64,000 nt of DNA, taken from contig NZ_BMKQ01000001.1 in assembly GCF_014644415.1 (NCBI RefSeq), forward strand, positions 1 through 64,000, written 5' to 3'. Below are positions 1 to 64,000 of this stretch, in pieces. Source of the stretch: Marmoricola endophyticus. Lineage in GTDB: Bacteria > Actinomycetota > Actinomycetes > Propionibacteriales > Nocardioidaceae. Under the pieces are notes generated by a model that did no database searches, was not told where the DNA came from, and was given only the letters and a program-made list of their open reading frames with translations. A program made the position numbers and the translations under genes. Numbering within the stretch: position 1 is the first letter of the stretch; every line of letters begins with the position of its first letter.

Positions 1-1632
1 GCGCAGGTCGGCGGTCGTCGTGAGCTTGACCCGGGGGCGCCCCTGCGCGGTGCCTGCCGCGCGCTCCGTGCGCTCGATGCGGGCGAGGTCCTTCGCGTCG
101 AGCACGTCGGGGCGGGCGCGGCGCACCGCCCGGCCGAGAGCGCGGGTGCTGCGCTTGCGCGGGCCGAGGCGTCCGGCCACCGCGTCGTCGAGCAGCGTGC
201 GGACCGTGGCCGCCGCGTCGGTGCGGTTGTCACCGATGCCGCCCGAGGAGCCACGCTTGGCCCACCCGACGACGTACGTCGCAGCGGCGCCGTCGACACG
301 ACCGTGCTCGTTCGGCACCGTGCCGCGCTCGTCGTCGTACGGCAGCCCCTGGATCGGCCGCCCGCGGTAGCCGATCGAGGTCACCAGCAGCCCGGCGGGG
401 ACGCGGGTGCCGTCGCGCAGCACGACCTCCTCGACACGTGCCGCCCCGTCCGGCCCCGCCGACCCGACGGCCTCGGCGACCTCGGCCCCGAAGCGCAGCA
501 CGATCCGGCGACCTGGAGCCGGGGCGCCGGACACGTCGACCGTACGACGGGGGACACCCTGCAGCAGTGCGGCGTGGTCTCCGGGCGCCGCGGCGTCGAT
601 GGTCGCACCGGCCGCGCCGTCGTGGTCGTCGACGACCAGCTCGACCCCCGCGAGGTGGGAGAGCGCCCGCAGCTCCGGGGCGGTGTACGCCGCGTGCTCC
701 GGCCCGCGCCGGGAGAGCACCACGACCTCGCGCACCGCACTCTCGAGGCGCGCGGCCAGGGCGTGGTCGGCCAGGTCCGTCCCGGCCAGGACCTCCGGGT
801 CGACCGAGAGGATGCGGGCGATGTCGAGGGCGACGTTGCCGGTGCCGACCAGCACCGCACGCTCGCGGTCCAGGCGTACGGCATCGGCAGGGACGTCCGG
901 GTGGCCGTTGTACCACCCGACGAACTCCGGCCCGCTCAGGCTGCCGCCGAGGTCCTCGCCGGGCACCCCGAGCCGACGCCCCTCGGAGGCGCCCGTGGCC
1001 ACGACCACCGCGTCGACGTGCTCGCCGATCTCGGCGAAGGACACGTCGGTGCCGACCTCGACGCCGAGGAGCATCCGTACCCGGGGATGGGAGTAGAGCC
1101 GGGCGAAGGTGTCGCCGATCCGCTTGGTGCCGGGGTGGTCCGGCGCGACGCCGTAGCGCACCAGGCCGCCGGCGACCGGCAGCCGGTCGATCAGCGTGAC
1201 CCGGGAGGCGGTGTGCAGCAGCAGGTGCTCGGCGGCGTACATCCCCGCCGGTCCGGTCCCGACCACGGCCACGTGCAGCGGAGCGAAGTCGCTGGGCAGC
1301 GACCAGTCGAAGCTCGGCCGGCCCCAGTCGCGGAAGGTCGGCCGGTCCGGCCGGAGACCGGAGGCCTCGAGCGGCGTCCCCGCGTAGTGCTCGGCGTTGA
1401 TCTCGGCGTACGCCAGCTCCGGCCCGCTCAGCGTGTCCGCGGGCACGACCGCGTCGACCGGGCACGCGTCGGCGCAGGCGCCGCAGTCGATGCAGACGCG
1501 CGGGTCGACGTACAGCATGGGGGCGGTGTCGTAGTCGCCGTCCTCACCCGGGACCGGGTGGATGCAGTTGACCGGGCACGCCGCGACGCACGAGGCGTCC
1601 TTGCAGCAGTTCTGGAGGATGACGAAGGCCAC
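1..1632 (-). CDS. Ferredoxin / ferredoxin-NADP+ reductase fusion (FprB-like), cut by window edge
   Basis: Open reading frame runs off the left edge, so the C-terminus is missing; 544 codons are visible. The N-terminal ~60 residues form a bacterial dicluster ferredoxin (CCKDASCVAACPVNCIHP then CIDCGACADACPVDAV). From ~residue 105 follows an adrenodoxin-reductase-type NADP+ oxidoreductase with an FAD-binding VVGTGPAGMYAAEHLL and a second nucleotide-binding segment around LVGTGNVALDIARIL. The expected role is electron transfer from NADPH to a partner oxygenase through the built-in iron-sulphur domain. Start is GTG at 1632 just before the conserved AFVILQNCCKD. The diiron oxygenase ends 75 nt upstream on the same strand, so the pair is probably one transcript and this protein its reductase. 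M. tuberculosis FprB (Rv0886) has the same architecture. Confidence 0.9.
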   Translation of the reverse strand, partial: MAFVILQNCCKDASCVAACPVNCIHPVPGEDGDYDTAPMLYVDPRVCIDCGACADACPVDAVVPADTLSGPELAYAEINAEHYAGTPLEASGLRPDRPTFRDWGRPSFDWSLPSDFAPLHVAVVGTGPAGMYAAEHLLLHTASRVTLIDRLPVAGGLVRYGVAPDHPGTKRIGDTFARLYSHPRVRMLLGVEVGTDVSFAEIGEHVDAVVVATGASEGRRLGVPGEDLGGSLSGPEFVGWYNGHPDVPADAVRLDRERAVLVGTGNVALDIARILSVDPEVLAGTDLADHALAARLESAVREVVVLSRRGPEHAAYTAPELRALSHLAGVELVVDDHDGAAGATIDAAAPGDHAALLQGVPRRTVDVSGAPAPGRRIVLRFGAEVAEAVGSAGPDGAARVEEVVLRDGTRVPAGLLVTSIGYRGRPIQGLPYDDERGTVPNEHGRVDGAAATYVVGWAKRGSSGGIGDNRTDAAATVRTLLDDAVAGRLGPRKRSTRALGRAVRRARPDVLDAKDLARIERTERAAGTAQGRPRVKLTTTADLR

Positions 1633-1707
1633 GACGGTGTCTCTCGGTTCTCTCGGGCAGAGGAAAGGCCGGGACCCGGTCGCGGGGTCCCGGCCTCACC
1701 GTAGGAC

Positions 1708-2634
1708 TCAGAGCAGGTGTGCTCGACGGTAGATCGCCGCGGCGGGCCTCGTCAGCAGGCCGGCGCTCTCCAGGAACTCCATCAGGCCTCGGCAGCTCGA
1801 GCGCATCATCGAGTGGTGGTGCGCGTTGGCCTTGGCCTCGCGCTTGGCCCGGGCGACGTCGAGGCCGGCGACCTCGTACACCTCGTCGGAGACCATGCTG
1901 GTCACGATGAAGTACGCCGCCGAGGCGACGGAGATCGCGCTGTAGTGGCGGCGCAGCGCGCCGATGCCCCGCATCCGCTCGATCGTCTCGTCGCGGGCGA
2001 ACTTCATGTGCCGTGACTCCTCGACCACGTGGATGTTGTTGATGGTGCGCACCATCGGGACGACGCGCTCGTCGCGCATCCAGTCGCGCTGCATGACGTC
2101 GAGCACCTCCTCGGCGACGAGGATCGCGGCGTACGCCGCCTCCCCCTGCGCGACGGTCTTGAAGAAGCGGCCGAGCTCCATCGTGAGGCGCTTGGGGAGG
2201 TACGCCGGAGCGCCCAGCCGCTCCGACCCGCGAGCGAACATGATCGAGTGCCGGCACTCGTCGGCGATCTCCGTCAGCGCCCACTGGAACTCGGCGGAGG
2301 TGCGGTCCATCGCGTAGATGTCGCGCAGCATCATCTGCTGCAGGATCAGCTCGAACCAGATGCCGGTGCTGGCGACGCACGCGGACTCCTGGCGGGTCAG
2401 CTCGGTGCGCTGGGCCTCGGTGAGCTCGTCCCAGTAGGCGGTGCCGTACAGCGTCGACCACTCGGGGCTGGTGCCGTGGAAGCTGGTGTCCAGCGGCGCG
2501 TCCCAGTCGACCTCGGTCTGGGGGTCGTAGGACAGCTGGCGGCTGGAGTCCAGCAGGCGTTCGGCGACGCTCTTCTCGGCGTCGGTGTCAGCGGCGGTGC
2601 TGGCGGAGGCGGTGCGGTCGGCGGTGACAGTCAC
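1708..2634 (-). CDS. AurF-family diiron oxygenase
   Basis: All-alpha ferritin-like protein of ~308 residues resembling the p-aminobenzoate N-oxygenase AurF family. Likely metal ligands lie in FELILQQMM, EIADECRHS, AEEVLDVMQRD and HVVEESRHMKFARDE. Such enzymes use a diiron centre and O2 to oxygenate amines or other substrates; the substrate here cannot be read from sequence. I place the start at GTG 2634 because GAGGAG sits six bases upstream. A longer in-frame version from GTG 2694 would begin inside a perfect palindrome and lacks a ribosome site. The ferredoxin-reductase fusion directly downstream is the natural electron donor. An AurF-like gene next to fprB is also what I recall for M. tuberculosis Rv0885-Rv0886. 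Confidence 0.85.
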   Translation of the reverse strand: MTVTADRTASASTAADTDAEKSVAERLLDSSRQLSYDPQTEVDWDAPLDTSFHGTSPEWSTLYGTAYWDELTEAQRTELTRQESACVASTGIWFELILQQMMLRDIYAMDRTSAEFQWALTEIADECRHSIMFARGSERLGAPAYLPKRLTMELGRFFKTVAQGEAAYAAILVAEEVLDVMQRDWMRDERVVPMVRTINNIHVVEESRHMKFARDETIERMRGIGALRRHYSAISVASAAYFIVTSMVSDEVYEVAGLDVARAKREAKANAHHHSMMRSSCRGLMEFLESAGLLTRPAAAIYRRAHLL

Positions 2635-2681
2635 GGCGATCTCCTCGGGTCTCTCGACGACCACCGAGTACGTGTGACTCG

Positions 2682-2694
2682 GTGTCTTAGACAC
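2682..2694. promoter_or_regulatory. 13-bp perfect palindrome, candidate operator
   Basis: GTGTCTTAGACAC is a perfect inverted repeat (6 bp, one central base, 6 bp). It lies between the divergent diiron oxygenase (GTG 2634) and acyl-CoA ligase (GTG 2806) and fits a dimeric repressor site of TetR or GntR type. The nearest TetR gene is at 7000, but nothing in the sequence ties it to this site. Confidence 0.5.
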
Positions 2695-2805
2695 GATGTC
2701 GCGGACACCCGCTCAGGTCAACGAGGTCCTCGTCACGCCCGATGTCGGCAGCGCGCTCTACAGTGGCTGGCGTCACACTCGCTCTGCGTCATCCGGAGGC
2801 CACCC

Positions 2806-4344
<1,539 letters not shown>

Positions 4345-4371
4345 GTGCCCGAATGGCTCGACGCTGGCGGC

Positions 4372-4400
4372 GACCACCGGAGGTCGAGCCTGTCGAGACC
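4372..4400. repeat. Dispersed palindromic repeat, short copy
   Basis: Short version of the repeat family seen through the window (gaccaccgg-aggtcgagc-ctgtcgagacc). It lies between the acyl-CoA ligase stop and the Nif3 gene and ends 20 nt before the Nif3 -10 hexamer. Confidence 0.7.
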
Positions 4401-4432
4401 CGGTCGGGCGAGGGCTGGGTAGGTTGCCGCCC

Positions 4433-5557
4433 ATGGTGGCGCTGCGTGACGTGCTGGAGCGGATGGAGGGCTGGTACCCCGCCCGCTGGGCCGAGGACTG
4501 GGACGCCGTCGGGCTGGTCTGCGGCGACCCGGAGGCCGACGTACGACGGGTGCTGCTCGCCGTCGACCCGGTCCTCGCGGTCGCCGACGAGGCGGTGGCG
4601 AGCGGCGCCGACCTGGTGATCACCCACCACCCGCTCTTCCTGCGCGGGACGCACTCCGTGGCGGCGACGACGCCGAAGGGGAAGGTCGTGCACCGGCTGC
4701 TGACGGCTGGGTGCGGGCTGCTGGCCGCCCACACCAACGCCGACTCCCCGGCCGACGGTGTGTCGGAGTCCCTCGCGCTCGCCCTCGGGCTGACCGGGAT
4801 CGAGCCGCTGCAGCCGGACGTGACCGACCCCGTGGACAAGGTCGTGGCCTTCGTCCCGGCGACCCACGCGGAAGCCGTCCGGCAGGCGCTGGCCGCGGCG
4901 GGAGCGGGACGGATCGGCGACTACGCCGACGCGTCCTGGTCCTCGTCCGGTGAGGGACGGTTCCGGCCGCTGGACGGCGCGTCGCCGGCCGTGGGCGAGG
5001 TCGGTCGTGCCGAGGTGGTCGACGAGGTGCGCGTCGAGGTCGTCTGCCCGCCTGCGCTGACCGACGCGGTGGTGCGCGCGATGCGGGAGGCGCACCCGTA
5101 CGAGGAGCCGGCGTACGACGTCGTCCGGCTGCAGCCCGACGACGAGCCCGACCGCGGGTCGGGCCGGATCGGGACGCTGCCGCAGGCGGAGTCGCTGCGG
5201 GCCTTCGCCGAGCGGGTCGACCGGGCACTCCCGACCACCGCGCACGGGGTCCGGGTCGCCGGCGACCCGGACCGGGAGGTACGCCGGGTCGCGCTGTGCG
5301 GCGGAGCGGGGGACTTCCTGCTGGACACGGCGCGGGCACGGGGGGCCGACGTCTACCTCACCTCGGACCTGCGCCACCACCCGGCCAGTGAGCACGGCGA
5401 GCACGAGGACGCGCCCGCACTCGTCGACGTCGCCCACTGGGCGGCCGAGTGGACCTGGCTGCCGGTGCTCCGCGACAAGCTCGCCGTCGCGCTGGGCGAT
5501 AGCGTGGCGGTCTCGGTCAGTACGACCCCCAGCGACCCGTGGACCTTCCGGGTCTGA
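4433..5557 (+). CDS. Nif3-like dinuclear metal centre protein (DUF34/YqfO type)
   Basis: 374 residues. The N-terminal Nif3 half contains metal-ligand motifs LVITHHPLFLRG (~residues 61-72) and AAHTNADS; the C-terminal half returns with YLTSDLRHHPASEHGE and LVDVAHWAAEW. The middle (~130-230) is the YqfO/CutA-like insertion with AMREAHPYEEPAYDV. Nif3/DUF34 proteins form toroidal hexamers with two metals per subunit; their biochemical role is unsettled. ATG 4433 is preceded by TAGGTT at 4420-4425 with a 7-nt gap and no Shine-Dalgarno, so the mRNA is probably leaderless. The zinc-ribbon protein and phosphatase follow, the order I recall for Rv2230c-Rv2229c-Rv2228c in mycobacteria. Confidence 0.93.
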   Translation: MVALRDVLERMEGWYPARWAEDWDAVGLVCGDPEADVRRVLLAVDPVLAVADEAVASGADLVITHHPLFLRGTHSVAATTPKGKVVHRLLTAGCGLLAAHTNADSPADGVSESLALALGLTGIEPLQPDVTDPVDKVVAFVPATHAEAVRQALAAAGAGRIGDYADASWSSSGEGRFRPLDGASPAVGEVGRAEVVDEVRVEVVCPPALTDAVVRAMREAHPYEEPAYDVVRLQPDDEPDRGSGRIGTLPQAESLRAFAERVDRALPTTAHGVRVAGDPDREVRRVALCGGAGDFLLDTARARGADVYLTSDLRHHPASEHGEHEDAPALVDVAHWAAEWTWLPVLRDKLAVALGDSVAVSVSTTPSDPWTFRV

Positions 5558-5577
5558 GACCACCAGAGGAGCATCCC

Positions 5578-6333
5578 CTGAAAGCCGATCCCGCCGCCCA
5601 GCTCCGCCTGCTCGACCTGCAGGAGCTCGACACCCGCGCCGACACGCTGAGCCACCGGCTGCGCACCCTGCCCGAGATCGCGGAGCAGGCCGAGGCGGAG
5701 GCCGAGTACCGCACGCTGTTCGACGCCCAGCGCGACCTCGCGATCGCCGTGGACGACCTGACTGCGGAGCAGAAGCGCGCCGACCGCGACGTCGAGCAGG
5801 TCAAGGCGCGTCGCGAGCGCGATCAGGGTCGGATGGATGCCGGGCAGGTCACCAACCCCAAGGACCTCGAGCGGATGACCGGCGAGCTGGAGTCGCTGCA
5901 GCGGCGCATCGCCACCCTCGAGGACGAGGAGCTGGAGGTGATGGAGCGGCTCGAGGAGACGCAGGGCAAGCTCGACGACGTGAGGCGGCACCTGGACGCG
6001 GCCAAGGACCGGGCCGGGTCGGCCGCAGCGGCGCGCCAGGAGAAGAGCACCGCGCTCGAGGGCGAGCTGCGCGGGGTGGCCGGCGAGCGGGAGCAGGTGG
6101 TGCCCGACGTACCGGCCGACCTGCTCGCGCTGTACGAGAAGCTGCGCGCCTCCAAGGGCGGCACCGGAGCGGCGCTGCTGCGGCGCAAGGAGTGCGGCGG
6201 GTGCCGGCTCACGCTCAACCAGGCCGACCTCGCCGCCATCGTCAAGGCACCCGAGGACGACGTCGTCCGCTGCGAGGAGTGCGGCCGGATCCTCGTCCGC
6301 ACCGCCGAGTCGGGCCTGCCGAGCCCGATCTGA
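5578..6333 (+). CDS. C4-type zinc-ribbon / coiled-coil protein (DUF164 family)
   Basis: 251 residues: a long Glu/Arg/Lys-rich antiparallel coiled coil (~residues 10-170) followed by a zinc ribbon with CGGC (ECGGCRLTL) and CEEC (RCEECGRIL). The family is universal in actinobacteria and of unknown molecular function; a nucleic-acid-binding role is often assumed. The start is unusual. AGAGGAG (5565-5571) is ideally placed for CTG at 5578 (CTGAAAGCCGAT), giving the conserved (M)KADPAAQL beginning. The only upstream in-frame alternative, GTG 5539, lies inside the Nif3 gene. I therefore call a CTG start. Nif3 ends 20 nt upstream and the phosphatase overlaps the stop by one base, so the three genes form an operon. 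Confidence 0.88.
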   Translation: MKADPAAQLRLLDLQELDTRADTLSHRLRTLPEIAEQAEAEAEYRTLFDAQRDLAIAVDDLTAEQKRADRDVEQVKARRERDQGRMDAGQVTNPKDLERMTGELESLQRRIATLEDEELEVMERLEETQGKLDDVRRHLDAAKDRAGSAAAARQEKSTALEGELRGVAGEREQVVPDVPADLLALYEKLRASKGGTGAALLRRKECGGCRLTLNQADLAAIVKAPEDDVVRCEECGRILVRTAESGLPSPI

Positions 6334-6965
6334 TGCCACCCTCTCGTGGCTGGGGGGTCGGCGCCGAGCCGACCAGGCTGGTCCTCGTCCGGCACGGCGT
6401 CACCGCGCACACCGCGGACAAGCGGTTCTCCGGAGGGCTGAGCGGCGTGAACCCGGGGTTGACCGACGAGGGGCGGGCGCAGGTGGCCTCGGCGGCGACC
6501 CTGCTCGACGGGTCCGTCGACGCCCTCGTCACCTCCCCGGTGCGCCGCACCGTCGAGTCCGCCGCGATCCTCTCCGAGCGGCTGGGCCTGGACGCGGTCG
6601 AGGAGCCCGGCCTGGCCGAGACCGACTTCGGCGGCTGGGAGGGGCTGACGTTCGGTGAGGTCCGTGCGGGTCACCCCGAGCAGCTCGACGCCTGGCTGGG
6701 GTCGTTGGACGAGCCCGCGGGCGGCACGGGGGAGTCCTTCCGCGTGGTGCAGCACCGCGTGCTCGCGGCACGGGACCGGCTGCTGGCGTCGTACGCCGGG
6801 AGGACGGTGGTCGCCGTCTCCCACGTGACCCCCATCAAGATCCTCGTCGCGGACGCGGTGGGCGCGCCGCTGGAGGCGGTCTACCGGATGGAGCTGGCGC
6901 CGGCCGCGGTCAGCGAAATCGCCTACTACCCCGAGCCGTCGCTGCGGGCCTTCAACCGGACCTGA
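6333..6965 (+). CDS. Histidine phosphatase superfamily protein (no RNase H domain)
   Basis: 210 residues with the phosphohistidine core LVLVRHGVTAHT near residue 20, LVTSPVRRTVESA, ETDFGGWEGLTF and the second His in VVAVSHVTPIK. These enzymes remove phosphate from small molecules through a phospho-His intermediate. ATG 6333 overlaps the preceding TGA (TGATG). In many actinobacteria the protein at this locus (Rv2228c type) is a bifunctional RNase H/acid phosphatase. Here only ~18 residues precede the phosphatase domain, so the RNase HI half is missing. The substrate is unknown; alpha-ribazole phosphatase (CobC-like) activity is one option. Confidence 0.9.
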   Translation: MPPSRGWGVGAEPTRLVLVRHGVTAHTADKRFSGGLSGVNPGLTDEGRAQVASAATLLDGSVDALVTSPVRRTVESAAILSERLGLDAVEEPGLAETDFGGWEGLTFGEVRAGHPEQLDAWLGSLDEPAGGTGESFRVVQHRVLAARDRLLASYAGRTVVAVSHVTPIKILVADAVGAPLEAVYRMELAPAAVSEIAYYPEPSLRAFNRT

Positions 6966-6974
6966 CCTCAGACT

Positions 6975-6991
6975 AGTACGGCTGTGCTACT
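6975..6991. promoter_or_regulatory. Possible TetR autoregulatory half-sites AGTA-n9-TACT
   Basis: AGTA (6975-6978) and TACT (6988-6991) are inverted half-sites; the right one overlaps the -10 TACTTT (6988-6993) of the tetR gene. Position fits autorepression but the symmetry is short. Confidence 0.25.
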
Positions 6992-6999
6992 TTGAGGAC

Positions 7000-7623
7000 G
7001 TGGTTCGACGCATCAATGGCGACGCCCGGCGTCGTGAGCTCGCCGAGGCGGTGTGGCGGCTCGTACGCCGAGACGGGCTCGCGGCCGCCTCGGTGCGGGC
7101 AGTGGCCGCCGAGAGCGGGCTGTCGGCCGGGTCGGTCCGCCACTTCTTCGGCACCCAGAGCGAGCTGATCGCCTTCGCGATGCGCGAGCTGATCGACGCG
7201 GTGCGGGTCCGGGTGGCGGAGGCGGCACAGGAGGAGGACCCGGTCCGGCGCTCCACCGCGGTGCTCGTCGAGCTCCTCCCACTGACCGAGGCCAGCCACG
7301 CCGAAGCGTCGGCCCACCTGCAGCTCGCCACCCAGTCGCGCTTCGACCCCGCGCTGACCGACCTCGCCGACGAGAGCTTCGCGGGGATCCGGCGAGTGTG
7401 CCGCGCGGCGCTGGACTGGCTCGACGAGGCCGGCGAGGTCCGCGACGACGTCGACCTCGACGTCGCCACGACGGCACTGTGCGCCCTGGTCGACGGGCTC
7501 GCGTTCGAGCTCGTCCTCGCGCCACGGCTGCTCACCGCCGACCGGGCCCGCGAGGCCCTGCGGGACCACCTCTCGTCGCTGTCCGACCCCACCGTCTCGT
7601 CGGAGCAGAGGAGCTCGTCGTGA
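7000..7623 (+). CDS. TetR-family transcriptional regulator
   Basis: 207 residues. The N-terminal helix-turn-helix covers ~residues 10-55 (RRELAEAVWRLVRRDGLAA, VRAVAAESGLSAGSVRHFFG), followed by the alpha-helical ligand/dimer domain with FASTA-like conservation to BetI-type regulators (LVDGLAFELVL near the C-terminus). GTG 7000 follows TACTTT (6988-6993) by six bases, a leaderless pattern. It overlaps the next gene by GTGA, so it is probably co-transcribed with the membrane protein it may control. Ligand unknown. Confidence 0.9.
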   Translation: MVRRINGDARRRELAEAVWRLVRRDGLAAASVRAVAAESGLSAGSVRHFFGTQSELIAFAMRELIDAVRVRVAEAAQEEDPVRRSTAVLVELLPLTEASHAEASAHLQLATQSRFDPALTDLADESFAGIRRVCRAALDWLDEAGEVRDDVDLDVATTALCALVDGLAFELVLAPRLLTADRAREALRDHLSSLSDPTVSSEQRSSS

Positions 7624-8183
7624 TCGTCGCCATCGCCGCCGCCGAGGTCGCCTTCTGGGTCGTCCTCGGTGCCGGGCTGCTGAGCCGTTACGTCCTGCGT
7701 CGCCCCGGCCTCAGCCGCGTGCTGCTGCTGTGCGTGCCTCTGGTCGACGTGCTGCTGCTGGCGTTCGTCGTGATCGACATCGCCGCCGGCGCGCCGCCCT
7801 CGCAGGGCCACGCCCTGGCCGCGATCTACCTCGGCGTCACGGTGATGTTCGGGCACTCGATGGTGGCCTGGGCGGACGTGCGCTTCCGGCACCGGTTCGC
7901 CGGCGGGCCGGCGCCGGTCAAGCCGGCCAAGGGCTCGCGCGACGCGGTGCGCGCGCTGTGGGTCGAGTGGTTCCGGGTGGTCGGCGCGGTGGCGATCGCC
8001 GCCGTGCTGGTGCTCGGCATGATCGCCGTGCGCGGGGTCGGCGTCCCGGACGGTCTCGACGCGGCATCGAAGGACCCGTACTGGGGCTCGCTCACACTGA
8101 TGGCCGTGGTGACCGCGATCTGGTTCCTGGCCGGGCCGGCGTTCGCCGGCCGTGGCCGGGCCGACGCGCTCACACCTCGGTGA
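7620..8183 (+). CDS. Four-TM integral membrane protein, unknown function
   Basis: 187 residues with four predicted membrane helices: ~3-20, ~30-52, a re-entrant or TM segment around 62-80 and two C-terminal helices around 120-140 and 160-178. The motif GHSMVAWADVRFRHRFAGGP between helices is typical of an actinobacterial family usually annotated only as membrane protein. GTG 7620 overlaps the TetR stop (GTGA) and AGAGGAG precedes it at about 7608-7614. The gene is probably a target or partner of the TetR regulator. Its 3' end overlaps the converging yaaA by 14 bp. Confidence 0.8.
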   Translation: MIVAIAAAEVAFWVVLGAGLLSRYVLRRPGLSRVLLLCVPLVDVLLLAFVVIDIAAGAPPSQGHALAAIYLGVTVMFGHSMVAWADVRFRHRFAGGPAPVKPAKGSRDAVRALWVEWFRVVGAVAIAAVLVLGMIAVRGVGVPDGLDAASKDPYWGSLTLMAVVTAIWFLAGPAFAGRGRADALTPR

Positions 8184-8943
8184 CGACCACGTCGAGTCGC
8201 GTGCCGGACTTCTCCGGCGCCACCTCGACGCGCCAGCCCAGCCGGGTCAGGTGCTCGGCGAGGGCAGCGGGGGTGCGGGGCGCGGTGCCGTCGACCAGCA
8301 TCGCGCGCACGATCCTGCCCTTCGTCGCCTTGTTGAAGTGGCTGACCACCGAGCGCTTCCCACCGGCCTCGTGGAGCACCCGCACGGTCGCGGTACGGGG
8401 CGCGAGCTCGGGCCCCGGCCGCCAGAACGCCTGGTAGGTCCCCGAGCGCATGTCGACCAGCAGGCCGTCGCCGACCATCCGCTCGACGACCGGGCCGAGG
8501 TGGGTACGCCAGTGGCCGGCGACGCTGCCGAGGCCGGGGAGGGTGACGTCGCCGGAGAGGCGGTACGCCGGGATCCGCTCCGCCGGGCGCAGGAGCCCGA
8601 AGACCGAGGACGTGACGGCCAGCCACCGGGTCGCACGCCGTCGCGCGGCCTCGTCCAGCGACGCCAGGTCGAGGGCGTCGTACAGGACGCCCGCGTAGAC
8701 GTGGTCGGCGCGCGCGGTCGGCGCGTCGTACACCTCGGCGTTGCGCTGCACCTCTCCGGCGAGGCCTGCCGACAGCTTGAGCGCGCGCACCGCGTCCTCG
8801 GGGTCCGTGCGGCAGACCTCGACCAGGCTGTCGAGCACCTGACGGCGTGGAGCGGACAGGTCGTCGGGCCAGGATGCCGGGTCCAGCCGGGCGCCCCGTC
8901 GCGGTGCGTTCTTGCCCTCCGAGGGCGGCAGCAGGATCAGCAC
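8170..8943 (-). CDS. yaaA: YaaA family peroxide-stress protein
   Basis: 257 residues of the YaaA/UPF0246 (DUF328) family: MLILLPPSEGKNAP at the N-terminus, VYDALDL, SSVFGLLRP, VDMRSGTYQAFW and SHFNKATKGRIVR towards the C-terminus are all typical. E. coli YaaA lowers intracellular free iron and protects DNA during peroxide stress; similar action is inferred here. GTG 8943 has TAACCT on the minus strand at 8956-8951, seven bases away, with no ribosome site, so the transcript is probably leaderless. Converges with the upstream membrane protein. Confidence 0.92.
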   Translation of the reverse strand: MLILLPPSEGKNAPRRGARLDPASWPDDLSAPRRQVLDSLVEVCRTDPEDAVRALKLSAGLAGEVQRNAEVYDAPTARADHVYAGVLYDALDLASLDEAARRRATRWLAVTSSVFGLLRPAERIPAYRLSGDVTLPGLGSVAGHWRTHLGPVVERMVGDGLLVDMRSGTYQAFWRPGPELAPRTATVRVLHEAGGKRSVVSHFNKATKGRIVRAMLVDGTAPRTPAALAEHLTRLGWRVEVAPEKSGTRLDVVVTEV

Positions 8944-8967
8944 GCCGGACAGGTTAGGGCGGGGCGA

Positions 8968-9471
8968 TCAGACGAACCGGAAGCGGGTGCAGTCGGTCGG
9001 GAAGTCGAACCAGCACAGTGCTCGTCTCGGTCGGATCACCCGCAGACCGCCGCCGTCACTGCCCGACCAGGATTCCGGCCCGGGCTGGTAGCCCAGGTCG
9101 TGGTACTTGGAGAACGCCTCGGCCAGACGTACGCCGAGGCCTGCTGGGTCGGCTCGCGTGCGTCGGCTCCGTCCCTCGACGACGACCGCACGAACACCGC
9201 TCTCCAGGTGCAGCGCCACCTCCGGGTTGGCCTCGGCGTTCACGGCGTGGCGTGTGGTCGGCGCTCCGTCGTACCAGAAGGCGCCCTCGAGCCACACGCC
9301 CCAGCGCGGGACGACGTGCGGACGACCGTCCGGCCGCACGCTCGCCAGCCAGTAGTGCGTGCTGCTCACCAGCTCTGCCTCGACCTGGTCCCAGGTCAGC
9401 AGACCACGAGCTCCGGAGGGGATGCCATACCCGTCCGGCATCGTCGGTCGGTCGGTCGTCGGAAGTGCCAT
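8968..9471 (-). CDS. PPOX/FDOR split-barrel flavoprotein family protein
   Basis: 167 residues with the split-barrel FMN/F420-binding fold: YWLASVRPDGRPHVVPRWGVWLEG, FWYDGAPTTRHAVN, PEVALHLESG and a C-terminal CWFDFPTDCTRFRF. Proteins of this group reduce or oxidise small molecules with FMN, F420 or haem; which cofactor is used cannot be told from sequence. ATG 9471 is preceded on the minus strand by TAGCGT (9483-9478) at six bases, a leaderless arrangement. It is divergent from the aldo-keto reductase with a 91-bp spacer. Confidence 0.8.
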   Translation of the reverse strand: MALPTTDRPTMPDGYGIPSGARGLLTWDQVEAELVSSTHYWLASVRPDGRPHVVPRWGVWLEGAFWYDGAPTTRHAVNAEANPEVALHLESGVRAVVVEGRSRRTRADPAGLGVRLAEAFSKYHDLGYQPGPESWSGSDGGGLRVIRPRRALCWFDFPTDCTRFRFV

Positions 9472-9562
9472 ACAGGCACGCTAGGTGCCGGCTCCGACAG
9501 TGGTGGAGACCTGGGCGTCCGCGCTCGCGGGTCGTTGCCCGACGCGGGCTAGGTTCGAGGGT

Positions 9563-10615
9563 ATGGAGTTCAGAAACCTCGGCCACACCGGAATGCAGGT
9601 CAGCGAGCTGTGCCTCGGCGCGATGATGTTCGGCGCCTGGGGCGAGCCCGACCACGACGAGTCCGTACGCATCATCCACGCCGCGCTCGACGCGGGGATC
9701 AACTTCGTCGACACCGCCGACATCTACTCGCGCGGGGAGTCCGAGGAGATCGTCGGCAAGGCGCTGAAGGGCCGGCGCGACGACGTCGTGCTGGCCACCA
9801 AGTTCCACGGCCCGATGGACGTGGGCATGGGCGAGCCGGGCGGCGACCCCAACAAGCGCGGCAACTCCCGTCGCTGGGTCGTCCAGGAGGTCGAGAACAG
9901 CCTGCGGCGTCTGCAGACCGACTGGATCGACCTGTACCAGGTGCACCGCCCCGACACCGGCACCGACGACGACGAGACCATCGCGGCGCTGACCGACCTG
10001 CAGCGGCAGGGCAAGATCCGCGCGTTCGGGTCCTCGACGTTCCCGGCGTACCGGATCGTCGAGGGGCAGTGGATCTCCGAGAAGCGCGGCCTCGGCCGGT
10101 TCGTCACCGAGCAGCCGCCGTACTCCCTGCTGACCAGGGGCATCGAGGCCGACGTGCTCCCGGTCGCGGAGAAGTACCACATGGGTGTCCTCCCGTGGAG
10201 CCCGCTGGCGGGCGGCTGGCTGACCGGCCGGTTCCGCAAGGGGCAGGACGTCCCGCAGACGCACCGCGCACAGATGATGGGCGGCCGCTTCGACCTCTCC
10301 GACCCCGAGAACCAGGCCAAGCTGGACGCCGTCGAGCAGCTCGCGCTGCTGGCCGAGGAGCTGGACATCAGCCTGATCGACCTCGCGCTTGCCTTCGTGC
10401 TGCAGCACCCGGCCGTCACCGCACCGATCATCGGGCCGCGCACGATGGACCAGCTCACCTCCCAGCTGGGCGCGGCGGACGTACGCCTCTCGACGCAGAC
10501 GCTGGACCGGATCGACGAGATCGTCCCGCCGGGACGCAACGTCTCGTCGGGCGACGCCGGCTACGTCCCCGACGCGCTCGCCGACCCGTTCCTGCGACGC
10601 CGCCGCACCGCCTGA
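9563..10615 (+). CDS. Aldo/keto reductase
   Basis: 350 residues of the AKR (beta/alpha)8 fold. Motifs: FRNLGHTGMQVSELCLGAMM, FVDTADIYSRGESEEIVG with the catalytic Asp and Tyr, VLATKFHGPM with the Lys, LYQVHRPD, and the C-terminal NADPH-binding region APIIGPRTMDQL. It reduces aldehydes or ketones with NADPH; substrate not predictable. ATG 9563 follows TAGGTT (9550-9555) by seven bases, so it is likely leaderless. The RNB nuclease start overlaps its stop (TGATG), and DUF3817 follows, making a three-gene unit. Confidence 0.93.
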   Translation: MEFRNLGHTGMQVSELCLGAMMFGAWGEPDHDESVRIIHAALDAGINFVDTADIYSRGESEEIVGKALKGRRDDVVLATKFHGPMDVGMGEPGGDPNKRGNSRRWVVQEVENSLRRLQTDWIDLYQVHRPDTGTDDDETIAALTDLQRQGKIRAFGSSTFPAYRIVEGQWISEKRGLGRFVTEQPPYSLLTRGIEADVLPVAEKYHMGVLPWSPLAGGWLTGRFRKGQDVPQTHRAQMMGGRFDLSDPENQAKLDAVEQLALLAEELDISLIDLALAFVLQHPAVTAPIIGPRTMDQLTSQLGAADVRLSTQTLDRIDEIVPPGRNVSSGDAGYVPDALADPFLRRRRTA

Positions 10616-12039
10616 TGCCGGTCCGGGTCCTCCGCGGTGCCGAGGCCGCCGGGCTGGAGGAGTCGATCACCTCGATCCAGGCGGAGCTGGACCTGCATGA
10701 AGAGTTCCCCGCCGACGTCGAGGCGGCCGCGCGGGCGGCCGCCGCCGAGCCGCGGCTGCCGACGACCGACCTGACGGACCTCCCGTTCGTCACCATCGAC
10801 CCGGCGTCCTCGACCGACCTGGACCAGGCGATGCACCTCGTACGCGACGGGTCGGGGTACCTCGTCCACTACGCCATCGCCGACGTCGCCGCCTTCGTCG
10901 CGCCGGGCGACCCGGTGGACCTCGAGGCGCACCGCCGCGGGCAGTCGATGTACGGCGCCGACCGGATGGTGCCGCTGCACCCGCCCGTGCTGTCGGCGGG
11001 CGCCGCCTCCCTCCTGCCCGACCAGGTCTGCCCGGCGTTCGTGTGGACCATCCGGCTCGACGGCGACGGAGCGCTGGGGGAGGCGTCGGTCGAGCGGGCG
11101 CTGGTGCGCTCGCGGGCGAAGCTCGCCTACGACGCCGTGCAGGCCGACGTGTCCGCGGGCCGGGCCGAGCCGATGATGGCGCTGCTCGGCGAGATCGGAC
11201 GGTTGCGGCTCGAGCAGGAGACCGCCCGCGGCGGGGTCTCGCTGCCGCTTCCCGAGCAGGAGGTCGTGGTCGAGGACGGACGGATGCGCCTGGAGCTGCG
11301 CGCGGGGTCCGAGGTCGAGTCCTGGAACGCGCAGATCTCGCTGCTCACGGGCATCGCGGCCGCCCGGATGATGCTCGAGGCGAAGGTCGGCGTCGTACGC
11401 ACGTTGCCGCCGGCCCCGCCGCAGGCGCTAGAGAAGCTGCGCCGTACGGCACGGGCGCTGGGCGTCGACTGGCCCGCGGACCTGGACTACCCGGCCTTCG
11501 TACGCACCCTCGACCCCACCCGCCCGGCCGACGCGGCGATGGCCGTCGCGTGCACGACGCTCTTCCGCGGCGCCGGGTACGCCGCCTTCGACGGCGACCT
11601 GCCCGAGGTCACCGAGCACGCGGCGCTGGCCACCCCGTACGCCCATGTCACGGCGCCGCTGCGGCGCCTGGTCGACCGGTACGCCCTGGAGACCTGTGCG
11701 GCGCTGTGCGCCGGCACGGCGGTCCCCGACTGGGTACGGACCGCGCTGCCCGCGCTGCCCGAGGAGATGCGCGACTCGGGCCGCAGGGCCGGACAGTACG
11801 AGCGGGCCGTCGTCGACCTCGTCGAGGCCACGGTGCTGGCCGACCGCGTCGGCGAGCAGCTCGCCGGCGTGGTGCTCGAGGCGGACGAGGACAGGCCGAC
11901 CCGCGGCGAGATCCAGCTGGGTGACCCCGCCGTCCAGGCGCGCCTGACGTCCGAGCGACCGCTGCCGGTGGGCGAGCAGGTCCGGGCCACCCTCACGACC
12001 GCCGACCCCACCACCCGGAAGGTGGAGCTCACGCTGTGA
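10615..12039 (+). CDS. RNB-domain exoribonuclease (short RNase II/R family)
   Basis: 474 residues made almost entirely of the RNB catalytic domain, without the usual N-terminal cold-shock domains or an obvious C-terminal S1 domain. The active-site strip reads FVTIDPASSTDLDQAM (~residues 58-73): three Asp are present and the position of the fourth RNase II Asp is Gln, which I recall as common in this actinobacterial subfamily. Further signatures are RMVPLHPPVLS, LTGIAAARMML and YAHVTAPLRRLVDRY. Expected role is 3'-5' degradation of single-stranded RNA. ATG 10615 overlaps the aldo-keto reductase stop by one base; DUF3817 overlaps at the 3' end (GTGA). Confidence 0.9.
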   Translation: MPVRVLRGAEAAGLEESITSIQAELDLHEEFPADVEAAARAAAAEPRLPTTDLTDLPFVTIDPASSTDLDQAMHLVRDGSGYLVHYAIADVAAFVAPGDPVDLEAHRRGQSMYGADRMVPLHPPVLSAGAASLLPDQVCPAFVWTIRLDGDGALGEASVERALVRSRAKLAYDAVQADVSAGRAEPMMALLGEIGRLRLEQETARGGVSLPLPEQEVVVEDGRMRLELRAGSEVESWNAQISLLTGIAAARMMLEAKVGVVRTLPPAPPQALEKLRRTARALGVDWPADLDYPAFVRTLDPTRPADAAMAVACTTLFRGAGYAAFDGDLPEVTEHAALATPYAHVTAPLRRLVDRYALETCAALCAGTAVPDWVRTALPALPEEMRDSGRRAGQYERAVVDLVEATVLADRVGEQLAGVVLEADEDRPTRGEIQLGDPAVQARLTSERPLPVGEQVRATLTTADPTTRKVELTL

Positions 12040-12494
12040 CTGCTCTGACCCCGCGCCGTCTCTTCCGCACCGCCGCCGTCGCCGAGGCGATCACCTGGGC
12101 ACTGCTGCTCGTCGGCATGGTGGTCAAGTACGCCGGCCCGACCGACGCGCTCGTCCGCGTCTTCGGGATGCTGCACGGCATCGTCTTCGTGGCGTACGTG
12201 CTGGTCACCGTCTTCGTCTGGGTGAACCAGCGCTGGCGACCGGCGACCGGCGTGCTGGCGCTGCTGTCGTCGGTCCCGCCGCTGGTGACGATCCTCTTCG
12301 ACGTCCTCGCCGAGCGTCGGCGGCGGCTCGACGGGGGCTGGCGCCTGCTGCACGAGCAGCCCTCCGGCCCGCTCGAGCACGGACAGGCGCTGCTGCTGCG
12401 GCGCCCGCTGGCTGCGGTGGGCGTCCTCGTCGTCGCGGTCGCCGTGCTGACCGCCCTTGCGCTGGTCGTCGGCCCGCCGGGCGCGTCGGCCTGA
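12036..12494 (+). CDS. DUF3817 membrane protein
   Basis: 152 residues; three to four hydrophobic helices (AITWALLLVGMVVKY, GMLHGIVFVAYVLVTVFVWV, VLALLSSVPPLVTILFDVLA and a C-terminal AVGVLVVAVAVLTALALVV). N-terminal half matches the DUF3817 type of small inner-membrane proteins with the conserved E and LHG region. The ~40-residue stretch before the last helix is hydrophilic (HEQPSGPLEHGQALL). GTG 12036 overlaps the RNB nuclease stop. Function unknown. Confidence 0.85.
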   Translation: MTALTPRRLFRTAAVAEAITWALLLVGMVVKYAGPTDALVRVFGMLHGIVFVAYVLVTVFVWVNQRWRPATGVLALLSSVPPLVTILFDVLAERRRRLDGGWRLLHEQPSGPLEHGQALLLRRPLAAVGVLVVAVAVLTALALVVGPPGASA

Positions 12495-12595
12495 CCACCC
12501 GTCGAGGTGCGCCCGCTGCAGGCGTGAGTCGGCAGTACTGCGGGCGCGCGAGGCGCTCGTCGTCCCCGAGACCGCACGCAACCGCAGTGCGACCT

Positions 12596-12661
12596 GCAGA
12601 AGCCGCAACTCGGCCCAGCAGAAGCCGCAACTCGGCCCAGCAGAAGGCGCAGCTCAACGGG
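12596..12661. repeat. 22-nt tandem repeat x3 downstream of rnpB
   Basis: Two identical 22-nt units (12596-12617 and 12618-12639, core agaagccgcaactcggccca) and a diverged third (12640-12661). They lie just past the 3' end of rnpB. Unit length and lack of spacers rule out CRISPR. They could take part in 3'-end formation or be a lineage-specific mini-repeat. Confidence 0.85.
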
Positions 12662-12669
12662 CAGGGGGT

Positions 12670-13071
12670 GCGGACGGGCTGGCCTGTAGGCCGGATCCTG
12701 TTCCCGGGGTCGTTGCCTTCCCCGTTCGGCGACCATCCATCTACGACGGCCGTTGCCGGCCGCCTCCTGCAGTCCACCCGTGGATCCTCGAGCGGGCCGC
12801 TCGATCCACGCAGGCTGACCGGAGTCAGCCCTTCTTGACCTTGCTCCGGGCGGGGTTTGCCTAGCCACGACGGTCGCCCGCCGCGCTGGTGGTCTCTTGC
12901 ACCACCGTTTCACCCTTACCGCCGCTCCCCGGAGGTCGCGGCGGCGGTCTGTTCTCTGTGGCACTGTCCCGCGGGTCACCCCGGGTGGGTGTTGCCCACC
13001 GCCCTGCCCTGTGGAGTCCGGACCTTCCTCGACACCCGAAGGTGGCGCGGTCGCCCGGCCAGCCCGTCCGC
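12670..13071 (-). ncRNA. rnpB: RNase P RNA (bacterial type A)
   Basis: About 402 nt. On the minus strand the 5' end GCGGACGGGCUGGCC (13071-13057) pairs perfectly with the 3' end GGCCAGCCCGUCCGC (12684-12670), forming a 15-bp P1. Universally conserved pieces appear in order: GAGGAAGGUCCGG then ACUCCACAGGGCAGGG (CR I/P4 side), GGUGGGCAACACCCACCC, GGGACAGUGCCACAGAGA, AAGGGUGAAACGGUGG and UAGGCAAACCCC, with GAUGGAUGG and the closing AGGAUCCGGCCUACAGGCC. It is the catalytic RNA that trims tRNA 5' leaders. Exact termini are inferred from P1 pairing. Confidence 0.96.
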
Positions 13072-13078
13072 AGCGCTC

Positions 13079-13084
13079 AGTGTA
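13079..13084 (-). promoter_or_regulatory. -10 element of rnpB (TACACT)
   Basis: Minus-strand TACACT lies seven bases before the inferred rnpB 5' end at 13071. No good -35 is visible; any upstream contacts would fall inside the start of mtnP, whose ATG is at 13105 on the other strand. Confidence 0.5.
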
Positions 13085-13104
13085 GAGGTGGAAGACTCGC
13101 CTGC

Positions 13105-13905
13105 ATGCCTGATCCACGCGCCGACATCGCCGTCATCGGAGGATCGGGGTTCTACTCCTTCCTCGCCGACCCGACCGACCACCGCGTCGCCACGCCGTAC
13201 GGCGAGGTGAAGGTCTCGACCGGCGAGGTCGCCGGACGTCGGGTCGCGTTCCTCCCGCGCCACGGCGAGCACCACGAGTTCCCCCCGCACCGGATCAACT
13301 ACCGCGCGAACCTCTGGGCGCTGCGCACCGTCGGCGTGCGCCAGGTGCTCGGGCCGTGCGCCGTGGGCAGCCTGCAGCCCGCGCTGGGGCCCGGGACGCT
13401 GGTGCTGCCCGACCAGCTGGTCGACCGCACGTACCGCCGCGAGCAGACGTACGTCGACTCCGGCGCCTCGCACGTGCCGTACGCCGACCCGTACTGCCCG
13501 CGCACCGCCGCCCACGTCCTCGCCACCGAGCCGGACGTCACCGGCGGCGGGGCGATGGTGGTCATCGAGGGGCCGCGCTTCTCCACCCGGGCCGAGTCGC
13601 AGTGGTACGCGGCCCAGGGCTGGGCGCTGGTCAACATGACCGGGGTGCCGGAGGCGCCGCTCGCCCGCGAGCTGGGCATGTGCTACTCGGCGCTGGCACT
13701 GGTCACCGACCTCGACGCCGGCCTCGAGGAGGGCGAGGGCGTCAACCAGGAGGAGGTGTTCGCGATGTTCGGCGAGAACATCGAGCGCCTCAAGGAGATG
13801 CTGGAGCGTGTGATCGGCACCCTGCCCGACCCCGACGGATGCACCTGCTCGACCTGGATGGACGGCATGGACCTGCCCTACGACGTCCCCGGACCGACCG
13901 CATGA
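13105..13905 (+). CDS. mtnP: S-methyl-5'-thioadenosine phosphorylase
   Basis: 266 residues of the PNP/MTAP family. Motifs: IAVIGGSGFYSF, FLPRHGEHHEFPPHRINYRAN with phosphate-binding Arg and His, GPCAVGSLQP, VVIEGPRFSTRAESQWY, VNMTGVPEAPLARELGMCY and VTDLDAG. An Asp in the last motif (rather than the Asn of hypoxanthine/guanine enzymes) favours a 6-amino purine such as methylthioadenosine, cleaved by phosphate to adenine and methylthioribose-1-phosphate. ATG 13105 lies only 33 bp from the divergent rnpB. The downstream epimerase overlaps by ATGA. No other methionine-salvage gene is nearby. Confidence 0.88.
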   Translation: MPDPRADIAVIGGSGFYSFLADPTDHRVATPYGEVKVSTGEVAGRRVAFLPRHGEHHEFPPHRINYRANLWALRTVGVRQVLGPCAVGSLQPALGPGTLVLPDQLVDRTYRREQTYVDSGASHVPYADPYCPRTAAHVLATEPDVTGGGAMVVIEGPRFSTRAESQWYAAQGWALVNMTGVPEAPLARELGMCYSALALVTDLDAGLEEGEGVNQEEVFAMFGENIERLKEMLERVIGTLPDPDGCTCSTWMDGMDLPYDVPGPTA

Positions 13906-14954
13906 GGATCCTCGTCACCGGTGCCGCCGGGTTCATCGGCACCGCGATCACCCGGCAGCTGGAGCTGGCCGGCCACGAGTGGGTCGGCCTGGACGCGCTG
14001 ATCCCCGAGGCACACTCGGCCACGTCCGAGCTGCCCGACGGCGTCGTCGCCGGCGACGTGCGCGAGCCGGGCCCCTGGGAGCACCTGCTCGACGACGTCG
14101 ACGCGGTGTGCCACCAGGCGGCGATGGTGGGCGCGGGCGTCACGGTCGCCGACCTCCCCTCGTACGCCGGCCACAACGACTGGGGCACCGCGGAGCTGCT
14201 CGCCGCGATGAGCCGGCACGGGCGCGACCGGCTGGTGCTCGCCTCGTCGATGGTGGTGTACGGCGAGGGCCGCTACGAGTGCCCCGAGCACGGCGTCCGC
14301 CTCACCGGCACCCGCAGCGTCCCCGACCTGGAGGCCGGTCACTTCGACCACTTCTGCGACCTGTGCGGGAGGCCGCTGGCGTGGGCGCTCGTGCCCGAGG
14401 ACGCCCCGATGGACCCGCGCAGCAGCTACGCCGCGAGCAAGCTGGCGCAGGAGCACTACGCGAAGGCGTGGGTACGCCAGGCGCCGGCGGCCGCGATCGC
14501 GATCGCGCTGCGCTACCACAACGTCTACGGCCCGATGATGCCGCGGGACACGCCGTACTCCGGCGTCGCGGCGATCTTCCGGTCCTCGCTCGAGAACGGG
14601 GAGGCGCCGAAGGTCTTCGAGGACGGCGGCCAGATGCGGGACTTCGTCCACGTCGACGACGTCGCGCGAGCCAACGTGAAGGCGCTGGAGGCGGTCGCCG
14701 GCGCACCGGCCGAGAGCTTCGCGGCGTACAACGTGGCCTCCGGGCAGCCGATCCCGATCATCGAGGTGGCCCGGATCCTCGCCGGCGACGGCCCCGCGCC
14801 GGAGGTGACCGGGCAGTTCCGCGCGGGCGACGTACGCCACGTCGTCGCCTCGCCCGAGCGAGCCACCGCCGAGATCGGCTTCACCGCCGAGGTGGCGCCC
14901 GCCGAGGGGATCGTGGCGTTCCGCGACGCCCCGCTGCGCGCCAGGGCGGGATAG
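13902..14954 (+). CDS. NAD-dependent epimerase/dehydratase with CxxH...CxxC insertion
   Basis: 350-residue extended short-chain dehydrogenase. Rossmann motif ILVTGAAGFIGTAI at residues 3-16, catalytic Ser115/Ser116 with Y176xxxK180 (SYAASK) and RYHNVYGPMM. Between the active-site Ser and Tyr sits an insertion with C127xxH130 and C152xxC155 (CPEH, CDLC) that looks like a small zinc-binding knuckle. UDP-glucose 4-epimerase-like sugar nucleotide chemistry is the usual annotation, but substrate is unknown. The ATGA overlap with mtnP means translational coupling. It converges on the GT-C glycosyltransferase, and a GT2 operon is near, so a role in glycan precursors is plausible. Confidence 0.88.
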   Translation: MRILVTGAAGFIGTAITRQLELAGHEWVGLDALIPEAHSATSELPDGVVAGDVREPGPWEHLLDDVDAVCHQAAMVGAGVTVADLPSYAGHNDWGTAELLAAMSRHGRDRLVLASSMVVYGEGRYECPEHGVRLTGTRSVPDLEAGHFDHFCDLCGRPLAWALVPEDAPMDPRSSYAASKLAQEHYAKAWVRQAPAAAIAIALRYHNVYGPMMPRDTPYSGVAAIFRSSLENGEAPKVFEDGGQMRDFVHVDDVARANVKALEAVAGAPAESFAAYNVASGQPIPIIEVARILAGDGPAPEVTGQFRAGDVRHVVASPERATAEIGFTAEVAPAEGIVAFRDAPLRARAG

Positions 14955-14959
14955 TCCAG

Positions 14960-15002
14960 GACGTTCCAGCGGTCCGGAGGCCCGTACGACGACGCTAACG
15001 TC
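14960..15002. terminator. Possible bidirectional terminator hairpin
   Basis: Between two converging genes, GACGT (14960-14964) and AGCG (14968-14971) can pair with CGCT (14993-14996) and ACGTC (14998-15002). The stem is imperfect and no U-tract follows, so support is weak. Confidence 0.3.
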
Positions 15003-15007
15003 AGGGA

Positions 15008-16402
15008 CTACCAGCTCGTGTACAGAAGGTGCTGGACCGCGAGGGCGAAGACCACCTGGCCGCCCAGCGCCCACCGCCCCCACCGGCGGGGGAGCAGGGC
15101 GAGCGAGATCGTCAGCCACGGGATGAACGGGATCCAGATCCGCTCGACCTCGGCCTTGCTCATGCCCGAGGCGTCGGCGAGCGCGATCGTCAGCACCGCG
15201 GCGCCGACGAGGATCAGCACGGCGCGCTCGGGGGACTCGCGCAGCCGTGCGCGGACCGCCCTCCCCATGCCGCCGAGTCGCGCCGCCCACAGTCCGAGGC
15301 CCGCGCCGAGCAGGGGGCCGGCACTGACCAGCAGCGCGCCGAGGTTGCCCCACCACCAGTACGCCATCGGCCGGTCCATCGCGACGCCGTCGTTGTAGCG
15401 CTCGACGAGCACCGGGTAGGCGTCCCACCACGCGAACCCCATCGCGGCCAGCACCAGCACCGGCACCAGCGCCGCCACGACAGCCACCGGCAGCGGCCTC
15501 CACGACCGGGCGACCAGCAGCACCGCCACCGCCAGCAGACCCAGCAGGAGCAGGCCGTACGACAGCAGCACGCACCAGCCCAGCAGCAGCCCGGCGAGGC
15601 CCGCCCAGCCGATCATCGGGCCGGTACGGGCGGATGTCGCGGCGCACGCCAGGGCGGCCAGGCCCCACGCCGCGATCGCGGCGAACAGCGCGTCGGCCGA
15701 GACCGCCATGAAGACCGCTGCCGGCGTCAGCACGAGGTACGGCGCGGCGCGGCGGGCGAGTGGCTCCGCACCCAGCCGGCGCAGCGTCACGAGCACGGCG
15801 GGCGCGATCGTCGCCGCGGCCAGGGTCACCACCATCGCGGCGGAGTAGTCACCGCCCAGCCCGAGCCGTACCAGCACGACGAAGGTGATCAGCGCCCCGA
15901 CCGGGTGCCCGGCGATGTGGGTCACCCAGTTGTCCCCGGCGGCGTACGGGATCCGGCGGATGAAGTCGTCGATGGTGCCTGGGAGGTTCGTCACGTCGCG
16001 CGCGGTGGGCAGGTACTCGTACGCGTTGCCCAGCACGCGCGTCATCCCCGACGAGCCGTCGACGTACGCCAGCGCGAGCATCCAGGCCAACCCGGCCACG
16101 AACGCCGCGAGGAGCAGCCACCGCCACGTGAGCCGCTGCGCCAGCCCGGTGGCGTACCGGACCCCGAGCACCGCGAGCAGCACCGCGGGGATGGTCCCGA
16201 TGCCGACCTTCGCCTCCCAGTAGCCGTGCGTCGGGGCCGCGCCGTTCTGGTCCACACGGGCGCGGACGTCCCAGCCGAGGAGCGGAGGGACGACGAAGGC
16301 CGCGACCACCACGAGCACCGCGACGACCAGACCGGCGGCCGCCGCCACGGGAGGGCGGGAGGACTCCTCGGCCGACGGACGGGCGGGGGAAGTCGTCGCC
16401 AT
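15008..16402 (-). CDS. Polytopic membrane glycosyltransferase (GT-C / mannosyltransferase type)
   Basis: 464 residues with about ten to twelve hydrophobic helices. After a cytoplasmic N-terminus (MATTSPARPSAEES) and TM1 there is a long extracytoplasmic loop, then helices with DFIRRIPYAAGDNWVTHIAGHP and, near the C-terminus, SKAEVERIWIPFIPWL, which resembles polyprenyl-phosphate-dependent mannosyl/arabinosyl transferases of actinobacteria. It probably transfers a sugar from a lipid carrier outside the membrane. ATG 16402 has TAGGTT on the minus strand at 16415-16410 (seven bases), a leaderless start. Divergent from the GT2 operon (start 16514), which fits a shared glycan pathway. Confidence 0.8.
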   Translation of the reverse strand: MATTSPARPSAEESSRPPVAAAAGLVVAVLVVVAAFVVPPLLGWDVRARVDQNGAAPTHGYWEAKVGIGTIPAVLLAVLGVRYATGLAQRLTWRWLLLAAFVAGLAWMLALAYVDGSSGMTRVLGNAYEYLPTARDVTNLPGTIDDFIRRIPYAAGDNWVTHIAGHPVGALITFVVLVRLGLGGDYSAAMVVTLAAATIAPAVLVTLRRLGAEPLARRAAPYLVLTPAAVFMAVSADALFAAIAAWGLAALACAATSARTGPMIGWAGLAGLLLGWCVLLSYGLLLLGLLAVAVLLVARSWRPLPVAVVAALVPVLVLAAMGFAWWDAYPVLVERYNDGVAMDRPMAYWWWGNLGALLVSAGPLLGAGLGLWAARLGGMGRAVRARLRESPERAVLILVGAAVLTIALADASGMSKAEVERIWIPFIPWLTISLALLPRRWGRWALGGQVVFALAVQHLLYTSW

Positions 16403-16513
16403 GCCATCGAACCTAGGGGGTGGCTCCGAACCACCTCCATGCCGGTCACCACTCGACGCTCCCGCGTGTCCGCGGATGCGGGCGTGCGCCGCGCGAGGAC
16501 ATACGTTGTCCCG

Positions 16514-17173
16514 GTGACCTCCTGCGACATCGTGCTGCCCTGCCGTGACGAGGCGGCCGCGCTGCCCGCGCTGATTGCGCTCGTGCCGGAGGGGTACGGC
16601 GTCGTCGTGGTCGACAACGGCTCCAGCGACGGCACCGCCGAGGTGGCGGCGTCGCTGGGCGCGCGGGTGGTCACCGAGCCGACGCCGGGGTACGGCGCGG
16701 CCGTGCACGCCGGCGTCGAGGCGGCCGGGGCCGACCTGGTCGCGGTGCTCGACGGGGACGGCTCCATGGACCCCCGCGAGCTGCCTGCGTTCGTCGCCCT
16801 GGTCGAGGCGGGCGAGGCCGACATGGTCTGCGGTCGCCGCCGACCGGTCCGGGCGGGACTGTGGCCCTGGCACGCACGCGCCGGCAACGCCGCGGTGCTG
16901 TGGTGGCTGCGGCGTCGTACGGGCCTGTCGCTGCACGACATCGCGCCCGTCCGGGTCTGCCGTCGCGAGCCGCTGCTGGCGCTCGGGGTGGAGGACCGGC
17001 GCTTCGGCTACCCCGTGGAGCTGCTGGCCAAGGCCCAGGCGGCCGGGTGGCGGCTGGTCGAGCGCGACATCTCCTACCGGCCGCGGGCCGAGGGCACCAG
17101 GTCGAAGGTGTCCGGGTCGGTGCGCGGCACGGTCCGTGCGGCCCGCGACTTCGCGAGGGTGCTGCCCCGATGA
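16514..17173 (+). CDS. Family 2 glycosyltransferase (DPM1/DPG synthase-like)
   Basis: 219 residues with a GT-A fold: DIVLPCRDEAAALP at the N-terminus, VVVDNGSSDGTAEVA, the metal-binding LDGDGSMDP and a C-terminal FGYPVELLAKAQAAGWRLVERDISYRPRAEGTRSKVSGS typical of polyprenyl-phosphate sugar synthases. No membrane anchor is present. Start GTG 16514 is favoured over the in-frame ATG at 16439 because TACGTT (16502-16507) lies six bases before it (leaderless) and the conserved domain begins immediately. First gene of a five-gene overlapping operon to 20079; together with the divergent GT-C protein it suggests synthesis and use of a lipid-linked sugar. Confidence 0.88.
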   Translation: MTSCDIVLPCRDEAAALPALIALVPEGYGVVVVDNGSSDGTAEVAASLGARVVTEPTPGYGAAVHAGVEAAGADLVAVLDGDGSMDPRELPAFVALVEAGEADMVCGRRRPVRAGLWPWHARAGNAAVLWWLRRRTGLSLHDIAPVRVCRREPLLALGVEDRRFGYPVELLAKAQAAGWRLVERDISYRPRAEGTRSKVSGSVRGTVRAARDFARVLPR

Positions 17174-17829
17174 CGCCGACCCTCCTCGTGCTGGCCAAGG
17201 CCCCCGTCGAGGGGCAGGTGAAGACCCGCCTCGGCGCCGACGTCGGGATGCGCGCGTCCGCCGACCTCGCCGCGGCGGCGCTGCTGGACACCCTCGACCT
17301 GTGCCGGGAGGCCTATCCCGACGCCGCGGGTGTCGTCGCGATGGCCGGCGACCTCTCCGAGGCCGAGCGCGGCGAGGAGCTGCGGGACGTGCTCACGGCC
17401 TGGCGGGTCGAGGAGCAGGTGGGGGCGACCTTCGGCGAGCGCATCGCTCACGCGCACGGCCTGGTCGACGGGCCGGTCCTGCAGATCGGGATGGACACCC
17501 CGCACCTGCACCCGACGCTGCTCAGCGAGGCGGGCGACTCCCTGGCCGCCCACGAGGCCGTGCTCGGGCTCGCCGAGGACGGCGGGTGGTGGGTGCTCGG
17601 GCTCGCCGATCCGGCCCGCGCCGCACTGATCTCCGAGGTTCCCACCTCGAACGACGACACCGGAGCCCGTACGCTCGAGGCTCTGGCGCGTGAGATCGAC
17701 GTCGTCACGACATCCACTTCGTACGACGTGGACACCGTGGCCGAGGCCGAGCGCTCGGCGCACGACGCGCCCCAGACCCGGTTCGCCGCCGCGTGGCGCG
17801 AGCTCAACGACCCAGCGAGGCACCCATGA
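17170..17829 (+). CDS. DUF2064 (TIGR04282-like) glycosyltransferase-fold protein
   Basis: 219 residues. LLVLAKAPVEGQVKTRLG at the N-terminus, LQIGMDTPHL with the acidic metal site, and EDGGWWVLGLADP are hallmark segments of DUF2064 proteins, which share the nucleotide-diphospho-sugar transferase fold. True activity is not established. ATG 17170 overlaps the GT2 stop (ATGA) and the methyltransferase ATG overlaps its own stop, so expression is coupled. The GT2-DUF2064-methyltransferase order recurs in actinobacteria. Confidence 0.85.
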   Translation: MTPTLLVLAKAPVEGQVKTRLGADVGMRASADLAAAALLDTLDLCREAYPDAAGVVAMAGDLSEAERGEELRDVLTAWRVEEQVGATFGERIAHAHGLVDGPVLQIGMDTPHLHPTLLSEAGDSLAAHEAVLGLAEDGGWWVLGLADPARAALISEVPTSNDDTGARTLEALAREIDVVTTSTSYDVDTVAEAERSAHDAPQTRFAAAWRELNDPARHP

Positions 17830-18470
17830 CCGTGGACGTCCACACCTGCTCACCGGGCCGGCTGTTCGCCGCCGCCCTGCGCGGCGGTGCCGTCGACCTG
17901 GTCGAGGGCACCGCCTCGCGACCGCTCGCCGTGCTGCGCTGGAACACCACCGACGCCTCGGACCACGCCGTGATCGCCGCGTGCGAGGGCGCCACGCTCG
18001 ACGTCGGGTGCGGCCCGGGGCGGATGACCTCCGTGCTGACCGAGTCCGGCTACGTCGCCCTCGGCATCGACGTCGTCCCCGAGGCGGTCCGGCAGACGCG
18101 TGAGCGCGGCGGTCAGGCACTGCTCCGCGACATCTTCGACGACATCCCCGGTCAGGGCCGGTGGGACACGATCCTGCTCGCCGACGGCAACATCGGCATC
18201 GGCGGTGACCCCGGACGGTTGCTGGGTCGCGTCGAGGAGGTGCTGGCCCCCGGCGGGCGCGTCGTGGTCGACGTCGTCGCCCCGGGCCGGGTCGGCACCG
18301 TCCGTACCCACCAGCTCTCCGGCGAGGGCCTGCTCTCCGACCCCTTCCCGTGGGCCATCGTCGGGGCCGACGAGGTCGGTGACCTCGGCGCCTCCGTCGG
18401 CCTGACCCTCTCGCGTACCGAGGAGTACGACGGCCGTTGGTTCGCCGTCCTCACCAAGCCGGCCTCCTAG
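17826..18470 (+). CDS. Class I SAM-dependent methyltransferase
   Basis: 214 residues with SAM-binding motif I TLDVGCGPGRMTSVL (~residues 59-73), motif II GIDVVPEAV and the post-II LADGNIGIGGDP. The N-terminus (SPGRLFAAALRGGAVDLV) is family-specific. It methylates an unknown acceptor, possibly a glycan or lipid intermediate given the neighbours. ATGA overlap with DUF2064, and TAGTG junction with the next gene. Confidence 0.87.
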   Translation: MTVDVHTCSPGRLFAAALRGGAVDLVEGTASRPLAVLRWNTTDASDHAVIAACEGATLDVGCGPGRMTSVLTESGYVALGIDVVPEAVRQTRERGGQALLRDIFDDIPGQGRWDTILLADGNIGIGGDPGRLLGRVEEVLAPGGRVVVDVVAPGRVGTVRTHQLSGEGLLSDPFPWAIVGADEVGDLGASVGLTLSRTEEYDGRWFAVLTKPAS

Positions 18471-19636
18471 TGCGTCCCCGACCGCCGAGCGAGCGGGACT
18501 TCACCTCCTTCCTCCGCAGTCCCGCGGTCGCCTCGCGGGTGGGCCTGGCGCTCGGGATCTGCTTCGGGCTGGCCTTCCTCACCGGCCTCTACAGCCACTG
18601 GCAACAGAACCCGGACGCGTGGTTCCCGCCGCCGACGCGACCGGTCTGGGGCTACCGGCTGACCCAGGGGCTGCACGTGGCGAGCGGCACCGCGGCGATC
18701 CCGCTGCTGCTGGTGAAGCTGTGGACGGTCTACCCGAAGCTGTTCGCGGCGCTGCCCGACCTCCGCAAGCCGCGGGCGGCTCTGCTCAACGCGCTCGAGC
18801 GCGGGTCGATCGCGGTCCTGGTGGCGTCCGGGATCTTCATGCTCGCCACCGGCATCGCGAACTCGGCCCAGTGGTACCCGTGGAGCTTCACCTTCCGCCT
18901 CACCCACTACGCCCTGGCCTGGGTGGCGATCGGTGCACTGGTCGTGCACATCATGGTGAAGCTGCCGCTGATCCGCGGCGCACTCGGAGCGGACATCGAC
19001 TCCACGGAGAACGACCGACCGGGCACCGCGCACCGCGCGAGCGGCATGACACGCCGCGGGCTGGTGGGGACGGCGTACGCCGCCGCGGCCGTCGCCGTGC
19101 TCTCCACCGCCGGGGCCACGGTCCCGCTGCTGCGCAAGGTCTCGGTCTTCGGGGTCCGCTCCGGCGACGGGCCGGGGGGCATCCCGATCAACCGGTCGGC
19201 GCGGGCGGCGCGGGTGACCGCGCTCGCGACGGCCGGCGACTACACCCTCGTCGTCGCCAACGGCGACCGGGAGGTCGAGGTCGACCTGGACCGGCTCACC
19301 TCGATGCGGCGGCACACGTACGACCTCCCGATCGCGTGCGTGGAGGGGTGGAGCGCGCAGGGCACCTGGGCGGGCCCGCGGATCCGCGACCTCATGGCGC
19401 TGGTCGACGCCCCCGAGGGTGCCGACGTCGTGGTGCGGTCGCTGCAGCCGAGCGGGCCGTACACCACCACGCTCCTGCCGGGGAACTTCGCCGCGGCCGA
19501 CAACACGCTCCTGGCCACCCACCTCTCCGGCGAGCGGCTCTCGATCGACCACGGCTTCCCCTGCCGGGTGATCGCGCCGAACCGGCCCGGCGTGCTGCAG
19601 ACGAAGTGGGTCGCGCGGCTCGAGGTGCGCACGTGA
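18470..19636 (+). CDS. Cytochrome b561-like / sulfite-oxidase-type molybdopterin oxidoreductase fusion
   Basis: 388 residues. The first ~170 form four membrane helices with His residues placed for haem b (YSHWQQN, LTQGLHVAS, RLTHYALAW, LVVHIMVK), like the b561 subunit of YedYZ-type systems. A further helix near residue 195-215 (TRRGLVGTAYAAAAVAVLS) leads to an extracytoplasmic molybdopterin domain (~240-388) with the Mo-ligand Cys in YDLPIACVEGWSAQGTW and a terminal QTKWVARLEV. The combination implies a membrane-bound enzyme coupling haem and Mo chemistry at the outer face, for example methionine-sulfoxide or other S/N-oxide reduction. GTG 18470 shares its first base with the methyltransferase stop. 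Confidence 0.85.
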   Translation: MRPRPPSERDFTSFLRSPAVASRVGLALGICFGLAFLTGLYSHWQQNPDAWFPPPTRPVWGYRLTQGLHVASGTAAIPLLLVKLWTVYPKLFAALPDLRKPRAALLNALERGSIAVLVASGIFMLATGIANSAQWYPWSFTFRLTHYALAWVAIGALVVHIMVKLPLIRGALGADIDSTENDRPGTAHRASGMTRRGLVGTAYAAAAVAVLSTAGATVPLLRKVSVFGVRSGDGPGGIPINRSARAARVTALATAGDYTLVVANGDREVEVDLDRLTSMRRHTYDLPIACVEGWSAQGTWAGPRIRDLMALVDAPEGADVVVRSLQPSGPYTTTLLPGNFAAADNTLLATHLSGERLSIDHGFPCRVIAPNRPGVLQTKWVARLEVRT

Positions 19637-20079
19637 GGGCGCGGGTCGGGATCGGGGCCGTCGGCGTCCTCGTCGGTGCGTACGGCGCCTACCTGCTGCT
19701 CGGCCTCGGTTGGGACAACCTGCTGGCCGCGGTCTACTGGCTGGCCGGCGGCGTGATCCTGCACGACTTCGTGCTCAGCGTCGCGCTGCTCGGGGTCGCC
19801 CTGCTGGTCGTCGCCGTGGTCCCCGCGCGGGTACGCGGGCCCGTCGTCGCAGGGCTGGTGGTGCTGGGCTCGGTCACGCTGCTGGCCGTACCGGTGCTGG
19901 GGAGCTTCGGTGCGAAGGCCGACAACCCGACCCTGCTGGACCGCAACTACTGGCTGGGCTGGGTGGTGCTCGCCCTCCTGGTCGTGCTCGCCACGGCCGT
20001 GGGCGTCGTACGACGGCTGCGGACGCCGGCCTCCGGCCCACCGGACCCCGAGGGCACCGAGCGCGAGCCGGAGGCCTGA
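19633..20079 (+). CDS. Small membrane protein, last gene of the GT2 operon
   Basis: 148 residues with four predicted helices (~2-22, 27-60, 68-88, 101-121) and a charged, Pro-rich C-terminal tail. Overlap GTGA with the b561/Mo enzyme suggests a functional partner, perhaps an anchoring or quinone-interacting subunit. No recognised domain. A short spacer then converges on the transglutaminase gene. Confidence 0.75.
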   Translation: MRARVGIGAVGVLVGAYGAYLLLGLGWDNLLAAVYWLAGGVILHDFVLSVALLGVALLVVAVVPARVRGPVVAGLVVLGSVTLLAVPVLGSFGAKADNPTLLDRNYWLGWVVLALLVVLATAVGVVRRLRTPASGPPDPEGTEREPEA

Positions 20080-20101
20080 GCCGCCGAGTCTGCGTGCAGG
20101 C

Positions 20102-20938
20102 TCAGTGCACGCGGGTGATCTCGACGTCGACGAACATCTCCGACGACCCCGAGCCCGAGAAGATCCCGTGCAGCGGGCGTACGTCGTCGTAGTCGCGCCC
20201 GGCGGCGACGACGACGTGGTGGTCGTCGATGCCGGTGGCGTTGGTGGGGTCGAAGCCGACCCACTGCCCGTCCCACCACTCGACCCAGGCGTGCGACTCG
20301 CCGCGGACCGACTCGCCGACGACGGCCTCGGCGTCGGGGTGGAGGTAGCCGGAGACGTAGCGCGCGGGGATGCCCAGCGACCGCAGCGCCCCGATCACCA
20401 GGTGGGCGATGTCCTGGCAGACGCCGGAGCGGCGGGTCCAGGCATCGGCCGCCGAGGTGGCGACATCGGTGGAGCCGGAGACGTACTCGATCTCGTCGTG
20501 CACCAGGTCGCACACGGCGCGGGCGACCGCGGACGGCGCCTGGGTGCCGACCAGCTCGCGGCACCGCTGGACCAGGTCGGTCGGCGGCTCGACCCGCGCG
20601 GGGACGGTGAGGTACTCGGTGTGCTCGTCGAGCAGGTCCGGGTCGGCCAGGTCGGTCCACGTCAGGGTCGGCCCCGGTGCCGGGGCGCGGTCGGTGTGCA
20701 CGGTCGCGGTGGCGGTCACGGTCAGCGAGTCGTGCGGGTCGAAGACCTCGAACGCGGTCACGGCCGTGCCCCAGTAGTCGCGGTAGGTGTAGACCCACGG
20801 CTTGGGGGAGACCTCGACCCGGTCGTAGCTGACGATCTGCCCGGTCGAGGTCTGCGGCGTCAGCCGTGCCTCGTTGAAGGAGGCGCCGACGCGGGCGTCG
20901 TAGGTGTAGCCGGTGGTGTGGACGATGCGCAGCTGCAT
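20102..20938 (-). CDS. Transglutaminase-like cysteine protease (COG1305)
   Basis: 278 residues. N-terminal beta-rich domain begins MQLRIVHTTGYTYDARV (bacterial transglutaminase N), followed by the papain-like core with catalytic Cys in SGVCQDIAHL (~residue 175), His in GESHAWVEWW and Asp in GFDPTNATG. These proteins act as peptidases or amide-forming enzymes; the physiological substrate is unknown. It is the third gene of a minus-strand module, two bases after the alpha-E gene, preceded by the ATP-grasp gene. This trio is conserved and has been predicted by comparative genomics to make and process peptides. Confidence 0.92.
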   Translation of the reverse strand: MQLRIVHTTGYTYDARVGASFNEARLTPQTSTGQIVSYDRVEVSPKPWVYTYRDYWGTAVTAFEVFDPHDSLTVTATATVHTDRAPAPGPTLTWTDLADPDLLDEHTEYLTVPARVEPPTDLVQRCRELVGTQAPSAVARAVCDLVHDEIEYVSGSTDVATSAADAWTRRSGVCQDIAHLVIGALRSLGIPARYVSGYLHPDAEAVVGESVRGESHAWVEWWDGQWVGFDPTNATGIDDHHVVVAAGRDYDDVRPLHGIFSGSGSSEMFVDVEITRVH

Positions 20939-20939
20939 G

Positions 20940-21863
20940 TCAGGAGACCTTCCCTCCGGCCCACGCCGTCGCTTCCGCGCCGGCGAAGAACCGCTTGGTG
21001 ATCGCGTCGGTGGCAAGGGCACAGGTGACCTGGAGCCGCTCCATCTCGCTCGGCAGGTCCTCGACCACGTCCGAGAGCGAGCGGTACTCGAGCTCGTTGC
21101 GAGTACGGCCGATCAGCCGCATCGCCTCGTTGCTGATGCCGGCGCGCGAGCCGCCGATCTCGAGGTTGGACAGGCACTGCTCGGCGCGGGCGAGGCTGAA
21201 CACCACCGAGCGGGGGAACAGCCGGTCCAGGAGCAGGAACTCGGCGGCGCCGCGCTCGGTCTCCAGGCCCTTGTAGGTCCGCAGGAATGCCTCGTACGCC
21301 CCGCAGGCCTGCAGGGAGTTGCCCCACGCCGACCCGGAGCCCAGCGACGCCGTGGCGACCAGCCGCGCCGTCATGTCGGCCCTCTCGATCGAGCGACCGA
21401 GGACCAGGAACTGCCAGCCCTCGTCGCGCGTCATCGTGGCGTCGGCGATGCCGTAGATCTGGGCCGCGCGGTCCCGCACCCAGGCGAAGGCGCTCGGCGC
21501 CCGCATCGAGCGGAACTGCCCCGACGGGATGGCCAGCCAGGTGGTGTTGACCGCCTCCCACATCGAGGTGGAGAGCGTCTCGCGGGCCCGTCGGGCGCTC
21601 TCCCGGGCGGCGGCCAGGACGGCCGCGACGGAGGCCGGGCTGGTCCGGTCGTACGCCAGGATGTCCATCATCTGGTGCTCGTCGACCGGACCGTCGGTCT
21701 CGACGCCCATGACCGAGAGCAGGTTGGCCACGGTCTCGGTGACGTCGACGGACGGGTCCTCGAGGATCAGCTGGTGCTGGACGTCGAGGATGCGGGCGGT
21801 GTCGTCCGCGCGCTCGACGTAGCGGCCGATCCAGAACATCGACTCGGCGATGCGGCTCAGCAC
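20940..21863 (-). CDS. Alpha-E domain protein
   Basis: 307 residues, all helical, with the diagnostic N-terminus MLSRIAESMFWIGRYVERADDTARILD and central LVLGRSIERADMTARLV repeat of the alpha-E family (DUF403). Function is unknown; it always accompanies circularly permuted ATP-grasp and transglutaminase genes and is presumed to be a scaffold or enzyme of the same peptide-modifying system. GTG 21863 lies inside the 3' end of the ATP-grasp gene (seven-base overlap), indicating coupling. Confidence 0.92.
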   Translation of the reverse strand: MLSRIAESMFWIGRYVERADDTARILDVQHQLILEDPSVDVTETVANLLSVMGVETDGPVDEHQMMDILAYDRTSPASVAAVLAAARESARRARETLSTSMWEAVNTTWLAIPSGQFRSMRAPSAFAWVRDRAAQIYGIADATMTRDEGWQFLVLGRSIERADMTARLVATASLGSGSAWGNSLQACGAYEAFLRTYKGLETERGAAEFLLLDRLFPRSVVFSLARAEQCLSNLEIGGSRAGISNEAMRLIGRTRNELEYRSLSDVVEDLPSEMERLQVTCALATDAITKRFFAGAEATAWAGGKVS

Positions 21864-23473
21864 GTCGCCTCACCTCCTCGGCTCGCGTCCGCGGCTTGCT
21901 GCTGCTGCTGCTCCTGCTGGGCCTCGGCCGGCGCCTCGCCGGTCTCGTCGACCAGCGCGGGACCGGGCTCGGGCGGCGCGGGGGAGACGTGGTCGGCATG
22001 TCCCTGGAGCAGGGCCTGCGCCTGCTGCTGGGAGCGCCCCGGCCCGGCGAGCACCCAGGTGTCCTTCGACCCGCCGCCGCGCGAGGAGTTCACGATCAGC
22101 TCGCCCTCACCGAGCGCGACGCGGGTCAGACCGCCGGGCAGCACCCAGACGCGGTTGCCGTCGTTGACCGCGAACGGCCGCAGGTCGACGTGCCGTGGTC
22201 GCAGCCGGCCGTCGATGTACGTCGGCACCGTCGAGAGCTGGACGACGGGCTGCGCGATCCACGACCGCGGGTCGGCCAGCACCTTGGTGCGCAGCTCGTC
22301 CAGCTCGGCCTTCGTCGCGCGGGGACCGATGACGATGCCCTTGCCGCCCGAGCCGTCGACCGGCTTGAGCACGAGCTCGTCGAGGCGGTCCATGACCTCC
22401 TCGCGGTGGTCGGCGTCGCCCATCCGCCAGGTGTCGACGTTGCGGATCATCGGTTCCTCGTCGAGGTAGTAGCGCACCAGGTCGGGCATGTAGGTGTAGA
22501 CGAGCTTGTCGTCGGCGACGCCGTTGCCGACCGCGTTGGCGATCGTGACGTTGCCGGCGCGCGCGGCGTTGATCAGGCCCGAGCAGCCGAGCATCGAGTC
22601 GCCGCGGAAGTGCAGCGGGTCGAGGAAGTCGTCGTCGACGCGCCGGTAGATCACGTGCACCGGCTCCAGGCCGTTGGTGGTCCGCATCATCACCCGGCCG
22701 CGCTGGCACTCCAGGTCGCGGCCCTCGACGAGCTCGACGCCCATCGTCCGGGCGAGCAGCGCGTGCTCGAAGTACGCGCCGTTGTAGACCCCCGGGGTCA
22801 GTACGACGACGTTCGGGTCGGTGACGCCGGCCGGTGCGGCGGCGCGCAGCGCGGTGAGCAGCTTCTGGGGGTAGCCGGCGACGGGACGGATCCGGTGGTC
22901 GCCGACCGTCTCGGGGATCGCGGCGGAGATGGCGCGGCGGTTGGTCATGACGTACGAGACGCCGGAGGGCACTCGTACGTTGTCCTCGAGCACCCGGAAC
23001 TCGCCCTCGTTGTCGCGGATCAGGTCGATACCGCTCACGTGGACGCGCACACCGTTGGCGGGCTCGATGCCGGCCGAGGCGCGGTGGTAGTGCGAGGAGG
23101 TGGTGATCACCCGGCGCGGGATGACGCCGTCCTCGAAGACCTTGCCGGCGCCGTAGACGTCGTCGAGGAACTTCTCCAGGACCTGCACCCGCTGCTGGAC
23201 GCCGGCCTCGACCCGCGCCCAGTGCTCCATCTCGATGACCCGGGGGAGGATGTCGAGCGGGAAGGCCCGCTCCTCGCCGCCGATGTCGAAGGTCACGCCC
23301 TGGTCGAGGTAGCTGGTGGCCAGGGAGTCCACACGTGAGCGGATCTCGCCCTGGCCCATCTCGGCGAGCGTCGCCTGCAGGCGGGAGTACGACGAGCGCA
23401 GCTCGGTGCCGGCGTACATCTCGTCGAACGCCTCGCCCATGGCGTCGGTGTAGCCCTCGAAAAGCTGATCCAT
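21857..23473 (-). CDS. Circularly permuted type 2 ATP-grasp protein
   Basis: 538 residues. Signature segments: FDEMYAGTELRSSYSRL, VIPRRVITTSSHY, GIDLIRDNEGEFRVLEDN with ATP/Mg ligands, TPGVYNGAYFEHALLAR, ELVLKPVDGSGGKGIVIGP (glycine-rich ATP loop) and IAQPVVQLSTVPTY. Expected chemistry is ATP-driven amide (peptide) ligation through an acyl phosphate. The C-terminal ~50 residues are low-complexity, Pro/Glu-rich with a short poly-Gln run, and are not part of the fold. ATG 23473 follows TAGGGT on the minus strand (23486-23481) by seven bases, a leaderless start. First gene of the three-gene module. Confidence 0.92.
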   Translation of the reverse strand: MDQLFEGYTDAMGEAFDEMYAGTELRSSYSRLQATLAEMGQGEIRSRVDSLATSYLDQGVTFDIGGEERAFPLDILPRVIEMEHWARVEAGVQQRVQVLEKFLDDVYGAGKVFEDGVIPRRVITTSSHYHRASAGIEPANGVRVHVSGIDLIRDNEGEFRVLEDNVRVPSGVSYVMTNRRAISAAIPETVGDHRIRPVAGYPQKLLTALRAAAPAGVTDPNVVVLTPGVYNGAYFEHALLARTMGVELVEGRDLECQRGRVMMRTTNGLEPVHVIYRRVDDDFLDPLHFRGDSMLGCSGLINAARAGNVTIANAVGNGVADDKLVYTYMPDLVRYYLDEEPMIRNVDTWRMGDADHREEVMDRLDELVLKPVDGSGGKGIVIGPRATKAELDELRTKVLADPRSWIAQPVVQLSTVPTYIDGRLRPRHVDLRPFAVNDGNRVWVLPGGLTRVALGEGELIVNSSRGGGSKDTWVLAGPGRSQQQAQALLQGHADHVSPAPPEPGPALVDETGEAPAEAQQEQQQQQAADASRGGEATC

Positions 23474-23539
23474 GCTCTCGACCCTAGCGAGAGCGGCCGA
23501 CCCTGCCGAGGGGGCCCGCGGGCGCGATAGTTTGGCCGG

Positions 23540-23731
23540 ATGAGCGATCAGTACTGGTTCAATCTCAAGACCCACGAGGTCGAGGGGGACGACGGGGCTC
23601 GCTCCGCCGACCGGCTGGGGCCCTACGACTCCGCGGAGGAGGCCGCCCGCGCCCTCGACAAGGTCGCCGAGCGCAACGAGGCCTGGGACGACGACCCGAG
23701 CTGGAACGACGAGGCCTCGTCGGAGGGCTGA
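23540..23731 (+). CDS. Small SPOR-like protein
   Basis: 63 residues: SDQYWFNLKTHEVEGDD, then DRLGPYDSAEEAARALDKV and a Glu/Asp-rich end. This is a common actinobacterial small protein often labelled SPOR-domain or unknown. The sequence suggests a single compact alpha/beta unit. ATG 23540 is six bases after TAGTTT (23528-23533), so probably leaderless. Divergent from the ATP-grasp gene with a 66-bp spacer. Confidence 0.82.
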   Translation: MSDQYWFNLKTHEVEGDDGARSADRLGPYDSAEEAARALDKVAERNEAWDDDPSWNDEASSEG

Positions 23732-23737
23732 TCCCGC

Positions 23738-24001
23738 GTGGCGCGGCGCCGCCGCCTGCTCCCCGACCTGGACCGTTCGGGCGGTTTCGTCGGGATGGCC
23801 GCACTGGCCTGCGTGCTGTTCGTCTACCTCGCCTCGGTGGAGTTCCTGCGGTGGTACGCCGTCCTCGCGCTCGTGGTCGTGTGGCTGGTCCTCCTCGCCG
23901 TCGGGGCCCGCTGGTTCACCCCGGCCCCGCGGCGGGTGCTCCTGCTGCCGGTGGCGGGCCTGCTGGTCTGGGCCGGTGTCGTGTGGCTCGCCGCGCGGTA
24001 G
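23738..24001 (+). CDS. Small membrane protein, unknown
   Basis: 87 residues: basic N-terminus (MARRRRLLPD) and three hydrophobic helices (~18-36, 37-57, 68-86). GTG 23738 lies six bases after the SPOR-like gene with GGAGGG upstream, so it is in the same unit. No family recognised. Confidence 0.65.
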   Translation: MARRRRLLPDLDRSGGFVGMAALACVLFVYLASVEFLRWYAVLALVVVWLVLLAVGARWFTPAPRRVLLLPVAGLLVWAGVVWLAAR

Positions 24002-24002
24002 T

Positions 24003-24048
24003 TGGTCGAGCCGTGAGGAGCGGCAGCGACGAGCGACGTCGAGACCCG
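24003..24048. repeat. Dispersed palindromic repeat copy
   Basis: Runs from tggtcgagc to gtcgagaccc, immediately after the stop of the small membrane protein gene and before the converging M15 peptidase. Could act as a transcription barrier for both genes. Confidence 0.7.
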
Positions 24049-24077
24049 GTGACGTACGCGCCGGCCGTGACCGACGA

Positions 24078-25607
24078 CTACCGCCGGACGTCGAAGTGCT
24101 GGGAGTCCTGGGTGCCGTAGGTCCAGGCGAACCCGCTGCGCCTCATGATCGAGACCACGACCGCGCTCTGGCTGCGCCAGGCGATCAGCCCGAAGGAGCG
24201 CGCGGGCCACCAGGTGTTCGGCAGCCACCCGTCCTTGACGGTGTGGTACGGGTTCTCGAAGGTGTTGATGTCCACGGCGTAGCCGGTCGAGTGCGGTGAG
24301 TTCACGCCGGGGCGGCCGGTGACCCAGCGGCAGTTGAACGCCGAGGTGTTGTCCGACTGCATGGCGAGGTAGTCGTTCGCCCCGTGCGAGGCCTTGGCGT
24401 AGCCGAACGTCTCGGACGGGTAGATCCGCCGGATGGGGACCCTTGCGTTGTAGAGGCCGGTGAAGGCGGCGACGTACTGCTTGACGGCCCTCGCGTTGAC
24501 GACGAGCCGGCCGCGGCGGCGGTAGCCGTCGAAGGCCCAGTAGTTCACGTCGACGGTCCGCAGCCCCGACCGGCCGACGGGGCAGCCGCTGTGCCAGCTG
24601 ATCCCCGACATCCGTGCCCACTGGGCGCTCGAGATCGCGCCGACGACGGCGCCGACCCCGGCGGTGGTCGCCCGGGGCTGCGCCGCCATCGAGCGGGGCT
24701 GGGGCGAGCCGGCCGGGAGGTGGACGACCGTGCCCGGCGGGAGGTTCGTGATCGTCCTCGGCGAGGACACCGAGCCCGTCCAGAAGGCGCCGGCCGGCGT
24801 GGTCACGCGGTACGACGCCGTCACCCGCGGGGCGAACGTGAACGACCCGGTGCCCGCGGTGCTCAGCTGGACGGTCGCCGCCGGCGTCCAGGCGCCGTTC
24901 CCCAGCCGGCGCTCCACGGTGACCCGGGCCGGGACCGCGACGCCCGCGCCGGCGCCGTCGGCCGTGGTGGAGCTCGCGATGTCCAGGCGCACCGTGCGCT
25001 CGTCGACGACCGAGGCCGGTGCGGTGAGCGTCGTGGTGGTGGGAGCGGGCGGCGCAGTGACCGTGCGGGGCGCGCTCGCGTAGGCGACGTCCCCGGCCGC
25101 CGCCGGCATCAGGATCGCGCGGTACGTCGTGGACGGCGTCGGCAGGCGCGTCGGGAGGGTCGCCGTCCCGTCCGCGACGGTGGTCAGCGTGCCGACGCGG
25201 GTCCACAGCCGGCCACCGCCGCGCTCGAGCTGCACGGTCCTGCCGGGCAGCGGCCGGCCGCCCGCGTCGCGGGCGGTGGCGGTCAGGGTGGTGGGGCGGT
25301 CCATCCGTCCTGGTGCGGTGGCCCCGAGTGTGATCGTCGGCCTGGCGGCCGTCGCGGTCGCGGCAGCCGGTGGCGCGGTCGGGGCGGCCAGCGGGGCTGT
25401 CGGGACAGTCGGGACGGCCGGGGCCGTCGAGGCGGTCGGGGTCGAGGGGGTCGGCTCGCCTCCGGGCGCCGAGGGTGCCGGCGTACCGACCGGCGAGACC
25501 GGCACCGGGCTGTCGTCGGCACTCGCCGGCGCGAGCGGGCCCGTGCCCAGTGCGCCGACGAGGAGCAGGGACAGGACTGGCAGCGCCCGAGCGCGCGTCG
25601 ACCTCAC
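24078..25607 (-). CDS. Secreted M15-family peptidase (D-Ala-D-Ala carboxypeptidase type) with bacterial Ig-like repeats
   Basis: 509 residues. A signal peptide (MRSTRARALPVLSLLLVGA, cleavage near ASAD) is followed by a long Pro/Ala/Thr linker, then two beta-sandwich Ig-like repeats (about residues 85-290, beginning PTITLGATAP and PTTTTLTAP). The C-terminal ~170 residues are an M15 zinc peptidase with HSTGYAVDINTFENPY (His and Asp ligands) and DSQHFDVRR (third His). It should trim peptidoglycan stem peptides at the cell surface. GTG 25607 follows TAGGCT on the minus strand (25619-25614) by six bases, suggesting a leaderless mRNA. Confidence 0.88.
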   Translation of the reverse strand: MRSTRARALPVLSLLLVGALGTGPLAPASADDSPVPVSPVGTPAPSAPGGEPTPSTPTASTAPAVPTVPTAPLAAPTAPPAAATATAARPTITLGATAPGRMDRPTTLTATARDAGGRPLPGRTVQLERGGGRLWTRVGTLTTVADGTATLPTRLPTPSTTYRAILMPAAAGDVAYASAPRTVTAPPAPTTTTLTAPASVVDERTVRLDIASSTTADGAGAGVAVPARVTVERRLGNGAWTPAATVQLSTAGTGSFTFAPRVTASYRVTTPAGAFWTGSVSSPRTITNLPPGTVVHLPAGSPQPRSMAAQPRATTAGVGAVVGAISSAQWARMSGISWHSGCPVGRSGLRTVDVNYWAFDGYRRRGRLVVNARAVKQYVAAFTGLYNARVPIRRIYPSETFGYAKASHGANDYLAMQSDNTSAFNCRWVTGRPGVNSPHSTGYAVDINTFENPYHTVKDGWLPNTWWPARSFGLIAWRSQSAVVVSIMRRSGFAWTYGTQDSQHFDVRR

Positions 25608-25660
25608 GGACGAAGCCTAGGAACGACGAGGCTCCGACGGGGTCGTTCGCCGGAATCCGG

Positions 25661-26512
25661 TCAGAAGGTGTGCTCCGGCCCGGGGAACGAGCCGTCCTTC
25701 ACCTCGGCGGCGTACGTCCGCGCGGCGTCGAGCAGGATGCCGTGCAGGTCGGCGTACTGCTTGACGAAGCGCGGCAGCCGGCCGGTGCGCAGTCCGAACG
25801 CGTCCCCCCAGACCAGCACCTGTCCGTCGCACTGCGCTCCGGCGCCGATGCCGATCGTCGGGATCGAGACCGCCTTCGTCACCTCGGCGGCGACGTCGCC
25901 CGGGACCATCTCCATCACGACGGCGAAGGCGCCGGCCTCCTCCATCGCGCGTGCCTCCGCGATCACCTGCTCGCCGGCCTCGCCGCGCCCCTGCACCCGG
26001 TAGCCGCCCAGGTTGTGCTCGGACTGCGGGGTGAACCCGATGTGCGCCATGACGGGGACGCCGCCCTCGGTCAGCTTGCGGACCTGCGGGACCATCGCCA
26101 GCCCGCCCTCGAGCTTCACCGCGTGCGCCTCGGCCTCCTTGAGGAACCGGGCGGCGGTGTGGAAGGCCTGCTCCGGCGAGGCCTGGTAGGAGCCGAACGG
26201 CAGGTCGGCCACCACGAGCGCACGTGACGCGGTGCGCGCCACCGCACGGGCCAGCGGGATCAGCTCGTCGACGGTGACCGGCAGCGAGGTCGCGTTGCCG
26301 AAGACGTTGTTCGAGGCGCTGTCGCCGACCAGCAGCACCTCGATCCCGGCCTCGTCGAAGACCTGCGCCGAGTACTGGTCGTACGAGGTCAGCATCGCGA
26401 AGCGCTCGCCCCGCTGCTTCATCTCGCGCAGGTGGTGGGTACGGATCCTGCGGACCGGCTTCGGGGCCGACTCGCTGCCGGTGCCGTACGGCGCTGCCTC
26501 TTCGCTCGACAT
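25661..26512 (-). CDS. panB: 3-methyl-2-oxobutanoate hydroxymethyltransferase
   Basis: 283 residues. PanB converts 2-oxoisovalerate to ketopantoate with methylene-tetrahydrofolate, the first step of pantothenate synthesis. Seen: RFAMLTSYDQYSAQVFDEAG, LLVGDSASNN (Mg ligand Asp), VVADLPFGSYQ, AHAVKLEGG, VPVMAHIGFTPQ, VVMEMVPGDVA and PTIGIGAGAQCDGQVLVW. An N-terminal extension of ~20 residues precedes the core. ATG 26512 has TACCGT on the minus strand (26524-26519) six bases upstream, so a leaderless start. Other pan genes are not nearby. Confidence 0.96.
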   Translation of the reverse strand: MSSEEAAPYGTGSESAPKPVRRIRTHHLREMKQRGERFAMLTSYDQYSAQVFDEAGIEVLLVGDSASNNVFGNATSLPVTVDELIPLARAVARTASRALVVADLPFGSYQASPEQAFHTAARFLKEAEAHAVKLEGGLAMVPQVRKLTEGGVPVMAHIGFTPQSEHNLGGYRVQGRGEAGEQVIAEARAMEEAGAFAVVMEMVPGDVAAEVTKAVSIPTIGIGAGAQCDGQVLVWGDAFGLRTGRLPRFVKQYADLHGILLDAARTYAAEVKDGSFPGPEHTF

Positions 26513-26540
26513 GCGAGCACGGTAGCGCCGGTGGTCGCGG

Positions 26541-26617
26541 TCGGTGCGCGGGTGCGGGGGTCTCGACGTCCTCCCTCGCTGCGCTCGGTTCGGGCTCGAC
26601 CACCGAGGTGGTCGAGC
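26541..26617. repeat. 77-bp direct repeat, copy 1
   Basis: Base-for-base identical to 26674-26750. It ends with an 11-bp inverted repeat (gctcgaccacc / ggtggtcgagc, two-base centre) and belongs to the dispersed GTCTCGAC family. The 326-bp gap between panB and nadE is essentially filled by these two units. Confidence 0.95.
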
Positions 26618-26673
26618 TTGTCGAGACCCGGGGGACCGCCAGGGGGGCCTGCGCTGGTGGGACCGCGGTGGTG

Positions 26674-26750
26674 TCGGTGCGCGGGTGCGGGGGTCTCGAC
26701 GTCCTCCCTCGCTGCGCTCGGTTCGGGCTCGACCACCGAGGTGGTCGAGC
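26674..26750. repeat. 77-bp direct repeat, copy 2
   Basis: Perfect copy of 26541-26617, 133 bp away. It continues into gagcgccagcgagcgcgtcgagacc-type sequence to about 26777, completing a larger palindromic unit. Only ~60 bp then remain before nadE. Confidence 0.95.
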
Positions 26751-26838
26751 AGCGAGCGCCAGCGAGCGCGTCGAGACCTCCGCGGCCTGCGCACCAGCCG
26801 TGAGCCTCGGCGCGGCGCGCGTCTGGGAGAATGAAGAC

Positions 26839-28872
26839 GTGGACTTCCGGTCGGCGTACGCCCAGGGCTTCGCGCGCGTGGCGGCGTGCGCGGTGCCGGT
26901 CGCGATCGGGGACCCTGCGACGAGTGCCGAGACCGTCCTGGAGCAGGCGCGCGGCTGCCACGACGACGGCGTGGCGGTCGCCGTCTTCCCGGAGATGGGC
27001 CTGACCGGCTACGCGATCGACGACCTCGTCATGCAGGACGTGGTGCTCGACGCGACGCTCGCGGCTCTGGGCGGCATCGTCGAGGCGAGCCGGGACCTGC
27101 GCCCGGTGCTCGTCGTCGGTGCGCCGCTGCGGCACGGCAGCCGGCTCTACAACTGCGCCGTCGTGATCCACCGGGGGCGCGTGCTCGGCGTGGCGCCCAA
27201 GGCGCACCTTCCGACGTACCGCGAGTTCTACGACGCCCGCTGGTACGCCGCCCCCGACGGCACCGAGCCGGACATCGACCTGCTCGGCACCACGGTCCCG
27301 TTCGGCACCGACCTGCTGTTCCACGCCACCGACGTCGAAGGGCTGGTGCTGCACGTCGAGGTCTGCGAGGACATGTGGGTGCCGGTGCCGCCGAGCGCGC
27401 ACGCCGCCCTCGCGGGTGCCACCGTGCTGGCCAACCTCTCCGGCAGCCCGATCACCGTCGCCCGTGCCGAGGACCGCCGGCTGCTGGTGCGCTCGGCAAG
27501 CGCGCGCTGCCTGGCGGCGTACGTCTTTGCGGCCGCAGGCCAGGGCGAGTCGACCACCGACCTGGCCTGGGACGGCCAGACGATGGTGTACGAGTGCGGC
27601 GACCTGCTGGGCGAGACCGAGCGGTTCCCCGACGGGCCGCGACGCACCGTCGTCGACGTCGACCTGGACCGGCTGCGCCAGGAGCGGTTGCGCCAGGGCA
27701 CGTTCGAGGACAACCGCCGGGTGGCCGCAGCGCCGCCGGCCCGCCGGGTCGACCTCACCCTCGACCCGCCCGCCGGCGACATCGGGCTGCGGCGCAAGGT
27801 CGACCGCTTCCCGTTCGTGCCCGACGACGCCGACCGGCTCGCGCTCGACTGCTACGAGGCGTACAACATCCAGGTCGCCGGACTCGTCCAGCGGCTCACC
27901 GCGATCGGCCAGCCGAAGGTCGTCATCGGCGTCTCCGGCGGGCTGGACTCCACCCACGCGCTGATCGTCGCGGCCAAGGCCATGGACCGGCTGGGCCGGC
28001 CCCGCTCGGAGATCCTCGCCTACACGATGCCCGGCTTCGCGACCGGCGGGGAGTCCAAGGACCGCGCGACGCGGCTGGCCACCTCGCTGGGCGTGAGCTT
28101 CGAGGAGATCGACATCCGGCCCGCGGCCGAGCAGCTGCTGCGCGACCTGGACCACCCGTTCGCCGACGGGGAGCCGACCTACGACGTCACGTTCGAGAAC
28201 GTCCAGGCGGGGCTGCGCACCGACTACCTGTTCCGGCTCGCGAACCACCGCGGCGGGATCGTGCTCGGCACCGGCGACCTCTCCGAGCTCGCGCTGGGCT
28301 GGTGCACGTACGGCGTCGGCGACCAGATGTCGCACTACACGGTGAACTCCGGGGTGCCGAAGACGCTGATCCAGCACCTCATCCGCTGGGCGGTCTCCAC
28401 CGACCAGTTCGACGCAGCCACCGACGAGGTGCTGCTGGAGATCGTCGGCGCGGAGATCAGCCCCGAGCTGGTGCCCGTGGCCGAGGGGGAGCGGCCGCAG
28501 TCCACCGAGGACGCGATCGGCCCGTACGCCCTCGCCGACTTCACGCTCTTCCACGTGCTGCGCCGCGGTGCCCGCCCGAGCCGGATCGCGTTCCTTGCCG
28601 AGCACGCCTGGGCCGACGCCGCGCAGGGGGAGTGGCCGCCGGGCTACCCCGAGGGTGAGCGGCCGGCGTACGACCTGGGCACGATCCGGCACTGGCTGGA
28701 GTCGTTCTGCCGGCGGTTCTTCGGGTTCAGCCAGTTCAAGCGCTCCGCCATCCCCAACGGGCCGAAGGTCTCCGCGGGCGGCTCGCTGTCCCCGCGCGGC
28801 GACTGGCGTGCGCCGAGCGACGGCAACGCCGCAGCGTGGCTGGCCGACCTCGAGAAGGTGCCCGAGCGGTGA
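26839..28872 (+). CDS. nadE: Glutamine-dependent NAD+ synthetase
   Basis: 677 residues, the size of M. tuberculosis NadE. The N-terminal glutaminase (nitrilase) domain shows the catalytic triad in VFPEMGLTGY, VAPKAHLPTYREFYD and HVEVCEDMW. The C-terminal synthetase domain has the ATP pyrophosphatase loop VIGVSGGLDSTHAL (~residue 368) and GTGDLSELALGWCTYG. It amidates nicotinate adenine dinucleotide to NAD+ using glutamine. Start GTG 26839 gives the conserved DFRSAYAQGFARVAAC beginning, with GGGAGA 8 bases upstream; the ATG at 26831 is out of frame. The amidotransferase gene overlaps by GTGA. Confidence 0.95.
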   Translation: MDFRSAYAQGFARVAACAVPVAIGDPATSAETVLEQARGCHDDGVAVAVFPEMGLTGYAIDDLVMQDVVLDATLAALGGIVEASRDLRPVLVVGAPLRHGSRLYNCAVVIHRGRVLGVAPKAHLPTYREFYDARWYAAPDGTEPDIDLLGTTVPFGTDLLFHATDVEGLVLHVEVCEDMWVPVPPSAHAALAGATVLANLSGSPITVARAEDRRLLVRSASARCLAAYVFAAAGQGESTTDLAWDGQTMVYECGDLLGETERFPDGPRRTVVDVDLDRLRQERLRQGTFEDNRRVAAAPPARRVDLTLDPPAGDIGLRRKVDRFPFVPDDADRLALDCYEAYNIQVAGLVQRLTAIGQPKVVIGVSGGLDSTHALIVAAKAMDRLGRPRSEILAYTMPGFATGGESKDRATRLATSLGVSFEEIDIRPAAEQLLRDLDHPFADGEPTYDVTFENVQAGLRTDYLFRLANHRGGIVLGTGDLSELALGWCTYGVGDQMSHYTVNSGVPKTLIQHLIRWAVSTDQFDAATDEVLLEIVGAEISPELVPVAEGERPQSTEDAIGPYALADFTLFHVLRRGARPSRIAFLAEHAWADAAQGEWPPGYPEGERPAYDLGTIRHWLESFCRRFFGFSQFKRSAIPNGPKVSAGGSLSPRGDWRAPSDGNAAAWLADLEKVPER

Positions 28873-29597
28873 GCGGCCCGAGTCCTCGCGTCCTGGTGGT
28901 CCAGTTCCAGGACGACGCCCCCGTCGGCTGGCTGGGCGAGTGGCTGGTCGAGGAGGGTGCCGTGCTCGACGTGCGCCACCTCGACCGCGGCGAGACGCCC
29001 CCGGCCACGCTGGCCGAGCACGACGCCGTCGTGGTGCTGGGCGGCTTCCCGGCGGCGTACGACGACCACCCTGACGTGCACACCGCGACGGCACTGGTGC
29101 GCACGGCCGCCGCGGAGGAGGTGCCGACGCTCGGGATCTGCCTGGGCCACCAGGTCTGCGCCGTGGCGCTCGGCGGCCGCGTCCACCGCAACCCCCTCGG
29201 CCGTCAGCTCGGCGTGCTGCCGGTGGGCTGGTCGGACGAGGCGACCGAGGACCCGCTGCTGGGGCCGGTGAGTGCCGCTGCCGGTGTCGTGCACTGGAAC
29301 GGCGACGTCGTCGAGGCGCTGCCGCCCGGCGCGACGGTGCTGGCGCGCGCCCCGCGCGGGGAGGTGCAGGCCGCACGCCTCGCGCCGACCGTCTGGGGCG
29401 TGCAGGCCCACCCCGAGGCGCACGAGGCGATCACCGCGGGCTGGGCCGCCGCCGAGGCCGACCGACCCGGGGCCCAGGAGCGTGCGGCGATGAGCGCCGC
29501 GGTCGCCCTGCGGCACGACGAGCTGGCTCGCGACTGGCGGCCGCTGGCCCGGGCGCTGGTCGGGCTCGCGAGCGGCGCCACCGATCTGCCACGCTGA
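28869..29597 (+). CDS. Class I glutamine amidotransferase-like protein
   Basis: 242 residues with a stand-alone GATase fold: VVVLGGFPAAYDDHPD, nucleophile Cys in LGICLGHQVCAVALGG and His-x-Glu in VQAHPEAHE. Such proteins either supply ammonia to a partner or act like GMP-synthase-type or gamma-glutamyl hydrolases; the synthase partner is not visible here. GTG 28869 overlaps the nadE stop (GTGA), implying coupling although NadE already has its own glutaminase. Confidence 0.85.
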   Translation: MSGPSPRVLVVQFQDDAPVGWLGEWLVEEGAVLDVRHLDRGETPPATLAEHDAVVVLGGFPAAYDDHPDVHTATALVRTAAAEEVPTLGICLGHQVCAVALGGRVHRNPLGRQLGVLPVGWSDEATEDPLLGPVSAAAGVVHWNGDVVEALPPGATVLARAPRGEVQAARLAPTVWGVQAHPEAHEAITAGWAAAEADRPGAQERAAMSAAVALRHDELARDWRPLARALVGLASGATDLPR

Positions 29598-29601
29598 CGA
29601 C

Positions 29602-30378
29602 GTGGGTGTGGGGGACTTCTCGACCGACTGGTTCTCGCTGACGGGGAAGGTCGCCGTCGTGACCGGCGGCAACGGCGGTCTCGGGCAGGCGTTCAGCGTG
29701 GCGCTGGCCGCGGCCGGCGCCGACGTGTGGGTGCCGACCCTCGCCGACGACGGCGGGCGGACCCGGGCGCTGGTGGAGGCGCACGGTCGCCGCTACGACG
29801 AGGTGCGCGTCGACCTCACCGCCGCCGGCGCCCCTCGCGAGGTCGTCGAGGGCTGCCTCGCGCAGCTCGGTCGCCTGGACGTGCTGGTGAACTGCGCCGG
29901 CCTCAACGTGGTCGCCCCCTGGAGCGACTTCGGGCGGCCCGCCTGGGACGCGATGGTCGCGCTCAACCTCACCGCCGCCTTCGAGCTCGCGCACGAGGCT
30001 GCGGTGCCGATGGTCGGCCAGGGGGCCGGCAAGATCGTCAACATCGCCTCGGTGTTCTCGTTCCTCGGTGGGCGGGGGTCGCCGGCGTACGCCGCCACCA
30101 AGCACGGTCTGGTCGGCTTCACCAAGGCGTACGCGGACGAGCTGGCCGGCAGCGGCGTCCAGGTCAACGCCCTCGCGCCCGGGTACGTCGCCACCGCGCT
30201 GACCGCCGGCACCCGCGCCGACCCCGAGGCCGAGAGCGCCGTGCGCGCGCACGTGCCCGCCGGCCGCTGGGGCGAGCCGGAGGACCTCATGGGCGCGCTG
30301 GTGTTCTTGTGCTCGCGCGCCTCCGACTACGTCAACGGGCACGTCCTGACCGTCGACGGCGGCTACCTCGTCCGATGA
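29602..30378 (+). CDS. Short-chain dehydrogenase/reductase
   Basis: 258 residues. TGGNGGLGQAFSVAL cofactor loop (~residues 21-35), LVNCAGLN, catalytic Ser in VNIASVFSF and Y-x3-K in SPAYAATKHG, ending VNGHVLTVDGGYLVR. Closest in style to 2-deoxy-gluconate or polyol dehydrogenases (KduD/classical SDR). It opens a three-gene set with the FAD enzyme (overlap or close spacing) and FGGY kinase, so a sugar-alcohol or sugar-acid substrate is likely. GTG 29602 starts four bases after the amidotransferase stop. Confidence 0.88.
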   Translation: MGVGDFSTDWFSLTGKVAVVTGGNGGLGQAFSVALAAAGADVWVPTLADDGGRTRALVEAHGRRYDEVRVDLTAAGAPREVVEGCLAQLGRLDVLVNCAGLNVVAPWSDFGRPAWDAMVALNLTAAFELAHEAAVPMVGQGAGKIVNIASVFSFLGGRGSPAYAATKHGLVGFTKAYADELAGSGVQVNALAPGYVATALTAGTRADPEAESAVRAHVPAGRWGEPEDLMGALVFLCSRASDYVNGHVLTVDGGYLVR

Positions 30379-30401
30379 CCGACCAGACCCCAGGAGCACC
30401 C

Positions 30402-31835
30402 GTGAGCGACCTGCTGGACCGCCTCACCGAGATCGTCGGCGCCGCCGCGGTCGACACCGACCCGGCACACCTGCGCGAGATGAGCCAGGACAGGTTCAAG
30501 AAGTACCAGTCCGTGCACGGCATCTACGACGGCCCGCAGCCCGCGGCCATCGTGCGCGCCGGCTCCACCGAGCAGGTCTCCGCCGTTCTCGCGCTGGCCG
30601 ACGAGCGGCGCGTGCCGGTGGTGCCGCGCACGGGCGGCACGGGCACGGAGGGGGGCCTGGAGGTCGTCGTCGAGGGCAGCATCGTGCTCGACGGCTCCGC
30701 GATGGACCGGGTGCTCGCGATCGACGCCGTGGACATGCAGGCGACCGTCCAGTGCGGCGTACGCCTCGCGGACCTGGAGGTCGCGCTCAACGCGGAGGGC
30801 CTGACCACCGGCCACTCCCCGCAGTCGCAGCCGCTGGCGATGATGGGCGGACTCGTGGCGACCCGGTCGATCGGTCAGCTCTCGACGCTGTACGGCGGCA
30901 TCGAGGACATGGTCACCGGCCTGGAGGCCGTGCTGCCCGGCGGCGCGGTGGTGCGGGTGCGCGACGTCCCGCGGCGCGCGGCGGGCCCGGACGTCCGGCA
31001 CGTCGTGATCGGCAACGAGGGCGGGCTGTGCTTCGTCACCGAGGTGACGGTGCAGGTCTACCCGCTGCCCGAGACGCGCCGGTTCCTCGGCTACTTCGTC
31101 GACGACCTCGCCGCCGGGGCCGACGTCCTGCGGCAGGTGGTCACGGCGGGCTTCCGGCCCTCGGTGTGCCGGGTGTACGACGCCGGCGACGCCGCCCAGC
31201 ACTTCGCCGGGTGGCCCGGCTGGAACGACCGCAGCGTGCTCGTCGTCGTCGCCGAGGGGCCGCGGGGGATCGTGGCGGCCACCGCCGCCGAGGTGCAGCG
31301 GCTGGCCCTGGAGGCGGGCGCCGAGAGCGTCGACCCCGCGCTGGTCGAGCAGTGGTTCGGCGCGCTGAACTGGGGCCCGGAGAAGATCGAGGCCGAGAAG
31401 GAGGCGATGCGCACCCGGGCCCACCTCGGCTACACGACCGAGGTGTCCGTGGCGTGGTCGCGCGTCGCCGAGCTGCACGGGTCCGTGCTGCGCCGGGTGC
31501 GTGAGGAGTTCCCGCACGTGGCCGACCTGACGATGCTCGGCGCGCACTCCTCGCACAGCTACCAGACCGGCACGAACCTCTACTTCGTCTACGACTACGA
31601 CATCAGGTGCGAGCCGCGCGAGGAGATCGTGCAGTACCACCAGCCGCTCAACGCGATCATCGTCGAGGAGGCGCTGCGGGTCGGCGGTTCGATGGTGCAC
31701 CACCACGGGGTGGGCAAGTACCGCACGCCGTGGGTCGAGGCCGAGCACGGCTCCTCCTGGCGCCTGCTGGCCGGGCTCAAGGAGGTCTTCGACCCCCACG
31801 GCGTGATGAACCCCGGCACCGTCTGGCCGCGGTGA
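30402..31835 (+). CDS. FAD-linked oxidase, alkyl-DHAP-synthase/glycolate-oxidase-like
   Basis: 477 residues from GTG 30402, which has AGGAG (30392-30396) well placed; an ATG at 30375 overlapping the SDR stop (ATGA) would add nine residues. PCMH-type FAD domain: VVPRTGGTGTEGGLE, GLTTGHSPQSQPLAMMGGLVATRSIGQLSTLYGGIEDM is visible in pieces around residues 130-180, IGNEGGLCFVTEV; the C-terminal cap has MVHHHGVGKYR. The HHHG motif matches the active site of alkyldihydroxyacetonephosphate synthases, but glycolate/D-2-hydroxyacid oxidases are also similar. Context (SDR before, FGGY kinase overlapping after) favours a catabolic oxidation rather than ether-lipid synthesis. Confidence 0.85.
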   Translation: MSDLLDRLTEIVGAAAVDTDPAHLREMSQDRFKKYQSVHGIYDGPQPAAIVRAGSTEQVSAVLALADERRVPVVPRTGGTGTEGGLEVVVEGSIVLDGSAMDRVLAIDAVDMQATVQCGVRLADLEVALNAEGLTTGHSPQSQPLAMMGGLVATRSIGQLSTLYGGIEDMVTGLEAVLPGGAVVRVRDVPRRAAGPDVRHVVIGNEGGLCFVTEVTVQVYPLPETRRFLGYFVDDLAAGADVLRQVVTAGFRPSVCRVYDAGDAAQHFAGWPGWNDRSVLVVVAEGPRGIVAATAAEVQRLALEAGAESVDPALVEQWFGALNWGPEKIEAEKEAMRTRAHLGYTTEVSVAWSRVAELHGSVLRRVREEFPHVADLTMLGAHSSHSYQTGTNLYFVYDYDIRCEPREEIVQYHQPLNAIIVEEALRVGGSMVHHHGVGKYRTPWVEAEHGSSWRLLAGLKEVFDPHGVMNPGTVWPR

Positions 31836-33268
31836 CCCGGCGCGGCCCGCTGCTGCTCGGGATCGACCTGGGCACGCAGAGCGCGAAGGTCGTCGTCCAC
31901 GACAGCACCGGCGGCGTCGTCGCGCAGGGACGGCGGGCGCTGCGACCCCTCGCCCGCCCCGTGCCCGGGGTCGCCGAGCACCCCGACGACGACCTGTGGG
32001 ACGCGACGGCGGCGGCCTGCCGGGAGGCGGTGTCCGGTCTCGGGGACGCGCGCGGCGACATCGCCGCGGTCGGCCTGTGCGGCGTCCGCTTCTGTCGGGC
32101 GCTGGTCGGGTCGGACGGCCGGCTGAGCGCCCCGGTGATGAGCTGGATGGACGAGCGCGTCTCGCGGCCGCACGACCCGGTGCGCGAGGCGGCGACGGTC
32201 TGCGCGGCGTCGGGCCACCTCACCCGCCGGCTCACCGGCGAGACCCGGGACGCGGCGGGCTCGTGCCGCGGCCAGTGGCCGGTCGACACCGACCGGTGGG
32301 ACTGGTCGCGCGACGACGAGGTCGTGGCGTCGTACGGCCTGCGCCGCGCGCAGCTGCCCACGCTCGTCGCGCCGGGCGCGGTGCTCGGCACCGTCACCAC
32401 CGAGGCGGCGGGGGCCACGGGCCTGCCGGCGGGCGTGCCGGTCGTGGCGACCTCGAACGACAAGGCCGTCGAGGCGCTCGGCGCCGGGCTGCGCGAGCCG
32501 GAGGACGTCCTGCTCTCGCTGGGCACGTACGTCGCGGCGATGGTCACCGGCGAGCGCGACCGGCCGGAGCTGACCGCGTCCTGGACGAACTTCGGGTCCG
32601 AGCCCGGCCGCTACCTCCACGAGAGCCACGGCGTACGGCAGGGGATGGGCACCGTCACGTGGCTGAGCGCCCTCGTCGGGCCCTCGCTCGGCGCCGGAGA
32701 CGGGTCCTGGGAGGAGCGGCTGGAGGTCGAGGCCGCGCGGGTCCCGCCGGGCGCCGAAGGCCTGCTGACGGTGCCGGACTGGCTCGCGCCGCCCGACGAG
32801 CCGCACCGACGGGGAGCGTTCGTCGGCCTCGACGCCCGCCACGGCGCGGGCCACCTGCACCGCTCGCTCCTCGAGGGGCTGGCGATGACGATGGGCGACC
32901 ACGTCGCGGCCATGGCGCGCGAGCTGGAGCGTCCGCTGCGTCGTGTGCTGCTCACCGGGGGTGGTGCGCGCTCGGCGGTGATGCGGCAGGTGGTCGCCGA
33001 CGTCACGGGGCTCCCCGTCCACGTCGGTGACGCCACGGACAGCGCCGCCGGCCGGGGTGCGGCCATCTGCGCCGGCGTCGGCACCGGCGTCTTCGCGGGG
33101 TTCGCCGAGGCGGTCGCGGCCATGGTGCCGAGAACGGCGCCGACGAGCCCCGACCCGGCGCGGCACGAGACGTACCAGCGGCTCGGCGGCGCCCTGCGCG
33201 GGCTGCGCGCGGCGCTGGGTCCGTCGCTGCGCGAGGCGCAGGGCGCGCTGGGCGAGGTCAGGCCCTAG
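31832..33268 (+). CDS. FGGY-family carbohydrate kinase
   Basis: 478 residues with the two actin-like ATPase lobes: LLGIDLGTQSAKVVV (~residues 6-20), VGLCGVRFCR, LSAPVMSWMDERV, SNDKAVEALGAG in the hinge and the adenosine motif VLLTGGGARSAVMRQVVADV near the C-terminus. FGGY kinases phosphorylate sugars, polyols or keto-sugars; which one is open. GTG 31832 overlaps the FAD enzyme stop (GTGA). The stop TAG at 33266 is also the first half of the -10 hexamer of glnA2. Confidence 0.9.
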   Translation: MTRRGPLLLGIDLGTQSAKVVVHDSTGGVVAQGRRALRPLARPVPGVAEHPDDDLWDATAAACREAVSGLGDARGDIAAVGLCGVRFCRALVGSDGRLSAPVMSWMDERVSRPHDPVREAATVCAASGHLTRRLTGETRDAAGSCRGQWPVDTDRWDWSRDDEVVASYGLRRAQLPTLVAPGAVLGTVTTEAAGATGLPAGVPVVATSNDKAVEALGAGLREPEDVLLSLGTYVAAMVTGERDRPELTASWTNFGSEPGRYLHESHGVRQGMGTVTWLSALVGPSLGAGDGSWEERLEVEAARVPPGAEGLLTVPDWLAPPDEPHRRGAFVGLDARHGAGHLHRSLLEGLAMTMGDHVAAMARELERPLRRVLLTGGGARSAVMRQVVADVTGLPVHVGDATDSAAGRGAAICAGVGTGVFAGFAEAVAAMVPRTAPTSPDPARHETYQRLGGALRGLRAALGPSLREAQGALGEVRP

Positions 33269-33277
33269 GCTCGCGGC

Positions 33278-34615
33278 ATGGGCAAGCAGGAAGACTTCGT
33301 GCTCCGCGCGCTCGAGGAGCGCGACGTCCGGTTCGTACGCCTGTGGTTCACCGACGTGCTGGGCTACCTGAAGTCGGTGGCCGTGGCGCCCCAGGAGCTC
33401 GAGGGCGCCTTCAGCGAGGGCATCGGGTTCGACGGCTCGGCGATCGAGGGCCTGGCCCGTGTCACCGAGGCGGACATGCTGCTGCAGCCGGACCCCGCGA
33501 CGTTCCAGATCCTCCCGTGGCGCGGAGAGTCGCCCGCGACGGCCCGGATGTTCTGCGACATCACGATGCCCGACGGCTCCGCGTCGTACGCCGACCCGCG
33601 GTTCGTGCTCAAGCGCACCCTGTCGATGGCGGCGGAGAAGGGGTTCACCTTCTACACCCACCCCGAGATCGAGTTCTACCTCTTCAACGGCAAGCCCGGG
33701 CACGGCGAGGAGCCGGTGCCGGTGGACCGCTCGGGCTTCTTCGACCACACCGCGCAGTCGATGGGCTCGGACTTCCGCCGCGAGGCGATCACGATGCTGG
33801 AGTCGATGGGCATCTCGGTCGAGTTCAGCCACCACGAGGGCGGCCCGGGGCAGCAGGAGATCGACCTGCGCTACGCCGACGCGCTCTCGACGGCCGACAA
33901 CATCATGACCTTCCGCACCGTCGTGCGCGAGGTGGCGCTGAGCCAGGACATCTGGGCGACCTTCATGCCCAAGCCGTTCACCACCCACCCCGGCTCGGGG
34001 ATGCACACGCACGTCTCGCTCTTCGAGGGCGACCGCAACGCGTTCTTCGAGGCCGGCGCGGAGTACCAGCTCTCCAAGACCGCCCGGCACTTCATCGCCG
34101 GCATCCTGCGGCACTCGGCCGAGATCAGCGTGGTCACGAACCAGTGGGTCAACTCCTACAAGCGGCTGATCGGCGGCGGCGAGGCGCCGTCGTACGTCTC
34201 CTGGGGCCACAACAACCGCAGCGCGATGGTGCGGGTCCCGATGTACAAGCCCAACAAGGGGCAGTCCACGCGCGTCGAGGTGCGCAGCCTGGACGCCGCG
34301 GCGAATCCGTACCTCGCGTTCGCGACCATCCTCGGCGCCGGCATGAAGGGCCTGGAGGAGGAGTACGAGCTCCCGCGCGAGACCGAGGACGACGTCTGGT
34401 CGCTGACCGAGGCCGAGCGGCGCGCGCTGGGGCTCAAGCAGCTGCCGCTCACGCTGAAGGAGGCGATCGTGGTGGCCGAGGAGTCCGAGCTGCTCGCCGA
34501 CACCCTCGGCGAGCACGTGTACGACTTCTTCCTGCGCAACAAGCGCGCCGAGTGGGAGGCCTACCGCGGGCAGGTCAGCGCGTACGAGCGCGACCAGATG
34601 CTCTCGACGCTGTAG
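33278..34615 (+). CDS. glnA2: Glutamine synthetase-like ligase GlnA2 (type I alpha-like, no adenylylation Tyr)
   Basis: 445 residues. Beta-grasp GIGFDGSAIEGLA and catalytic HPEIEFYLF, FSHHEGGPGQQEID, PGSGMHTHVSL, NSYKRLIGGGEAPSY, NNRSAMVRVP and STRVEVRSLDAAANPYL are present. The region where GlnA carries its modified Tyr reads DDVWSLTEAERRALGL, with no Tyr, so GlnE should not regulate it. The S. coelicolor enzyme of this name is reported as a gamma-glutamylpolyamine synthetase, so polyamine use is a real alternative to glutamine synthesis. ATG 33278 is six bases after TAGGCT (33266-33271), a leaderless start. glnE follows 42 nt downstream. Confidence 0.92.
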   Translation: MGKQEDFVLRALEERDVRFVRLWFTDVLGYLKSVAVAPQELEGAFSEGIGFDGSAIEGLARVTEADMLLQPDPATFQILPWRGESPATARMFCDITMPDGSASYADPRFVLKRTLSMAAEKGFTFYTHPEIEFYLFNGKPGHGEEPVPVDRSGFFDHTAQSMGSDFRREAITMLESMGISVEFSHHEGGPGQQEIDLRYADALSTADNIMTFRTVVREVALSQDIWATFMPKPFTTHPGSGMHTHVSLFEGDRNAFFEAGAEYQLSKTARHFIAGILRHSAEISVVTNQWVNSYKRLIGGGEAPSYVSWGHNNRSAMVRVPMYKPNKGQSTRVEVRSLDAAANPYLAFATILGAGMKGLEEEYELPRETEDDVWSLTEAERRALGLKQLPLTLKEAIVVAEESELLADTLGEHVYDFFLRNKRAEWEAYRGQVSAYERDQMLSTL

Positions 34616-34657
34616 GGCTGCGCATCACCGTCGCTCCGTCTCGCCTAACCTGACCCG

Positions 34658-37600
34658 ATGGCCTCCGACCCTGCACCCTCGCAGGCCCCGAGCGGCACCG
34701 GCTCCACCCCGACGTCCGCACAGCTGGTCCGCGCCGGGTTCCTCGACGGAGCCGAGGCGCAGCGGCACGCCGCCGAGCTCGGAGCGGCGGCAGGTCCGCT
34801 CGTGCCCCTGCTGGCGCGGACGGCCGACCCCGACCTGGCCCTGGCCGGGCTGTGCGCCCTGGCCGACCGGCTGGAGGAGCGGGAGGCCATGCTCGAGGAG
34901 CTCGTGGAGGACGAGGGCACCGCGATGCGCCTGCTGTGCGTGCTCGGCGCCAGCCGCGCGCTCGGCGAGCACCTCGTACGCCACCCCGAGCAGTGGCGCG
35001 AGCTCACCGACCCGACGATGGGCTGCACGCGACCGGCCGCCTACGCCGTGCGCGCGAGCCTGCTCCGCGCCGTCGGGGCGGCGCCGACGTACCACTCCCC
35101 GGTGGCGACCCTCGAGCCGGCGGAGGCCGCCGACGCGCTGCGCGTGGAGTACCGCCGGCTGCTGCTGCGGATCGCCGCGCGCGACCTCGCCCACGAGGTC
35201 GGCGTCGACGACCTCGCCGCCGAGCTGGCCGACCTCGCGGCCGGGACGCTGGAGGCCGGCCTCGCCGTGGCTCGGGCCCAGGTCGGCGACGACTCGCTGT
35301 CGACGCGGCTGGCGGTGGTGGCGATGGGCAAGTGCGGCGGGCACGAGCTCAACTACGTCTCGGACGTCGACGTCATCTTCGTCGCCGAGCCGGCCGAAGG
35401 CGCCGACGAGCAGCGGTCGCAGCGCGTGGCCACCAAGCTGGCCTCGACGACGATGCAGGTCTGCAGCGACCACACCCGCGAGGGGACGATCTGGCCCGTT
35501 GACGCCGCGCTCCGGCCCGAGGGCAAGCAGGGGCCCCTGGTGCGGACCCTGGCCAGCCACGAGGGCTACTACGAGCGCTGGGCCAAGACGTGGGAGTTCC
35601 AGGCCCTGCTCAAGGCGCGTCCGGTCGCGGGGGACGCGGAGGTGGGGGAGGCGTACCGCGAGGTCGTGCAGCCGTTCGTCTGGTCGGCCTCGACCCGCGA
35701 GGGCTTCGTCGGCGACGTGCAGGCGATGCGGCGCCGTGTCGTCGAGCACATCCCCGCGCACGAGGCCGACCGGCAGATCAAGCTCGGCTCCGGAGGGCTG
35801 CGCGACGTCGAGTTCGCCGTGCAGATGCTGCAGCTGGTGCACGGGCGCAGCGACGAGCGGGTGCGTGCGCCCACCACGCTGAGCGCACTGGCCCAGCTGA
35901 TCCGGTACGGGTACGTCGGCCGCGAGGACGGCGAGTCGCTGCACCGGGCGTACGCCTTCCTGCGCTCCCTCGAGCACCGCATCCAGCTCTTCGACCTGCG
36001 GCGCACCCACGTGCTGCCCGAGGACGAGGAGTCGCTGCGCCGCCTCGGCCGCTCGCTCGGCTTCATGAAGCGCCCCGTCGAGGAGCTGGACGCCGAGTGG
36101 AAGCGGCAGCGCCGCGAGGTGCGCCGGCTGCACGAGAAGCTCTTCTACCGCCCGCTGCTGGCCGCCGTCGCCAAGGTCCCGGACGGCGACATCATGTCCC
36201 CGGAGGCGGCCGTGGAGCGCCTCAAGGCGCTCGGGTACGAGGACCCGCAGGCGGCGCTGCGCCACCTCGAGGCCCTCACCAAGGGGGTCTCGCGGACCGC
36301 GTCGATCCAGCGGGCGCTGCTGCCGGTGCTGCTGGGCTGGTTCGCCGACGCGCCCGACCCCGACATGGGTCTGCTCGGCTTCCGGCGGATCTCCGAGGCG
36401 CTGGGCAAGACGACGTGGTACCTCGGGATGCTGCGCGACGAGGGCCGTGCCGCCCAGCGGCTGGCGCAGGTGCTGGCCACCTCCCGCTACGCCACCGACC
36501 TGCTGCAGCGCGAGCCCGAGGGTGTGCGGATCCTCGGCGGCGACGGTGCGCTGACCCCGCTGACCCGTGAGGCCATCGAGAAGGAGATGGTCGCCGCTGC
36601 CGACCGTCGCGAGGACCCCGAGGACGCGATCCGGTCGGTGCGCGCCGTCCGACGCCGGGAGCTGCTGCGCATCTCGGTCGCCGACCTGACCGAGCCGTTC
36701 GGGATCGCGGAGGTCGGCTACTCCCTGACCGACGTCACCGACGCGACGCTCGAGGTGGCGCTGCGCGTGGCCATGCGGGCGGTCGCCACGGCGCGCGGCA
36801 TCGAGGTGCCGACGCGGATGGCCGTGGTCGCGATGGGCAGGTACGGCGGCGGCGAGCTCGGCTACGGCTCCGACGCCGACGTGATCTTCGTGCACGACCC
36901 GCTGCCGGACGCCGAGGCCGAGGTGGCGTCGTCGTACGCCAAGGCGGTGGTGGCCGAGCTGCGACGGCTGCTCTCGCTGCCGGCCAGCGACCCCGCGCTC
37001 GAGGTCGACGCGGGGTTGCGGCCCGAGGGCAGCGGCGGCCCGATGGTGCGCACGATCGGCTCGTACGCCGCCTACTACGCCAAGTGGTCCCAGGTCTGGG
37101 AGGCCCAGGCGCTGCTGCGCGCCGACCCGGTCGTCGGCGACCGGGACCTGTGCGAGCGGTTCCGTCAGCTGATCGACCCGCTGCGCTACCCGGCCGACGG
37201 GCTCAGCGAGGACGACGTGGTCGAGATCCGCCGGATCAAGGCGCGCGTCGACGCCGAGCGGCTGCCGCGCGGGGCCGACCCGGCGACCCACTTCAAGCTC
37301 GGGCGCGGCGGCATCGCCGACGTGGAGTGGACGGTGCAGCTGCTGCAGATGCGGCACGCGCACGCGGTTCCCGGCCTCCGGACGCCGAAGACGCTGCAGG
37401 CGCTGGCCGCCGCGGTGGCGGCGGACCTGCTCTCCGCCGAGGACTCCGAGGTGCTCTCCGCGGCCTGGCTGGCGGCCAGCCGCGCCCGCAACGCGACCGT
37501 CCAGGTGCGCGGCCGTCCCTCCGACCAGCTCCCGCACGACCTCCGTGAGCGGGCCGCGGTCGCCCAGGTGCTGCGCTACTCCGCCGGGGAGACCGACGAG

Positions 37601-37669
37601 ATGCTCAACGACTACCAGCGCAGGGCGCGTCAGGCGGCGGCCGTCGTGGACCGGGTGTTCTGGAACTAG
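34658..37669 (+). CDS. glnE: Bifunctional glutamine synthetase adenylyltransferase / adenylyl-removing enzyme
   Basis: 1003 residues with two nucleotidyltransferase halves: MGKCGGHELNYVSDVDVIF at ~residue 222 (deadenylylase) and MGRYGGGELGYGSDADVIF at ~residue 726 (adenylylase), each followed by a helical GlnE domain (IKLGSGGLRDVEFAVQMLQL and FKLGRGGIADVEWTVQLLQM). It controls GlnA activity by adding or removing AMP on a Tyr. Its target, GlnA with Tyr401, is encoded 11 kb away at 48655-50076. ATG 34658 follows TAACCT (34646-34651) by six bases: leaderless. Confidence 0.96.
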   Translation: MASDPAPSQAPSGTGSTPTSAQLVRAGFLDGAEAQRHAAELGAAAGPLVPLLARTADPDLALAGLCALADRLEEREAMLEELVEDEGTAMRLLCVLGASRALGEHLVRHPEQWRELTDPTMGCTRPAAYAVRASLLRAVGAAPTYHSPVATLEPAEAADALRVEYRRLLLRIAARDLAHEVGVDDLAAELADLAAGTLEAGLAVARAQVGDDSLSTRLAVVAMGKCGGHELNYVSDVDVIFVAEPAEGADEQRSQRVATKLASTTMQVCSDHTREGTIWPVDAALRPEGKQGPLVRTLASHEGYYERWAKTWEFQALLKARPVAGDAEVGEAYREVVQPFVWSASTREGFVGDVQAMRRRVVEHIPAHEADRQIKLGSGGLRDVEFAVQMLQLVHGRSDERVRAPTTLSALAQLIRYGYVGREDGESLHRAYAFLRSLEHRIQLFDLRRTHVLPEDEESLRRLGRSLGFMKRPVEELDAEWKRQRREVRRLHEKLFYRPLLAAVAKVPDGDIMSPEAAVERLKALGYEDPQAALRHLEALTKGVSRTASIQRALLPVLLGWFADAPDPDMGLLGFRRISEALGKTTWYLGMLRDEGRAAQRLAQVLATSRYATDLLQREPEGVRILGGDGALTPLTREAIEKEMVAAADRREDPEDAIRSVRAVRRRELLRISVADLTEPFGIAEVGYSLTDVTDATLEVALRVAMRAVATARGIEVPTRMAVVAMGRYGGGELGYGSDADVIFVHDPLPDAEAEVASSYAKAVVAELRRLLSLPASDPALEVDAGLRPEGSGGPMVRTIGSYAAYYAKWSQVWEAQALLRADPVVGDRDLCERFRQLIDPLRYPADGLSEDDVVEIRRIKARVDAERLPRGADPATHFKLGRGGIADVEWTVQLLQMRHAHAVPGLRTPKTLQALAAAVAADLLSAEDSEVLSAAWLAASRARNATVQVRGRPSDQLPHDLRERAAVAQVLRYSAGETDEMLNDYQRRARQAAAVVDRVFWN

Positions 37670-37724
37670 GGCGGCCGCAGACCGCCCGGCAGTGGCCGCC
37701 CCGCGCGGGCGTACGCTCCGGCGA

Positions 37725-39395
37725 GTGGGGCAGGGCAACGGGGCGGGCACGGGCGAGCCGACGGACTGGTTCCTGACCCGTGAGGAGCGCGGCAACCCGC
37801 GGACGAGCATCGACGCCGCCCACCCGGACGTGGCCTGGTCCGAGGGGAACCTGGTCCGCCCGCTGGTGCACGGCGCGACGTACTTCGCCGAGCTGTACGA
37901 ACGTCTCGAGGCCACGCGCCCGGGCGACCTGGTGCTGTTCACGGACTGGCAGGGCGACGCCGACGAGCGTCTGACCGGCGAGCCGGGCAGCGAGGTGGCC
38001 GAGGTGCTGGCCCGCGCCGACGAGCGCGGCGTCGACGTGCGCGGCCTGGTCTGGCGCTCCCACGTCGAGGCGATCGGGTTCACCGCGGGCAGCAACCGCC
38101 GGCTGGGCCGTACCCTGCAGCGTCGCGGCGCCGAGGCGCTGCTGGACATGCGCGTGCGCACCGGCGGCTCCCACCACCAGAAGATGGTCGTGATCCGCTA
38201 CCGCGACGACCCCGCCCGCGACATCGCGTACGTCGGCGGTATCGACCTGTGCCACTCCCGCCGCGACGACATCGACCACGGCGGCGACCCGCAGGCCCTC
38301 GACATGGCGCAGGAGTACGGCGCGACCCCGCCCTGGCACGACATCCAGGCCGCGATCTCTGGGCCCGCGGTGCACGACGTGGAGACGGTGTTCCGGGAGC
38401 GCTGGGAGGACCCGACGCCGTTGAGCCGCAACAAGCTGCACGTCGTCGCCGACCGGGTGCGCGGCATGGACCTCACGCCCGACCCGCTGCCCGTCCAGGC
38501 GCCGCCCCCGCCGCAGGTCGCGGACTCGGAGGGCGGCACGCACGCGGTGCAGCTGCTGCGGACGTACCCGAACCTGCGGCACGGCCGGGACTTCCCGTTC
38601 GCCCGCGGCGGTGAGCGCAGCGTCGCCCGCGGCTACAGCAAGGCGATCTCTCGGGCGCGGCACCTGGTCTACGTCGAGGACCAGTACCTCTGGGGCCACC
38701 ACGTGGGGAACGTCTTCACCGACGCGCTGCGCGAGCAGCCCGACCTGCACGTGATGGCGGTGATCCCGATGTACCCCGACGTCGAGGGCTACTCGCGCAC
38801 CGCGCAGGTGCTGGGCCGCTACCGCGCGATCCGCGACATGCTGGCGGTCGCGCCGGACCGGGTCGCCGTCTACGGCATCGAGAACCACGCGGGCACGCCG
38901 GTCTACGTCCACGCGAAGACCTGCGTCGTCGACGACCAGTGGGCCACCATCGGGTCCGACAACTTCAACCGCCGGTCGTGGACGCACGACTCCGAGCTAT
39001 CGGCGGTCGTCGTCGACCGGGACAGGGGGCCCGACGACGGCAACGCCGCCGACCGGAGCACGTACGCGCTGCGGCTGCGTCTCGCGCTGGCCGCGGAGCA
39101 CCTCGACCGTCCGTTCGACCCCGAGGTGGACGCCACCGACGAGGACTCGCTGCTGTCGGTGATGGCCGACTGCGTCGACCCCGTCGCGATGTACGACACC
39201 TTCGCCCGCACGGCGCAGGCGCTGGAGGACTGGCACCGCGGCGGCCGGACCGGGGAGCGTCCGCCGGGTCGGCTGCGCCGGCTGTCGCCCCCGGACCTGG
39301 CCTGGCACCGGCGGCTGCTGGCGTGGCCGGCGTACCTCTGGCTGCACGACCCGGACGGGCGACCGGCGCCGCTGCGTCGGTCGGGCGGCTACTGA
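37725..39395 (+). CDS. Phospholipase D-family protein
   Basis: 556 residues with two PLD half-sites. The first, near residue 148, reads GSHHQKMVVIRYRDD: His and Lys are present but the Asp of HxKx4D is shifted or replaced. The second, near residue 395, is canonical (YVHAKTCVVDDQWATIGSDNFNRRS). VYVEDQYLWGHHVGNVF and a FTDWQGDADE N-terminal motif are also family-typical. Likely substrates are phospholipids or another phosphodiester; no signal peptide is seen, so it appears cytoplasmic. GTG 37725 follows TACGCT (37712-37717) by seven bases, supporting this start over upstream GTGs. Confidence 0.88.
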   Translation: MGQGNGAGTGEPTDWFLTREERGNPRTSIDAAHPDVAWSEGNLVRPLVHGATYFAELYERLEATRPGDLVLFTDWQGDADERLTGEPGSEVAEVLARADERGVDVRGLVWRSHVEAIGFTAGSNRRLGRTLQRRGAEALLDMRVRTGGSHHQKMVVIRYRDDPARDIAYVGGIDLCHSRRDDIDHGGDPQALDMAQEYGATPPWHDIQAAISGPAVHDVETVFRERWEDPTPLSRNKLHVVADRVRGMDLTPDPLPVQAPPPPQVADSEGGTHAVQLLRTYPNLRHGRDFPFARGGERSVARGYSKAISRARHLVYVEDQYLWGHHVGNVFTDALREQPDLHVMAVIPMYPDVEGYSRTAQVLGRYRAIRDMLAVAPDRVAVYGIENHAGTPVYVHAKTCVVDDQWATIGSDNFNRRSWTHDSELSAVVVDRDRGPDDGNAADRSTYALRLRLALAAEHLDRPFDPEVDATDEDSLLSVMADCVDPVAMYDTFARTAQALEDWHRGGRTGERPPGRLRRLSPPDLAWHRRLLAWPAYLWLHDPDGRPAPLRRSGGY

Positions 39396-39405
39396 GCCGA
39401 GTCCC

Positions 39406-39765
39406 TCAGGCGCCGTCCTGCTCCCGGCGGCGCTGCTGCTCTCGGTAGCGGCGACGCTGCTCCTCCGCGCGCTCGCGCACCTGCCGCAGGAAGGCGTCGT
39501 CGGCCTCGGGGTCGGCGGCGACCATCCGGCCCGGGCGGTCGTACTCCGGGAACGCCGAGGTCGAGCGCGGCTGGGTGGTCGGTCGGGGCCGGCCGGCGAC
39601 CAGCCAGGCCACCGAACCGACGAACGGGAAGAACAGCACCAGCAGCAACCAGCCGATCTTCGGCAGGTGCTGGGCGACGGCGTCGGGGGTGCGGATGACG
39701 TCGATCAGGCAGTAGATCGCCAGCGCCAGGGAGACGACGCCCAGGAGCGCCTCGAAACGGATCAT
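39406..39765 (-). CDS. PLDc_N-domain membrane protein
   Basis: 119 residues: two membrane helices (FEALLGVVSLALAIYCLIDVI and IGWLLLVLFFPFVGSVAWLVAG) matching the N-terminal anchor found on cardiolipin synthases, then a charged cytoplasmic tail rich in Arg/Glu/Gln (RERAEEQRRRYREQQRRRE). No PLD catalytic part. It converges with the phospholipase D gene only 10 bp away, an interesting pairing because the anchor and the catalytic domain occur as separate proteins here. Confidence 0.85.
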   Translation of the reverse strand: MIRFEALLGVVSLALAIYCLIDVIRTPDAVAQHLPKIGWLLLVLFFPFVGSVAWLVAGRPRPTTQPRSTSAFPEYDRPGRMVAADPEADDAFLRQVRERAEEQRRRYREQQRRREQDGA

Positions 39766-39890
39766 GGCGGCATCCTCGTCTCGCCTCGCGCTGCTTGTCC
39801 CCGGATCGGCTGAGGTCGTCGGCACGGCTGGGCGGGTGTCGACAGCTCGAGATCCGACGTAGCGTCGGGTCCCTACCCCGAGGAGACGCC

Positions 39891-40382
39891 GTGCAGCCCG
39901 ACGACATCGCGACCGAGATCGACGCCGCCCGCGACCTGCTCGCCGCGACGGCCGCCGCGCACCTCGGCTACGTGGCTGCGGACGGCACACCGCGGACGGT
40001 CCCTGTCGGCTTCTGGTGGACCGGCGAGGAGTTCGTGGTCTCCACCGCACCCGAGGCGCCGAAGGTCGCCGCGCTGCGCGAGCGGCCCGACGTCGCGCTG
40101 TCCGTCGAGGCCGGCGACACCCCCGAGAGCGCGCAGGCGCTGTCGGTCCGGGGCCGCGTGGAGATCACGGTCGTCGAGGGGATCGTGCCGGAGTACTTGA
40201 TGGCCGCGCGCCGGACGATGGGCGAGGAGAGCGCCGCGGACTTCGAGGCCCACGTGCGTACCGTCTTCGACCAGCAGGCCCGGATCGCGATCCGTCCGAC
40301 CTGGGCGCGGTTCTACGACTACTCCGACCCGGACCGGATGCCGGCGTTCCTGCAGCGGTTGGTCGCCACGAGCGGGTCCTGA
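39891..40382 (+). CDS. Pyridoxamine 5'-phosphate oxidase-family protein
   Basis: 163 residues of the FMN/F420 split-barrel type: AAHLGYVAADGTPRTVPVGFWWTG, VSTAPEAPKVAALRERPDVALSVE and a helical end (FDQQARIAIRPTWARFYDYSD). Function beyond flavin-dependent redox is not predictable. GTG 39891 has AGGAG at 39881-39885, a normal Shine-Dalgarno. Convergent with the next small gene, three bases between stops. Confidence 0.82.
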   Translation: MQPDDIATEIDAARDLLAATAAAHLGYVAADGTPRTVPVGFWWTGEEFVVSTAPEAPKVAALRERPDVALSVEAGDTPESAQALSVRGRVEITVVEGIVPEYLMAARRTMGEESAADFEAHVRTVFDQQARIAIRPTWARFYDYSDPDRMPAFLQRLVATSGS

Positions 40383-40385
40383 GAC

Positions 40386-40700
40386 TCAGCCGGAGGGCGT
40401 GAACCAGACCTGGCGGAACTCCTGGGGGTCGAGGTCGAGCAGGTCCTGACGCACCCGGTGGAGCACCCGTGGCGCGTCGTCGGCGGCCCGGACCCGGATC
40501 CGCAGCTCGGCGACGCCGTCGTACCGGCGCCGGACGACGACGTCGGCCGCCCTCGTGAGCTCCATCGTGCCGCCGTTGTTGGCGCACCACAGGTCCAGCG
40601 CGGTCACGAGGACCCGGCGGACCGGACCGCGTGGACGGGGCTCGAGACGGGCGTCGTACACCTCGTCGGCCCACGGGTCCTGCACGGGAAGGACGCTCAC
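40386..40700 (-). CDS. Hypothetical protein, 104 aa
   Basis: No family recognised. Basic and Arg-rich, single domain: DEVYDARLEPRPRGPVRRVLV, ALDLWCANNGGTMELTRAADVV and a C-terminal DLDPQEFRQVWFTPSG. GTG 40700 is seven bases from TAGGAT on the minus strand (40713-40708), so it is probably leaderless and expressed from a promoter that overlaps the divergent YrhK gene. Confidence 0.65.
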   Translation of the reverse strand: MSVLPVQDPWADEVYDARLEPRPRGPVRRVLVTALDLWCANNGGTMELTRAADVVVRRRYDGVAELRIRVRAADDAPRVLHRVRQDLLDLDPQEFRQVWFTPSG

Positions 40701-40707
40701 GCAGACG

Positions 40708-40717
40708 ATCCTATGAT
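40708..40717. promoter_or_regulatory. Overlapping divergent -10 elements
   Basis: The decamer ATCCTATGAT contains minus-strand TAGGAT (40713-40708) and plus-strand TATGAT (40712-40717). Each lies exactly seven bases from a GTG start (40700 on minus, 40725 on plus). The two start codons are separated by only 24 bp. Confidence 0.6.
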
Positions 40718-40724
40718 CGGCGTC

Positions 40725-41018
40725 GTGACGACGCAGGACTCCCGGACGCTGACCCTCCACCTCGGCCACGAGGAGCTGGTGATCCGGCAGCGCTACGAGA
40801 CGCTCAGCATCGTCAACGACGTCCTCATCGGGGTGTGGTTCCTGGTGGGCAGCTTCTTGTTCTTCGGGGAGTCCACGACGTACGCCGGCACGTGGCTCTT
40901 CGTCGTCGGCAGCATCGAGATGCTGGTCCGCCCGGTGATCCGGCTGGTCCGCCGGGTCCATCTCCAGCGCATCCACCCCGACCTCCCGGGTGTGGGCGAC
41001 GGCGGCCACGACTTCTAG
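40725..41018 (+). CDS. YrhK-domain membrane protein
   Basis: 97 residues from GTG 40725; an ATG at 40713 is in frame but lies within the -10 TATGAT. The core YETLSIVNDVLIGVWFLVGS, then FLFFGESTTYAGTWLFVVGS and IEMLVRPVIRLVRRVH is a YrhK domain with two membrane helices. Function unknown. Leaderless by position of the -10. Confidence 0.8.
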   Translation: MTTQDSRTLTLHLGHEELVIRQRYETLSIVNDVLIGVWFLVGSFLFFGESTTYAGTWLFVVGSIEMLVRPVIRLVRRVHLQRIHPDLPGVGDGGHDF

Positions 41019-41158
41019 GGAGGACCGACCGCGGCGGGCACGGTCCCAACCGCAGGTGAACGGGCGGCGACGGCGCCGTCGAGGCATTCGTCCACGGGCC
41101 ACCCGACACGGCCGCACCTGTCGACGTCTGTTCACGCGGCGTCGGGAACCTCGGTGCC

Positions 41159-42271
41159 ATGCGGATCAGCGTGGTGACCGAGTCCTTCCTGCCGCAGGTG
41201 AACGGGGTCTCGAACTCCGTGCGGCACGTCGTCGAGGTGCTCACCAGGGGCGGGCACCAGGTGCAGGTGATCGCTCCCGGACCAGGGCCGCTGGAGCACC
41301 ACGGGGTGCCGGTGGTGCGGGTGCGCAGCGTGGCCCTGCCGGGCTACACGACCTTTCCGATCGGGCTGCCGGACCGGGCGCTCGAGCGGGAGATGGCGCG
41401 GTTCGCCCCCGACGTCGTCCATCTTGCCTCGCCGATCGCGCTGGGCAAGGTCGGGCAGCGCGCGGCACGCCGGCTCGGGGTGCCGCAGGTGGCGGTCTAC
41501 CAGACCGACGTCGTCGGGTTCTCCAAGCAGTACCCGTTCCACGCCGACGTCCCGCTGTCGCGCTGGATCGGGAAGATCCACCGCCGCGCGCACCGCAACC
41601 TGGTGCCGTCGGCTGCGTCCGCCGCCCAGCTCGCGGACCTCGGCGTGAGCGACGTGCACCGCTGGGGGCGGGGCGTCCGACTGGACCTGTTCGACCCCTC
41701 GCGTCGTGACGAGGCGCTGCACGCCGAGTGGGCGCCGCACGGCGAGGCGCTGGTCGGGTACGTCGGCCGCCTCGCCCACGAGAAGCAGGTGCACCGCCTC
41801 GCCGAGCTCGCCGACGTCCCCGGCAGTCGTCTGGTGGTCGTCGGCGACGGCCCGGCGCGGCCCGAGCTGGAGCGGCTGCTGCCGGGCGCGGTGTTCACCG
41901 GGATGCTCGGTGGCACCGACCTCGCCCGTGCCTTCGCCACGCTGGACGTGTTCTGCCACACCGGCGAGGCCGAGACGTTCTGCCAGACCGTCCAGGAGGC
42001 GCAGGCCAGCGGTGTCGCGGTGGTCGCGCCCGGCGTCGGCGGCCCTGTCGACCTCGTCGAGCACGGCGTGAGCGGGATGCTGCACGAGCCGACCCGGCCG
42101 GCGTCGTTCCGCGCGCACGTCGCTGCGCTGGTCGCGGACCCCGCGTGCCGGCAGCAGATCGCTGCCGCGGGTCGGGCCCGCGTCGCCGGGCGTACCTGGG
42201 ACGCCGTCGTCGGCGAGCTCGTCGAGCACTACGACGCCGTCGCGCTGCGCCCCGCCGAGCGGGTCGCGTGA
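41159..42271 (+). CDS. GT4-family glycosyltransferase (MgtA/PimB'-like mannosyltransferase)
   Basis: 370 residues, GT-B fold. N-terminal MRISVVTESFLPQVNGVSNS and HLASPIALGKVG, C-terminal ALVGYVGRLAHEKQVHRL, VVVGDGPARPELERLL and the E-x7-E-like ETFCQTVQEAQASGVAVVAP. Best match in kind is the actinobacterial GDP-mannose-dependent mannosyltransferase MgtA (Rv0557), acting on glycolipid acceptors at the membrane. Its stop overlaps the SGNH hydrolase start (GTGA), so the two likely work on the same envelope lipid or glycan. Confidence 0.9.
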   Translation: MRISVVTESFLPQVNGVSNSVRHVVEVLTRGGHQVQVIAPGPGPLEHHGVPVVRVRSVALPGYTTFPIGLPDRALEREMARFAPDVVHLASPIALGKVGQRAARRLGVPQVAVYQTDVVGFSKQYPFHADVPLSRWIGKIHRRAHRNLVPSAASAAQLADLGVSDVHRWGRGVRLDLFDPSRRDEALHAEWAPHGEALVGYVGRLAHEKQVHRLAELADVPGSRLVVVGDGPARPELERLLPGAVFTGMLGGTDLARAFATLDVFCHTGEAETFCQTVQEAQASGVAVVAPGVGGPVDLVEHGVSGMLHEPTRPASFRAHVAALVADPACRQQIAAAGRARVAGRTWDAVVGELVEHYDAVALRPAERVA

Positions 42272-43083
42272 GACGGCTGCTCCTCGTCGCGGCTGCTGCG
42301 GGCGGCGCTCTCGCCGCGGCTGCTGCGGGCGCGCGCTGGGGCCTCGCCCACCAGGCCGCGGCTGCCCGGGCGGTCATCGGCAAGCCGCTGGGGGAGGAGG
42401 CGCTGGCCGCCGACCGGACCTGGCGCAAGAAGCACGGTGACCGGATCGAGCTGCTGCTCCTCGGAGACTCGATCGCGGCGGGCCTGGGGGCCACCAAGCC
42501 CAAGCACACGCTCGGCGCTCAGCTGGCCCGCCGGCTCGGGCGGCGTACTGAGCGCGCCGTACGCCTGCACACGGCCGCGGTCGTCGGCTCCGAGAGCTCC
42601 GCCCTGCTGGCGCAGCTGGCCGGGCTGCCGGCGTCGTACCGCCCGGACGTGGCGGTGCTCGTCGTCGGAGGCAACGACGTGACGCACCGGGTGCCTGTCG
42701 CGGACTCGGTGCGCTACCTCGGTGAGGCGGTCGAGGCGCTGCAGGAGAGCGGCTGCGTGGTCGTCGTCGGCACCTGCCCCGACCTGTCCGCGCTGGCGGC
42801 GCTGCCGCAACCGCTGCGCTCCCTGGCCGGTACGTCCTCGCGCCGCCTCGCCACCGCCCAGCAGCGCGAGGCGCTGCGCCTCGGCGCGCGGGCGGTGTCC
42901 CTCTCGGACGTGGTCGGTCCGTTCTTCCTCAGCCAGCCCGACTCGATGTTCGCCGTGGACCGCTTCCACCCCTCGTCGGAGGGGTACAAGCGCACCGCGA
43001 AGGCGATCCTCCCGAGCGTGCTCGCGGCACTCGGCTACGCCGAGGACGTCCCCTTCGGGCACCACGCCCCGCGGGCCGGCTGA
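42268..43083 (+). CDS. SGNH/GDSL-family hydrolase, membrane-anchored
   Basis: 271 residues. A hydrophobic N-terminus (RRLLLVAAAAGGALAAAAAGA) gives a signal/anchor, then GDSL motif LLLLGDSIAAGLGATK (~residue 63), VLVVGGNDVTHRV with Gly and Asn of blocks II/III, and DRFHPSSEGYKRTA with Asp-x2-His. Likely an extracytoplasmic esterase or deacetylase, perhaps acting on cell-envelope glycolipids made by the overlapping mannosyltransferase. Confidence 0.87.
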   Translation: MRRLLLVAAAAGGALAAAAAGARWGLAHQAAAARAVIGKPLGEEALAADRTWRKKHGDRIELLLLGDSIAAGLGATKPKHTLGAQLARRLGRRTERAVRLHTAAVVGSESSALLAQLAGLPASYRPDVAVLVVGGNDVTHRVPVADSVRYLGEAVEALQESGCVVVVGTCPDLSALAALPQPLRSLAGTSSRRLATAQQREALRLGARAVSLSDVVGPFFLSQPDSMFAVDRFHPSSEGYKRTAKAILPSVLAALGYAEDVPFGHHAPRAG

Positions 43084-43111
43084 CCCGGCTCGTCGCGCGC
43101 GAGAGAGCCCG

Positions 43112-43468
43112 TCAGAGCCGCTCGAGGCAGGTGGCCGACGTCTCGACCCGTGCGCCGGCGACCTCGCCGAGCCAGATGGTGAGGTCGCGGTCCGGCTCGG
43201 GCTCCTCGGGGATCCACTCGGCCAGCCAGCCGTCGACGGCGGAGGCGAGTCGCTCTCCCGCGAGGTCGGCCGCGTCGCGGGGGAGCATAGTGACGGTGAC
43301 CCGTCGGGGGGCCGAGATCTCGGGCAGGACGGTGCCGGAGATGGTCTCGACGTAGACCTGTCCGTACGTCGTCGACGGCAGCAGAGCCAGCAGCGCGCGG
43401 ATAGCGTCGATCTCGGAGGAGTCCCCGGCGATCAGGACGTGCTCGAGCGGGGCGCGGCGGCGACTCAT
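43112..43468 (-). CDS. Siderophore-interacting protein (SIP) domain, short form
   Basis: 118 residues matching the C-terminal NAD(P)H-binding SIP domain of siderophore reductases: APLEHVLIAGDSSEIDAIRALLALLP, QVYVETIS and LTIWLGEVAG. The FAD-binding half is absent, so it may be a regulatory or accessory protein in siderophore-iron release, or act with another flavoprotein. ATG 43468 is seven bases from TATAGT on the minus strand (43481-43476), and an iron box covers that -10. It lies downstream of dps but behind a terminator, with its own regulated promoter. Confidence 0.85.
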   Translation of the reverse strand: MSRRRAPLEHVLIAGDSSEIDAIRALLALLPSTTYGQVYVETISGTVLPEISAPRRVTVTMLPRDAADLAGERLASAVDGWLAEWIPEEPEPDRDLTIWLGEVAGARVETSATCLERL

Positions 43469-43478
43469 GCGTACGACT

Positions 43479-43497
43479 ATAGGTAAGCCTTACCTGT
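43479..43497 (-). promoter_or_regulatory. DtxR/IdeR-type iron box
   Basis: ATAGGTAAGCCTTACCTGT: a perfect 7-1-7 inverted repeat AGGTAAG-C-CTTACCT at 43481-43495. It matches 16 of 19 positions of the IdeR/DmdR consensus TTAGGTWAGSCTWACCTAA when W positions are allowed. It overlaps the -10 (43476-43481) of the SIP gene, so Fe2+-loaded repressor would block transcription. Confidence 0.85.
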
Positions 43498-43520
43498 ATT
43501 GCCAGAGGTGTGGCACACAA

Positions 43521-43553
43521 AGAGGGGGCTGCCCTCGACGGGCCGCCCCCTCT
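43521..43553 (-). terminator. Rho-independent-like terminator of dps
   Basis: AGAGGGGGC (43521-43529) pairs perfectly with GCCCCCTCT (43545-43553), and the inner GCCC/GGGC can extend the stem. On the minus strand the hairpin is followed by TTTGTGTG, a weak T-rich tract. It separates dps from the iron-controlled SIP gene. Confidence 0.7.
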
Positions 43554-43571
43554 CGCGGTGCGCTCGGTGCC

Positions 43572-44057
43572 TCAGCCGGCGACGTGCGCCTGCAGCAGCC
43601 AACGGTCCTTCGTCACGCCGCGCTCGATCTCGATGGCCACGTCCTGGCTGGACATGTCGATCGTCTCCAGCTCGGCGACGGCGGTGCGGATGGTGACCAG
43701 GGCGGCGTCGAGCTGAGCGGTCACGTTCGCGACCGTCTCCTCCCAGCCGGAGAAGCCGTCGGGGAGGCCCGGAAGGGTGTTCTTCTCGGCGACGGTCGCG
43801 AGCCGCGAGTCGAGCGGGAGGCCGAGGGCCACGATCCGCTCGGCGGCGGTGTCGGCGAAGTCCTGGGCGTTGGCCACGATCTGGTCGAGCTGGCGGTGCA
43901 CCTCGTCGAACGCGGTGCCGCGGACGTGCCAGTGGGCCTGCTTGCCCTGGACGACGAGCGCCTCGAGGTCGATGACGACCGGAGCGAGGAACTGGGCGAC
44001 GCCGGCGGCGGTCTCCGCGGTGGTGGCGAGGTCGGACGGGGTCTTGGTGGTGCTCAT
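43572..44057 (-). CDS. dps: Dps family ferritin-like DNA-protection protein
   Basis: 161 residues. Ferroxidase-site residues in VVQGKQAHWHVRGTAFDEVHRQLDQI (His, His, Asp), and the helical SRLATVAEKNTLPGL region are typical. Dps forms dodecamers that store iron and shield DNA from peroxide. Start ATG 44057 is used because GGAGGG lies eight bases upstream; TTG 44063 would add two residues. A possible promoter is TTGAAC (44130-44125) with CATCGT (44107-44102), 17 bp apart, on the minus strand. Confidence 0.93.
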   Translation of the reverse strand: MSTTKTPSDLATTAETAAGVAQFLAPVVIDLEALVVQGKQAHWHVRGTAFDEVHRQLDQIVANAQDFADTAAERIVALGLPLDSRLATVAEKNTLPGLPDGFSGWEETVANVTAQLDAALVTIRTAVAELETIDMSSQDVAIEIERGVTKDRWLLQAHVAG

Positions 44058-44101
44058 GAGCAAACCCTCCTGAGGGTGGTGCGTACTGACGACAGGAAAG
44101 A

Positions 44102-44130
44102 CGATGCCTGCTTTTCTGGATCAGTTCAAC
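44102..44130 (-). promoter_or_regulatory. Candidate dps promoter
   Basis: Minus strand TTGAAC (44130-44125), 17-bp spacer, CATCGT (44107-44102), 45 bases before the dps ATG. The -35 is good, the -10 poor. Confidence 0.35.
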
Positions 44131-44180
44131 AAAGCAAAGGCTGCCCTCATGCCCGTACGAGTCCGCACGTGACAGCTCGG

Positions 44181-44272
44181 TCGGTCACGGCCGCAGTGCC
44201 GGGCCGCCACCGGAGGTCGAGGAGTGACCGAGCGCCAGTGAGGGAGCAGTCGTCGAGACCGGCCACGGTGAG
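44181..44272. repeat. Dispersed repeat, 92-bp copy A
   Basis: Imperfect direct copy of 44322-44413 (offset 141). It contains caccggaggtcgag, ccagtgagggag and gtcgtcgagaccgg of the dispersed family. It lies between dps and the GDPD gene. Confidence 0.9.
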
Positions 44273-44321
44273 GTGGGTGGCAGCGCCGGGCTCGCACTTG
44301 CTCGGAGCTGCCCGGGGGTGG

Positions 44322-44413
44322 TCGGTCAGGGCTGCAGAGCCGGGCCGCCACCGGAGGTCGAGCAGTGACCGAGCGCCAGCGAGGGAGCGGTCGTCGAGAC
44401 CGGCCACGGCGAG
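44322..44413. repeat. Dispersed repeat, 92-bp copy B, inside the GDPD 3' end
   Basis: Copy of 44181-44272 with a few substitutions. Read on the minus strand it encodes the last ~28 residues and stop codon (44326-44328) of the glycerophosphodiesterase gene. Confidence 0.9.
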
Positions 44414-45087
44414 CCGGGTGTCAGCGTCGCCCTCGCACTCGCTCCGACGCCGCCGACGCGGTCGGTGATCACCCCGTCCACGCCGAGGCGTACGGCCCGC
44501 GCCTGGAGCAGCGGTGGGTTCACCGTCCAGGTGAGGCAGTGCAGCCCGTGAGCGTGCACGGCGTCGACGTACCGGCGGCTCAACCGGGAGTGGTGCGGGT
44601 GCACCCCGTCCGCCCAGGACGCGACGTCCGTCAGCGTGGTGCCGGTCGGTCGCCCGAGGACGCAGACCGTCAGGTCGGCCCGACGCTGCTTCAGCGCACG
44701 CATGGCGCCCCAGTCACGGGCCTGGACCATTGCCCCGTACGGCACCTGGGCCGCGAGGTCCTCGACCATCCCGTCGGCTGCCGCGTCCTTGACGTCGATC
44801 AGCAGCGGCGCGAGCGCGGCCGCCTCGTCCAGGCTGGGCACGAGCTGACCGAGGCCGGCGTCGAGCGTGCGTACCCGTGCGAAGGTCAGCTCCGAGACGC
44901 AGCCGCCGGCGCCGGTGGTGCGCCGCACGCTGGCGTCGTGCATCAGCACCAGCGCGCCGTCGGCGGTGCGGCGTACGTCGACCTCGACCAGGTCCGCTCC
45001 GTCGGCGACGGCACGACGTACGGCGGCGAGGGTGTTCTCCGGGGCCACGGCACTCGCTCCGCGGTGGGCCACCTGGATCGCGTCCAT
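44326..45087 (-). CDS. Glycerophosphodiester phosphodiesterase-family protein
   Basis: 253 residues. IQVAHRGASAVAPENTLAAV (catalytic His), LVEVDVRRTADGALVLMHD (metal ligands and second His), PLLIDVKD and DGVITDRVG make a complete GDPD TIM barrel ending about residue 225. It hydrolyses glycerophosphodiesters to sn-glycerol-3-phosphate and alcohol. The remaining tail (PGSPWPVSTTAPSLALGHC and onwards) is Ser/Pro-rich and is encoded by a dispersed repeat rather than family sequence. No signal peptide. ATG 45087 chosen by the MDAIQVAHRG start. Confidence 0.88.
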   Translation of the reverse strand: MDAIQVAHRGASAVAPENTLAAVRRAVADGADLVEVDVRRTADGALVLMHDASVRRTTGAGGCVSELTFARVRTLDAGLGQLVPSLDEAAALAPLLIDVKDAAADGMVEDLAAQVPYGAMVQARDWGAMRALKQRRADLTVCVLGRPTGTTLTDVASWADGVHPHHSRLSRRYVDAVHAHGLHCLTWTVNPPLLQARAVRLGVDGVITDRVGGVGASARATLTPGSPWPVSTTAPSLALGHCSTSGGGPALQP

Positions 45088-45195
45088 GCTCGCAGCGTCC
45101 CGGGCGAGGTGAACGTGCCGGCCACGACGACGTGACGCCGCGGTGACGGGCAAAGGACGAGCGTGCGCGCCCGGTCGGCGCCTACGGTCGGTGTC

Positions 45196-45699
45196 GTGCC
45201 CGTCCTGCTGCGCGACTTCACCGAGGCCGACGACCCACGCATCCTCCAGACGGCGGCCGACCCGGGGACCCGGCTGTGGAACCCGTTCAAGCCCGCCGAC
45301 GACCCGGTCGCCTGGCGGGCCAAGATCGCCGACGGGGTCACGCGCACCTTCGCGATCACCGACGCCTCCGACGTGCTGCTGGGCACGATCGCGCTGTTCG
45401 ACGTCGACCACGAGCAGGGCACCGTCGAGCTCGGCTACCGCGTCCACCCCGACGCGCGCGGGCGCGGCGTGGGTACGGCCGCCGTGCGCGCCGCCTGCGC
45501 CGTCGCCTTCGGCGAGCTCGGTCTGCGCCGCGTGATGCTCTACCACGCCGTCGCCAACCCCGCGTCGTGCCGTGTCGCCGAGCGCGCGGGCTTCGCCCTC
45601 GAGGGGACCCTGCGCGAGGGGTACGTCTACGGCGACGGCCGGGCGTACGACGAGCACCTGCACGGCCTGCTGTCCTCCGACCCGCTGAGCTCCCCTTGA
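45196..45699 (+). CDS. GNAT-family N-acetyltransferase (RimJ/RimL type)
   Basis: 167 residues with VLLRDFTEADDPRIL, GTIALFDVDHEQGTVELGYRVHPDARGRGVG (acetyl-CoA pyrophosphate loop R/G-x-G-x-G) and NPASCRVAERAGFALEGTLREGY. This subtype acetylates protein N-termini or small amines. GTG 45196 follows TACGGT (45183-45188) by seven bases, a leaderless start, and is preferred over GTG 45163. Confidence 0.87.
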   Translation: MPVLLRDFTEADDPRILQTAADPGTRLWNPFKPADDPVAWRAKIADGVTRTFAITDASDVLLGTIALFDVDHEQGTVELGYRVHPDARGRGVGTAAVRAACAVAFGELGLRRVMLYHAVANPASCRVAERAGFALEGTLREGYVYGDGRAYDEHLHGLLSSDPLSSP

Positions 45700-45720
45700 C
45701 GGGGGCCGGATCCTGAGTTC

Positions 45721-46233
45721 ATGGTCTCGCTCCCGACGTTCACCTACCACCCCGACCCGGTCGCCAGTGGCTCGGTCGTACCGTCCGATGCTGCGTGCGA
45801 GTCCTGTGAGCGGACGAGGGGGCATCTCTACGTCGGCCCGATCTTCGGCGTCGCCGACATCGAGGAGCTGTGTCCGTGGTGCATCGCCGACGGGAGTGCC
45901 GCCGCCCGTCACGACCTCGAGTTCACCGACGACGGCGACGCGGCGCTGCGCGGAGTGCCGGCCGAGGTCAGGGAGGAGATCCTGCACCGCACCCCCGGGG
46001 TCTCGACCTGGCAGTCCCCGCGCTGGTTGACGCACTGTGGCGACGCGGCCGTGTACCTGACCATCGCCGGCGCCCGCGAGCTGCGATCGACCCCGGGCGC
46101 CGTGGACTCCCTCGTCGCGGCCGGCTGGGACGAGACGGACGTCGACCAGATGCGGGCGGACGGTGACCTCTCGGCCTATCTCTTCCGCTGCCGCCACTGC
46201 GGGACGGGGCTGGCGTACGCCGACATGTCCTGA
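45721..46233 (+). CDS. CbrC-family (UPF0167) cysteine-rich protein
   Basis: 170 residues. FTYHPDPVASGSV, CESCERTRGHLYVGPIFGV, LCPWCIADGSAAARHD, SPRWLTHCGDAAVYL and a C-terminal CRHCG are hallmarks of the CbrC family; the paired Cys probably bind zinc. E. coli CbrC is linked to colicin E2 tolerance but its biochemical role is unknown. ATG 45721 starts 21 bases after the GNAT stop; the two may be co-transcribed. Confidence 0.85.
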   Translation: MVSLPTFTYHPDPVASGSVVPSDAACESCERTRGHLYVGPIFGVADIEELCPWCIADGSAAARHDLEFTDDGDAALRGVPAEVREEILHRTPGVSTWQSPRWLTHCGDAAVYLTIAGARELRSTPGAVDSLVAAGWDETDVDQMRADGDLSAYLFRCRHCGTGLAYADMS

Positions 46234-46266
46234 GGCGCGCGTGCGTCACCGATAGATTGGCCCGCC

Positions 46267-47295
46267 GTGAGTGCCCAAGCCCCCTCGTCCGTGCTGTTGA
46301 TCCGAGCGACCCGATTCCTGCCCAACCCGGCGACCGCCGCCGACAACGCGTTCCAGTCCGCCGCCCCCGGCGGTGATGACGCTCAGGGAGCGGCCGAGCT
46401 GTCCGCGCGGGCCACGATGGAGATGGACGCCGTGGCCGCGGCGCTGCGGGCGGTCGGCGTCCGCGTCCACGTCTTCGACGACGCCGACCACACCCGCCCC
46501 GACAGCGTCTTCCCGAACAACTGGATCTCCACCCACGCCGGGGGAGTCGTCGGCATCTTCCCGATGTACGCCTCCAACCGGCGTCACGAGCGGCGCGGCG
46601 ACGTCCTGGAGATGCTGAAGTCGCACTACCGGGTGCAGACGATCGTCGACTACTCCGGCCTGGAGCCGGACGGGATCTTCCTCGAGGGCACCGGCGCGAT
46701 GGTGCTCGACAACGAGTCACGGGTGGCGTACGTCGCCCGCAGCCACCGCGCCGACGCCGCCGTCCTCGAGCGGTTCTGCACCGACTTCACCTACGAGCCG
46801 ATGGTCTTCGACGCCGTCGACGCCGGGGGAGTGCCGATCTACCACACCAACGTGATGGCCTGCGTCGGCACCGAGCTGGCGCTGTTCGCGCTGGACCTGA
46901 TCCCCGACGTCGTGCGACGTGAGCAGGTGCGCGAGCGCCTCAGCGTCCACGGCCGCGCGGTCGTCGAGCTGACCGAGGAGCAGGTGCGCGAGTTCGCCGG
47001 CAACGCGGTGGAGCTCACCGGGCACCACCCCGACGGCCGCCAGCGACGGGTCCTGGCGATGTCCGAGCGCGCCCGTCGCAGCCTGCGGAGCGACCAGGTC
47101 GAGGTGATCGAGCGCAGCTGCGAGATCGTCTCCGTCGACATCCCGACGATCGAGCTCGCGGGAGGGTCCGTGCGCTGCATGATCGCCGGCATCCACCTCG
47201 ACCCCCGGCCCGGTGTCGAGCCCGGCCCGAGCGACGCCGTCCTGGCGATCAACGAGGACAACCCGGTCACCGCCGACGGCCGCAGCGTCAGCTGA
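46267..47295 (+). CDS. ctlX: CtlX-like citrulline/arginine-family hydrolase
   Basis: 342 residues of the amidinotransferase/arginine deiminase superfamily in the CtlX group: VLLIRATRFLPNPATAADNAFQ, DSVFPNNWISTHAGG with guanidinium ligands, FLEGTGAMVLDN with Asp/Glu, VPIYHTNVMACVGTELALF (catalytic His) and GGSVRCMIAGIHLDPR (catalytic Cys). CtlX hydrolyses citrulline to ornithine, CO2 and ammonia, but the related dimethylarginine and N-succinylarginine enzymes are hard to separate by eye. No arc/argI genes nearby. GTG 46267 follows TAGATT (46253-46258) by eight bases. Confidence 0.85.
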   Translation: MSAQAPSSVLLIRATRFLPNPATAADNAFQSAAPGGDDAQGAAELSARATMEMDAVAAALRAVGVRVHVFDDADHTRPDSVFPNNWISTHAGGVVGIFPMYASNRRHERRGDVLEMLKSHYRVQTIVDYSGLEPDGIFLEGTGAMVLDNESRVAYVARSHRADAAVLERFCTDFTYEPMVFDAVDAGGVPIYHTNVMACVGTELALFALDLIPDVVRREQVRERLSVHGRAVVELTEEQVREFAGNAVELTGHHPDGRQRRVLAMSERARRSLRSDQVEVIERSCEIVSVDIPTIELAGGSVRCMIAGIHLDPRPGVEPGPSDAVLAINEDNPVTADGRSVS

Positions 47296-47307
47296 GGAGC
47301 CCTCGGC

Positions 47308-47724
47308 TCACTTGGTGTAGGCGACGTAGACGTCGCACGGCGCCTTGCCGACGACGTCCTTGGCGACGCTGCCGAGGACGCGGGTGACGCCCTGGGCGTT
47401 GCGGTTGCCGACCACGATGACCTCGGCGGCGTACGCCTGCGCGGCCTCGATCAGCACGTCGGCCGGCTTGCCTTCCTTCGCGTCGGCCTCGATGGTCAGG
47501 TCGGGGTGGTCCTTGCCGAGCGTCTCGGCCGCCTCCTTGGCCACCTCGAGCGCCTTCTCCGGCGTCGTCATCCGCCGGTCGGGGACCGAGGGCCCCGTGC
47601 GGTTCGTCGACGACGCCGCGCACACCACCACGAGGTCGGTGCCCAGCCCGGCCGCCAGCCTGGCGGCGGTCTTCGCCGCCCGTCCTGCCGTCTCGCTCGT
47701 GTCGACCCCGACCACTACCGTCAT
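47308..47724 (-). CDS. Universal stress protein (UspA family)
   Basis: 138 residues with TVVVGVDTSETAGRAAKTA and the ATP-binding G-x2-G-x9-G(S/T) region VVGNRNAQGVTRVLGSVAKD. Small alpha/beta Usp-type nucleotide binders aid survival under starvation or redox stress. Start ATG 47724 has GAGGAG six to seven bases upstream; the other ATG at 47730 sits directly on that site. Confidence 0.9.
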   Translation of the reverse strand: MTVVVGVDTSETAGRAAKTAARLAAGLGTDLVVVCAASSTNRTGPSVPDRRMTTPEKALEVAKEAAETLGKDHPDLTIEADAKEGKPADVLIEAAQAYAAEVIVVGNRNAQGVTRVLGSVAKDVVGKAPCDVYVAYTK

Positions 47725-47914
47725 CGCCATCTCCTCGATCGTCCTGTCGCCGGAGACCCGTCGCGTCCGGTAGCACGAAGGATAGGCACTCGTCGTACGG
47801 CAGTTGACCGAACCGGTCGGGTGCGCGCGAGTTCTGCGAGTCCCCGGCGCTGTTCGTCAACGGAAGAACCGAACAATCGCGGCGGTCCTTTCGATTCTGT
47901 GTGAGCATCGCGGA

Positions 47915-48283
47915 ATGGAGACGACCTCGATCACTGCGTGGACGTTCATGCAGGAGATCCCGGTCCCTGCCGATGTCGCCGACCTGATGACGCAGGGGGA
48001 GACACCGGTGGCGGCATTCAAGACCTTCCGCGACAGCGCCGTCTTCACGACGAAGCGCCTGATTGTGCGAGACGCACAGGGCATCACCGGCAAGAAGGTG
48101 GAGATCTACTCGCTGCCGTACAGCCGCATCGACATGTGGTCATCGGAGAACGCCGGGCGGCTGCTCGACGTCAACGCCGAGATCGAGCTGTGGACGAGGG
48201 CGGGGCACATCAAGATCAAGGTCGGAAAGGGGACCGACATCCGGCGCCTCGACTCACTGATCGCGTGGGCGGTCCTGCAGTAG
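47915..48283 (+). CDS. Bacterial PH-domain protein
   Basis: 122 residues, METTSITAWTFMQEIPVPAD followed by a pleckstrin-homology-like barrel (VAAFKTFRDSAVFTTKRLIV, KKVEIYSLPYSRIDMWSSEN, GRLLDVNAEIELWTRAGHIK) and a last helix RRLDSLIAWAVLQ. Typical of YvcC/bPH-type small proteins of unknown function. The region just upstream is relatively AT-rich for this window (tcgattctgtgtgag), probably the promoter. No Shine-Dalgarno. Confidence 0.82.
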   Translation: METTSITAWTFMQEIPVPADVADLMTQGETPVAAFKTFRDSAVFTTKRLIVRDAQGITGKKVEIYSLPYSRIDMWSSENAGRLLDVNAEIELWTRAGHIKIKVGKGTDIRRLDSLIAWAVLQ

Positions 48284-48553
48284 CTCGCCAGTCGGCACCG
48301 TTCACCCGCGGCAGCTGGGCCGTCGGACGGGTCACGTCGAAGGCGAGGTCGGCGACCCCAGCGTGAACGGCTCCTCGGCCACGACCTTGACGTTCCTGGT
48401 CGCCTCGTCCAGGTGACTCCTGTCCGTCTTGCAGAGCGTGCTGGCGCGTCGCTGCGGTGGCGGAGAAATGTTCGGGAGATCGGCGACATCGATCTGACGA
48501 CGAACGACCCGCCGACACCGGTGGCGTCGGCGGGCCGTCGTACGACTGTGGCG

Positions 48554-48651
48554 GTGGTTTCGTCGCGCTCCCCTTCGACGCGCGCCTTCGTGCCTCAGGC
48601 GCTGCTCAGGGCACCGCCTCGCTGGCGCTCGGTCGCGGCCCAACCACCGAC
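48554..48651. repeat. Degenerate dispersed repeat
   Basis: The 371-bp gap 48284-48654 has no gene. Its right part (ccccttcgacgcgcgcctt..., gctgctcagggcaccgcctcg) aligns with the repeat at 50677-50815 but has lost its flanking palindrome, and it abuts the glnA stop. The left part (48284-48550) shows nothing recognised. Confidence 0.75.
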
Positions 48652-48654
48652 GAG

Positions 48655-50076
48655 TCAGATGTCGTAGTAGAGCTCGAACTCGTGCGGGTGCGGGCGCAGC
48701 TGCACCGGCGCGATCTCGTTGGTTCGCTTGAAGTCGATCCAGGTCTCGATCAGGTCGGGGGTGAACACGTTGCCCTTGGTGAGGAACTCGTGGTCGGCCT
48801 CGAGCGAGTCGAGCACGGCGCCGAGCGAGGTCGGCACCTGGTCGATCTCGGCCATCTCGTCCGGCGGCAGCTCGTAGATGTCCTTATCGATCGGGTCGGC
48901 CGGCTCGATCTTGTTCTGGATGCCGTCCAGGCCCGCGAGGAGCAGTGCGGAGAACGCGAGGTACGGGTTCGCCGACGGGTCGGGGAACCGGGTCTCGATG
49001 CGCTTGGCCTTCGGGTTGGTCCCGGTGATCGGGATGCGGACCGAGGCGGAGCGGTTGCGCGAGGAGTAGACCAGCGAGATCGGCGCCTCGAAGCCGGGCA
49101 CCAGGCGGTGGTAGGAGTTCACCGTCGGGTTGGTGAAGGCCAGCAGCGAGGGGGCGTGCTTGAGGATGCCGCCGATGTACCAGCGGGCCATGTCGGACAG
49201 GCCGCCGTACCCGGTCTCGTCGTAGAACAGGGGCTCGCCCTCGTTCCAGATCGACTGGTGCACGTGCATGCCCGAGCCGTTGTCGCCGAAGATCGGCTTC
49301 GGCATGAAGGTGACCGACTTGCCGGCCTGCCAGGCGGTGTTCTTGATGAGGTACTTGAACTTCATCACGTCGTCGGCGGCCTTGAGCAGGGTGTCGAACT
49401 TGTAGTTGATCTCCGCCTGCCCGGCGGTGCCGACCTCGTGGTGCGCGCGCTCCACGGTCAGGCCGCACAGCTCGAGGTTCTTGACCATCTCCGCGCGCAG
49501 GTCGGAGTAGTGGTCGTACGGCTCGACCGGGAAGTAGCCGCCCTTGAGGCGGGTCTTGTAGCCGAGGTTGTCGTCGCCCTCCTTGCCGGAGTTCCACCAG
49601 CCCTCGACCGAGTCGATCTCGTAGAAGCCGGCGTTGACGTCGGTGGAGTAGCGCACCGAGTCGAAGATGTAGAACTCCGCCTCGGGGGCGAAGAACGCGG
49701 TGTCGCCGACGCCGGTGCTGGCCAGGTGGGCCAGCGCCTTGCGGGCGATGTTGCGCGGGTCGCGGGAGTACGCCTCACCGGTGATCGGGTCGTGGATGAA
49801 GAAGTTGACGTTCAGCGTCTTCGCGGTGCGGAAGGGGTCGACGTACGCGGTCGTCGGGTCCGGGTAGAGCTGCATGTCCGACTCGTTGATGGCCTGGAAG
49901 CCGCGGATCGACGACCCGTCGAAGCCGAGGCCGTCGTCGAAGACCGACTGGTCGAAGGAGGACACCGGCACGGTGAAGTGCTGCATCACCCCCGGCAGGT
50001 CGCAGAAGCGGACATCGACCATCTCGATGCCCTCGTCCTTGACGTACTTCAGCAGCTCGTCGCTGTTCTGGAACAT
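48655..50076 (-). CDS. glnA: Glutamine synthetase, type I
   Basis: 473 residues. Catalytic segments: [90 protein letters not shown] and [19 protein letters not shown]. The adenylylation loop contains [10 protein letters not shown] with Tyr401, the target of GlnE. It is the main ammonium assimilation enzyme (glutamate + NH3 + ATP). A strong AGGAGG sits before ATG 50076, and a double GlnR box lies ~110-145 bases upstream. The gene is read opposite to glnE and glnA2, as in mycobacteria. Confidence 0.97.
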
Positions 50077-50183
50077 CCGTCCTCCTTGGCCGCTGCGCGC
50101 GACCGACGACTTGTCGTCTTGTGGTGATGGGCACTGCCGGACCGGACCCCTCGATCACGGCACTGTGAACCTAGGAAGGACCG

Positions 50184-50221
50184 GTTTCCCGACCGTATCT
50201 GGTTTGTTTCAGACGTGTTAC
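50184..50221 (-). promoter_or_regulatory. Double GlnR operator upstream of glnA
   Basis: Read on the minus strand: GTAAC-n6-GAAAC-n6-GATAC-n6-GAAAC, exact six-base spacing throughout. It matches the actinobacterial GlnR site gTnAc-n6-GaAAc-n6-gTnAc-n6-GaAAc except one base of the third half. Plus-strand halves are GTTTC 50184-50188, GTATC 50195-50199, GTTTC 50206-50210, GTTAC 50217-50221. Likely the nitrogen-control site of glnA. Confidence 0.9.
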
Positions 50222-50243
50222 GTCTGGTGCGGTACGACCGCGG

Positions 50244-50630
50244 TCAGCGCGCCTCGAGCGCCTTGAGGTCGTACGTCGCCGAGCCCACCGCGAGGTCGTG
50301 CAGGCCGCGCCCGTCCGGGCGGAACACCAGCGGCGGGATGACCACGCAGATCAGCAGCTGACGCACGACCGCCGCGATGAGGGGGACGGGGGAGTAGCTC
50401 GTGGTCAGCACGCGCAGCCGGGTGGCCAGCTGACCGAACGAGCCGCCGGCGAGAGCCGTACCCACCGACGACTCGAGCCAGAAGATCCCGAGCACCACCC
50501 AGGAGTACGTCGACTTCCCGAAGGAGTCCGTCCCGAGGATCAGCAGCGCCACCAGCGAGCAGGCGACCCAGTCGACGAGGATCGCCAGCATCCGGCGCGG
50601 CCAGGAGGCCGTGTGCTCGATCGTCTCCAC
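50244..50630 (-). CDS. RDD-family membrane protein
   Basis: 128 residues, three membrane helices. ASWPRRMLAILVDWVACSL contains the R and first D, and PDGRGLHDLAVGSATYDL the second D of the RDD signature. Proposed in other bacteria as ion or osmolyte transport modules; here function is unknown. GTG 50630 follows TAGGTT on the minus strand (50643-50638) by seven bases: leaderless. Position between glnA and DUF4191 matches Rv2219A. Confidence 0.9.
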   Translation of the reverse strand: METIEHTASWPRRMLAILVDWVACSLVALLILGTDSFGKSTYSWVVLGIFWLESSVGTALAGGSFGQLATRLRVLTTSYSPVPLIAAVVRQLLICVVIPPLVFRPDGRGLHDLAVGSATYDLKALEAR

Positions 50631-50676
50631 GGGGTCGAACCTATCGGTGGGATGCGCAGGTGCGTGGGTGGTGGGT

Positions 50677-50815
50677 GGTCTCGACGTCCCTTCGACGCGC
50701 GCCCTCGTTCCTCGGTCGCTGCTCAGGACACCGCCTCGCTCGCTGCGCTCGCATCGGGCTCGACCGCCGGTGGTTGAGCCCGAACGAGCGCCAGCGAGGG
50801 AGGACGTCGAAACCA
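50677..50815. repeat. Large palindromic dispersed repeat
   Basis: 139-bp unit opening ggtctcgacgtcc and closing ggacgtcgaaacc, with inner ccgccggtgg and cctcgctcgctgcgctcgc. Occupies the gap before the RDD gene. The whole gap 50631-50945 is this repeat plus a hairpin; no gene seen. Confidence 0.9.
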
Positions 50816-50863
50816 CGGCGGGTGGCTGGGGCTCAAGCGGCCCTCGCCGTTGCTCTCCCGCTC

Positions 50864-50928
50864 GCCGAGTCGTCGCACTTGCCAACGGCCTCGCTCCGCT
50901 CGGCGGAGCGCAACTGCGGCGACTCGGC
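50864..50928. terminator. Long hairpin after DUF4191
   Basis: GCCGAGTCGTCGCACTTGC (50864-50882) and GCAACTGCGGCGACTCGGC (50910-50928) pair at 17 of 19 positions. It starts 17 bases beyond the DUF4191 stop, so it is well placed to end the lipA-DUF4191 transcript. No U-tract, so it could equally be a different palindromic repeat. Confidence 0.55.
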
Positions 50929-50945
50929 TCAGAAATATGGCGGGC

Positions 50946-51665
50946 CTAGCGGCCCTTCATGTTCTGCCGCATGCCCTTCATGTTCGTCGGCACGGGGCCC
51001 TTGGGCAGCGGGACCTTGCTGCCGCTCGCGTCGAGCGCCTTGAGCCGGTTGAGCACGTCGGTCATCTCGGCCGGCTTCTGGGTCTTCTTGAGCTTCGTGA
51101 CGTGCTTGGTGAGCCGACCGAGAGGCACCTGTCCCTCGCCGTCGCCGACGACCAGCTCGGTGATCGTGGTGTCGCGGGCGACCCGCTCGTGCTTGCGGCG
51201 CTCGGCGGTCAGCAGGCCGCGCAGCCGGTTCGGGTTGCCCTCGCCGATCAGCACGATGCCGGGTGGGCCGACGAGGCGGGTGACGACGTCCTGCTGCTTG
51301 TTGAACGCGATGCCGGGCTCGGTCTTCCAGCCCCGCTTGAGCATCCCGAGGACGGCCGCGGCGGCGCCGGGCTTGCCCTCGATCTGCGAGATCGCCGAGC
51401 GCTGGCCGCGCCGACCGAAGACGATCATCGCGGCCAGCAGACCGACCAGGATCCCGACGATCACCGCGAAGACGATGCTGTCGAGGAAGAACCAGTACAG
51501 CGCACCGACGACCACGCCGACCACGACGAAGATCGCCAGCAGCAGCCGCCCGATGTTGGGGTCGGTCTTCTTGGTCAGGTCGTAGGTCTGCTTGATCTGC
51601 GCGACGCGCCCCGGCTTGTTCGGGTCCTTGACCAACTTCTGCTTCTTCGTCTTCTCACGTGCCAC
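50946..51665 (-). CDS. DUF4191 membrane protein
   Basis: 239 residues: basic N-terminus (MAREKTKKQKLVKDPNKPGR), two adjacent membrane helices (~40-62 and 65-84), then a soluble domain with QIEGKPGAAAAVLGMLKRGW, NKQQDVVTRLVGPPGIVLIG and a very basic, Met-rich tail (KGPVPTNMKGMRQNMKGR). Family always sits beside lipA in actinobacteria (Rv2219), but its function is unknown. GTG 51665 is 15 bases downstream of the lipA stop, so it is co-transcribed with lipA. Confidence 0.9.
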   Translation of the reverse strand: MAREKTKKQKLVKDPNKPGRVAQIKQTYDLTKKTDPNIGRLLLAIFVVVGVVVGALYWFFLDSIVFAVIVGILVGLLAAMIVFGRRGQRSAISQIEGKPGAAAAVLGMLKRGWKTEPGIAFNKQQDVVTRLVGPPGIVLIGEGNPNRLRGLLTAERRKHERVARDTTITELVVGDGEGQVPLGRLTKHVTKLKKTQKPAEMTDVLNRLKALDASGSKVPLPKGPVPTNMKGMRQNMKGR

Positions 51666-51680
51666 GGGGTGGAGTATCCC

Positions 51681-52655
51681 TCAGACGGCCTGCTCGGCCG
51701 AAACGGTCTGCTCGCGGGCCTCGATCGCCTGCTTGTACAGCCGCCCCGCGCGGTACGACGAGCGCACCAGCGGCCCGCTCATCACGCCCGCGAACCCGAT
51801 CTCGTCGGCCTCGTCGCGCAGCTCGACGAACTCCTCGGGCTTGACCCAGCGCTCGACGGGGTGGTGACGCTTGGTCGGACGCAGGTACTGCGTGATGGTG
51901 ATCAGCTCGCAGCCGGCGCCGTGCAGGTCGCGCAGCGCCTGGCTGATCTCCTCGCGGGTCTCGCCCATGCCGAGGATCAGGTTCGACTTGGTCACCAGCC
52001 CGAAGTCGCGGGCCTGGGTGATCACGTCCAGCGAGCGCTCGTACGTGAACGCCGGCCGGATCCGCTTGAAGATCCGCGGCACCGTCTCGACGTTGTGCGC
52101 GAGCACCTCGGGCCGCGACTCGAACACCTCGCGCAGCAGGTCCGGCTTGCCGTTGAAGTCGGGGATGAGGTTCTCCACCCCGGTGTCGGGGTTGAGCTCG
52201 TGGATCTTGCGCACGGTCTCGGCGTAGAGCCAGGCCCCGCCGTCGGGCAGGTCGTCGCGCGCGACGCCGGTGATCGTGGAGTAGCGCAGCTGCATCTTCT
52301 GCACCGACTCCGCCACCCGGCGCGGCTCGTCGCGGTCCAGCGGCGAGGGCTTGCCCGTGTCGATCTGGCAGAAGTCGCAGCGCCGCGTGCACTGCTCGCC
52401 GCCGATGAGGAAGGTCGCCTCGCGGTCCTCCCAGCACTCGAAGATGTTGGGGCAGCCCGCCTCCTGGCAGACCGTGTGCAGACCCTCGGACTTCACCAGC
52501 GCCTGCAGCTCGTTGTACTGCGGCCCCATCGACGCCTTGGTCTTGATCCAGGCCGGTTTGCGCTCGATCGGCGTCTCGGCGTTGCGCACCTCGAGCCGCA
52601 GCATCTTGCGACCCTCGGGGGCGGGGCTGGTGGACGTGTCCGGTGTCGCAGTCAC
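51681..52655 (-). CDS. lipA: Lipoyl synthase
   Basis: 324 residues. Radical-SAM enzyme inserting two sulphurs into octanoyl-E2. The three-Cys N-terminal auxiliary cluster ([12 protein letters not shown]) and the radical-SAM CTRRCDFC are intact, as are VGTGxx-type [18 protein letters not shown] and the C-terminal VRSSYRAG (auxiliary-cluster Ser). GTG 52655 follows TACGCT on the minus strand (52668-52663) by seven bases, a leaderless start. lipB is upstream, separated by a cell-wall gene. Confidence 0.96.
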
Positions 52656-52698
52656 ACCGACCAGCGTACGCCGCGGCGGTTGCGCTCGTGGGCCCCGC

Positions 52699-54096
52699 TC
52701 AGCCGGCGGGAGGAGCCTCCAGCGTCAGCGTGACGGTGCTTCCCTGGGCCACCCTCGTGCTGCTCTGGTCCGGCGTCTGCGCAGTGACCACCGCTGTGTC
52801 GGTCGCGGTCACCCCGTCGGGGTCCACCGCCACGACGAGGCCCTTGCCCTGTAGCGCTGCGAGGGCGGCGGCGTACGACAGGCCGACGACGTCCGGCACC
52901 GGCCCCAACGACACGGTCACGGTGACGGTCGTACCGCGGTTCGCTCGCGCACCGGCCGCGACACTCTGTGTGATGACCTGTCCGATGGTCGTGGGGTCGT
53001 AGACGTCGGTGCGCGCCCCGGGGTAACCGGCTGCCTTCAGCTTCTCCAGAGCCTTCTCCGCCTCCAGCGCCGTGACGTCCGGCACCCGAGGCGTCTTCCA
53101 CACCGGCGGCTTCGGCGTGCCGGGCGCGGGGTTGCCGGGTGTCGGGTGGTTGCCGACGGGCGGCGTGCTGCCCGGCTTGGGCGCGCTCGGACGCTGGGGT
53201 GCCTGCGTGACCGCCCCGGTCGTGCTGGTCCTGGCCTTGGACGTGTGTGTGGGCTTGGCGACCGGCAGCCGGTCGGCGTCGTTGGCGCCGGCCCCGGCGT
53301 ACGACGACCCGGCCGAGCGGAAGTCGAGCAGACCGCTCGACGTCGCGCCGACGGCGTAGGTCGCCGACTGGTCCTTGGCGTAGGCCTGCGCGACGGCCAT
53401 GACGAGGGCGACGTACGACGCGGAGTTGTTGTACGAGCGCACCGCCGCCTTCGTGCCGGCGTCGGTGGCGAGGTCGTCGCCGTTGCCGCACAGGTAGACC
53501 GCCGCGGCGAGGGCCGCGTCGTCGATGTCCTGCGGGTCCCGCTTGCCGTCGCCGTCGCCGTCGACCGCGATGGTCGCCCAGGTGCTGGGCAGGATCTGCA
53601 TCGGACCGACGGCCCGGTCGTGCGTGCTGTCGCCGTCGAGCTGGCCGGCGTCGGTGTCGGCGACCAGCTTCACGCCCTTGCCGTCCAGGGGCACCCCGAC
53701 GATGCCCTTGGCGTTGCGTGCGCTGGTGCGGCCGTGGTCGGACTCGACCTGACCGACCGCGGCGAGGAGGGGCCAGGTCAGGTGGCAGCCGGGAGAGGCC
53801 GAGGCCATCGAGTCGGCGGCACGCTGGTAGGCGGCCAGTGCGGCCGGGGGGATGTCGGTCAACGACGCGGTCCGCAGTGCCTTGTCGCGCAGCCCCGCGC
53901 TGACGGCCTGTCCGCGCGGAGCGGTGCTGGCGGCGCGGTCCGTGCCGACGGTGGCCGGTGCCTGTCGCTCCGAGGTCGCCTGGATGGTTCGCGTGGGGTC
54001 GTCCTGGTTGGCGGAGACGACCGCCGTACCCGTCACAGCGAGCGCGACCGAGGCGACGGCGCCGGTGGTGAAGGTACGGACCGTTCGGGGTGACAT
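52699..54096 (-). CDS. Secreted lytic transglycosylase with two C-terminal PASTA domains
   Basis: 465 residues. Signal peptide ([20 protein letters not shown], ending VVSA). A soluble-lytic-transglycosylase-like domain covers ~residues 85-230: [19 protein letters not shown] with the catalytic Glu, [15 protein letters not shown] and the Asp-rich [21 protein letters not shown] Pro/Thr linker follows, then two PASTA repeats (~330-395 and ~398-465) that bind peptidoglycan stem peptides. Start ATG 54096 has GGGAG four bases upstream; the frame is open to 54159. It cuts glycan strands at the cell surface. It splits lipB from lipA. Confidence 0.88.
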
Positions 54097-54245
54097 GAGG
54101 CTCCCAGGCGGCTTGCATCGGATGGTGGGACGACCGTCCCCGAGGCGGGGCAGCCGCACCCGATGACGTCCGCTGAAGCGTAGGTCACCGAACGGTCCGT
54201 TGGACAGGGATTCCGGCTAAATCGGACCGGTTGTTCGCTCGCTGT

Positions 54246-54953
54246 TCAGGAGCGGGCACCGAGCACCGGCACCCGCGGTCCGCGGCCGGGCTCGGGACGG
54301 GGCTCGTAGTCCGGCGTCGCGTCGTACGACGTCCAGGCCAGCAGCCGCTCCAGGTGACGTCGTACGAGCGGAACGGTCTCGGCCACCGGCACGTCACGAC
54401 CGAGCTCGGCGCTGAGCGACGTCACGCCCGCGTCGGCGATGCCGCAGGGGACGAACCGGTCGTACCAGCCGAGGTCGACGTCGGCGTTGAGCGCGAAGCC
54501 GTGCATGGTCACGCCGCGGCTGACCCGGATCCCGAGCGCGGCAATCTTGCGCTCGGGTCGGCCCTCGCCGGCCCGCAGCCAGACGCCGCTGCGACCCGGG
54601 ACCCGCGCGGTCGTGACGCCGAGGTCGCGGCACACGCCGATCAGCGCCTCCTCGACCCGTCGGACGTAGTCGACGACCTTGACGTGGTCGGGGAGCCGGA
54701 CGATCGGGTAGCCGACCAGCTGGCCGGGCCCGTGGAAGGTGATCTTGCCTCCGCGGTCGACGTCGATGACCTCTGCGCCACCGGTGTCGGTGGGCAGCTC
54801 GGAGGCGTCGGTGCGCTTGCCGCAGGTGTAGACCGGCGGGTGCTCGACGAGCAGCAGCCGGTCGGGGCCGCCGGAGACGACCTCCTCGTGCTCCTCGCGC
54901 TGGCGGTCCCAGGCGGCGCGGTAGTCCAGTATGCCGAGGTCGATCACGTCCAC
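54246..54953 (-). CDS. lipB: Octanoyl-[acyl carrier protein]:protein N-octanoyltransferase
   Basis: 235 residues. LipB transfers octanoate from ACP to E2 Lys. Catalytic pair: Lys in [22 protein letters not shown] and Cys in [31 protein letters not shown] is also present. GTG 54953 lies seven bases from TACTGT on the minus strand (54966-54961), so leaderless. The C-terminus carries a ~20-residue Pro/Arg tail. lipA is 1.6 kb downstream past the transglycosylase. Confidence 0.95.
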
Positions 54954-55017
54954 GACAGCGACAGTACGCCTGTGGATAACGCGTTCGGGCCGGCGCGGTG
55001 GCGGCACAGTGGACGCC

Positions 55018-55551
55018 ATGAGCGAGACCGGGTGGCGGTGGTGGGGGCTGGTGGCCCTCGGCGGCGTCTCGCTGCTGCTCGGGACGTACCTCGTGCTGGC
55101 GGGGCGGACCGACGCCGGAGCGGCCGGCGACTCCCACGGGGCGGCGGTCCGGCCACCCGGCGGGACGGCGCACGACGCGTCGGGTGCGCTGGACGTGCTC
55201 CACCGCTGGGACGCCGCGCGCTCCCGCGCGTGGGCGGCCGGTGACGTCGAGGGGCTGCGGGGCCTCTACGTCGACGACGCGCCGGCGGGCGCCCGCGACG
55301 TGGCGATGCTCCGGGCCTACCTCGGCCGTGGGCTCGTGGTCCGCGGCCTGCGGATGCAGGTGCTGGACGCACGGGTGCGCCACCTCGACCCGGCTGTCGT
55401 ACGCCTCCAGGTGACCGAGCGGCTCGCCGGCGGCGTGGCCGACGACGCCGAGCGGTCCCGGGCGCTGCCCAGGGACTCGACCAGCACGCGCCTCGTCGAG
55501 CTGCGTCGCGCGGCAGGGCGGTGGCGGGTGGCGGCGGTCAGCCAGGCGTGA
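55018..55551 (+). CDS. Secreted/membrane-anchored hypothetical protein
   Basis: 177 residues. N-terminal membrane helix ([22 protein letters not shown]) then Gly/Ala-rich linker and an alpha/beta domain ([48 protein letters not shown]) that looks NTF2/SnoaL-like. Function unknown. Divergent from lipB with a 64-bp spacer. No known homologue family named with confidence. Confidence 0.65.
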
Positions 55552-55569
55552 GGCGGCTCGGGCCTCCGC

Positions 55570-56472
55570 TCATCCGGCAGCGAGGGCGGCCGCGACGGTG
55601 TCCGTGATGTCCGGGTGGGCGAAGGAGTAGCCGCTGTCCAGCAGTGCCGCGGGGACGGCCCGCACCGAGCCGAGCAGCTCCGGGGCGAGGTCGCCGGCCG
55701 CCGGCCGGATCAGGAACGACGGCAGCTTGACCAGCGCCGGCCTGCTGAGCGCCTTGGCCAGCGCCTTCGTGAACTCGTCGTTGGTCGCGGGCTCCGGCAG
55801 GGACAGGTTGACCGGACCGGACACCTCGTCGTGCTCCGCGCAGTGGACGACGGCGCCGACCCAGTCCTCGGTCGAGATGGTCGGGAAGTACTGCTCTCCC
55901 GAACCCAGCGGGCCGCCCAGCCCGGCCTTGAACAGCGGCACCAGCAGGCTCAGCGGTGCGCTGCGCCGGTCGAGCACGGGGGAGGTGCGCAGGTAGACCA
56001 CGCGGGCGCCGCTGCGCTCCGCCGGCTCCGCCGCCTCCTGCCAAACGCGGGAGACGTGGGTGAGCAGGTGGTCGCCGGCCGAGTCGGCCGACTCGTCGAG
56101 CACCTCGTCGCCGCGGTCGCCGTAGTACGAGATGCCGTTGCCGGCGAGGAACACCGGCCGGTCCTCGACCTCGGCGATCGCGCGGGCCAGCGTGCCGGTC
56201 GTCGCGACCCGGCTCTCCTCAAGCTCACGCTTCCACTTCTGCGAGTGGGGGTTGCCGAAGGTCGGCGCACCGGCCAGGTTGACCACGACGTCGGCCGCGG
56301 CCACCAGGCCGGCGTCGAGCCCGGCCCGGTCGGCGTACGGGTCCCACTGCTGCTGGTCAGGCCCGGACGGCTCGCCGCGGACCAGGCGCGTGACCGTGTG
56401 CTCACGTCGTGCCAGCTCCTCCCGCAGGCGCGTGCCGAGGAAGCCGGAGGAGCCCGCGATGAGGAAGTGCAT
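55570..56472 (-). CDS. TIGR01777-family NAD(P)-dependent epimerase
   Basis: 300 residues: [51 protein letters not shown] and [12 protein letters not shown], all typical of the YfcH/SDR39U1 group. Biochemical role unknown in bacteria. Conserved neighbour of lipB (Rv2216). ATG 56472. Divergent from lpdA, 78 bp apart. Confidence 0.9.
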
Positions 56473-56550
56473 GTGCCCACAGTCCCACGGGGCAGGACGG
56501 TGCACGACCCCGTCAGGGAGGTGCCGGTCCGGGGAATAGGCTCAGGTCTC

Positions 56551-57942
56551 GTGAGCCACTTCGATGTCGTCGTCCTCGGTGCGGGCCCCGGTGGGTACGT
56601 CGCCGCCATCCGCGCCTCGCAGCTCGGCAAGTCCGTTGCCGTGATCGAGAAGAAGTACTGGGGCGGCGTCTGCCTCAACGTCGGCTGCATCCCCTCCAAG
56701 GCCCTGCTCCGCAACGCCGAGCTGGCGCACCTGCTCGAGCACGAGAAGGACCTGTTCGGGATCACCGGCGAGGTCTCGATGGAGTACGGCGCCACGCACG
56801 CTCGCAGCCGCAAGGTGTCCAAGGGCATCGTCAACGGCGTCCACTACCTGATGAAGAAGAACAAGATCACCGAGATCGACGGGTGGGGGACCTTCAAGGA
56901 CTCCGCGACGCTCACCGTCGAGCTCAACGACGGTGGCACCGACGAGATCACCTGGGACGACCTGATCATCGCCACCGGCGCGACCACGCGGCTGGTGCCC
57001 GGCACCGAGCTGTCGGAGAACGTCGTGACCTACGAGGAGCAGATCCTCGACGAGACGCTGCCCGGCTCGATCGTGATCGCCGGCTCCGGCGCGATCGGCG
57101 TGGAGTTCGCCTACGTGATGGCCAACTTCGGGGTGCAGGTGACGATCGTCGAGTTCCTCGACCGCATGGTGCCCACCGAGGACGCCGAGGTCTCCAAGGA
57201 GCTGCTCAAGCACTACAAGAGGCTCGGCGTCGACGTCCGGCTGTCCACCAAGGTCGAGAAGATCGAGGACACCGGCTCGAGCGTGAAGGTGACTGTCTCC
57301 AAGGACGGGTCCACCGACGTCATCGAGGCCGACAAGGTGCTCCAGGCGATCGGCTTCGCGCCGCGGCTGGACGGCTACGGCCTGGACAAGTCCGGCGTCG
57401 AGACCACCGAGCGCGGCGCGATCGCCGTCGACGAGCGCGGCCGTACCAACGTCGAGCACGTGTACGCGATCGGCGACGTCACCGGCAAGCTGATGCTGGC
57501 CCACACCGCCGAGGCGATGGGCGTCGTCGCGGCCGAGACGATCGCTGGCGCGGAGACCGTCGAGATCGACTTCGACATGATCCCGCGGGCGACGTACTGC
57601 CAGCCGCAGATCGCCTCCTTCGGCTACTCAGAGGAGCAGGCCAAGGAGAAGGGGTACGACGTCAAGACCGCCAAGTTCCCGTTCTCCGCCAACGGCAAGG
57701 CGGCCGGGCTGGGGGAGACCGCGGGGTTCGTGAAGATCGTCGCCGACGCGACGTACAACGAGATCCTCGGCGCCGCGCTGATCGGCCCGGACGTCACCGA
57801 GCTGCTGCCCGCCCTGACGCTGGCCCAGAAGTGGGACCTCACCGCCGACGAGGTCGCCCGCAACGTCTTCGCCCACCCGACGCTCTCCGAGGCGGTCAAG
57901 GAGGCCGTCGAGGGTCTCGCCGGGCACATGATCAATCTCTGA
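56551..57942 (+). CDS. lpdA: Dihydrolipoamide dehydrogenase
   Basis: 463 residues. FAD site [16 protein letters not shown], redox disulfide [19 protein letters not shown]-site [34 protein letters not shown] and the active-site His-Glu [16 protein letters not shown]. It reoxidises lipoamide on E2 of pyruvate, 2-oxoglutarate or glycine-cleavage complexes. GTG 56551 follows TAGGCT (56537-56542) by eight bases. A second Lpd follows sucB at the right end, so this one may serve a different complex. Confidence 0.96.
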
Positions 57943-57957
57943 GAGCCGCGCAGAGCG

Positions 57958-58001
57958 GGTCTCGACGAGCTCGACCACCGGTGGTCGAGCCCGTCGAGAC
58001 C
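57958..58001. repeat. 44-bp palindrome between convergent genes
   Basis: 22-bp arms with a single mismatch around CCGG (ggtctcgac...ggtggtcgag...gtcgagacc). It sits 16 bases after the lpdA stop and ~80 bases from the CoA-transferase stop. Member of the dispersed family, and positioned to serve as a bidirectional terminator. Confidence 0.9.
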
Positions 58002-58081
58002 TCACCACGCAGCGACGTCGGTCCGAGCGACGCGCGCGAGGTGGTGCCTCACCGCGAGCCTGACACGCCGATCGCGCTACC

Positions 58082-59233
58082 TCAGCGGATCTCGCCCAGC
58101 ACCTCGGCGGTGTCCTGGCCGAGGGTGGGCGCGGGGCGCCGGATCGCGGCGGGGGTGCCGCTGAACCGGACAGGGATGCCGATCGTCCGGTAGGCCCCCT
58201 CGGTGGGGTGCTCGGCGACGTCGAGCAGGCCGCCGTCGCGGACGTACGCCGACTCGGTGGCGTGCTCGAGCTCGAGCACCGGTGCCATCGGGATGCTGTG
58301 CTGCTCGCACAGCTGCTCCCACTCCTGCGTGGTGCGCTCGGGGGCGATCGCCTCGATCTGGCGGTACAGCACGCTCATGTCGGCCAGGACCGTCGCCCAG
58401 TCGGAGAACCGCGGGTCGTCGTTCAGCTCGCCGTGCCCGGACGCCTCGAAGAAGTCGCGGACGTTGGCCGGGCTGTACGGGAGGATGCACGCCCAGCCGT
58501 CCTTCGTCTGCACCGCCGAGTGTCCCTCGCTCAGCGAGCGGTAGAAGCCGGTCGGGCCCTCGGGCGGCTCGAACGTGTGACCGCCGAGGTGCTCGACGAG
58601 GTTGAACGCCAGCATCGTGTCGGTCATCGGCACCTCGACGTGCTGGCCCTTCCCGGTGGCGCGCTGGCTGATGACCGCGGCGAGCGTGGAGTAGACGACC
58701 GTGAGCGCGCAGACCTTGTCGGCCAGGATCGTCGGGACGTACGCCGCCTTCCCCGTCGAGCGCAGCATCAGGTCGGTGAGGCCGCTGGCGGCCTGGACGA
58801 TCTCGTCGTACGCCGCGTGGTCGGCCTCGGGGGAGTCGGACCGGAAGCCCTGCGCGGAGGTGTAGACGAGGTGCGGGTACTGCGCGGTGATGGTGTCCGG
58901 GTCGAGCCCGAGCCGCTGCAGCGCACCGGGACGCATGTTGGTGACGAGCACGTCGGCGCCGGCCAGCAGCCGGTGCAGGTCGGCCAGTCCGTCCTCGGAC
59001 TTCAGGTCGAGGACGACGCTGCGCTTGTTGCGGTTGACGTTGAGCCCCAGGGCGCCCATGCCCTCGTGCCGCTTGGGTACGGAGCGCCGAGCGAGGTCGC
59101 CGTGCGCGGACTCGACCTTGATCACCTCGGCCCCGAGGTCGCCCATGATCTGGGTGGCGTACGGCCCCATCACGACGGTCGCCAGGTCGATGACCCGGAC
59201 CCCGTCGAGGGCACCCGGTGCCGGTGTCGTCAT
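58082..59233 (-). CDS. CaiB/BaiF-type (family III) CoA-transferase
   Basis: 383 residues: GVRVIDLATVVMGPYATQIMGDLGAEVIKVE, VLVTNMRPGAL, GQHVEVPM and the putative nucleophile Asp in HAAYDEIVQAASG. It transfers CoA between carboxylates (for example succinyl-CoA and an acyl acid). Substrate unknown; in Nocardioidaceae many such copies serve sterol, carnitine or aromatic acid degradation. ATG 59233 preceded by GGAG (AAGGAGC). Converges with lpdA. Confidence 0.92.
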   Translation of the reverse strand: MTTPAPGALDGVRVIDLATVVMGPYATQIMGDLGAEVIKVESAHGDLARRSVPKRHEGMGALGLNVNRNKRSVVLDLKSEDGLADLHRLLAGADVLVTNMRPGALQRLGLDPDTITAQYPHLVYTSAQGFRSDSPEADHAAYDEIVQAASGLTDLMLRSTGKAAYVPTILADKVCALTVVYSTLAAVISQRATGKGQHVEVPMTDTMLAFNLVEHLGGHTFEPPEGPTGFYRSLSEGHSAVQTKDGWACILPYSPANVRDFFEASGHGELNDDPRFSDWATVLADMSVLYRQIEAIAPERTTQEWEQLCEQHSIPMAPVLELEHATESAYVRDGGLLDVAEHPTEGAYRTIGIPVRFSGTPAAIRRPAPTLGQDTAEVLGEIR

Positions 59234-59255
59234 CGGTGCTGCTCCTTCGTCTGGA

Positions 59256-59990
59256 CTACGCGTCCAGGCTGCTCTGATCGCCGGCCGGGTGCAAAGCCGC
59301 GTGGTGTGACGTCCGCGATGCCCGTCCCGTCCAGGGCAGGGTGATCAGTGCCCAGGCGAGGGCGACGACGGCGACCTCCGCGACGACGTACACGGGCCAG
59401 GGCCCGAGGTAGTCCAGCGCCGTGCCGACGGAGGGCTTGCGGTTGAAGTAGCCGTAGTTGGTGCCCAGCACCGCGTTGAGCACCATCACCGCGGCGACCC
59501 AGGCCAGCGTGATCACCACCGAGGTCCGGTAGCCGCGCCAGTCCGGGCCGTCCTCGCGGCGCCCGGAGGCGGCGAGCCAGACCGCGGCCCAGACGCTCAG
59601 GAAGTGCATCCCCCAGAACATGAAGTACCGCGGGTCGGGGAACAGCTGCTCCAGCGAGGGCGTGAGGATCGCCTGCGGCACCAGGGTCAGCCCCCAGAAG
59701 TACAGCAGCGTCGTGGCCCAGCGCCGGCGTGTCCACAGCGCGTAGATCGCCAGCATCCAGGTCAGGTCGCAGACCTGCAGCGGCAGCGAGGTCCCGAGAC
59801 CGAAGTCGCCGGGCAGCAGCTGCGCCACCTGGAGCGGCACCGTGAAGACCGGGATGACGACGGCGAGCGTGCGTCGTACGACGACCGAGTCGCCCGTACG
59901 ACGACCGACCAGCACGATCGCGACGCTGACCACCACGCAGAGGGCGATGAGGGACAGGTGCTCGGGACCGAAGGCCTGGAAGCGGGTCAC
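59256..59990 (-). CDS. TIGR02206-family membrane protein (YwaF-like)
   Basis: 244 residues and six or more helices. Typical pieces: FGPEHLSLIALCVV, VCDLTWMLAIYALW, YFWGLTLVPQAILTPSLE, MHFLSVWAAVWL and GTNYGYFNRKP. Function unknown; family occurs in Bacillus (YwaF) and actinobacteria. GTG 59990 fits the start of the family; an in-frame ATG at 60026 is possible. Gene order RtcB - TIGR02206 - CoA-transferase on the minus strand. Confidence 0.85.
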   Translation of the reverse strand: MTRFQAFGPEHLSLIALCVVVSVAIVLVGRRTGDSVVVRRTLAVVIPVFTVPLQVAQLLPGDFGLGTSLPLQVCDLTWMLAIYALWTRRRWATTLLYFWGLTLVPQAILTPSLEQLFPDPRYFMFWGMHFLSVWAAVWLAASGRREDGPDWRGYRTSVVITLAWVAAVMVLNAVLGTNYGYFNRKPSVGTALDYLGPWPVYVVAEVAVVALAWALITLPWTGRASRTSHHAALHPAGDQSSLDA

Positions 59991-60050
59991 GCGCCCATGG
60001 TCCCCGGTCGGTCGACCGAGGACCATGGGTCCGCGTGCTCAGCAGCGGCC

Positions 60051-61226
60051 TCAGTCGCCCTTGACGTTGACCACCTGGCGCAGCGTGTGCCGGACCTCGA
60101 CGAGGTCGGCGGCGTCGGCCATCACCTGGTCGATGTCCTTGTACGCCGCCGGGATCTCGTCGACGAAGGCGTCGGTGTCGCGGTACTCGATGCCGGCCAT
60201 GGCCGCCCGGAGCTGCTCGCGGTCGAACGTCCTGCGGGCCGCCGACCGGGAGTACACCCGCCCCGCGCCGTGCGGCGCCGACTGCAGCGCCAGCGGGTTG
60301 GCGCGACCGGACACGACGTAGGACGCCGTCCCCATCGAGCCCGGGATCAGCCCCGGCACGCCCTCGCCGGCGTGGATCGCGCCCTTGCGTGAGACCCACA
60401 CGTCCTTGGCGAAGTGCCGCTCCTGCTCGGTGTAGTTGTGGTGGCAGTTGATCTCCTCCTGCCGCTCCACCTCGCCGGACAGCCCCAGCCACTCACCGAA
60501 GCAGCGCGCCACCCGGTCCATCATCTCCTCGCGGTTGAGCAGGGCGTAGTGCTGCGCCCACCGCATCTGCGCGATGTAGGTCCAGAACTCCTCGGTGTCC
60601 TCCACGAGGTACGCCAGGTCCGGGTGCGGCAGCGGGATCCACCACTTCCTGCACAGCTCGCTCGCGACCTTGATGTGGCGCTGCGCGATCTTGTTGCCGA
60701 CCCCGCGCGAGCCCGAGTGCAGGAACAGCCAGACCCGGTCCCGCTCGTCGGCGGTGATCTCGATGAAGTGGTTCCCGCTGCCGAGGGTGCCCAGCTGCAG
60801 CTCCCAGCGGGCGGCGTACGACGCCGGGTCGAAGCCCGCCTGCTCGGCCCGCTCACGGAGGTCGACGAGGCGTGCCTCGGTGTGCTCGCGGGTGACCGAC
60901 TTGTTGGCGACGCCGGCGCTGAGCGGGATGGACCGCTCGATCTCGCGCCGGACGGTACGCCGGTCCTCCGGCAGGTCCGCGAGGGTCGCCGGCGTACGGA
61001 CCGCGATCATGCCGCAGCCGATGTCCACCCCGACCGCGGCCGGGATGATCGCACCGAGGGTAGGGATCACCGACCCGACGGTCGCGCCCTTGCCCAGGTG
61101 GGCGTCGGGCATCAGCGCCAGGTGCGGGTGGATGAACGGCAGCGACGCCGTGGTGATCGCCTGCTCGCGGGTAGGGGCGTCGAGGATCGACGCCCAGCTG
61201 AGCAGGTGCTTCGTGAGGTGCTCCAT
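60051..61226 (-). CDS. rtcB: RtcB family RNA ligase
   Basis: 391 residues. GTP/Mn-dependent 3'-phosphate RNA ligase fold: PDAHLGKGATVGSVI, AAVGVDIGCGMIAVR (Cys/Asp metal ligands), LGTLGSGNHFIEI, FLHSGSRGVGN, CHHNYTEQE, GSMGTASYVVSG and SAPHGAGRVYSRSAAR containing the guanylylated His. The usual C-terminal VKG end (VNVKGD) is present. Role is tRNA or rRNA repair; no archease or rtcR/rtcA nearby. ATG 61226 with AGGAAGG upstream. Confidence 0.93.
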   Translation of the reverse strand: MEHLTKHLLSWASILDAPTREQAITTASLPFIHPHLALMPDAHLGKGATVGSVIPTLGAIIPAAVGVDIGCGMIAVRTPATLADLPEDRRTVRREIERSIPLSAGVANKSVTREHTEARLVDLRERAEQAGFDPASYAARWELQLGTLGSGNHFIEITADERDRVWLFLHSGSRGVGNKIAQRHIKVASELCRKWWIPLPHPDLAYLVEDTEEFWTYIAQMRWAQHYALLNREEMMDRVARCFGEWLGLSGEVERQEEINCHHNYTEQERHFAKDVWVSRKGAIHAGEGVPGLIPGSMGTASYVVSGRANPLALQSAPHGAGRVYSRSAARRTFDREQLRAAMAGIEYRDTDAFVDEIPAAYKDIDQVMADAADLVEVRHTLRQVVNVKGD

Positions 61227-61452
61227 GGTCCTTCCTGTTCTCCGTCGGTCCGCGTCGGTCGCGGGCCGCGGGGAAGGCTAGGAGGAGGGCGCCGCTCGGT
61301 GCACCCGGATTTGCTGGCGTTCGTCACTCGGGTCAGATCGCGGGCGCCCGTCCCGGACCATTGCCTCAGATGTCGGTTCTGTGTCGACGTCTGAGTCGTC
61401 GCTCGCTGCGGCACACCTCGCTGCGCTCGGCGTACCTCCGCTCGCTCCTTGG

Positions 61453-63297
61453 TCAGATGTCGAACTGCGCGCCCTCCAGGCGCTCCTTGACCTCCGAGAG
61501 GAACCGCGCGGCGTCGGCGCCGTCGACGATGCGGTGGTCGTAGGTCAGCGCGAGGTAGACCATGTGGCGCACCGCGATCGTCTCGCCGAGGTTCGGGTCG
61601 TCGATCACCACCGGACGCTTGACGACCGACCCTGTGCCGAGGATCGCCACCTGCGGCTGGTTGATGATCGGGGTGTCGAAGAGCGCCCCGCGGCTGCCGG
61701 TGTTGGTCAGCGTGAACGTGCCACCGGACAGCTCGTCCGGACCGATCTTGTTGGTCCGGGTGCGCTCCGCGACGTCCGCGATCTTGCGCGCCAGGCCCGC
61801 GATCGAGAGGTCACCGGCCTCCTTGATCACCGGGACGAGCAGACCCTTCTCGGTGTCGACGGCGATACCGAGGTTCTCGGTGTCGAAGTACGTCACCTCG
61901 CCCGCGTCCAGGTCGATCGTGGAGTTGACCGCCGGGTGCTGCTTCAGCGCGTCGATCGCCGCCTTGGCGAAGAACGGCATGAAGGAGAGCTTCACGCCCT
62001 CGCGGGCGGCGAAGTCGGCCTTGACCGCGTCGCGCTTGCGGGCGATGGAGGTGACGTCGACCTCCACCACCGTGGTCAGCTGGGCCGAGACCTGGAGCGA
62101 CTCGACCATGCGGGTGGCGATGGTCTTGCGCAGGCGCGTCATCTTCTCGGTCTTGCCGCGCAGCGGGCTCGGGGTCGACGGCGCCGGTGTCGTCGACGCG
62201 GCGGCGGGCTGCTCGGCCGCAGCCGGTGCCTCCGCGGCGGCGTTCTTGCCGCGCTCGGAGGCAGCGGCCAGCACGTCCTGCTTGCGGATGCGGCCGCCGA
62301 CGCCGGTGCCCTCGACCGCGGCGAGGTCGACGTCGTACTCCGCCGCCATCTTGCGCACCAGCGGCGTGACGTAGCCGGCACCGTCGCGTGGGCTGCCGGC
62401 GTCCTCCTGCTTCGGCTCCTTCGTCGGTGCCGGTGCCTCCTCGCGCTCCGGCTCCGGCTGCTTCTGCTCGGCGGCCGGCGCTGCGGGCTCCGGGGCCGGC
62501 TCGGGCTCGGGCTCGGGCTCCGGCTCGGGCTCTGGCTCGGGTGCCTTCTCGGGCTCCGGCTCCGGCTCGGACTTCTCGGCGGGAGCAGAGGTCGCCGCGT
62601 CACCGCTGCCGATCACGGCCAGCTCGGCGCCGACCTCGACCGTCTCGTCCTCCTCGGCCTTGATCTCCAGCAGCGTGCCGGCGACGGGGGAGGGGATCTC
62701 GGTGTCGACCTTGTCGGTGGAGACCTCCAGCAGCGGCTCGTCGACCTCGACGGTGTCACCGACCTGCTTGAGCCAGCGGGTCACGGTGCCCTCGGTGACG
62801 GACTCGCCGAGTGCCGGCAGCGTGACCGGGGTGCCCTCGCCACCGCCACCGCCACCGCCACCGCCGCCTGACGACGCGGCCTCGGCGGCCGGCTCCTGCT
62901 CGGCGGGCGAGTCGTCCTTCTCGGACTCGGGCGTCTCGTCGCCGGCGGGCAGGTCGCCGGACTCCTCGGCGACCTCCTCCTCCTGCTCGGCCTTCTGCTC
63001 CGCCTGCTCATCGTCCTTGGGCTCGGCCTCGGAGTCGTCGGCGGACCCGCCGCCCTCGCCCTCCTCGCCGACGACGCAGAGCTGTGCCCCGACCTCGACC
63101 GTGTCGTCCTCCTCGGCGCTGATCTCCAGCAGCGTGCCGGCGACGGGGGAGGGGATCTCGGTGTCGACCTTGTCGGTGGAGACCTCCAGCAGCGGCTCGT
63201 CGACCTCGACGGTGTCACCGACCTGCTTGAGCCAGCGGGTGACGGTGCCCTCGGTGACGGACTCGCCGAGGGCGGGGAGGTTCACAGGTGTCGACAT
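61453..63297 (-). CDS. sucB: Dihydrolipoamide acyl/succinyltransferase (E2) with two lipoyl domains
   Basis: 614 residues. Lipoyl domain 1 (~3-77, Lys43 in STDKVD), poly-Glu/Asp linker with a Gly10 run (~145), lipoyl domain 2 (~156-230, Lys196), long Glu-Pro linker ([15 protein letters not shown]), peripheral subunit-binding domain (~310-345, [21 protein letters not shown]) and a catalytic domain (~385-614) ending with [20 protein letters not shown]2 passes acyl groups from lipoamide to CoA; as in mycobacteria (Rv2215/DlaT) it may serve both PDH and OGDH. ATG 63297 with GGAAGG upstream. lpd lies just upstream on the same strand. Confidence 0.95.
62661..62781. repeat. 121-bp internal repeat of sucB, copy in lipoyl domain 2
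   Basis: Identical to 63120-63240 over 121 bp, offset 459 (153 codons). Similarity extends ~30 bp more with one difference. Coding for the [12 protein letters not shown] region of each lipoyl domain. Confidence 0.95.
63120..63240. repeat. 121-bp internal repeat of sucB, copy in lipoyl domain 1
   Basis: Partner of 62661-62781. Synonymous sites are also identical, so recent homogenisation rather than ancient domain duplication alone is indicated. Confidence 0.95.
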
Positions 63298-63315
63298 GAC
63301 TGCCTTCCGTGGGGA

Positions 63316-64000
63316 TCAGGAGTGAGCGTGCAGGGGTTTGCCGGCGAGCGCCAGGTGGGCCTCGCCGAGAGCTTCGTTCTGAGTCGGGTGGGCGTGCACC
63401 AGCGGGGCGACGTCCTCGGGCCAGGCGTCCCAGCCGGTGATCAGCTGCGCCTCGCCGATCAGCTCGCCGACCCGCGAGCCGACCATGTGGACGCCGAGCA
63501 CCGGACCGTCGGTGCGCCGCACCAGCTTGACGAAGCCCTGCGTCTTGAGGATCTGGCTCTTGCCGTTGCCGCCGAGGTCGTACGTCAGCGTCTCGACCGC
63601 GTCGCCGTGGGCCTCCCGGGCCTGCGCCTCGGTGAGCCCGACCGAGGCCACCTCGGGGTCGGAGTACGTCACCCGCGGGATCAGCGCCTCGTCGAGCGGC
63701 GTCGGGTCCAGACCGGCGATGTCCTCGGCGACCAGGACCCCCTGGGCGAAACCGCGGTGGGCCAGCTGCAGGCCGGGCACGATGTCGCCGACGGCGTGGA
63801 CGCCGTCGAGGTTGGTGCGCCCGCGCTCGTCGGCGAGCACGAAGCCGCGCTCCATCGCGACGCCCTGGTCGTCGTACCCCAGGCCGTCGGTGGCGGGTCC
63901 GCGGCCGACCGCGACCAGCAGCAGGTCCGCCTCGAGCACGTCGCCGCCGGCCACGTGGACGCGGACGCCGTCGTCGGTCGTCTCCACCGACTCGAAGGCG
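63316..64000 (-). CDS. Dihydrolipoamide dehydrogenase (second copy), C-terminal part
   Basis: Runs off the right edge; 228 codons including stop are visible. From ADLLLVAVGRGPATDG and LDGVHAVGDIVPGLQLAHRGFAQG through the dimerisation domain PRVTYSDPEVASVGLTEAQA, ending VHAHPTQNEALGEAHLALAG with the active-site His and Glu. The N-terminal FAD domain and CxxxxC lie beyond the window. Its stop is 18 bases before the sucB ATG, so this Lpd is the co-transcribed E3 partner. It differs clearly from the lpdA at 56551. Confidence 0.93.
   Translation of the reverse strand, partial: AFESVETTDDGVRVHVAGGDVLEADLLLVAVGRGPATDGLGYDDQGVAMERGFVLADERGRTNLDGVHAVGDIVPGLQLAHRGFAQGVLVAEDIAGLDPTPLDEALIPRVTYSDPEVASVGLTEAQAREAHGDAVETLTYDLGGNGKSQILKTQGFVKLVRRTDGPVLGVHMVGSRVGELIGEAQLITGWDAWPEDVAPLVHAHPTQNEALGEAHLALAGKPLHAHS

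Follow-up and report, generated by a model that had tools for sequence, protein, structure and literature searches.

A TANNNT hexamer lying ~12 bp before the start has been described in nearly all Actinobacteria (Zheng 2011, PMC3160421), and transcription starts in mycobacteria favour a purine at +1 and a C at -1 (Cortes 2013, Shell 2015, Martini 2019). Bidirectional promoters (Warman 2021, via Middlemiss 2023, PMC10268837) have a reported optimum of 18 bp between the two transcription starts, and distances of 7-25 bp are counted. In B. subtilis gene pairs 10 bp apart, the stop codon overlaps the Shine-Dalgarno (SD) sequence of the next gene (Palleja 2009, PMC2784483). The leaderless pattern of the present genome is the known actinobacterial one (Zheng 2011; Cortes 2013; Shell 2015) and is not new. 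Judged from the sequence, about a fifth of the genes appear to begin their message exactly on the start codon and, in some tightly spaced pairs, the upstream stop codon seems to serve as one half of the next gene's promoter as well.

The window is a stretch of 64,000 nt from Marmoricola endophyticus (contig NZ_BMKQ01000001.1, positions 1 to 64,000). An earlier note had listed 23 starts in it with a -10-like hexamer ending 6-8 nt upstream. All 23 indeed have TANNNT at this distance (6 nt in eight cases, 7 nt in 13, 8 nt in two), each before an in-frame ATG or GTG. They all lie within frames called as genes, making up 23 of the 63 5'-complete genes of the window, a number that is not an unbiased rate because these genes were picked by their motif. 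A caller using only coding potential, and thus blind to the motif, placed the start at the listed base in 14 of them. For the other nine the frame agrees, the furthest start being 25607, 303 nt upstream of the called one. The hexamers, taken as putative -10 elements, are the following:

4420..4425, plus strand: TAGGTT, 7 nt before ATG 4433 (DUF34/NIF3 protein)
6988..6993, plus strand: TACTTT, 6 nt before GTG 7000 (TetR regulator)
8951..8956, minus strand: TAACCT, 7 nt before GTG 8943 (YaaA family)
9478..9483, minus strand: TAGCGT, 6 nt before ATG 9471 (PNPOx-like)
9550..9555, plus strand: TAGGTT, 7 nt before ATG 9563 (aldo/keto reductase)
16410..16415, minus strand: TAGGTT, 7 nt before ATG 16402 (protein without Pfam match)
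16502..16507, plus strand: TACGTT, 6 nt before GTG 16514 (glycosyltransferase 2)
23481..23486, minus strand: TAGGGT, 7 nt before ATG 23473 (circularly permuted ATP-grasp); a -10 is kept in 5/5 orthologs compared
23528..23533, plus strand: TAGTTT, 6 nt before ATG 23540 (63-aa protein, encoded divergently from map in relatives)
25614..25619, minus strand: TAGGCT, 6 nt before GTG 25607; start uncertain, coding potential beginning 303 nt downstream
26519..26524, minus strand: TACCGT, 6 nt before ATG 26512 (ketopantoate hydroxymethyltransferase); a -10 is kept in 5/10 orthologs
33266..33271, plus strand: TAGGCT, 6 nt before ATG 33278 (glutamine synthetase)
34646..34651, plus strand: TAACCT, 6 nt before ATG 34658 (GlnE)
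37712..37717, plus strand: TACGCT, 7 nt before GTG 37725 (PLD-like)
40708..40713, minus strand: TAGGAT, 7 nt before GTG 40700; 40712-40713 common to the opposite -10
40712..40717, plus strand: TATGAT, 7 nt before GTG 40725 (YrhK-like); its TA overlaps the opposite -10
43476..43481, minus strand: TATAGT, 7 nt before ATG 43468 (SIP domain)
45183..45188, plus strand: TACGGT, 7 nt before GTG 45196 (GNAT acetyltransferase)
46253..46258, plus strand: TAGATT, 8 nt before GTG 46267 (DDAH-like)
50638..50643, minus strand: TAGGTT, 7 nt before GTG 50630 (RDD family, slightly below the Pfam cut-off)
52663..52668, minus strand: TACGCT, 7 nt before GTG 52655 (radical SAM, lipoyl synthase-like)
54961..54966, minus strand: TACTGT, 7 nt before GTG 54953 (lipoyl protein ligase A/B family)
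56537..56542, plus strand: TAGGCT, 8 nt before GTG 56551 (pyridine nucleotide-disulphide oxidoreductase, domain from residue 4 of this start)

Gene starts in all statistics were called from coding potential. With starts called in this motif-blind way, the motif is strongly enriched: TANNNT precedes 123 of 525 genes against 9.1 expected and, in 400 kb of fresh sequence from this genome, 79 of 382 against 6.1. Over 364 kb (the window and 15 other stretches), it stands at a gap of 6, 7 and 8 nt in 17, 26 and 6 of 334 called genes, respectively, and at any other gap between 0 and 40 nt in at most four. Under a loose rule, the window is richer in motif genes (21/63) than the other 15 stretches (49/271). 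The motif is restricted to ATG and GTG, which together give 255 matches at gaps 6-8 in 964 kb of the genome, where 43.8 are expected from gaps 12-40; no peak is seen there for TTG (11 vs 7.9 expected) or CTG (22 vs 36.8). Neither a -35 element (column information, TTGACA-like matches) nor an extended -10 (TGN) is enriched in the 202 motif genes of these 964 kb. In relatives, the motif is kept in 35 of 46 ortholog instances, compared to 5 of 38 for the other window genes. Counting this genome, it is found before thymidylate synthase in 24/24 genomes and before an amidohydrolase in 20/22, while map has it in 19/19 loci of the genus and in 25/30 loci across the class.

These hexamers are very likely -10 elements of the housekeeping sigma factor, with transcripts that start at the first base of the ATG or GTG, and such short promoters could be fused with neighbouring coding signals. 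The ribosome would then begin at the 5'-terminal ATG or GTG without an SD sequence. That transcription from the start codon predicts this distance had been proposed in the earlier note, and the proposal is supported by the 6-8 nt spacing, the codon restriction, the conservation, a pyrimidine at -1 and SD matches at background level. In 964 kb, SD-like matches of at least 4 nt precede 51 of 202 motif genes, which is at the background of internal in-frame ATG/GTG codons (195/867), compared to 415 of 705 other genes.

It is unlikely, though conceivable, that the genes are not strictly leaderless and that the RNA begins 1-3 nt upstream of the start codon. Gaps of 7 and 8 nt are frequent among motif genes and, at gap 8, just 17 of 26 cases (sum of five samples) have a pyrimidine at -2, which is no excess, so that a purine start at -2 would often be possible. 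The base at -1, however, is a pyrimidine in 137 of 145 cases at gap 7-8, compared to 641 of 1107 other starts (in fresh samples, 60/68 vs 320/573), and the mycobacterial preference for a purine at +1 and a C at -1 also argues for a start on the codon itself. A narrower proposal, that a purine at -1 is barred only at gap 7-8, initially looked strong (pyrimidine in 71/121 at gap 6) and faded in fresh stretches, with 42/48 at gap 7-8 vs 24/31 at gap 6 in this genome (p = 0.35) and 60/68 vs 31/43 once class samples are included (p = 0.04). The pyrimidine bias at -1 is used here only to argue for transcription from the codon itself.

The earlier note had also assigned the motif to the first genes of units only. 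This is too strong and holds only in part: tandem pairs 9-11 nt apart after TAG or TAA carry the motif throughout the genus samples. In 964 kb of this genome, motif genes make up 101 of 314 divergent genes, 68 of 262 tandem genes at more than 30 nt, 14 of 63 at 11-30 nt, 17 of 254 at 10 nt or less and 2 of the 14 genes lying at the end of a sequence.

The glutamine synthetase gene illustrates such a tight pair: positions 33266-33268 of its putative -10 double as the TAG stop of the FGGY kinase gene (31832-33268). Another fused junction lies between a chloride channel gene and thymidylate synthase (L224). In tandem pairs 9-11 nt apart from the genus samples, the upstream TAG/TAA is the start of the next putative -10 (TARNNT) in 26 of 26 pairs, and none of the 14 TGA-ended pairs has a fused -10. 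An upstream TAG/TAA occurs in 33 of 53 pairs at this distance, compared to 179 of 1273 at other distances. The hexamer has T at position 6 in 30 of these 33, against 24/154 for TAG/TAA pairs at 12 nt or more and 1/20 for TGA pairs at 9-11 nt; within this genome, the T is absent from every TAG/TAA pair at 0-8 or 13-30 nt. Outside the genus, the T occurs in just 5 of the 10 TAG/TAA pairs at 9-11 nt, too few pairs for a general rule, with a 50-kb Rhodococcus plasmid piece contributing no gene calls; of the five pairs that lack it, at least one has an SD-like sequence (TAAGGAG, G013). The genes that in different genomes end at the same TAG of the glutamine synthetase -10 have no significant similarity to one another (best E 1.1), and the genes upstream of glnE in G003 and in G010/G009 are likewise unrelated. 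Of three fused genes traced in relatives, one keeps the motif at just 4 of 16 loci.

We think it probable that TAGNNT is used both as stop and as promoter, that the promoter is older, that frames repeatedly fall into it and that units are thereby tightly packed. A leaderless promoter consists of just TANNNT and 6-8 nt, with no detectable -35, and can thus be fused with neighbouring coding signals. The three bases TAG would serve twice, terminating the upstream protein and starting the next gene's promoter. As the older part, the promoter would offer a ready-made stop in a GC-rich genome, where stop codons are few. Neighbouring reading frames would fall into it again and again, packing independent transcription units closely enough for distance rules to call them operons.

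It is quite improbable that the upstream TAG at 9-11 nt belongs instead to an SD motif (TAGGAGG), as in the B. subtilis pairs. Such an adaptation is reported by Palleja 2009, and a few pairs look SD-like (TAAGGAG in G013 and L071, TGAGG in 7 of the 14 genus TGA pairs). The 26 genus TAG/TAA pairs, however, read TAGGCT, TAGACT, TAGCGT, TAGGTT, TAGCCT, TAATGT and the like, all TARNNT and none with GGAGG, and the motif genes have SD-like matches at background. Just as improbably, the TAG/TAA hexamers would be mere upstream stop codons with T at position 6 by chance: the hexamer does begin on the upstream stop in 17 of 202 motif genes (964 kb), but 181 are divergent (101) or have it past that stop (80), and at 9-11 nt the T is nearly confined to TAG/TAA pairs.

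If the dual use of stop and -10 is true, gene pairs 9-11 nt apart, which operon prediction by distance puts together, can be transcribed as separate units, and stop-codon choice would be tied to promoters rather than to translation. No description of a stop codon inside a -10 was found among the papers listed by a literature search, with subscription journals mostly outside its reach. Leaderless genes as such are to be expected in this group, but they give better gene starts for a genus resembling Nocardioides; no paper on its leaderless genes was found by title.

In a few divergent pairs, 23-25 bp apart, opposite putative -10s have one TA in common, as in the window pair 40700/40725 and the map pair in 14 of 19 relatives. 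Twelve overlapping opposite -10 pairs were found in 4 of 8 samples, all at the shared-TA offset; one of them (L162) opposes an 18-aa ORF and may be due to chance. Control gaps gave three shared-TA offsets, none of them in genus samples. This genome has four such pairs in its first 564 kb and none in the next 400 kb, and they are thus rare. The 97-aa protein of pair 40700/40725 has no homolog in a search of 23 other genomes of the genus.

Compared to the known leaderless (TA-led) actinobacterial genes, TANNNT ~12 bp upstream, the use of ATG/GTG only and the lack of an SD and a -35 are the same, and the share of genes is likewise between about a fifth and a quarter. Nothing differs in kind; it is another genus with a similar share. 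The shared-TA pairs resemble the bidirectional promoters of Warman and Middlemiss in that opposite putative -10 elements overlap and have bases in common. They differ by a distance of 24-26 bp between the two start codons, with a single TA shared, so that some lie just past the 25 bp limit, and both sides would begin on the start codon. The commonest spacing of those promoters, 18 bp (TANNNTA), was seen in no leaderless pair of the 8 samples; one TANNNTA-type pair occurred in fresh sequence, in a 49% GC stretch from another family. As in the pairs of Palleja 2009, the choice of stop codon would be adapted to a signal that the following gene has at a short, fixed spacing, but this signal would here be the -10 of a leaderless gene and not a ribosome binding site.

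All 23 starts picked out in the earlier note are preceded by a -10-like hexamer, TANNNT. Each is an ATG or GTG, and the gap between hexamer and start codon is 6 (eight genes), 7 (13 genes) or 8 nt (two genes). Genes were also called on coding potential alone, blind to the motif, in the window and 15 further stretches (364 kb, 334 genes with a complete 5' end). The hexamer precedes 17 of these called starts at gap 6, 26 at gap 7 and 6 at gap 8, and no other gap between 0 and 40 has more than four. A looser rule, accepting an in-frame ATG or GTG anywhere between 90 nt before and 120 nt after the called start, gives 70 of the 334 genes against a mean of 4.9 at control gaps from 12, and 123 of 525 (9.1 expected) with ten stretches added. 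The enrichment over control gaps is likewise found in a fresh 400 kb of the same genome, where the motif lies exactly at the called start of 64/382 genes, or 79/382 under the loose rule (6.1 expected). These counts above chance, in first and fresh sequence alike, indicate that roughly a fifth of the genes carry the motif. Matches at gaps 6-8 in 964 kb scanned without gene calls number 114 before ATG (11.2 expected), 141 before GTG (32.6), 11 before TTG (7.9) and 22 before CTG (36.8). Across the class Actinomycetes, 18 high-GC stretches (20 fetched, those at 49% and 60% GC left out) yield 32 motif genes in 302 (6.6 expected). The window (~73% GC, from a genome of 3.66 Mb) is richer in motif genes (21/63) than the 15 other stretches sampled from the genome (49/271). 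The Nonomuraea sequence NZ_LT559118.1, filed among plasmids, looks like a chromosome by its size (11.85 Mb).

The pattern is real and strong, and reading these genes as probably leaderless was correct. The statement that most of them lack a Shine-Dalgarno (SD) sequence is borne out: SD-like matches of at least 4 nt occur in 51/202 motif genes, the background level of internal in-frame ATG/GTG codons (195/867), and in 415/705 other genes. Neither a -35 element nor the TGN of an extended -10 is visible as a signal upstream of the motif genes. In five samples, drawn from this genus and from two further families of its order, the base at -1 is a pyrimidine in 137/145 genes at gap 7-8, 71/121 at gap 6 and 641/1107 other starts; the contrast is smaller in fresh stretches of the own genome (42/48 at gap 7-8, 24/31 at gap 6). 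This pyrimidine is taken solely as a sign of the predicted RNA start on the start codon, in line with the mycobacterial preference for RNA starts on a purine preceded by C at -1 (Cortes 2013, PMC3898074; Shell 2015, PMC4633059; Martini 2019, PMC6448022).

As first written, the finding is known in kind. TANNNT has been described some 12 bp ahead of the start; of 953 bacterial genomes, 207 have leaderless genes, and so do nearly all Actinobacteria, where they exceed 20% of genes (Zheng 2011, PMC3160421). The leaderless pattern has been mapped in M. tuberculosis (Cortes 2013). A literature search on Nocardioides and leaderless genes returned no paper on the subject, judged by title.

Conservation was followed in stretches from ten genomes, nine of the same genus and one from another family, representing 9 of the 23 genes; the motif was scored as kept if it lay no more than 15 codons from the aligned start. 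It is kept in 35/46 ortholog instances, and in 5/38 for other window genes. Thymidylate synthase has it in 24/24 genomes and an amidohydrolase in 20/22 (own genome counted in both), map in 19/19 loci of the genus by our reading and in 25/30 across the class (30 cut from a search of 60 genomes), and CDP-alcohol phosphatidyltransferase in just 4/16 loci. Glutamine synthetase carries it in 9/9 same-genus genomes. By eye, 17 named Nocardioidaceae loci divide into 10 with TANNNT, 5 with CATAGT or GATAGT at the equal position and 2 with neither; none of six Kribbella-type loci has the motif, and GAGG- or GGAG-like stretches stand there. The gene (loci L020-L042, L103-L121) looks leaderless in Nocardioides-type genomes and is preceded by an SD-like leader in those of Kribbella type, and a switch of initiation mode appears to have occurred inside the order. 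Judged by GlnE, the window is closest, among named organisms, to Nocardioides and Marmoricola (70% identity in the best segment). Two contigs labelled as Bifidobacterium breve MAG (L043, L057) encode a GlnE with 55-56% identity to that of the window, roughly the level found for Streptomyces, and are possibly misbinned.

At the divergent starts 40700/40725, both -10s lie within ATCCTATGAT, overlapping by their TA. The first 564 kb of the genome hold four divergent motif pairs, 23-24 bp apart, with this offset and none with another -10 overlap; the following 400 kb yielded no shared-TA pair, and the class sample gave one such offset, in the 49% GC stretch. Same-genus stretches add seven, six of which join map to a 61-65 aa protein homologous to the product of 23540. 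Among the 19 map ortholog loci, 14 are laid out this way, with spacer letters that differ around the core; the match at L180 is not the small gene. Relatives of the 63-aa protein gene 23540 (L163-L181) are divergent partners of map across 23-25 bp. In the window that gene lies opposite an ATP-grasp gene (23473-23540, 66 bp between), and no close ortholog of this map turned up in the own genome (best match 42%). Overlapping -10s have been described at bidirectional promoters, where 18 bp is the optimum (Middlemiss 2023, PMC10268837). Divergent promoters in close juxtaposition are also on record, as is one divergent pair that is leaderless on both sides (Cortes 2013).

By arrangement, the motif is found in 101/314 divergent genes, 68/262 tandem genes more than 30 nt apart, 14/63 at 11-30 nt and 2/14 at sequence ends. 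The claim that operon-internal genes are unaffected was too strict, as 17/254 tandem genes within 10 nt carry the motif. These are not noise, since 15 of the 17 hexamers open with the upstream stop codon; such hexamers total 17, two of them at 11 nt. With motif-blind starts in six samples, the stop is TAG or TAA in 33/53 tandem pairs 9-11 nt apart and 179/1273 at other distances (p = 6e-15), and T occupies hexamer position 6 in 30 of those 33, against 24/154 TAG/TAA pairs at 12 nt or more (p = 1e-16) and 1/20 TGA pairs at 9-11 nt; both p-values are too small, because related genomes have some pairs in common. The own genome has this T in 16/16 TAG/TAA pairs at 9-11 nt, at 16 different genes, in 2/3 at 12 nt and in none at 0-8 or 13-30 nt. 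Three genus samples give 26/26 (19 different downstream genes by our count) versus 0/14 TGA pairs, seven of which read TGAGG, an SD-like junction. Outside the genus the fusion occurs in 5/10 pairs, a sample too small to generalise.

The predicted promoter seems to be the older part, with neighbouring frames ending in it repeatedly, as the motif is wider spread than the stop and unrelated upstream genes end on the same TAG. At thymidylate synthase and at the amidohydrolase, an abutting stop was seen only in the own genome. The same TAG ends the FGGY kinase upstream of glutamine synthetase in the window and, in genomes G010, G009 and G002, an upstream gene that shows no significant similarity to the kinase (best E 1.1). 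Upstream of glnE, the gene of G003 resembles neither that of G010 nor that of G009, which are alike; by eye, without a domain search, the former looks STAS-like and the latter membrane-protein-like. One fusion pair has TAA in G012 and TAG in G007, the T unchanged. In G025, TGA closes the upstream VanW gene 18 nt ahead of the amidohydrolase start, and the own copy of VanW aligns to it no further than residue 282 of 286, a hint that the own frame was extended. The fusion may have been selected for tighter packing, or the -10 may simply act as a passive sink that catches frames whose stop was lost.

A stop codon inside a -10 was found nowhere in the literature searched, most subscription journals lying outside its coverage, and this fusion, with its predicted promoter activity, may be new. 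Its nearest analogue is the overlap of a stop codon with the next gene's Shine-Dalgarno sequence (Palleja 2009, PMC2784483); here, the element overlapped is the -10.
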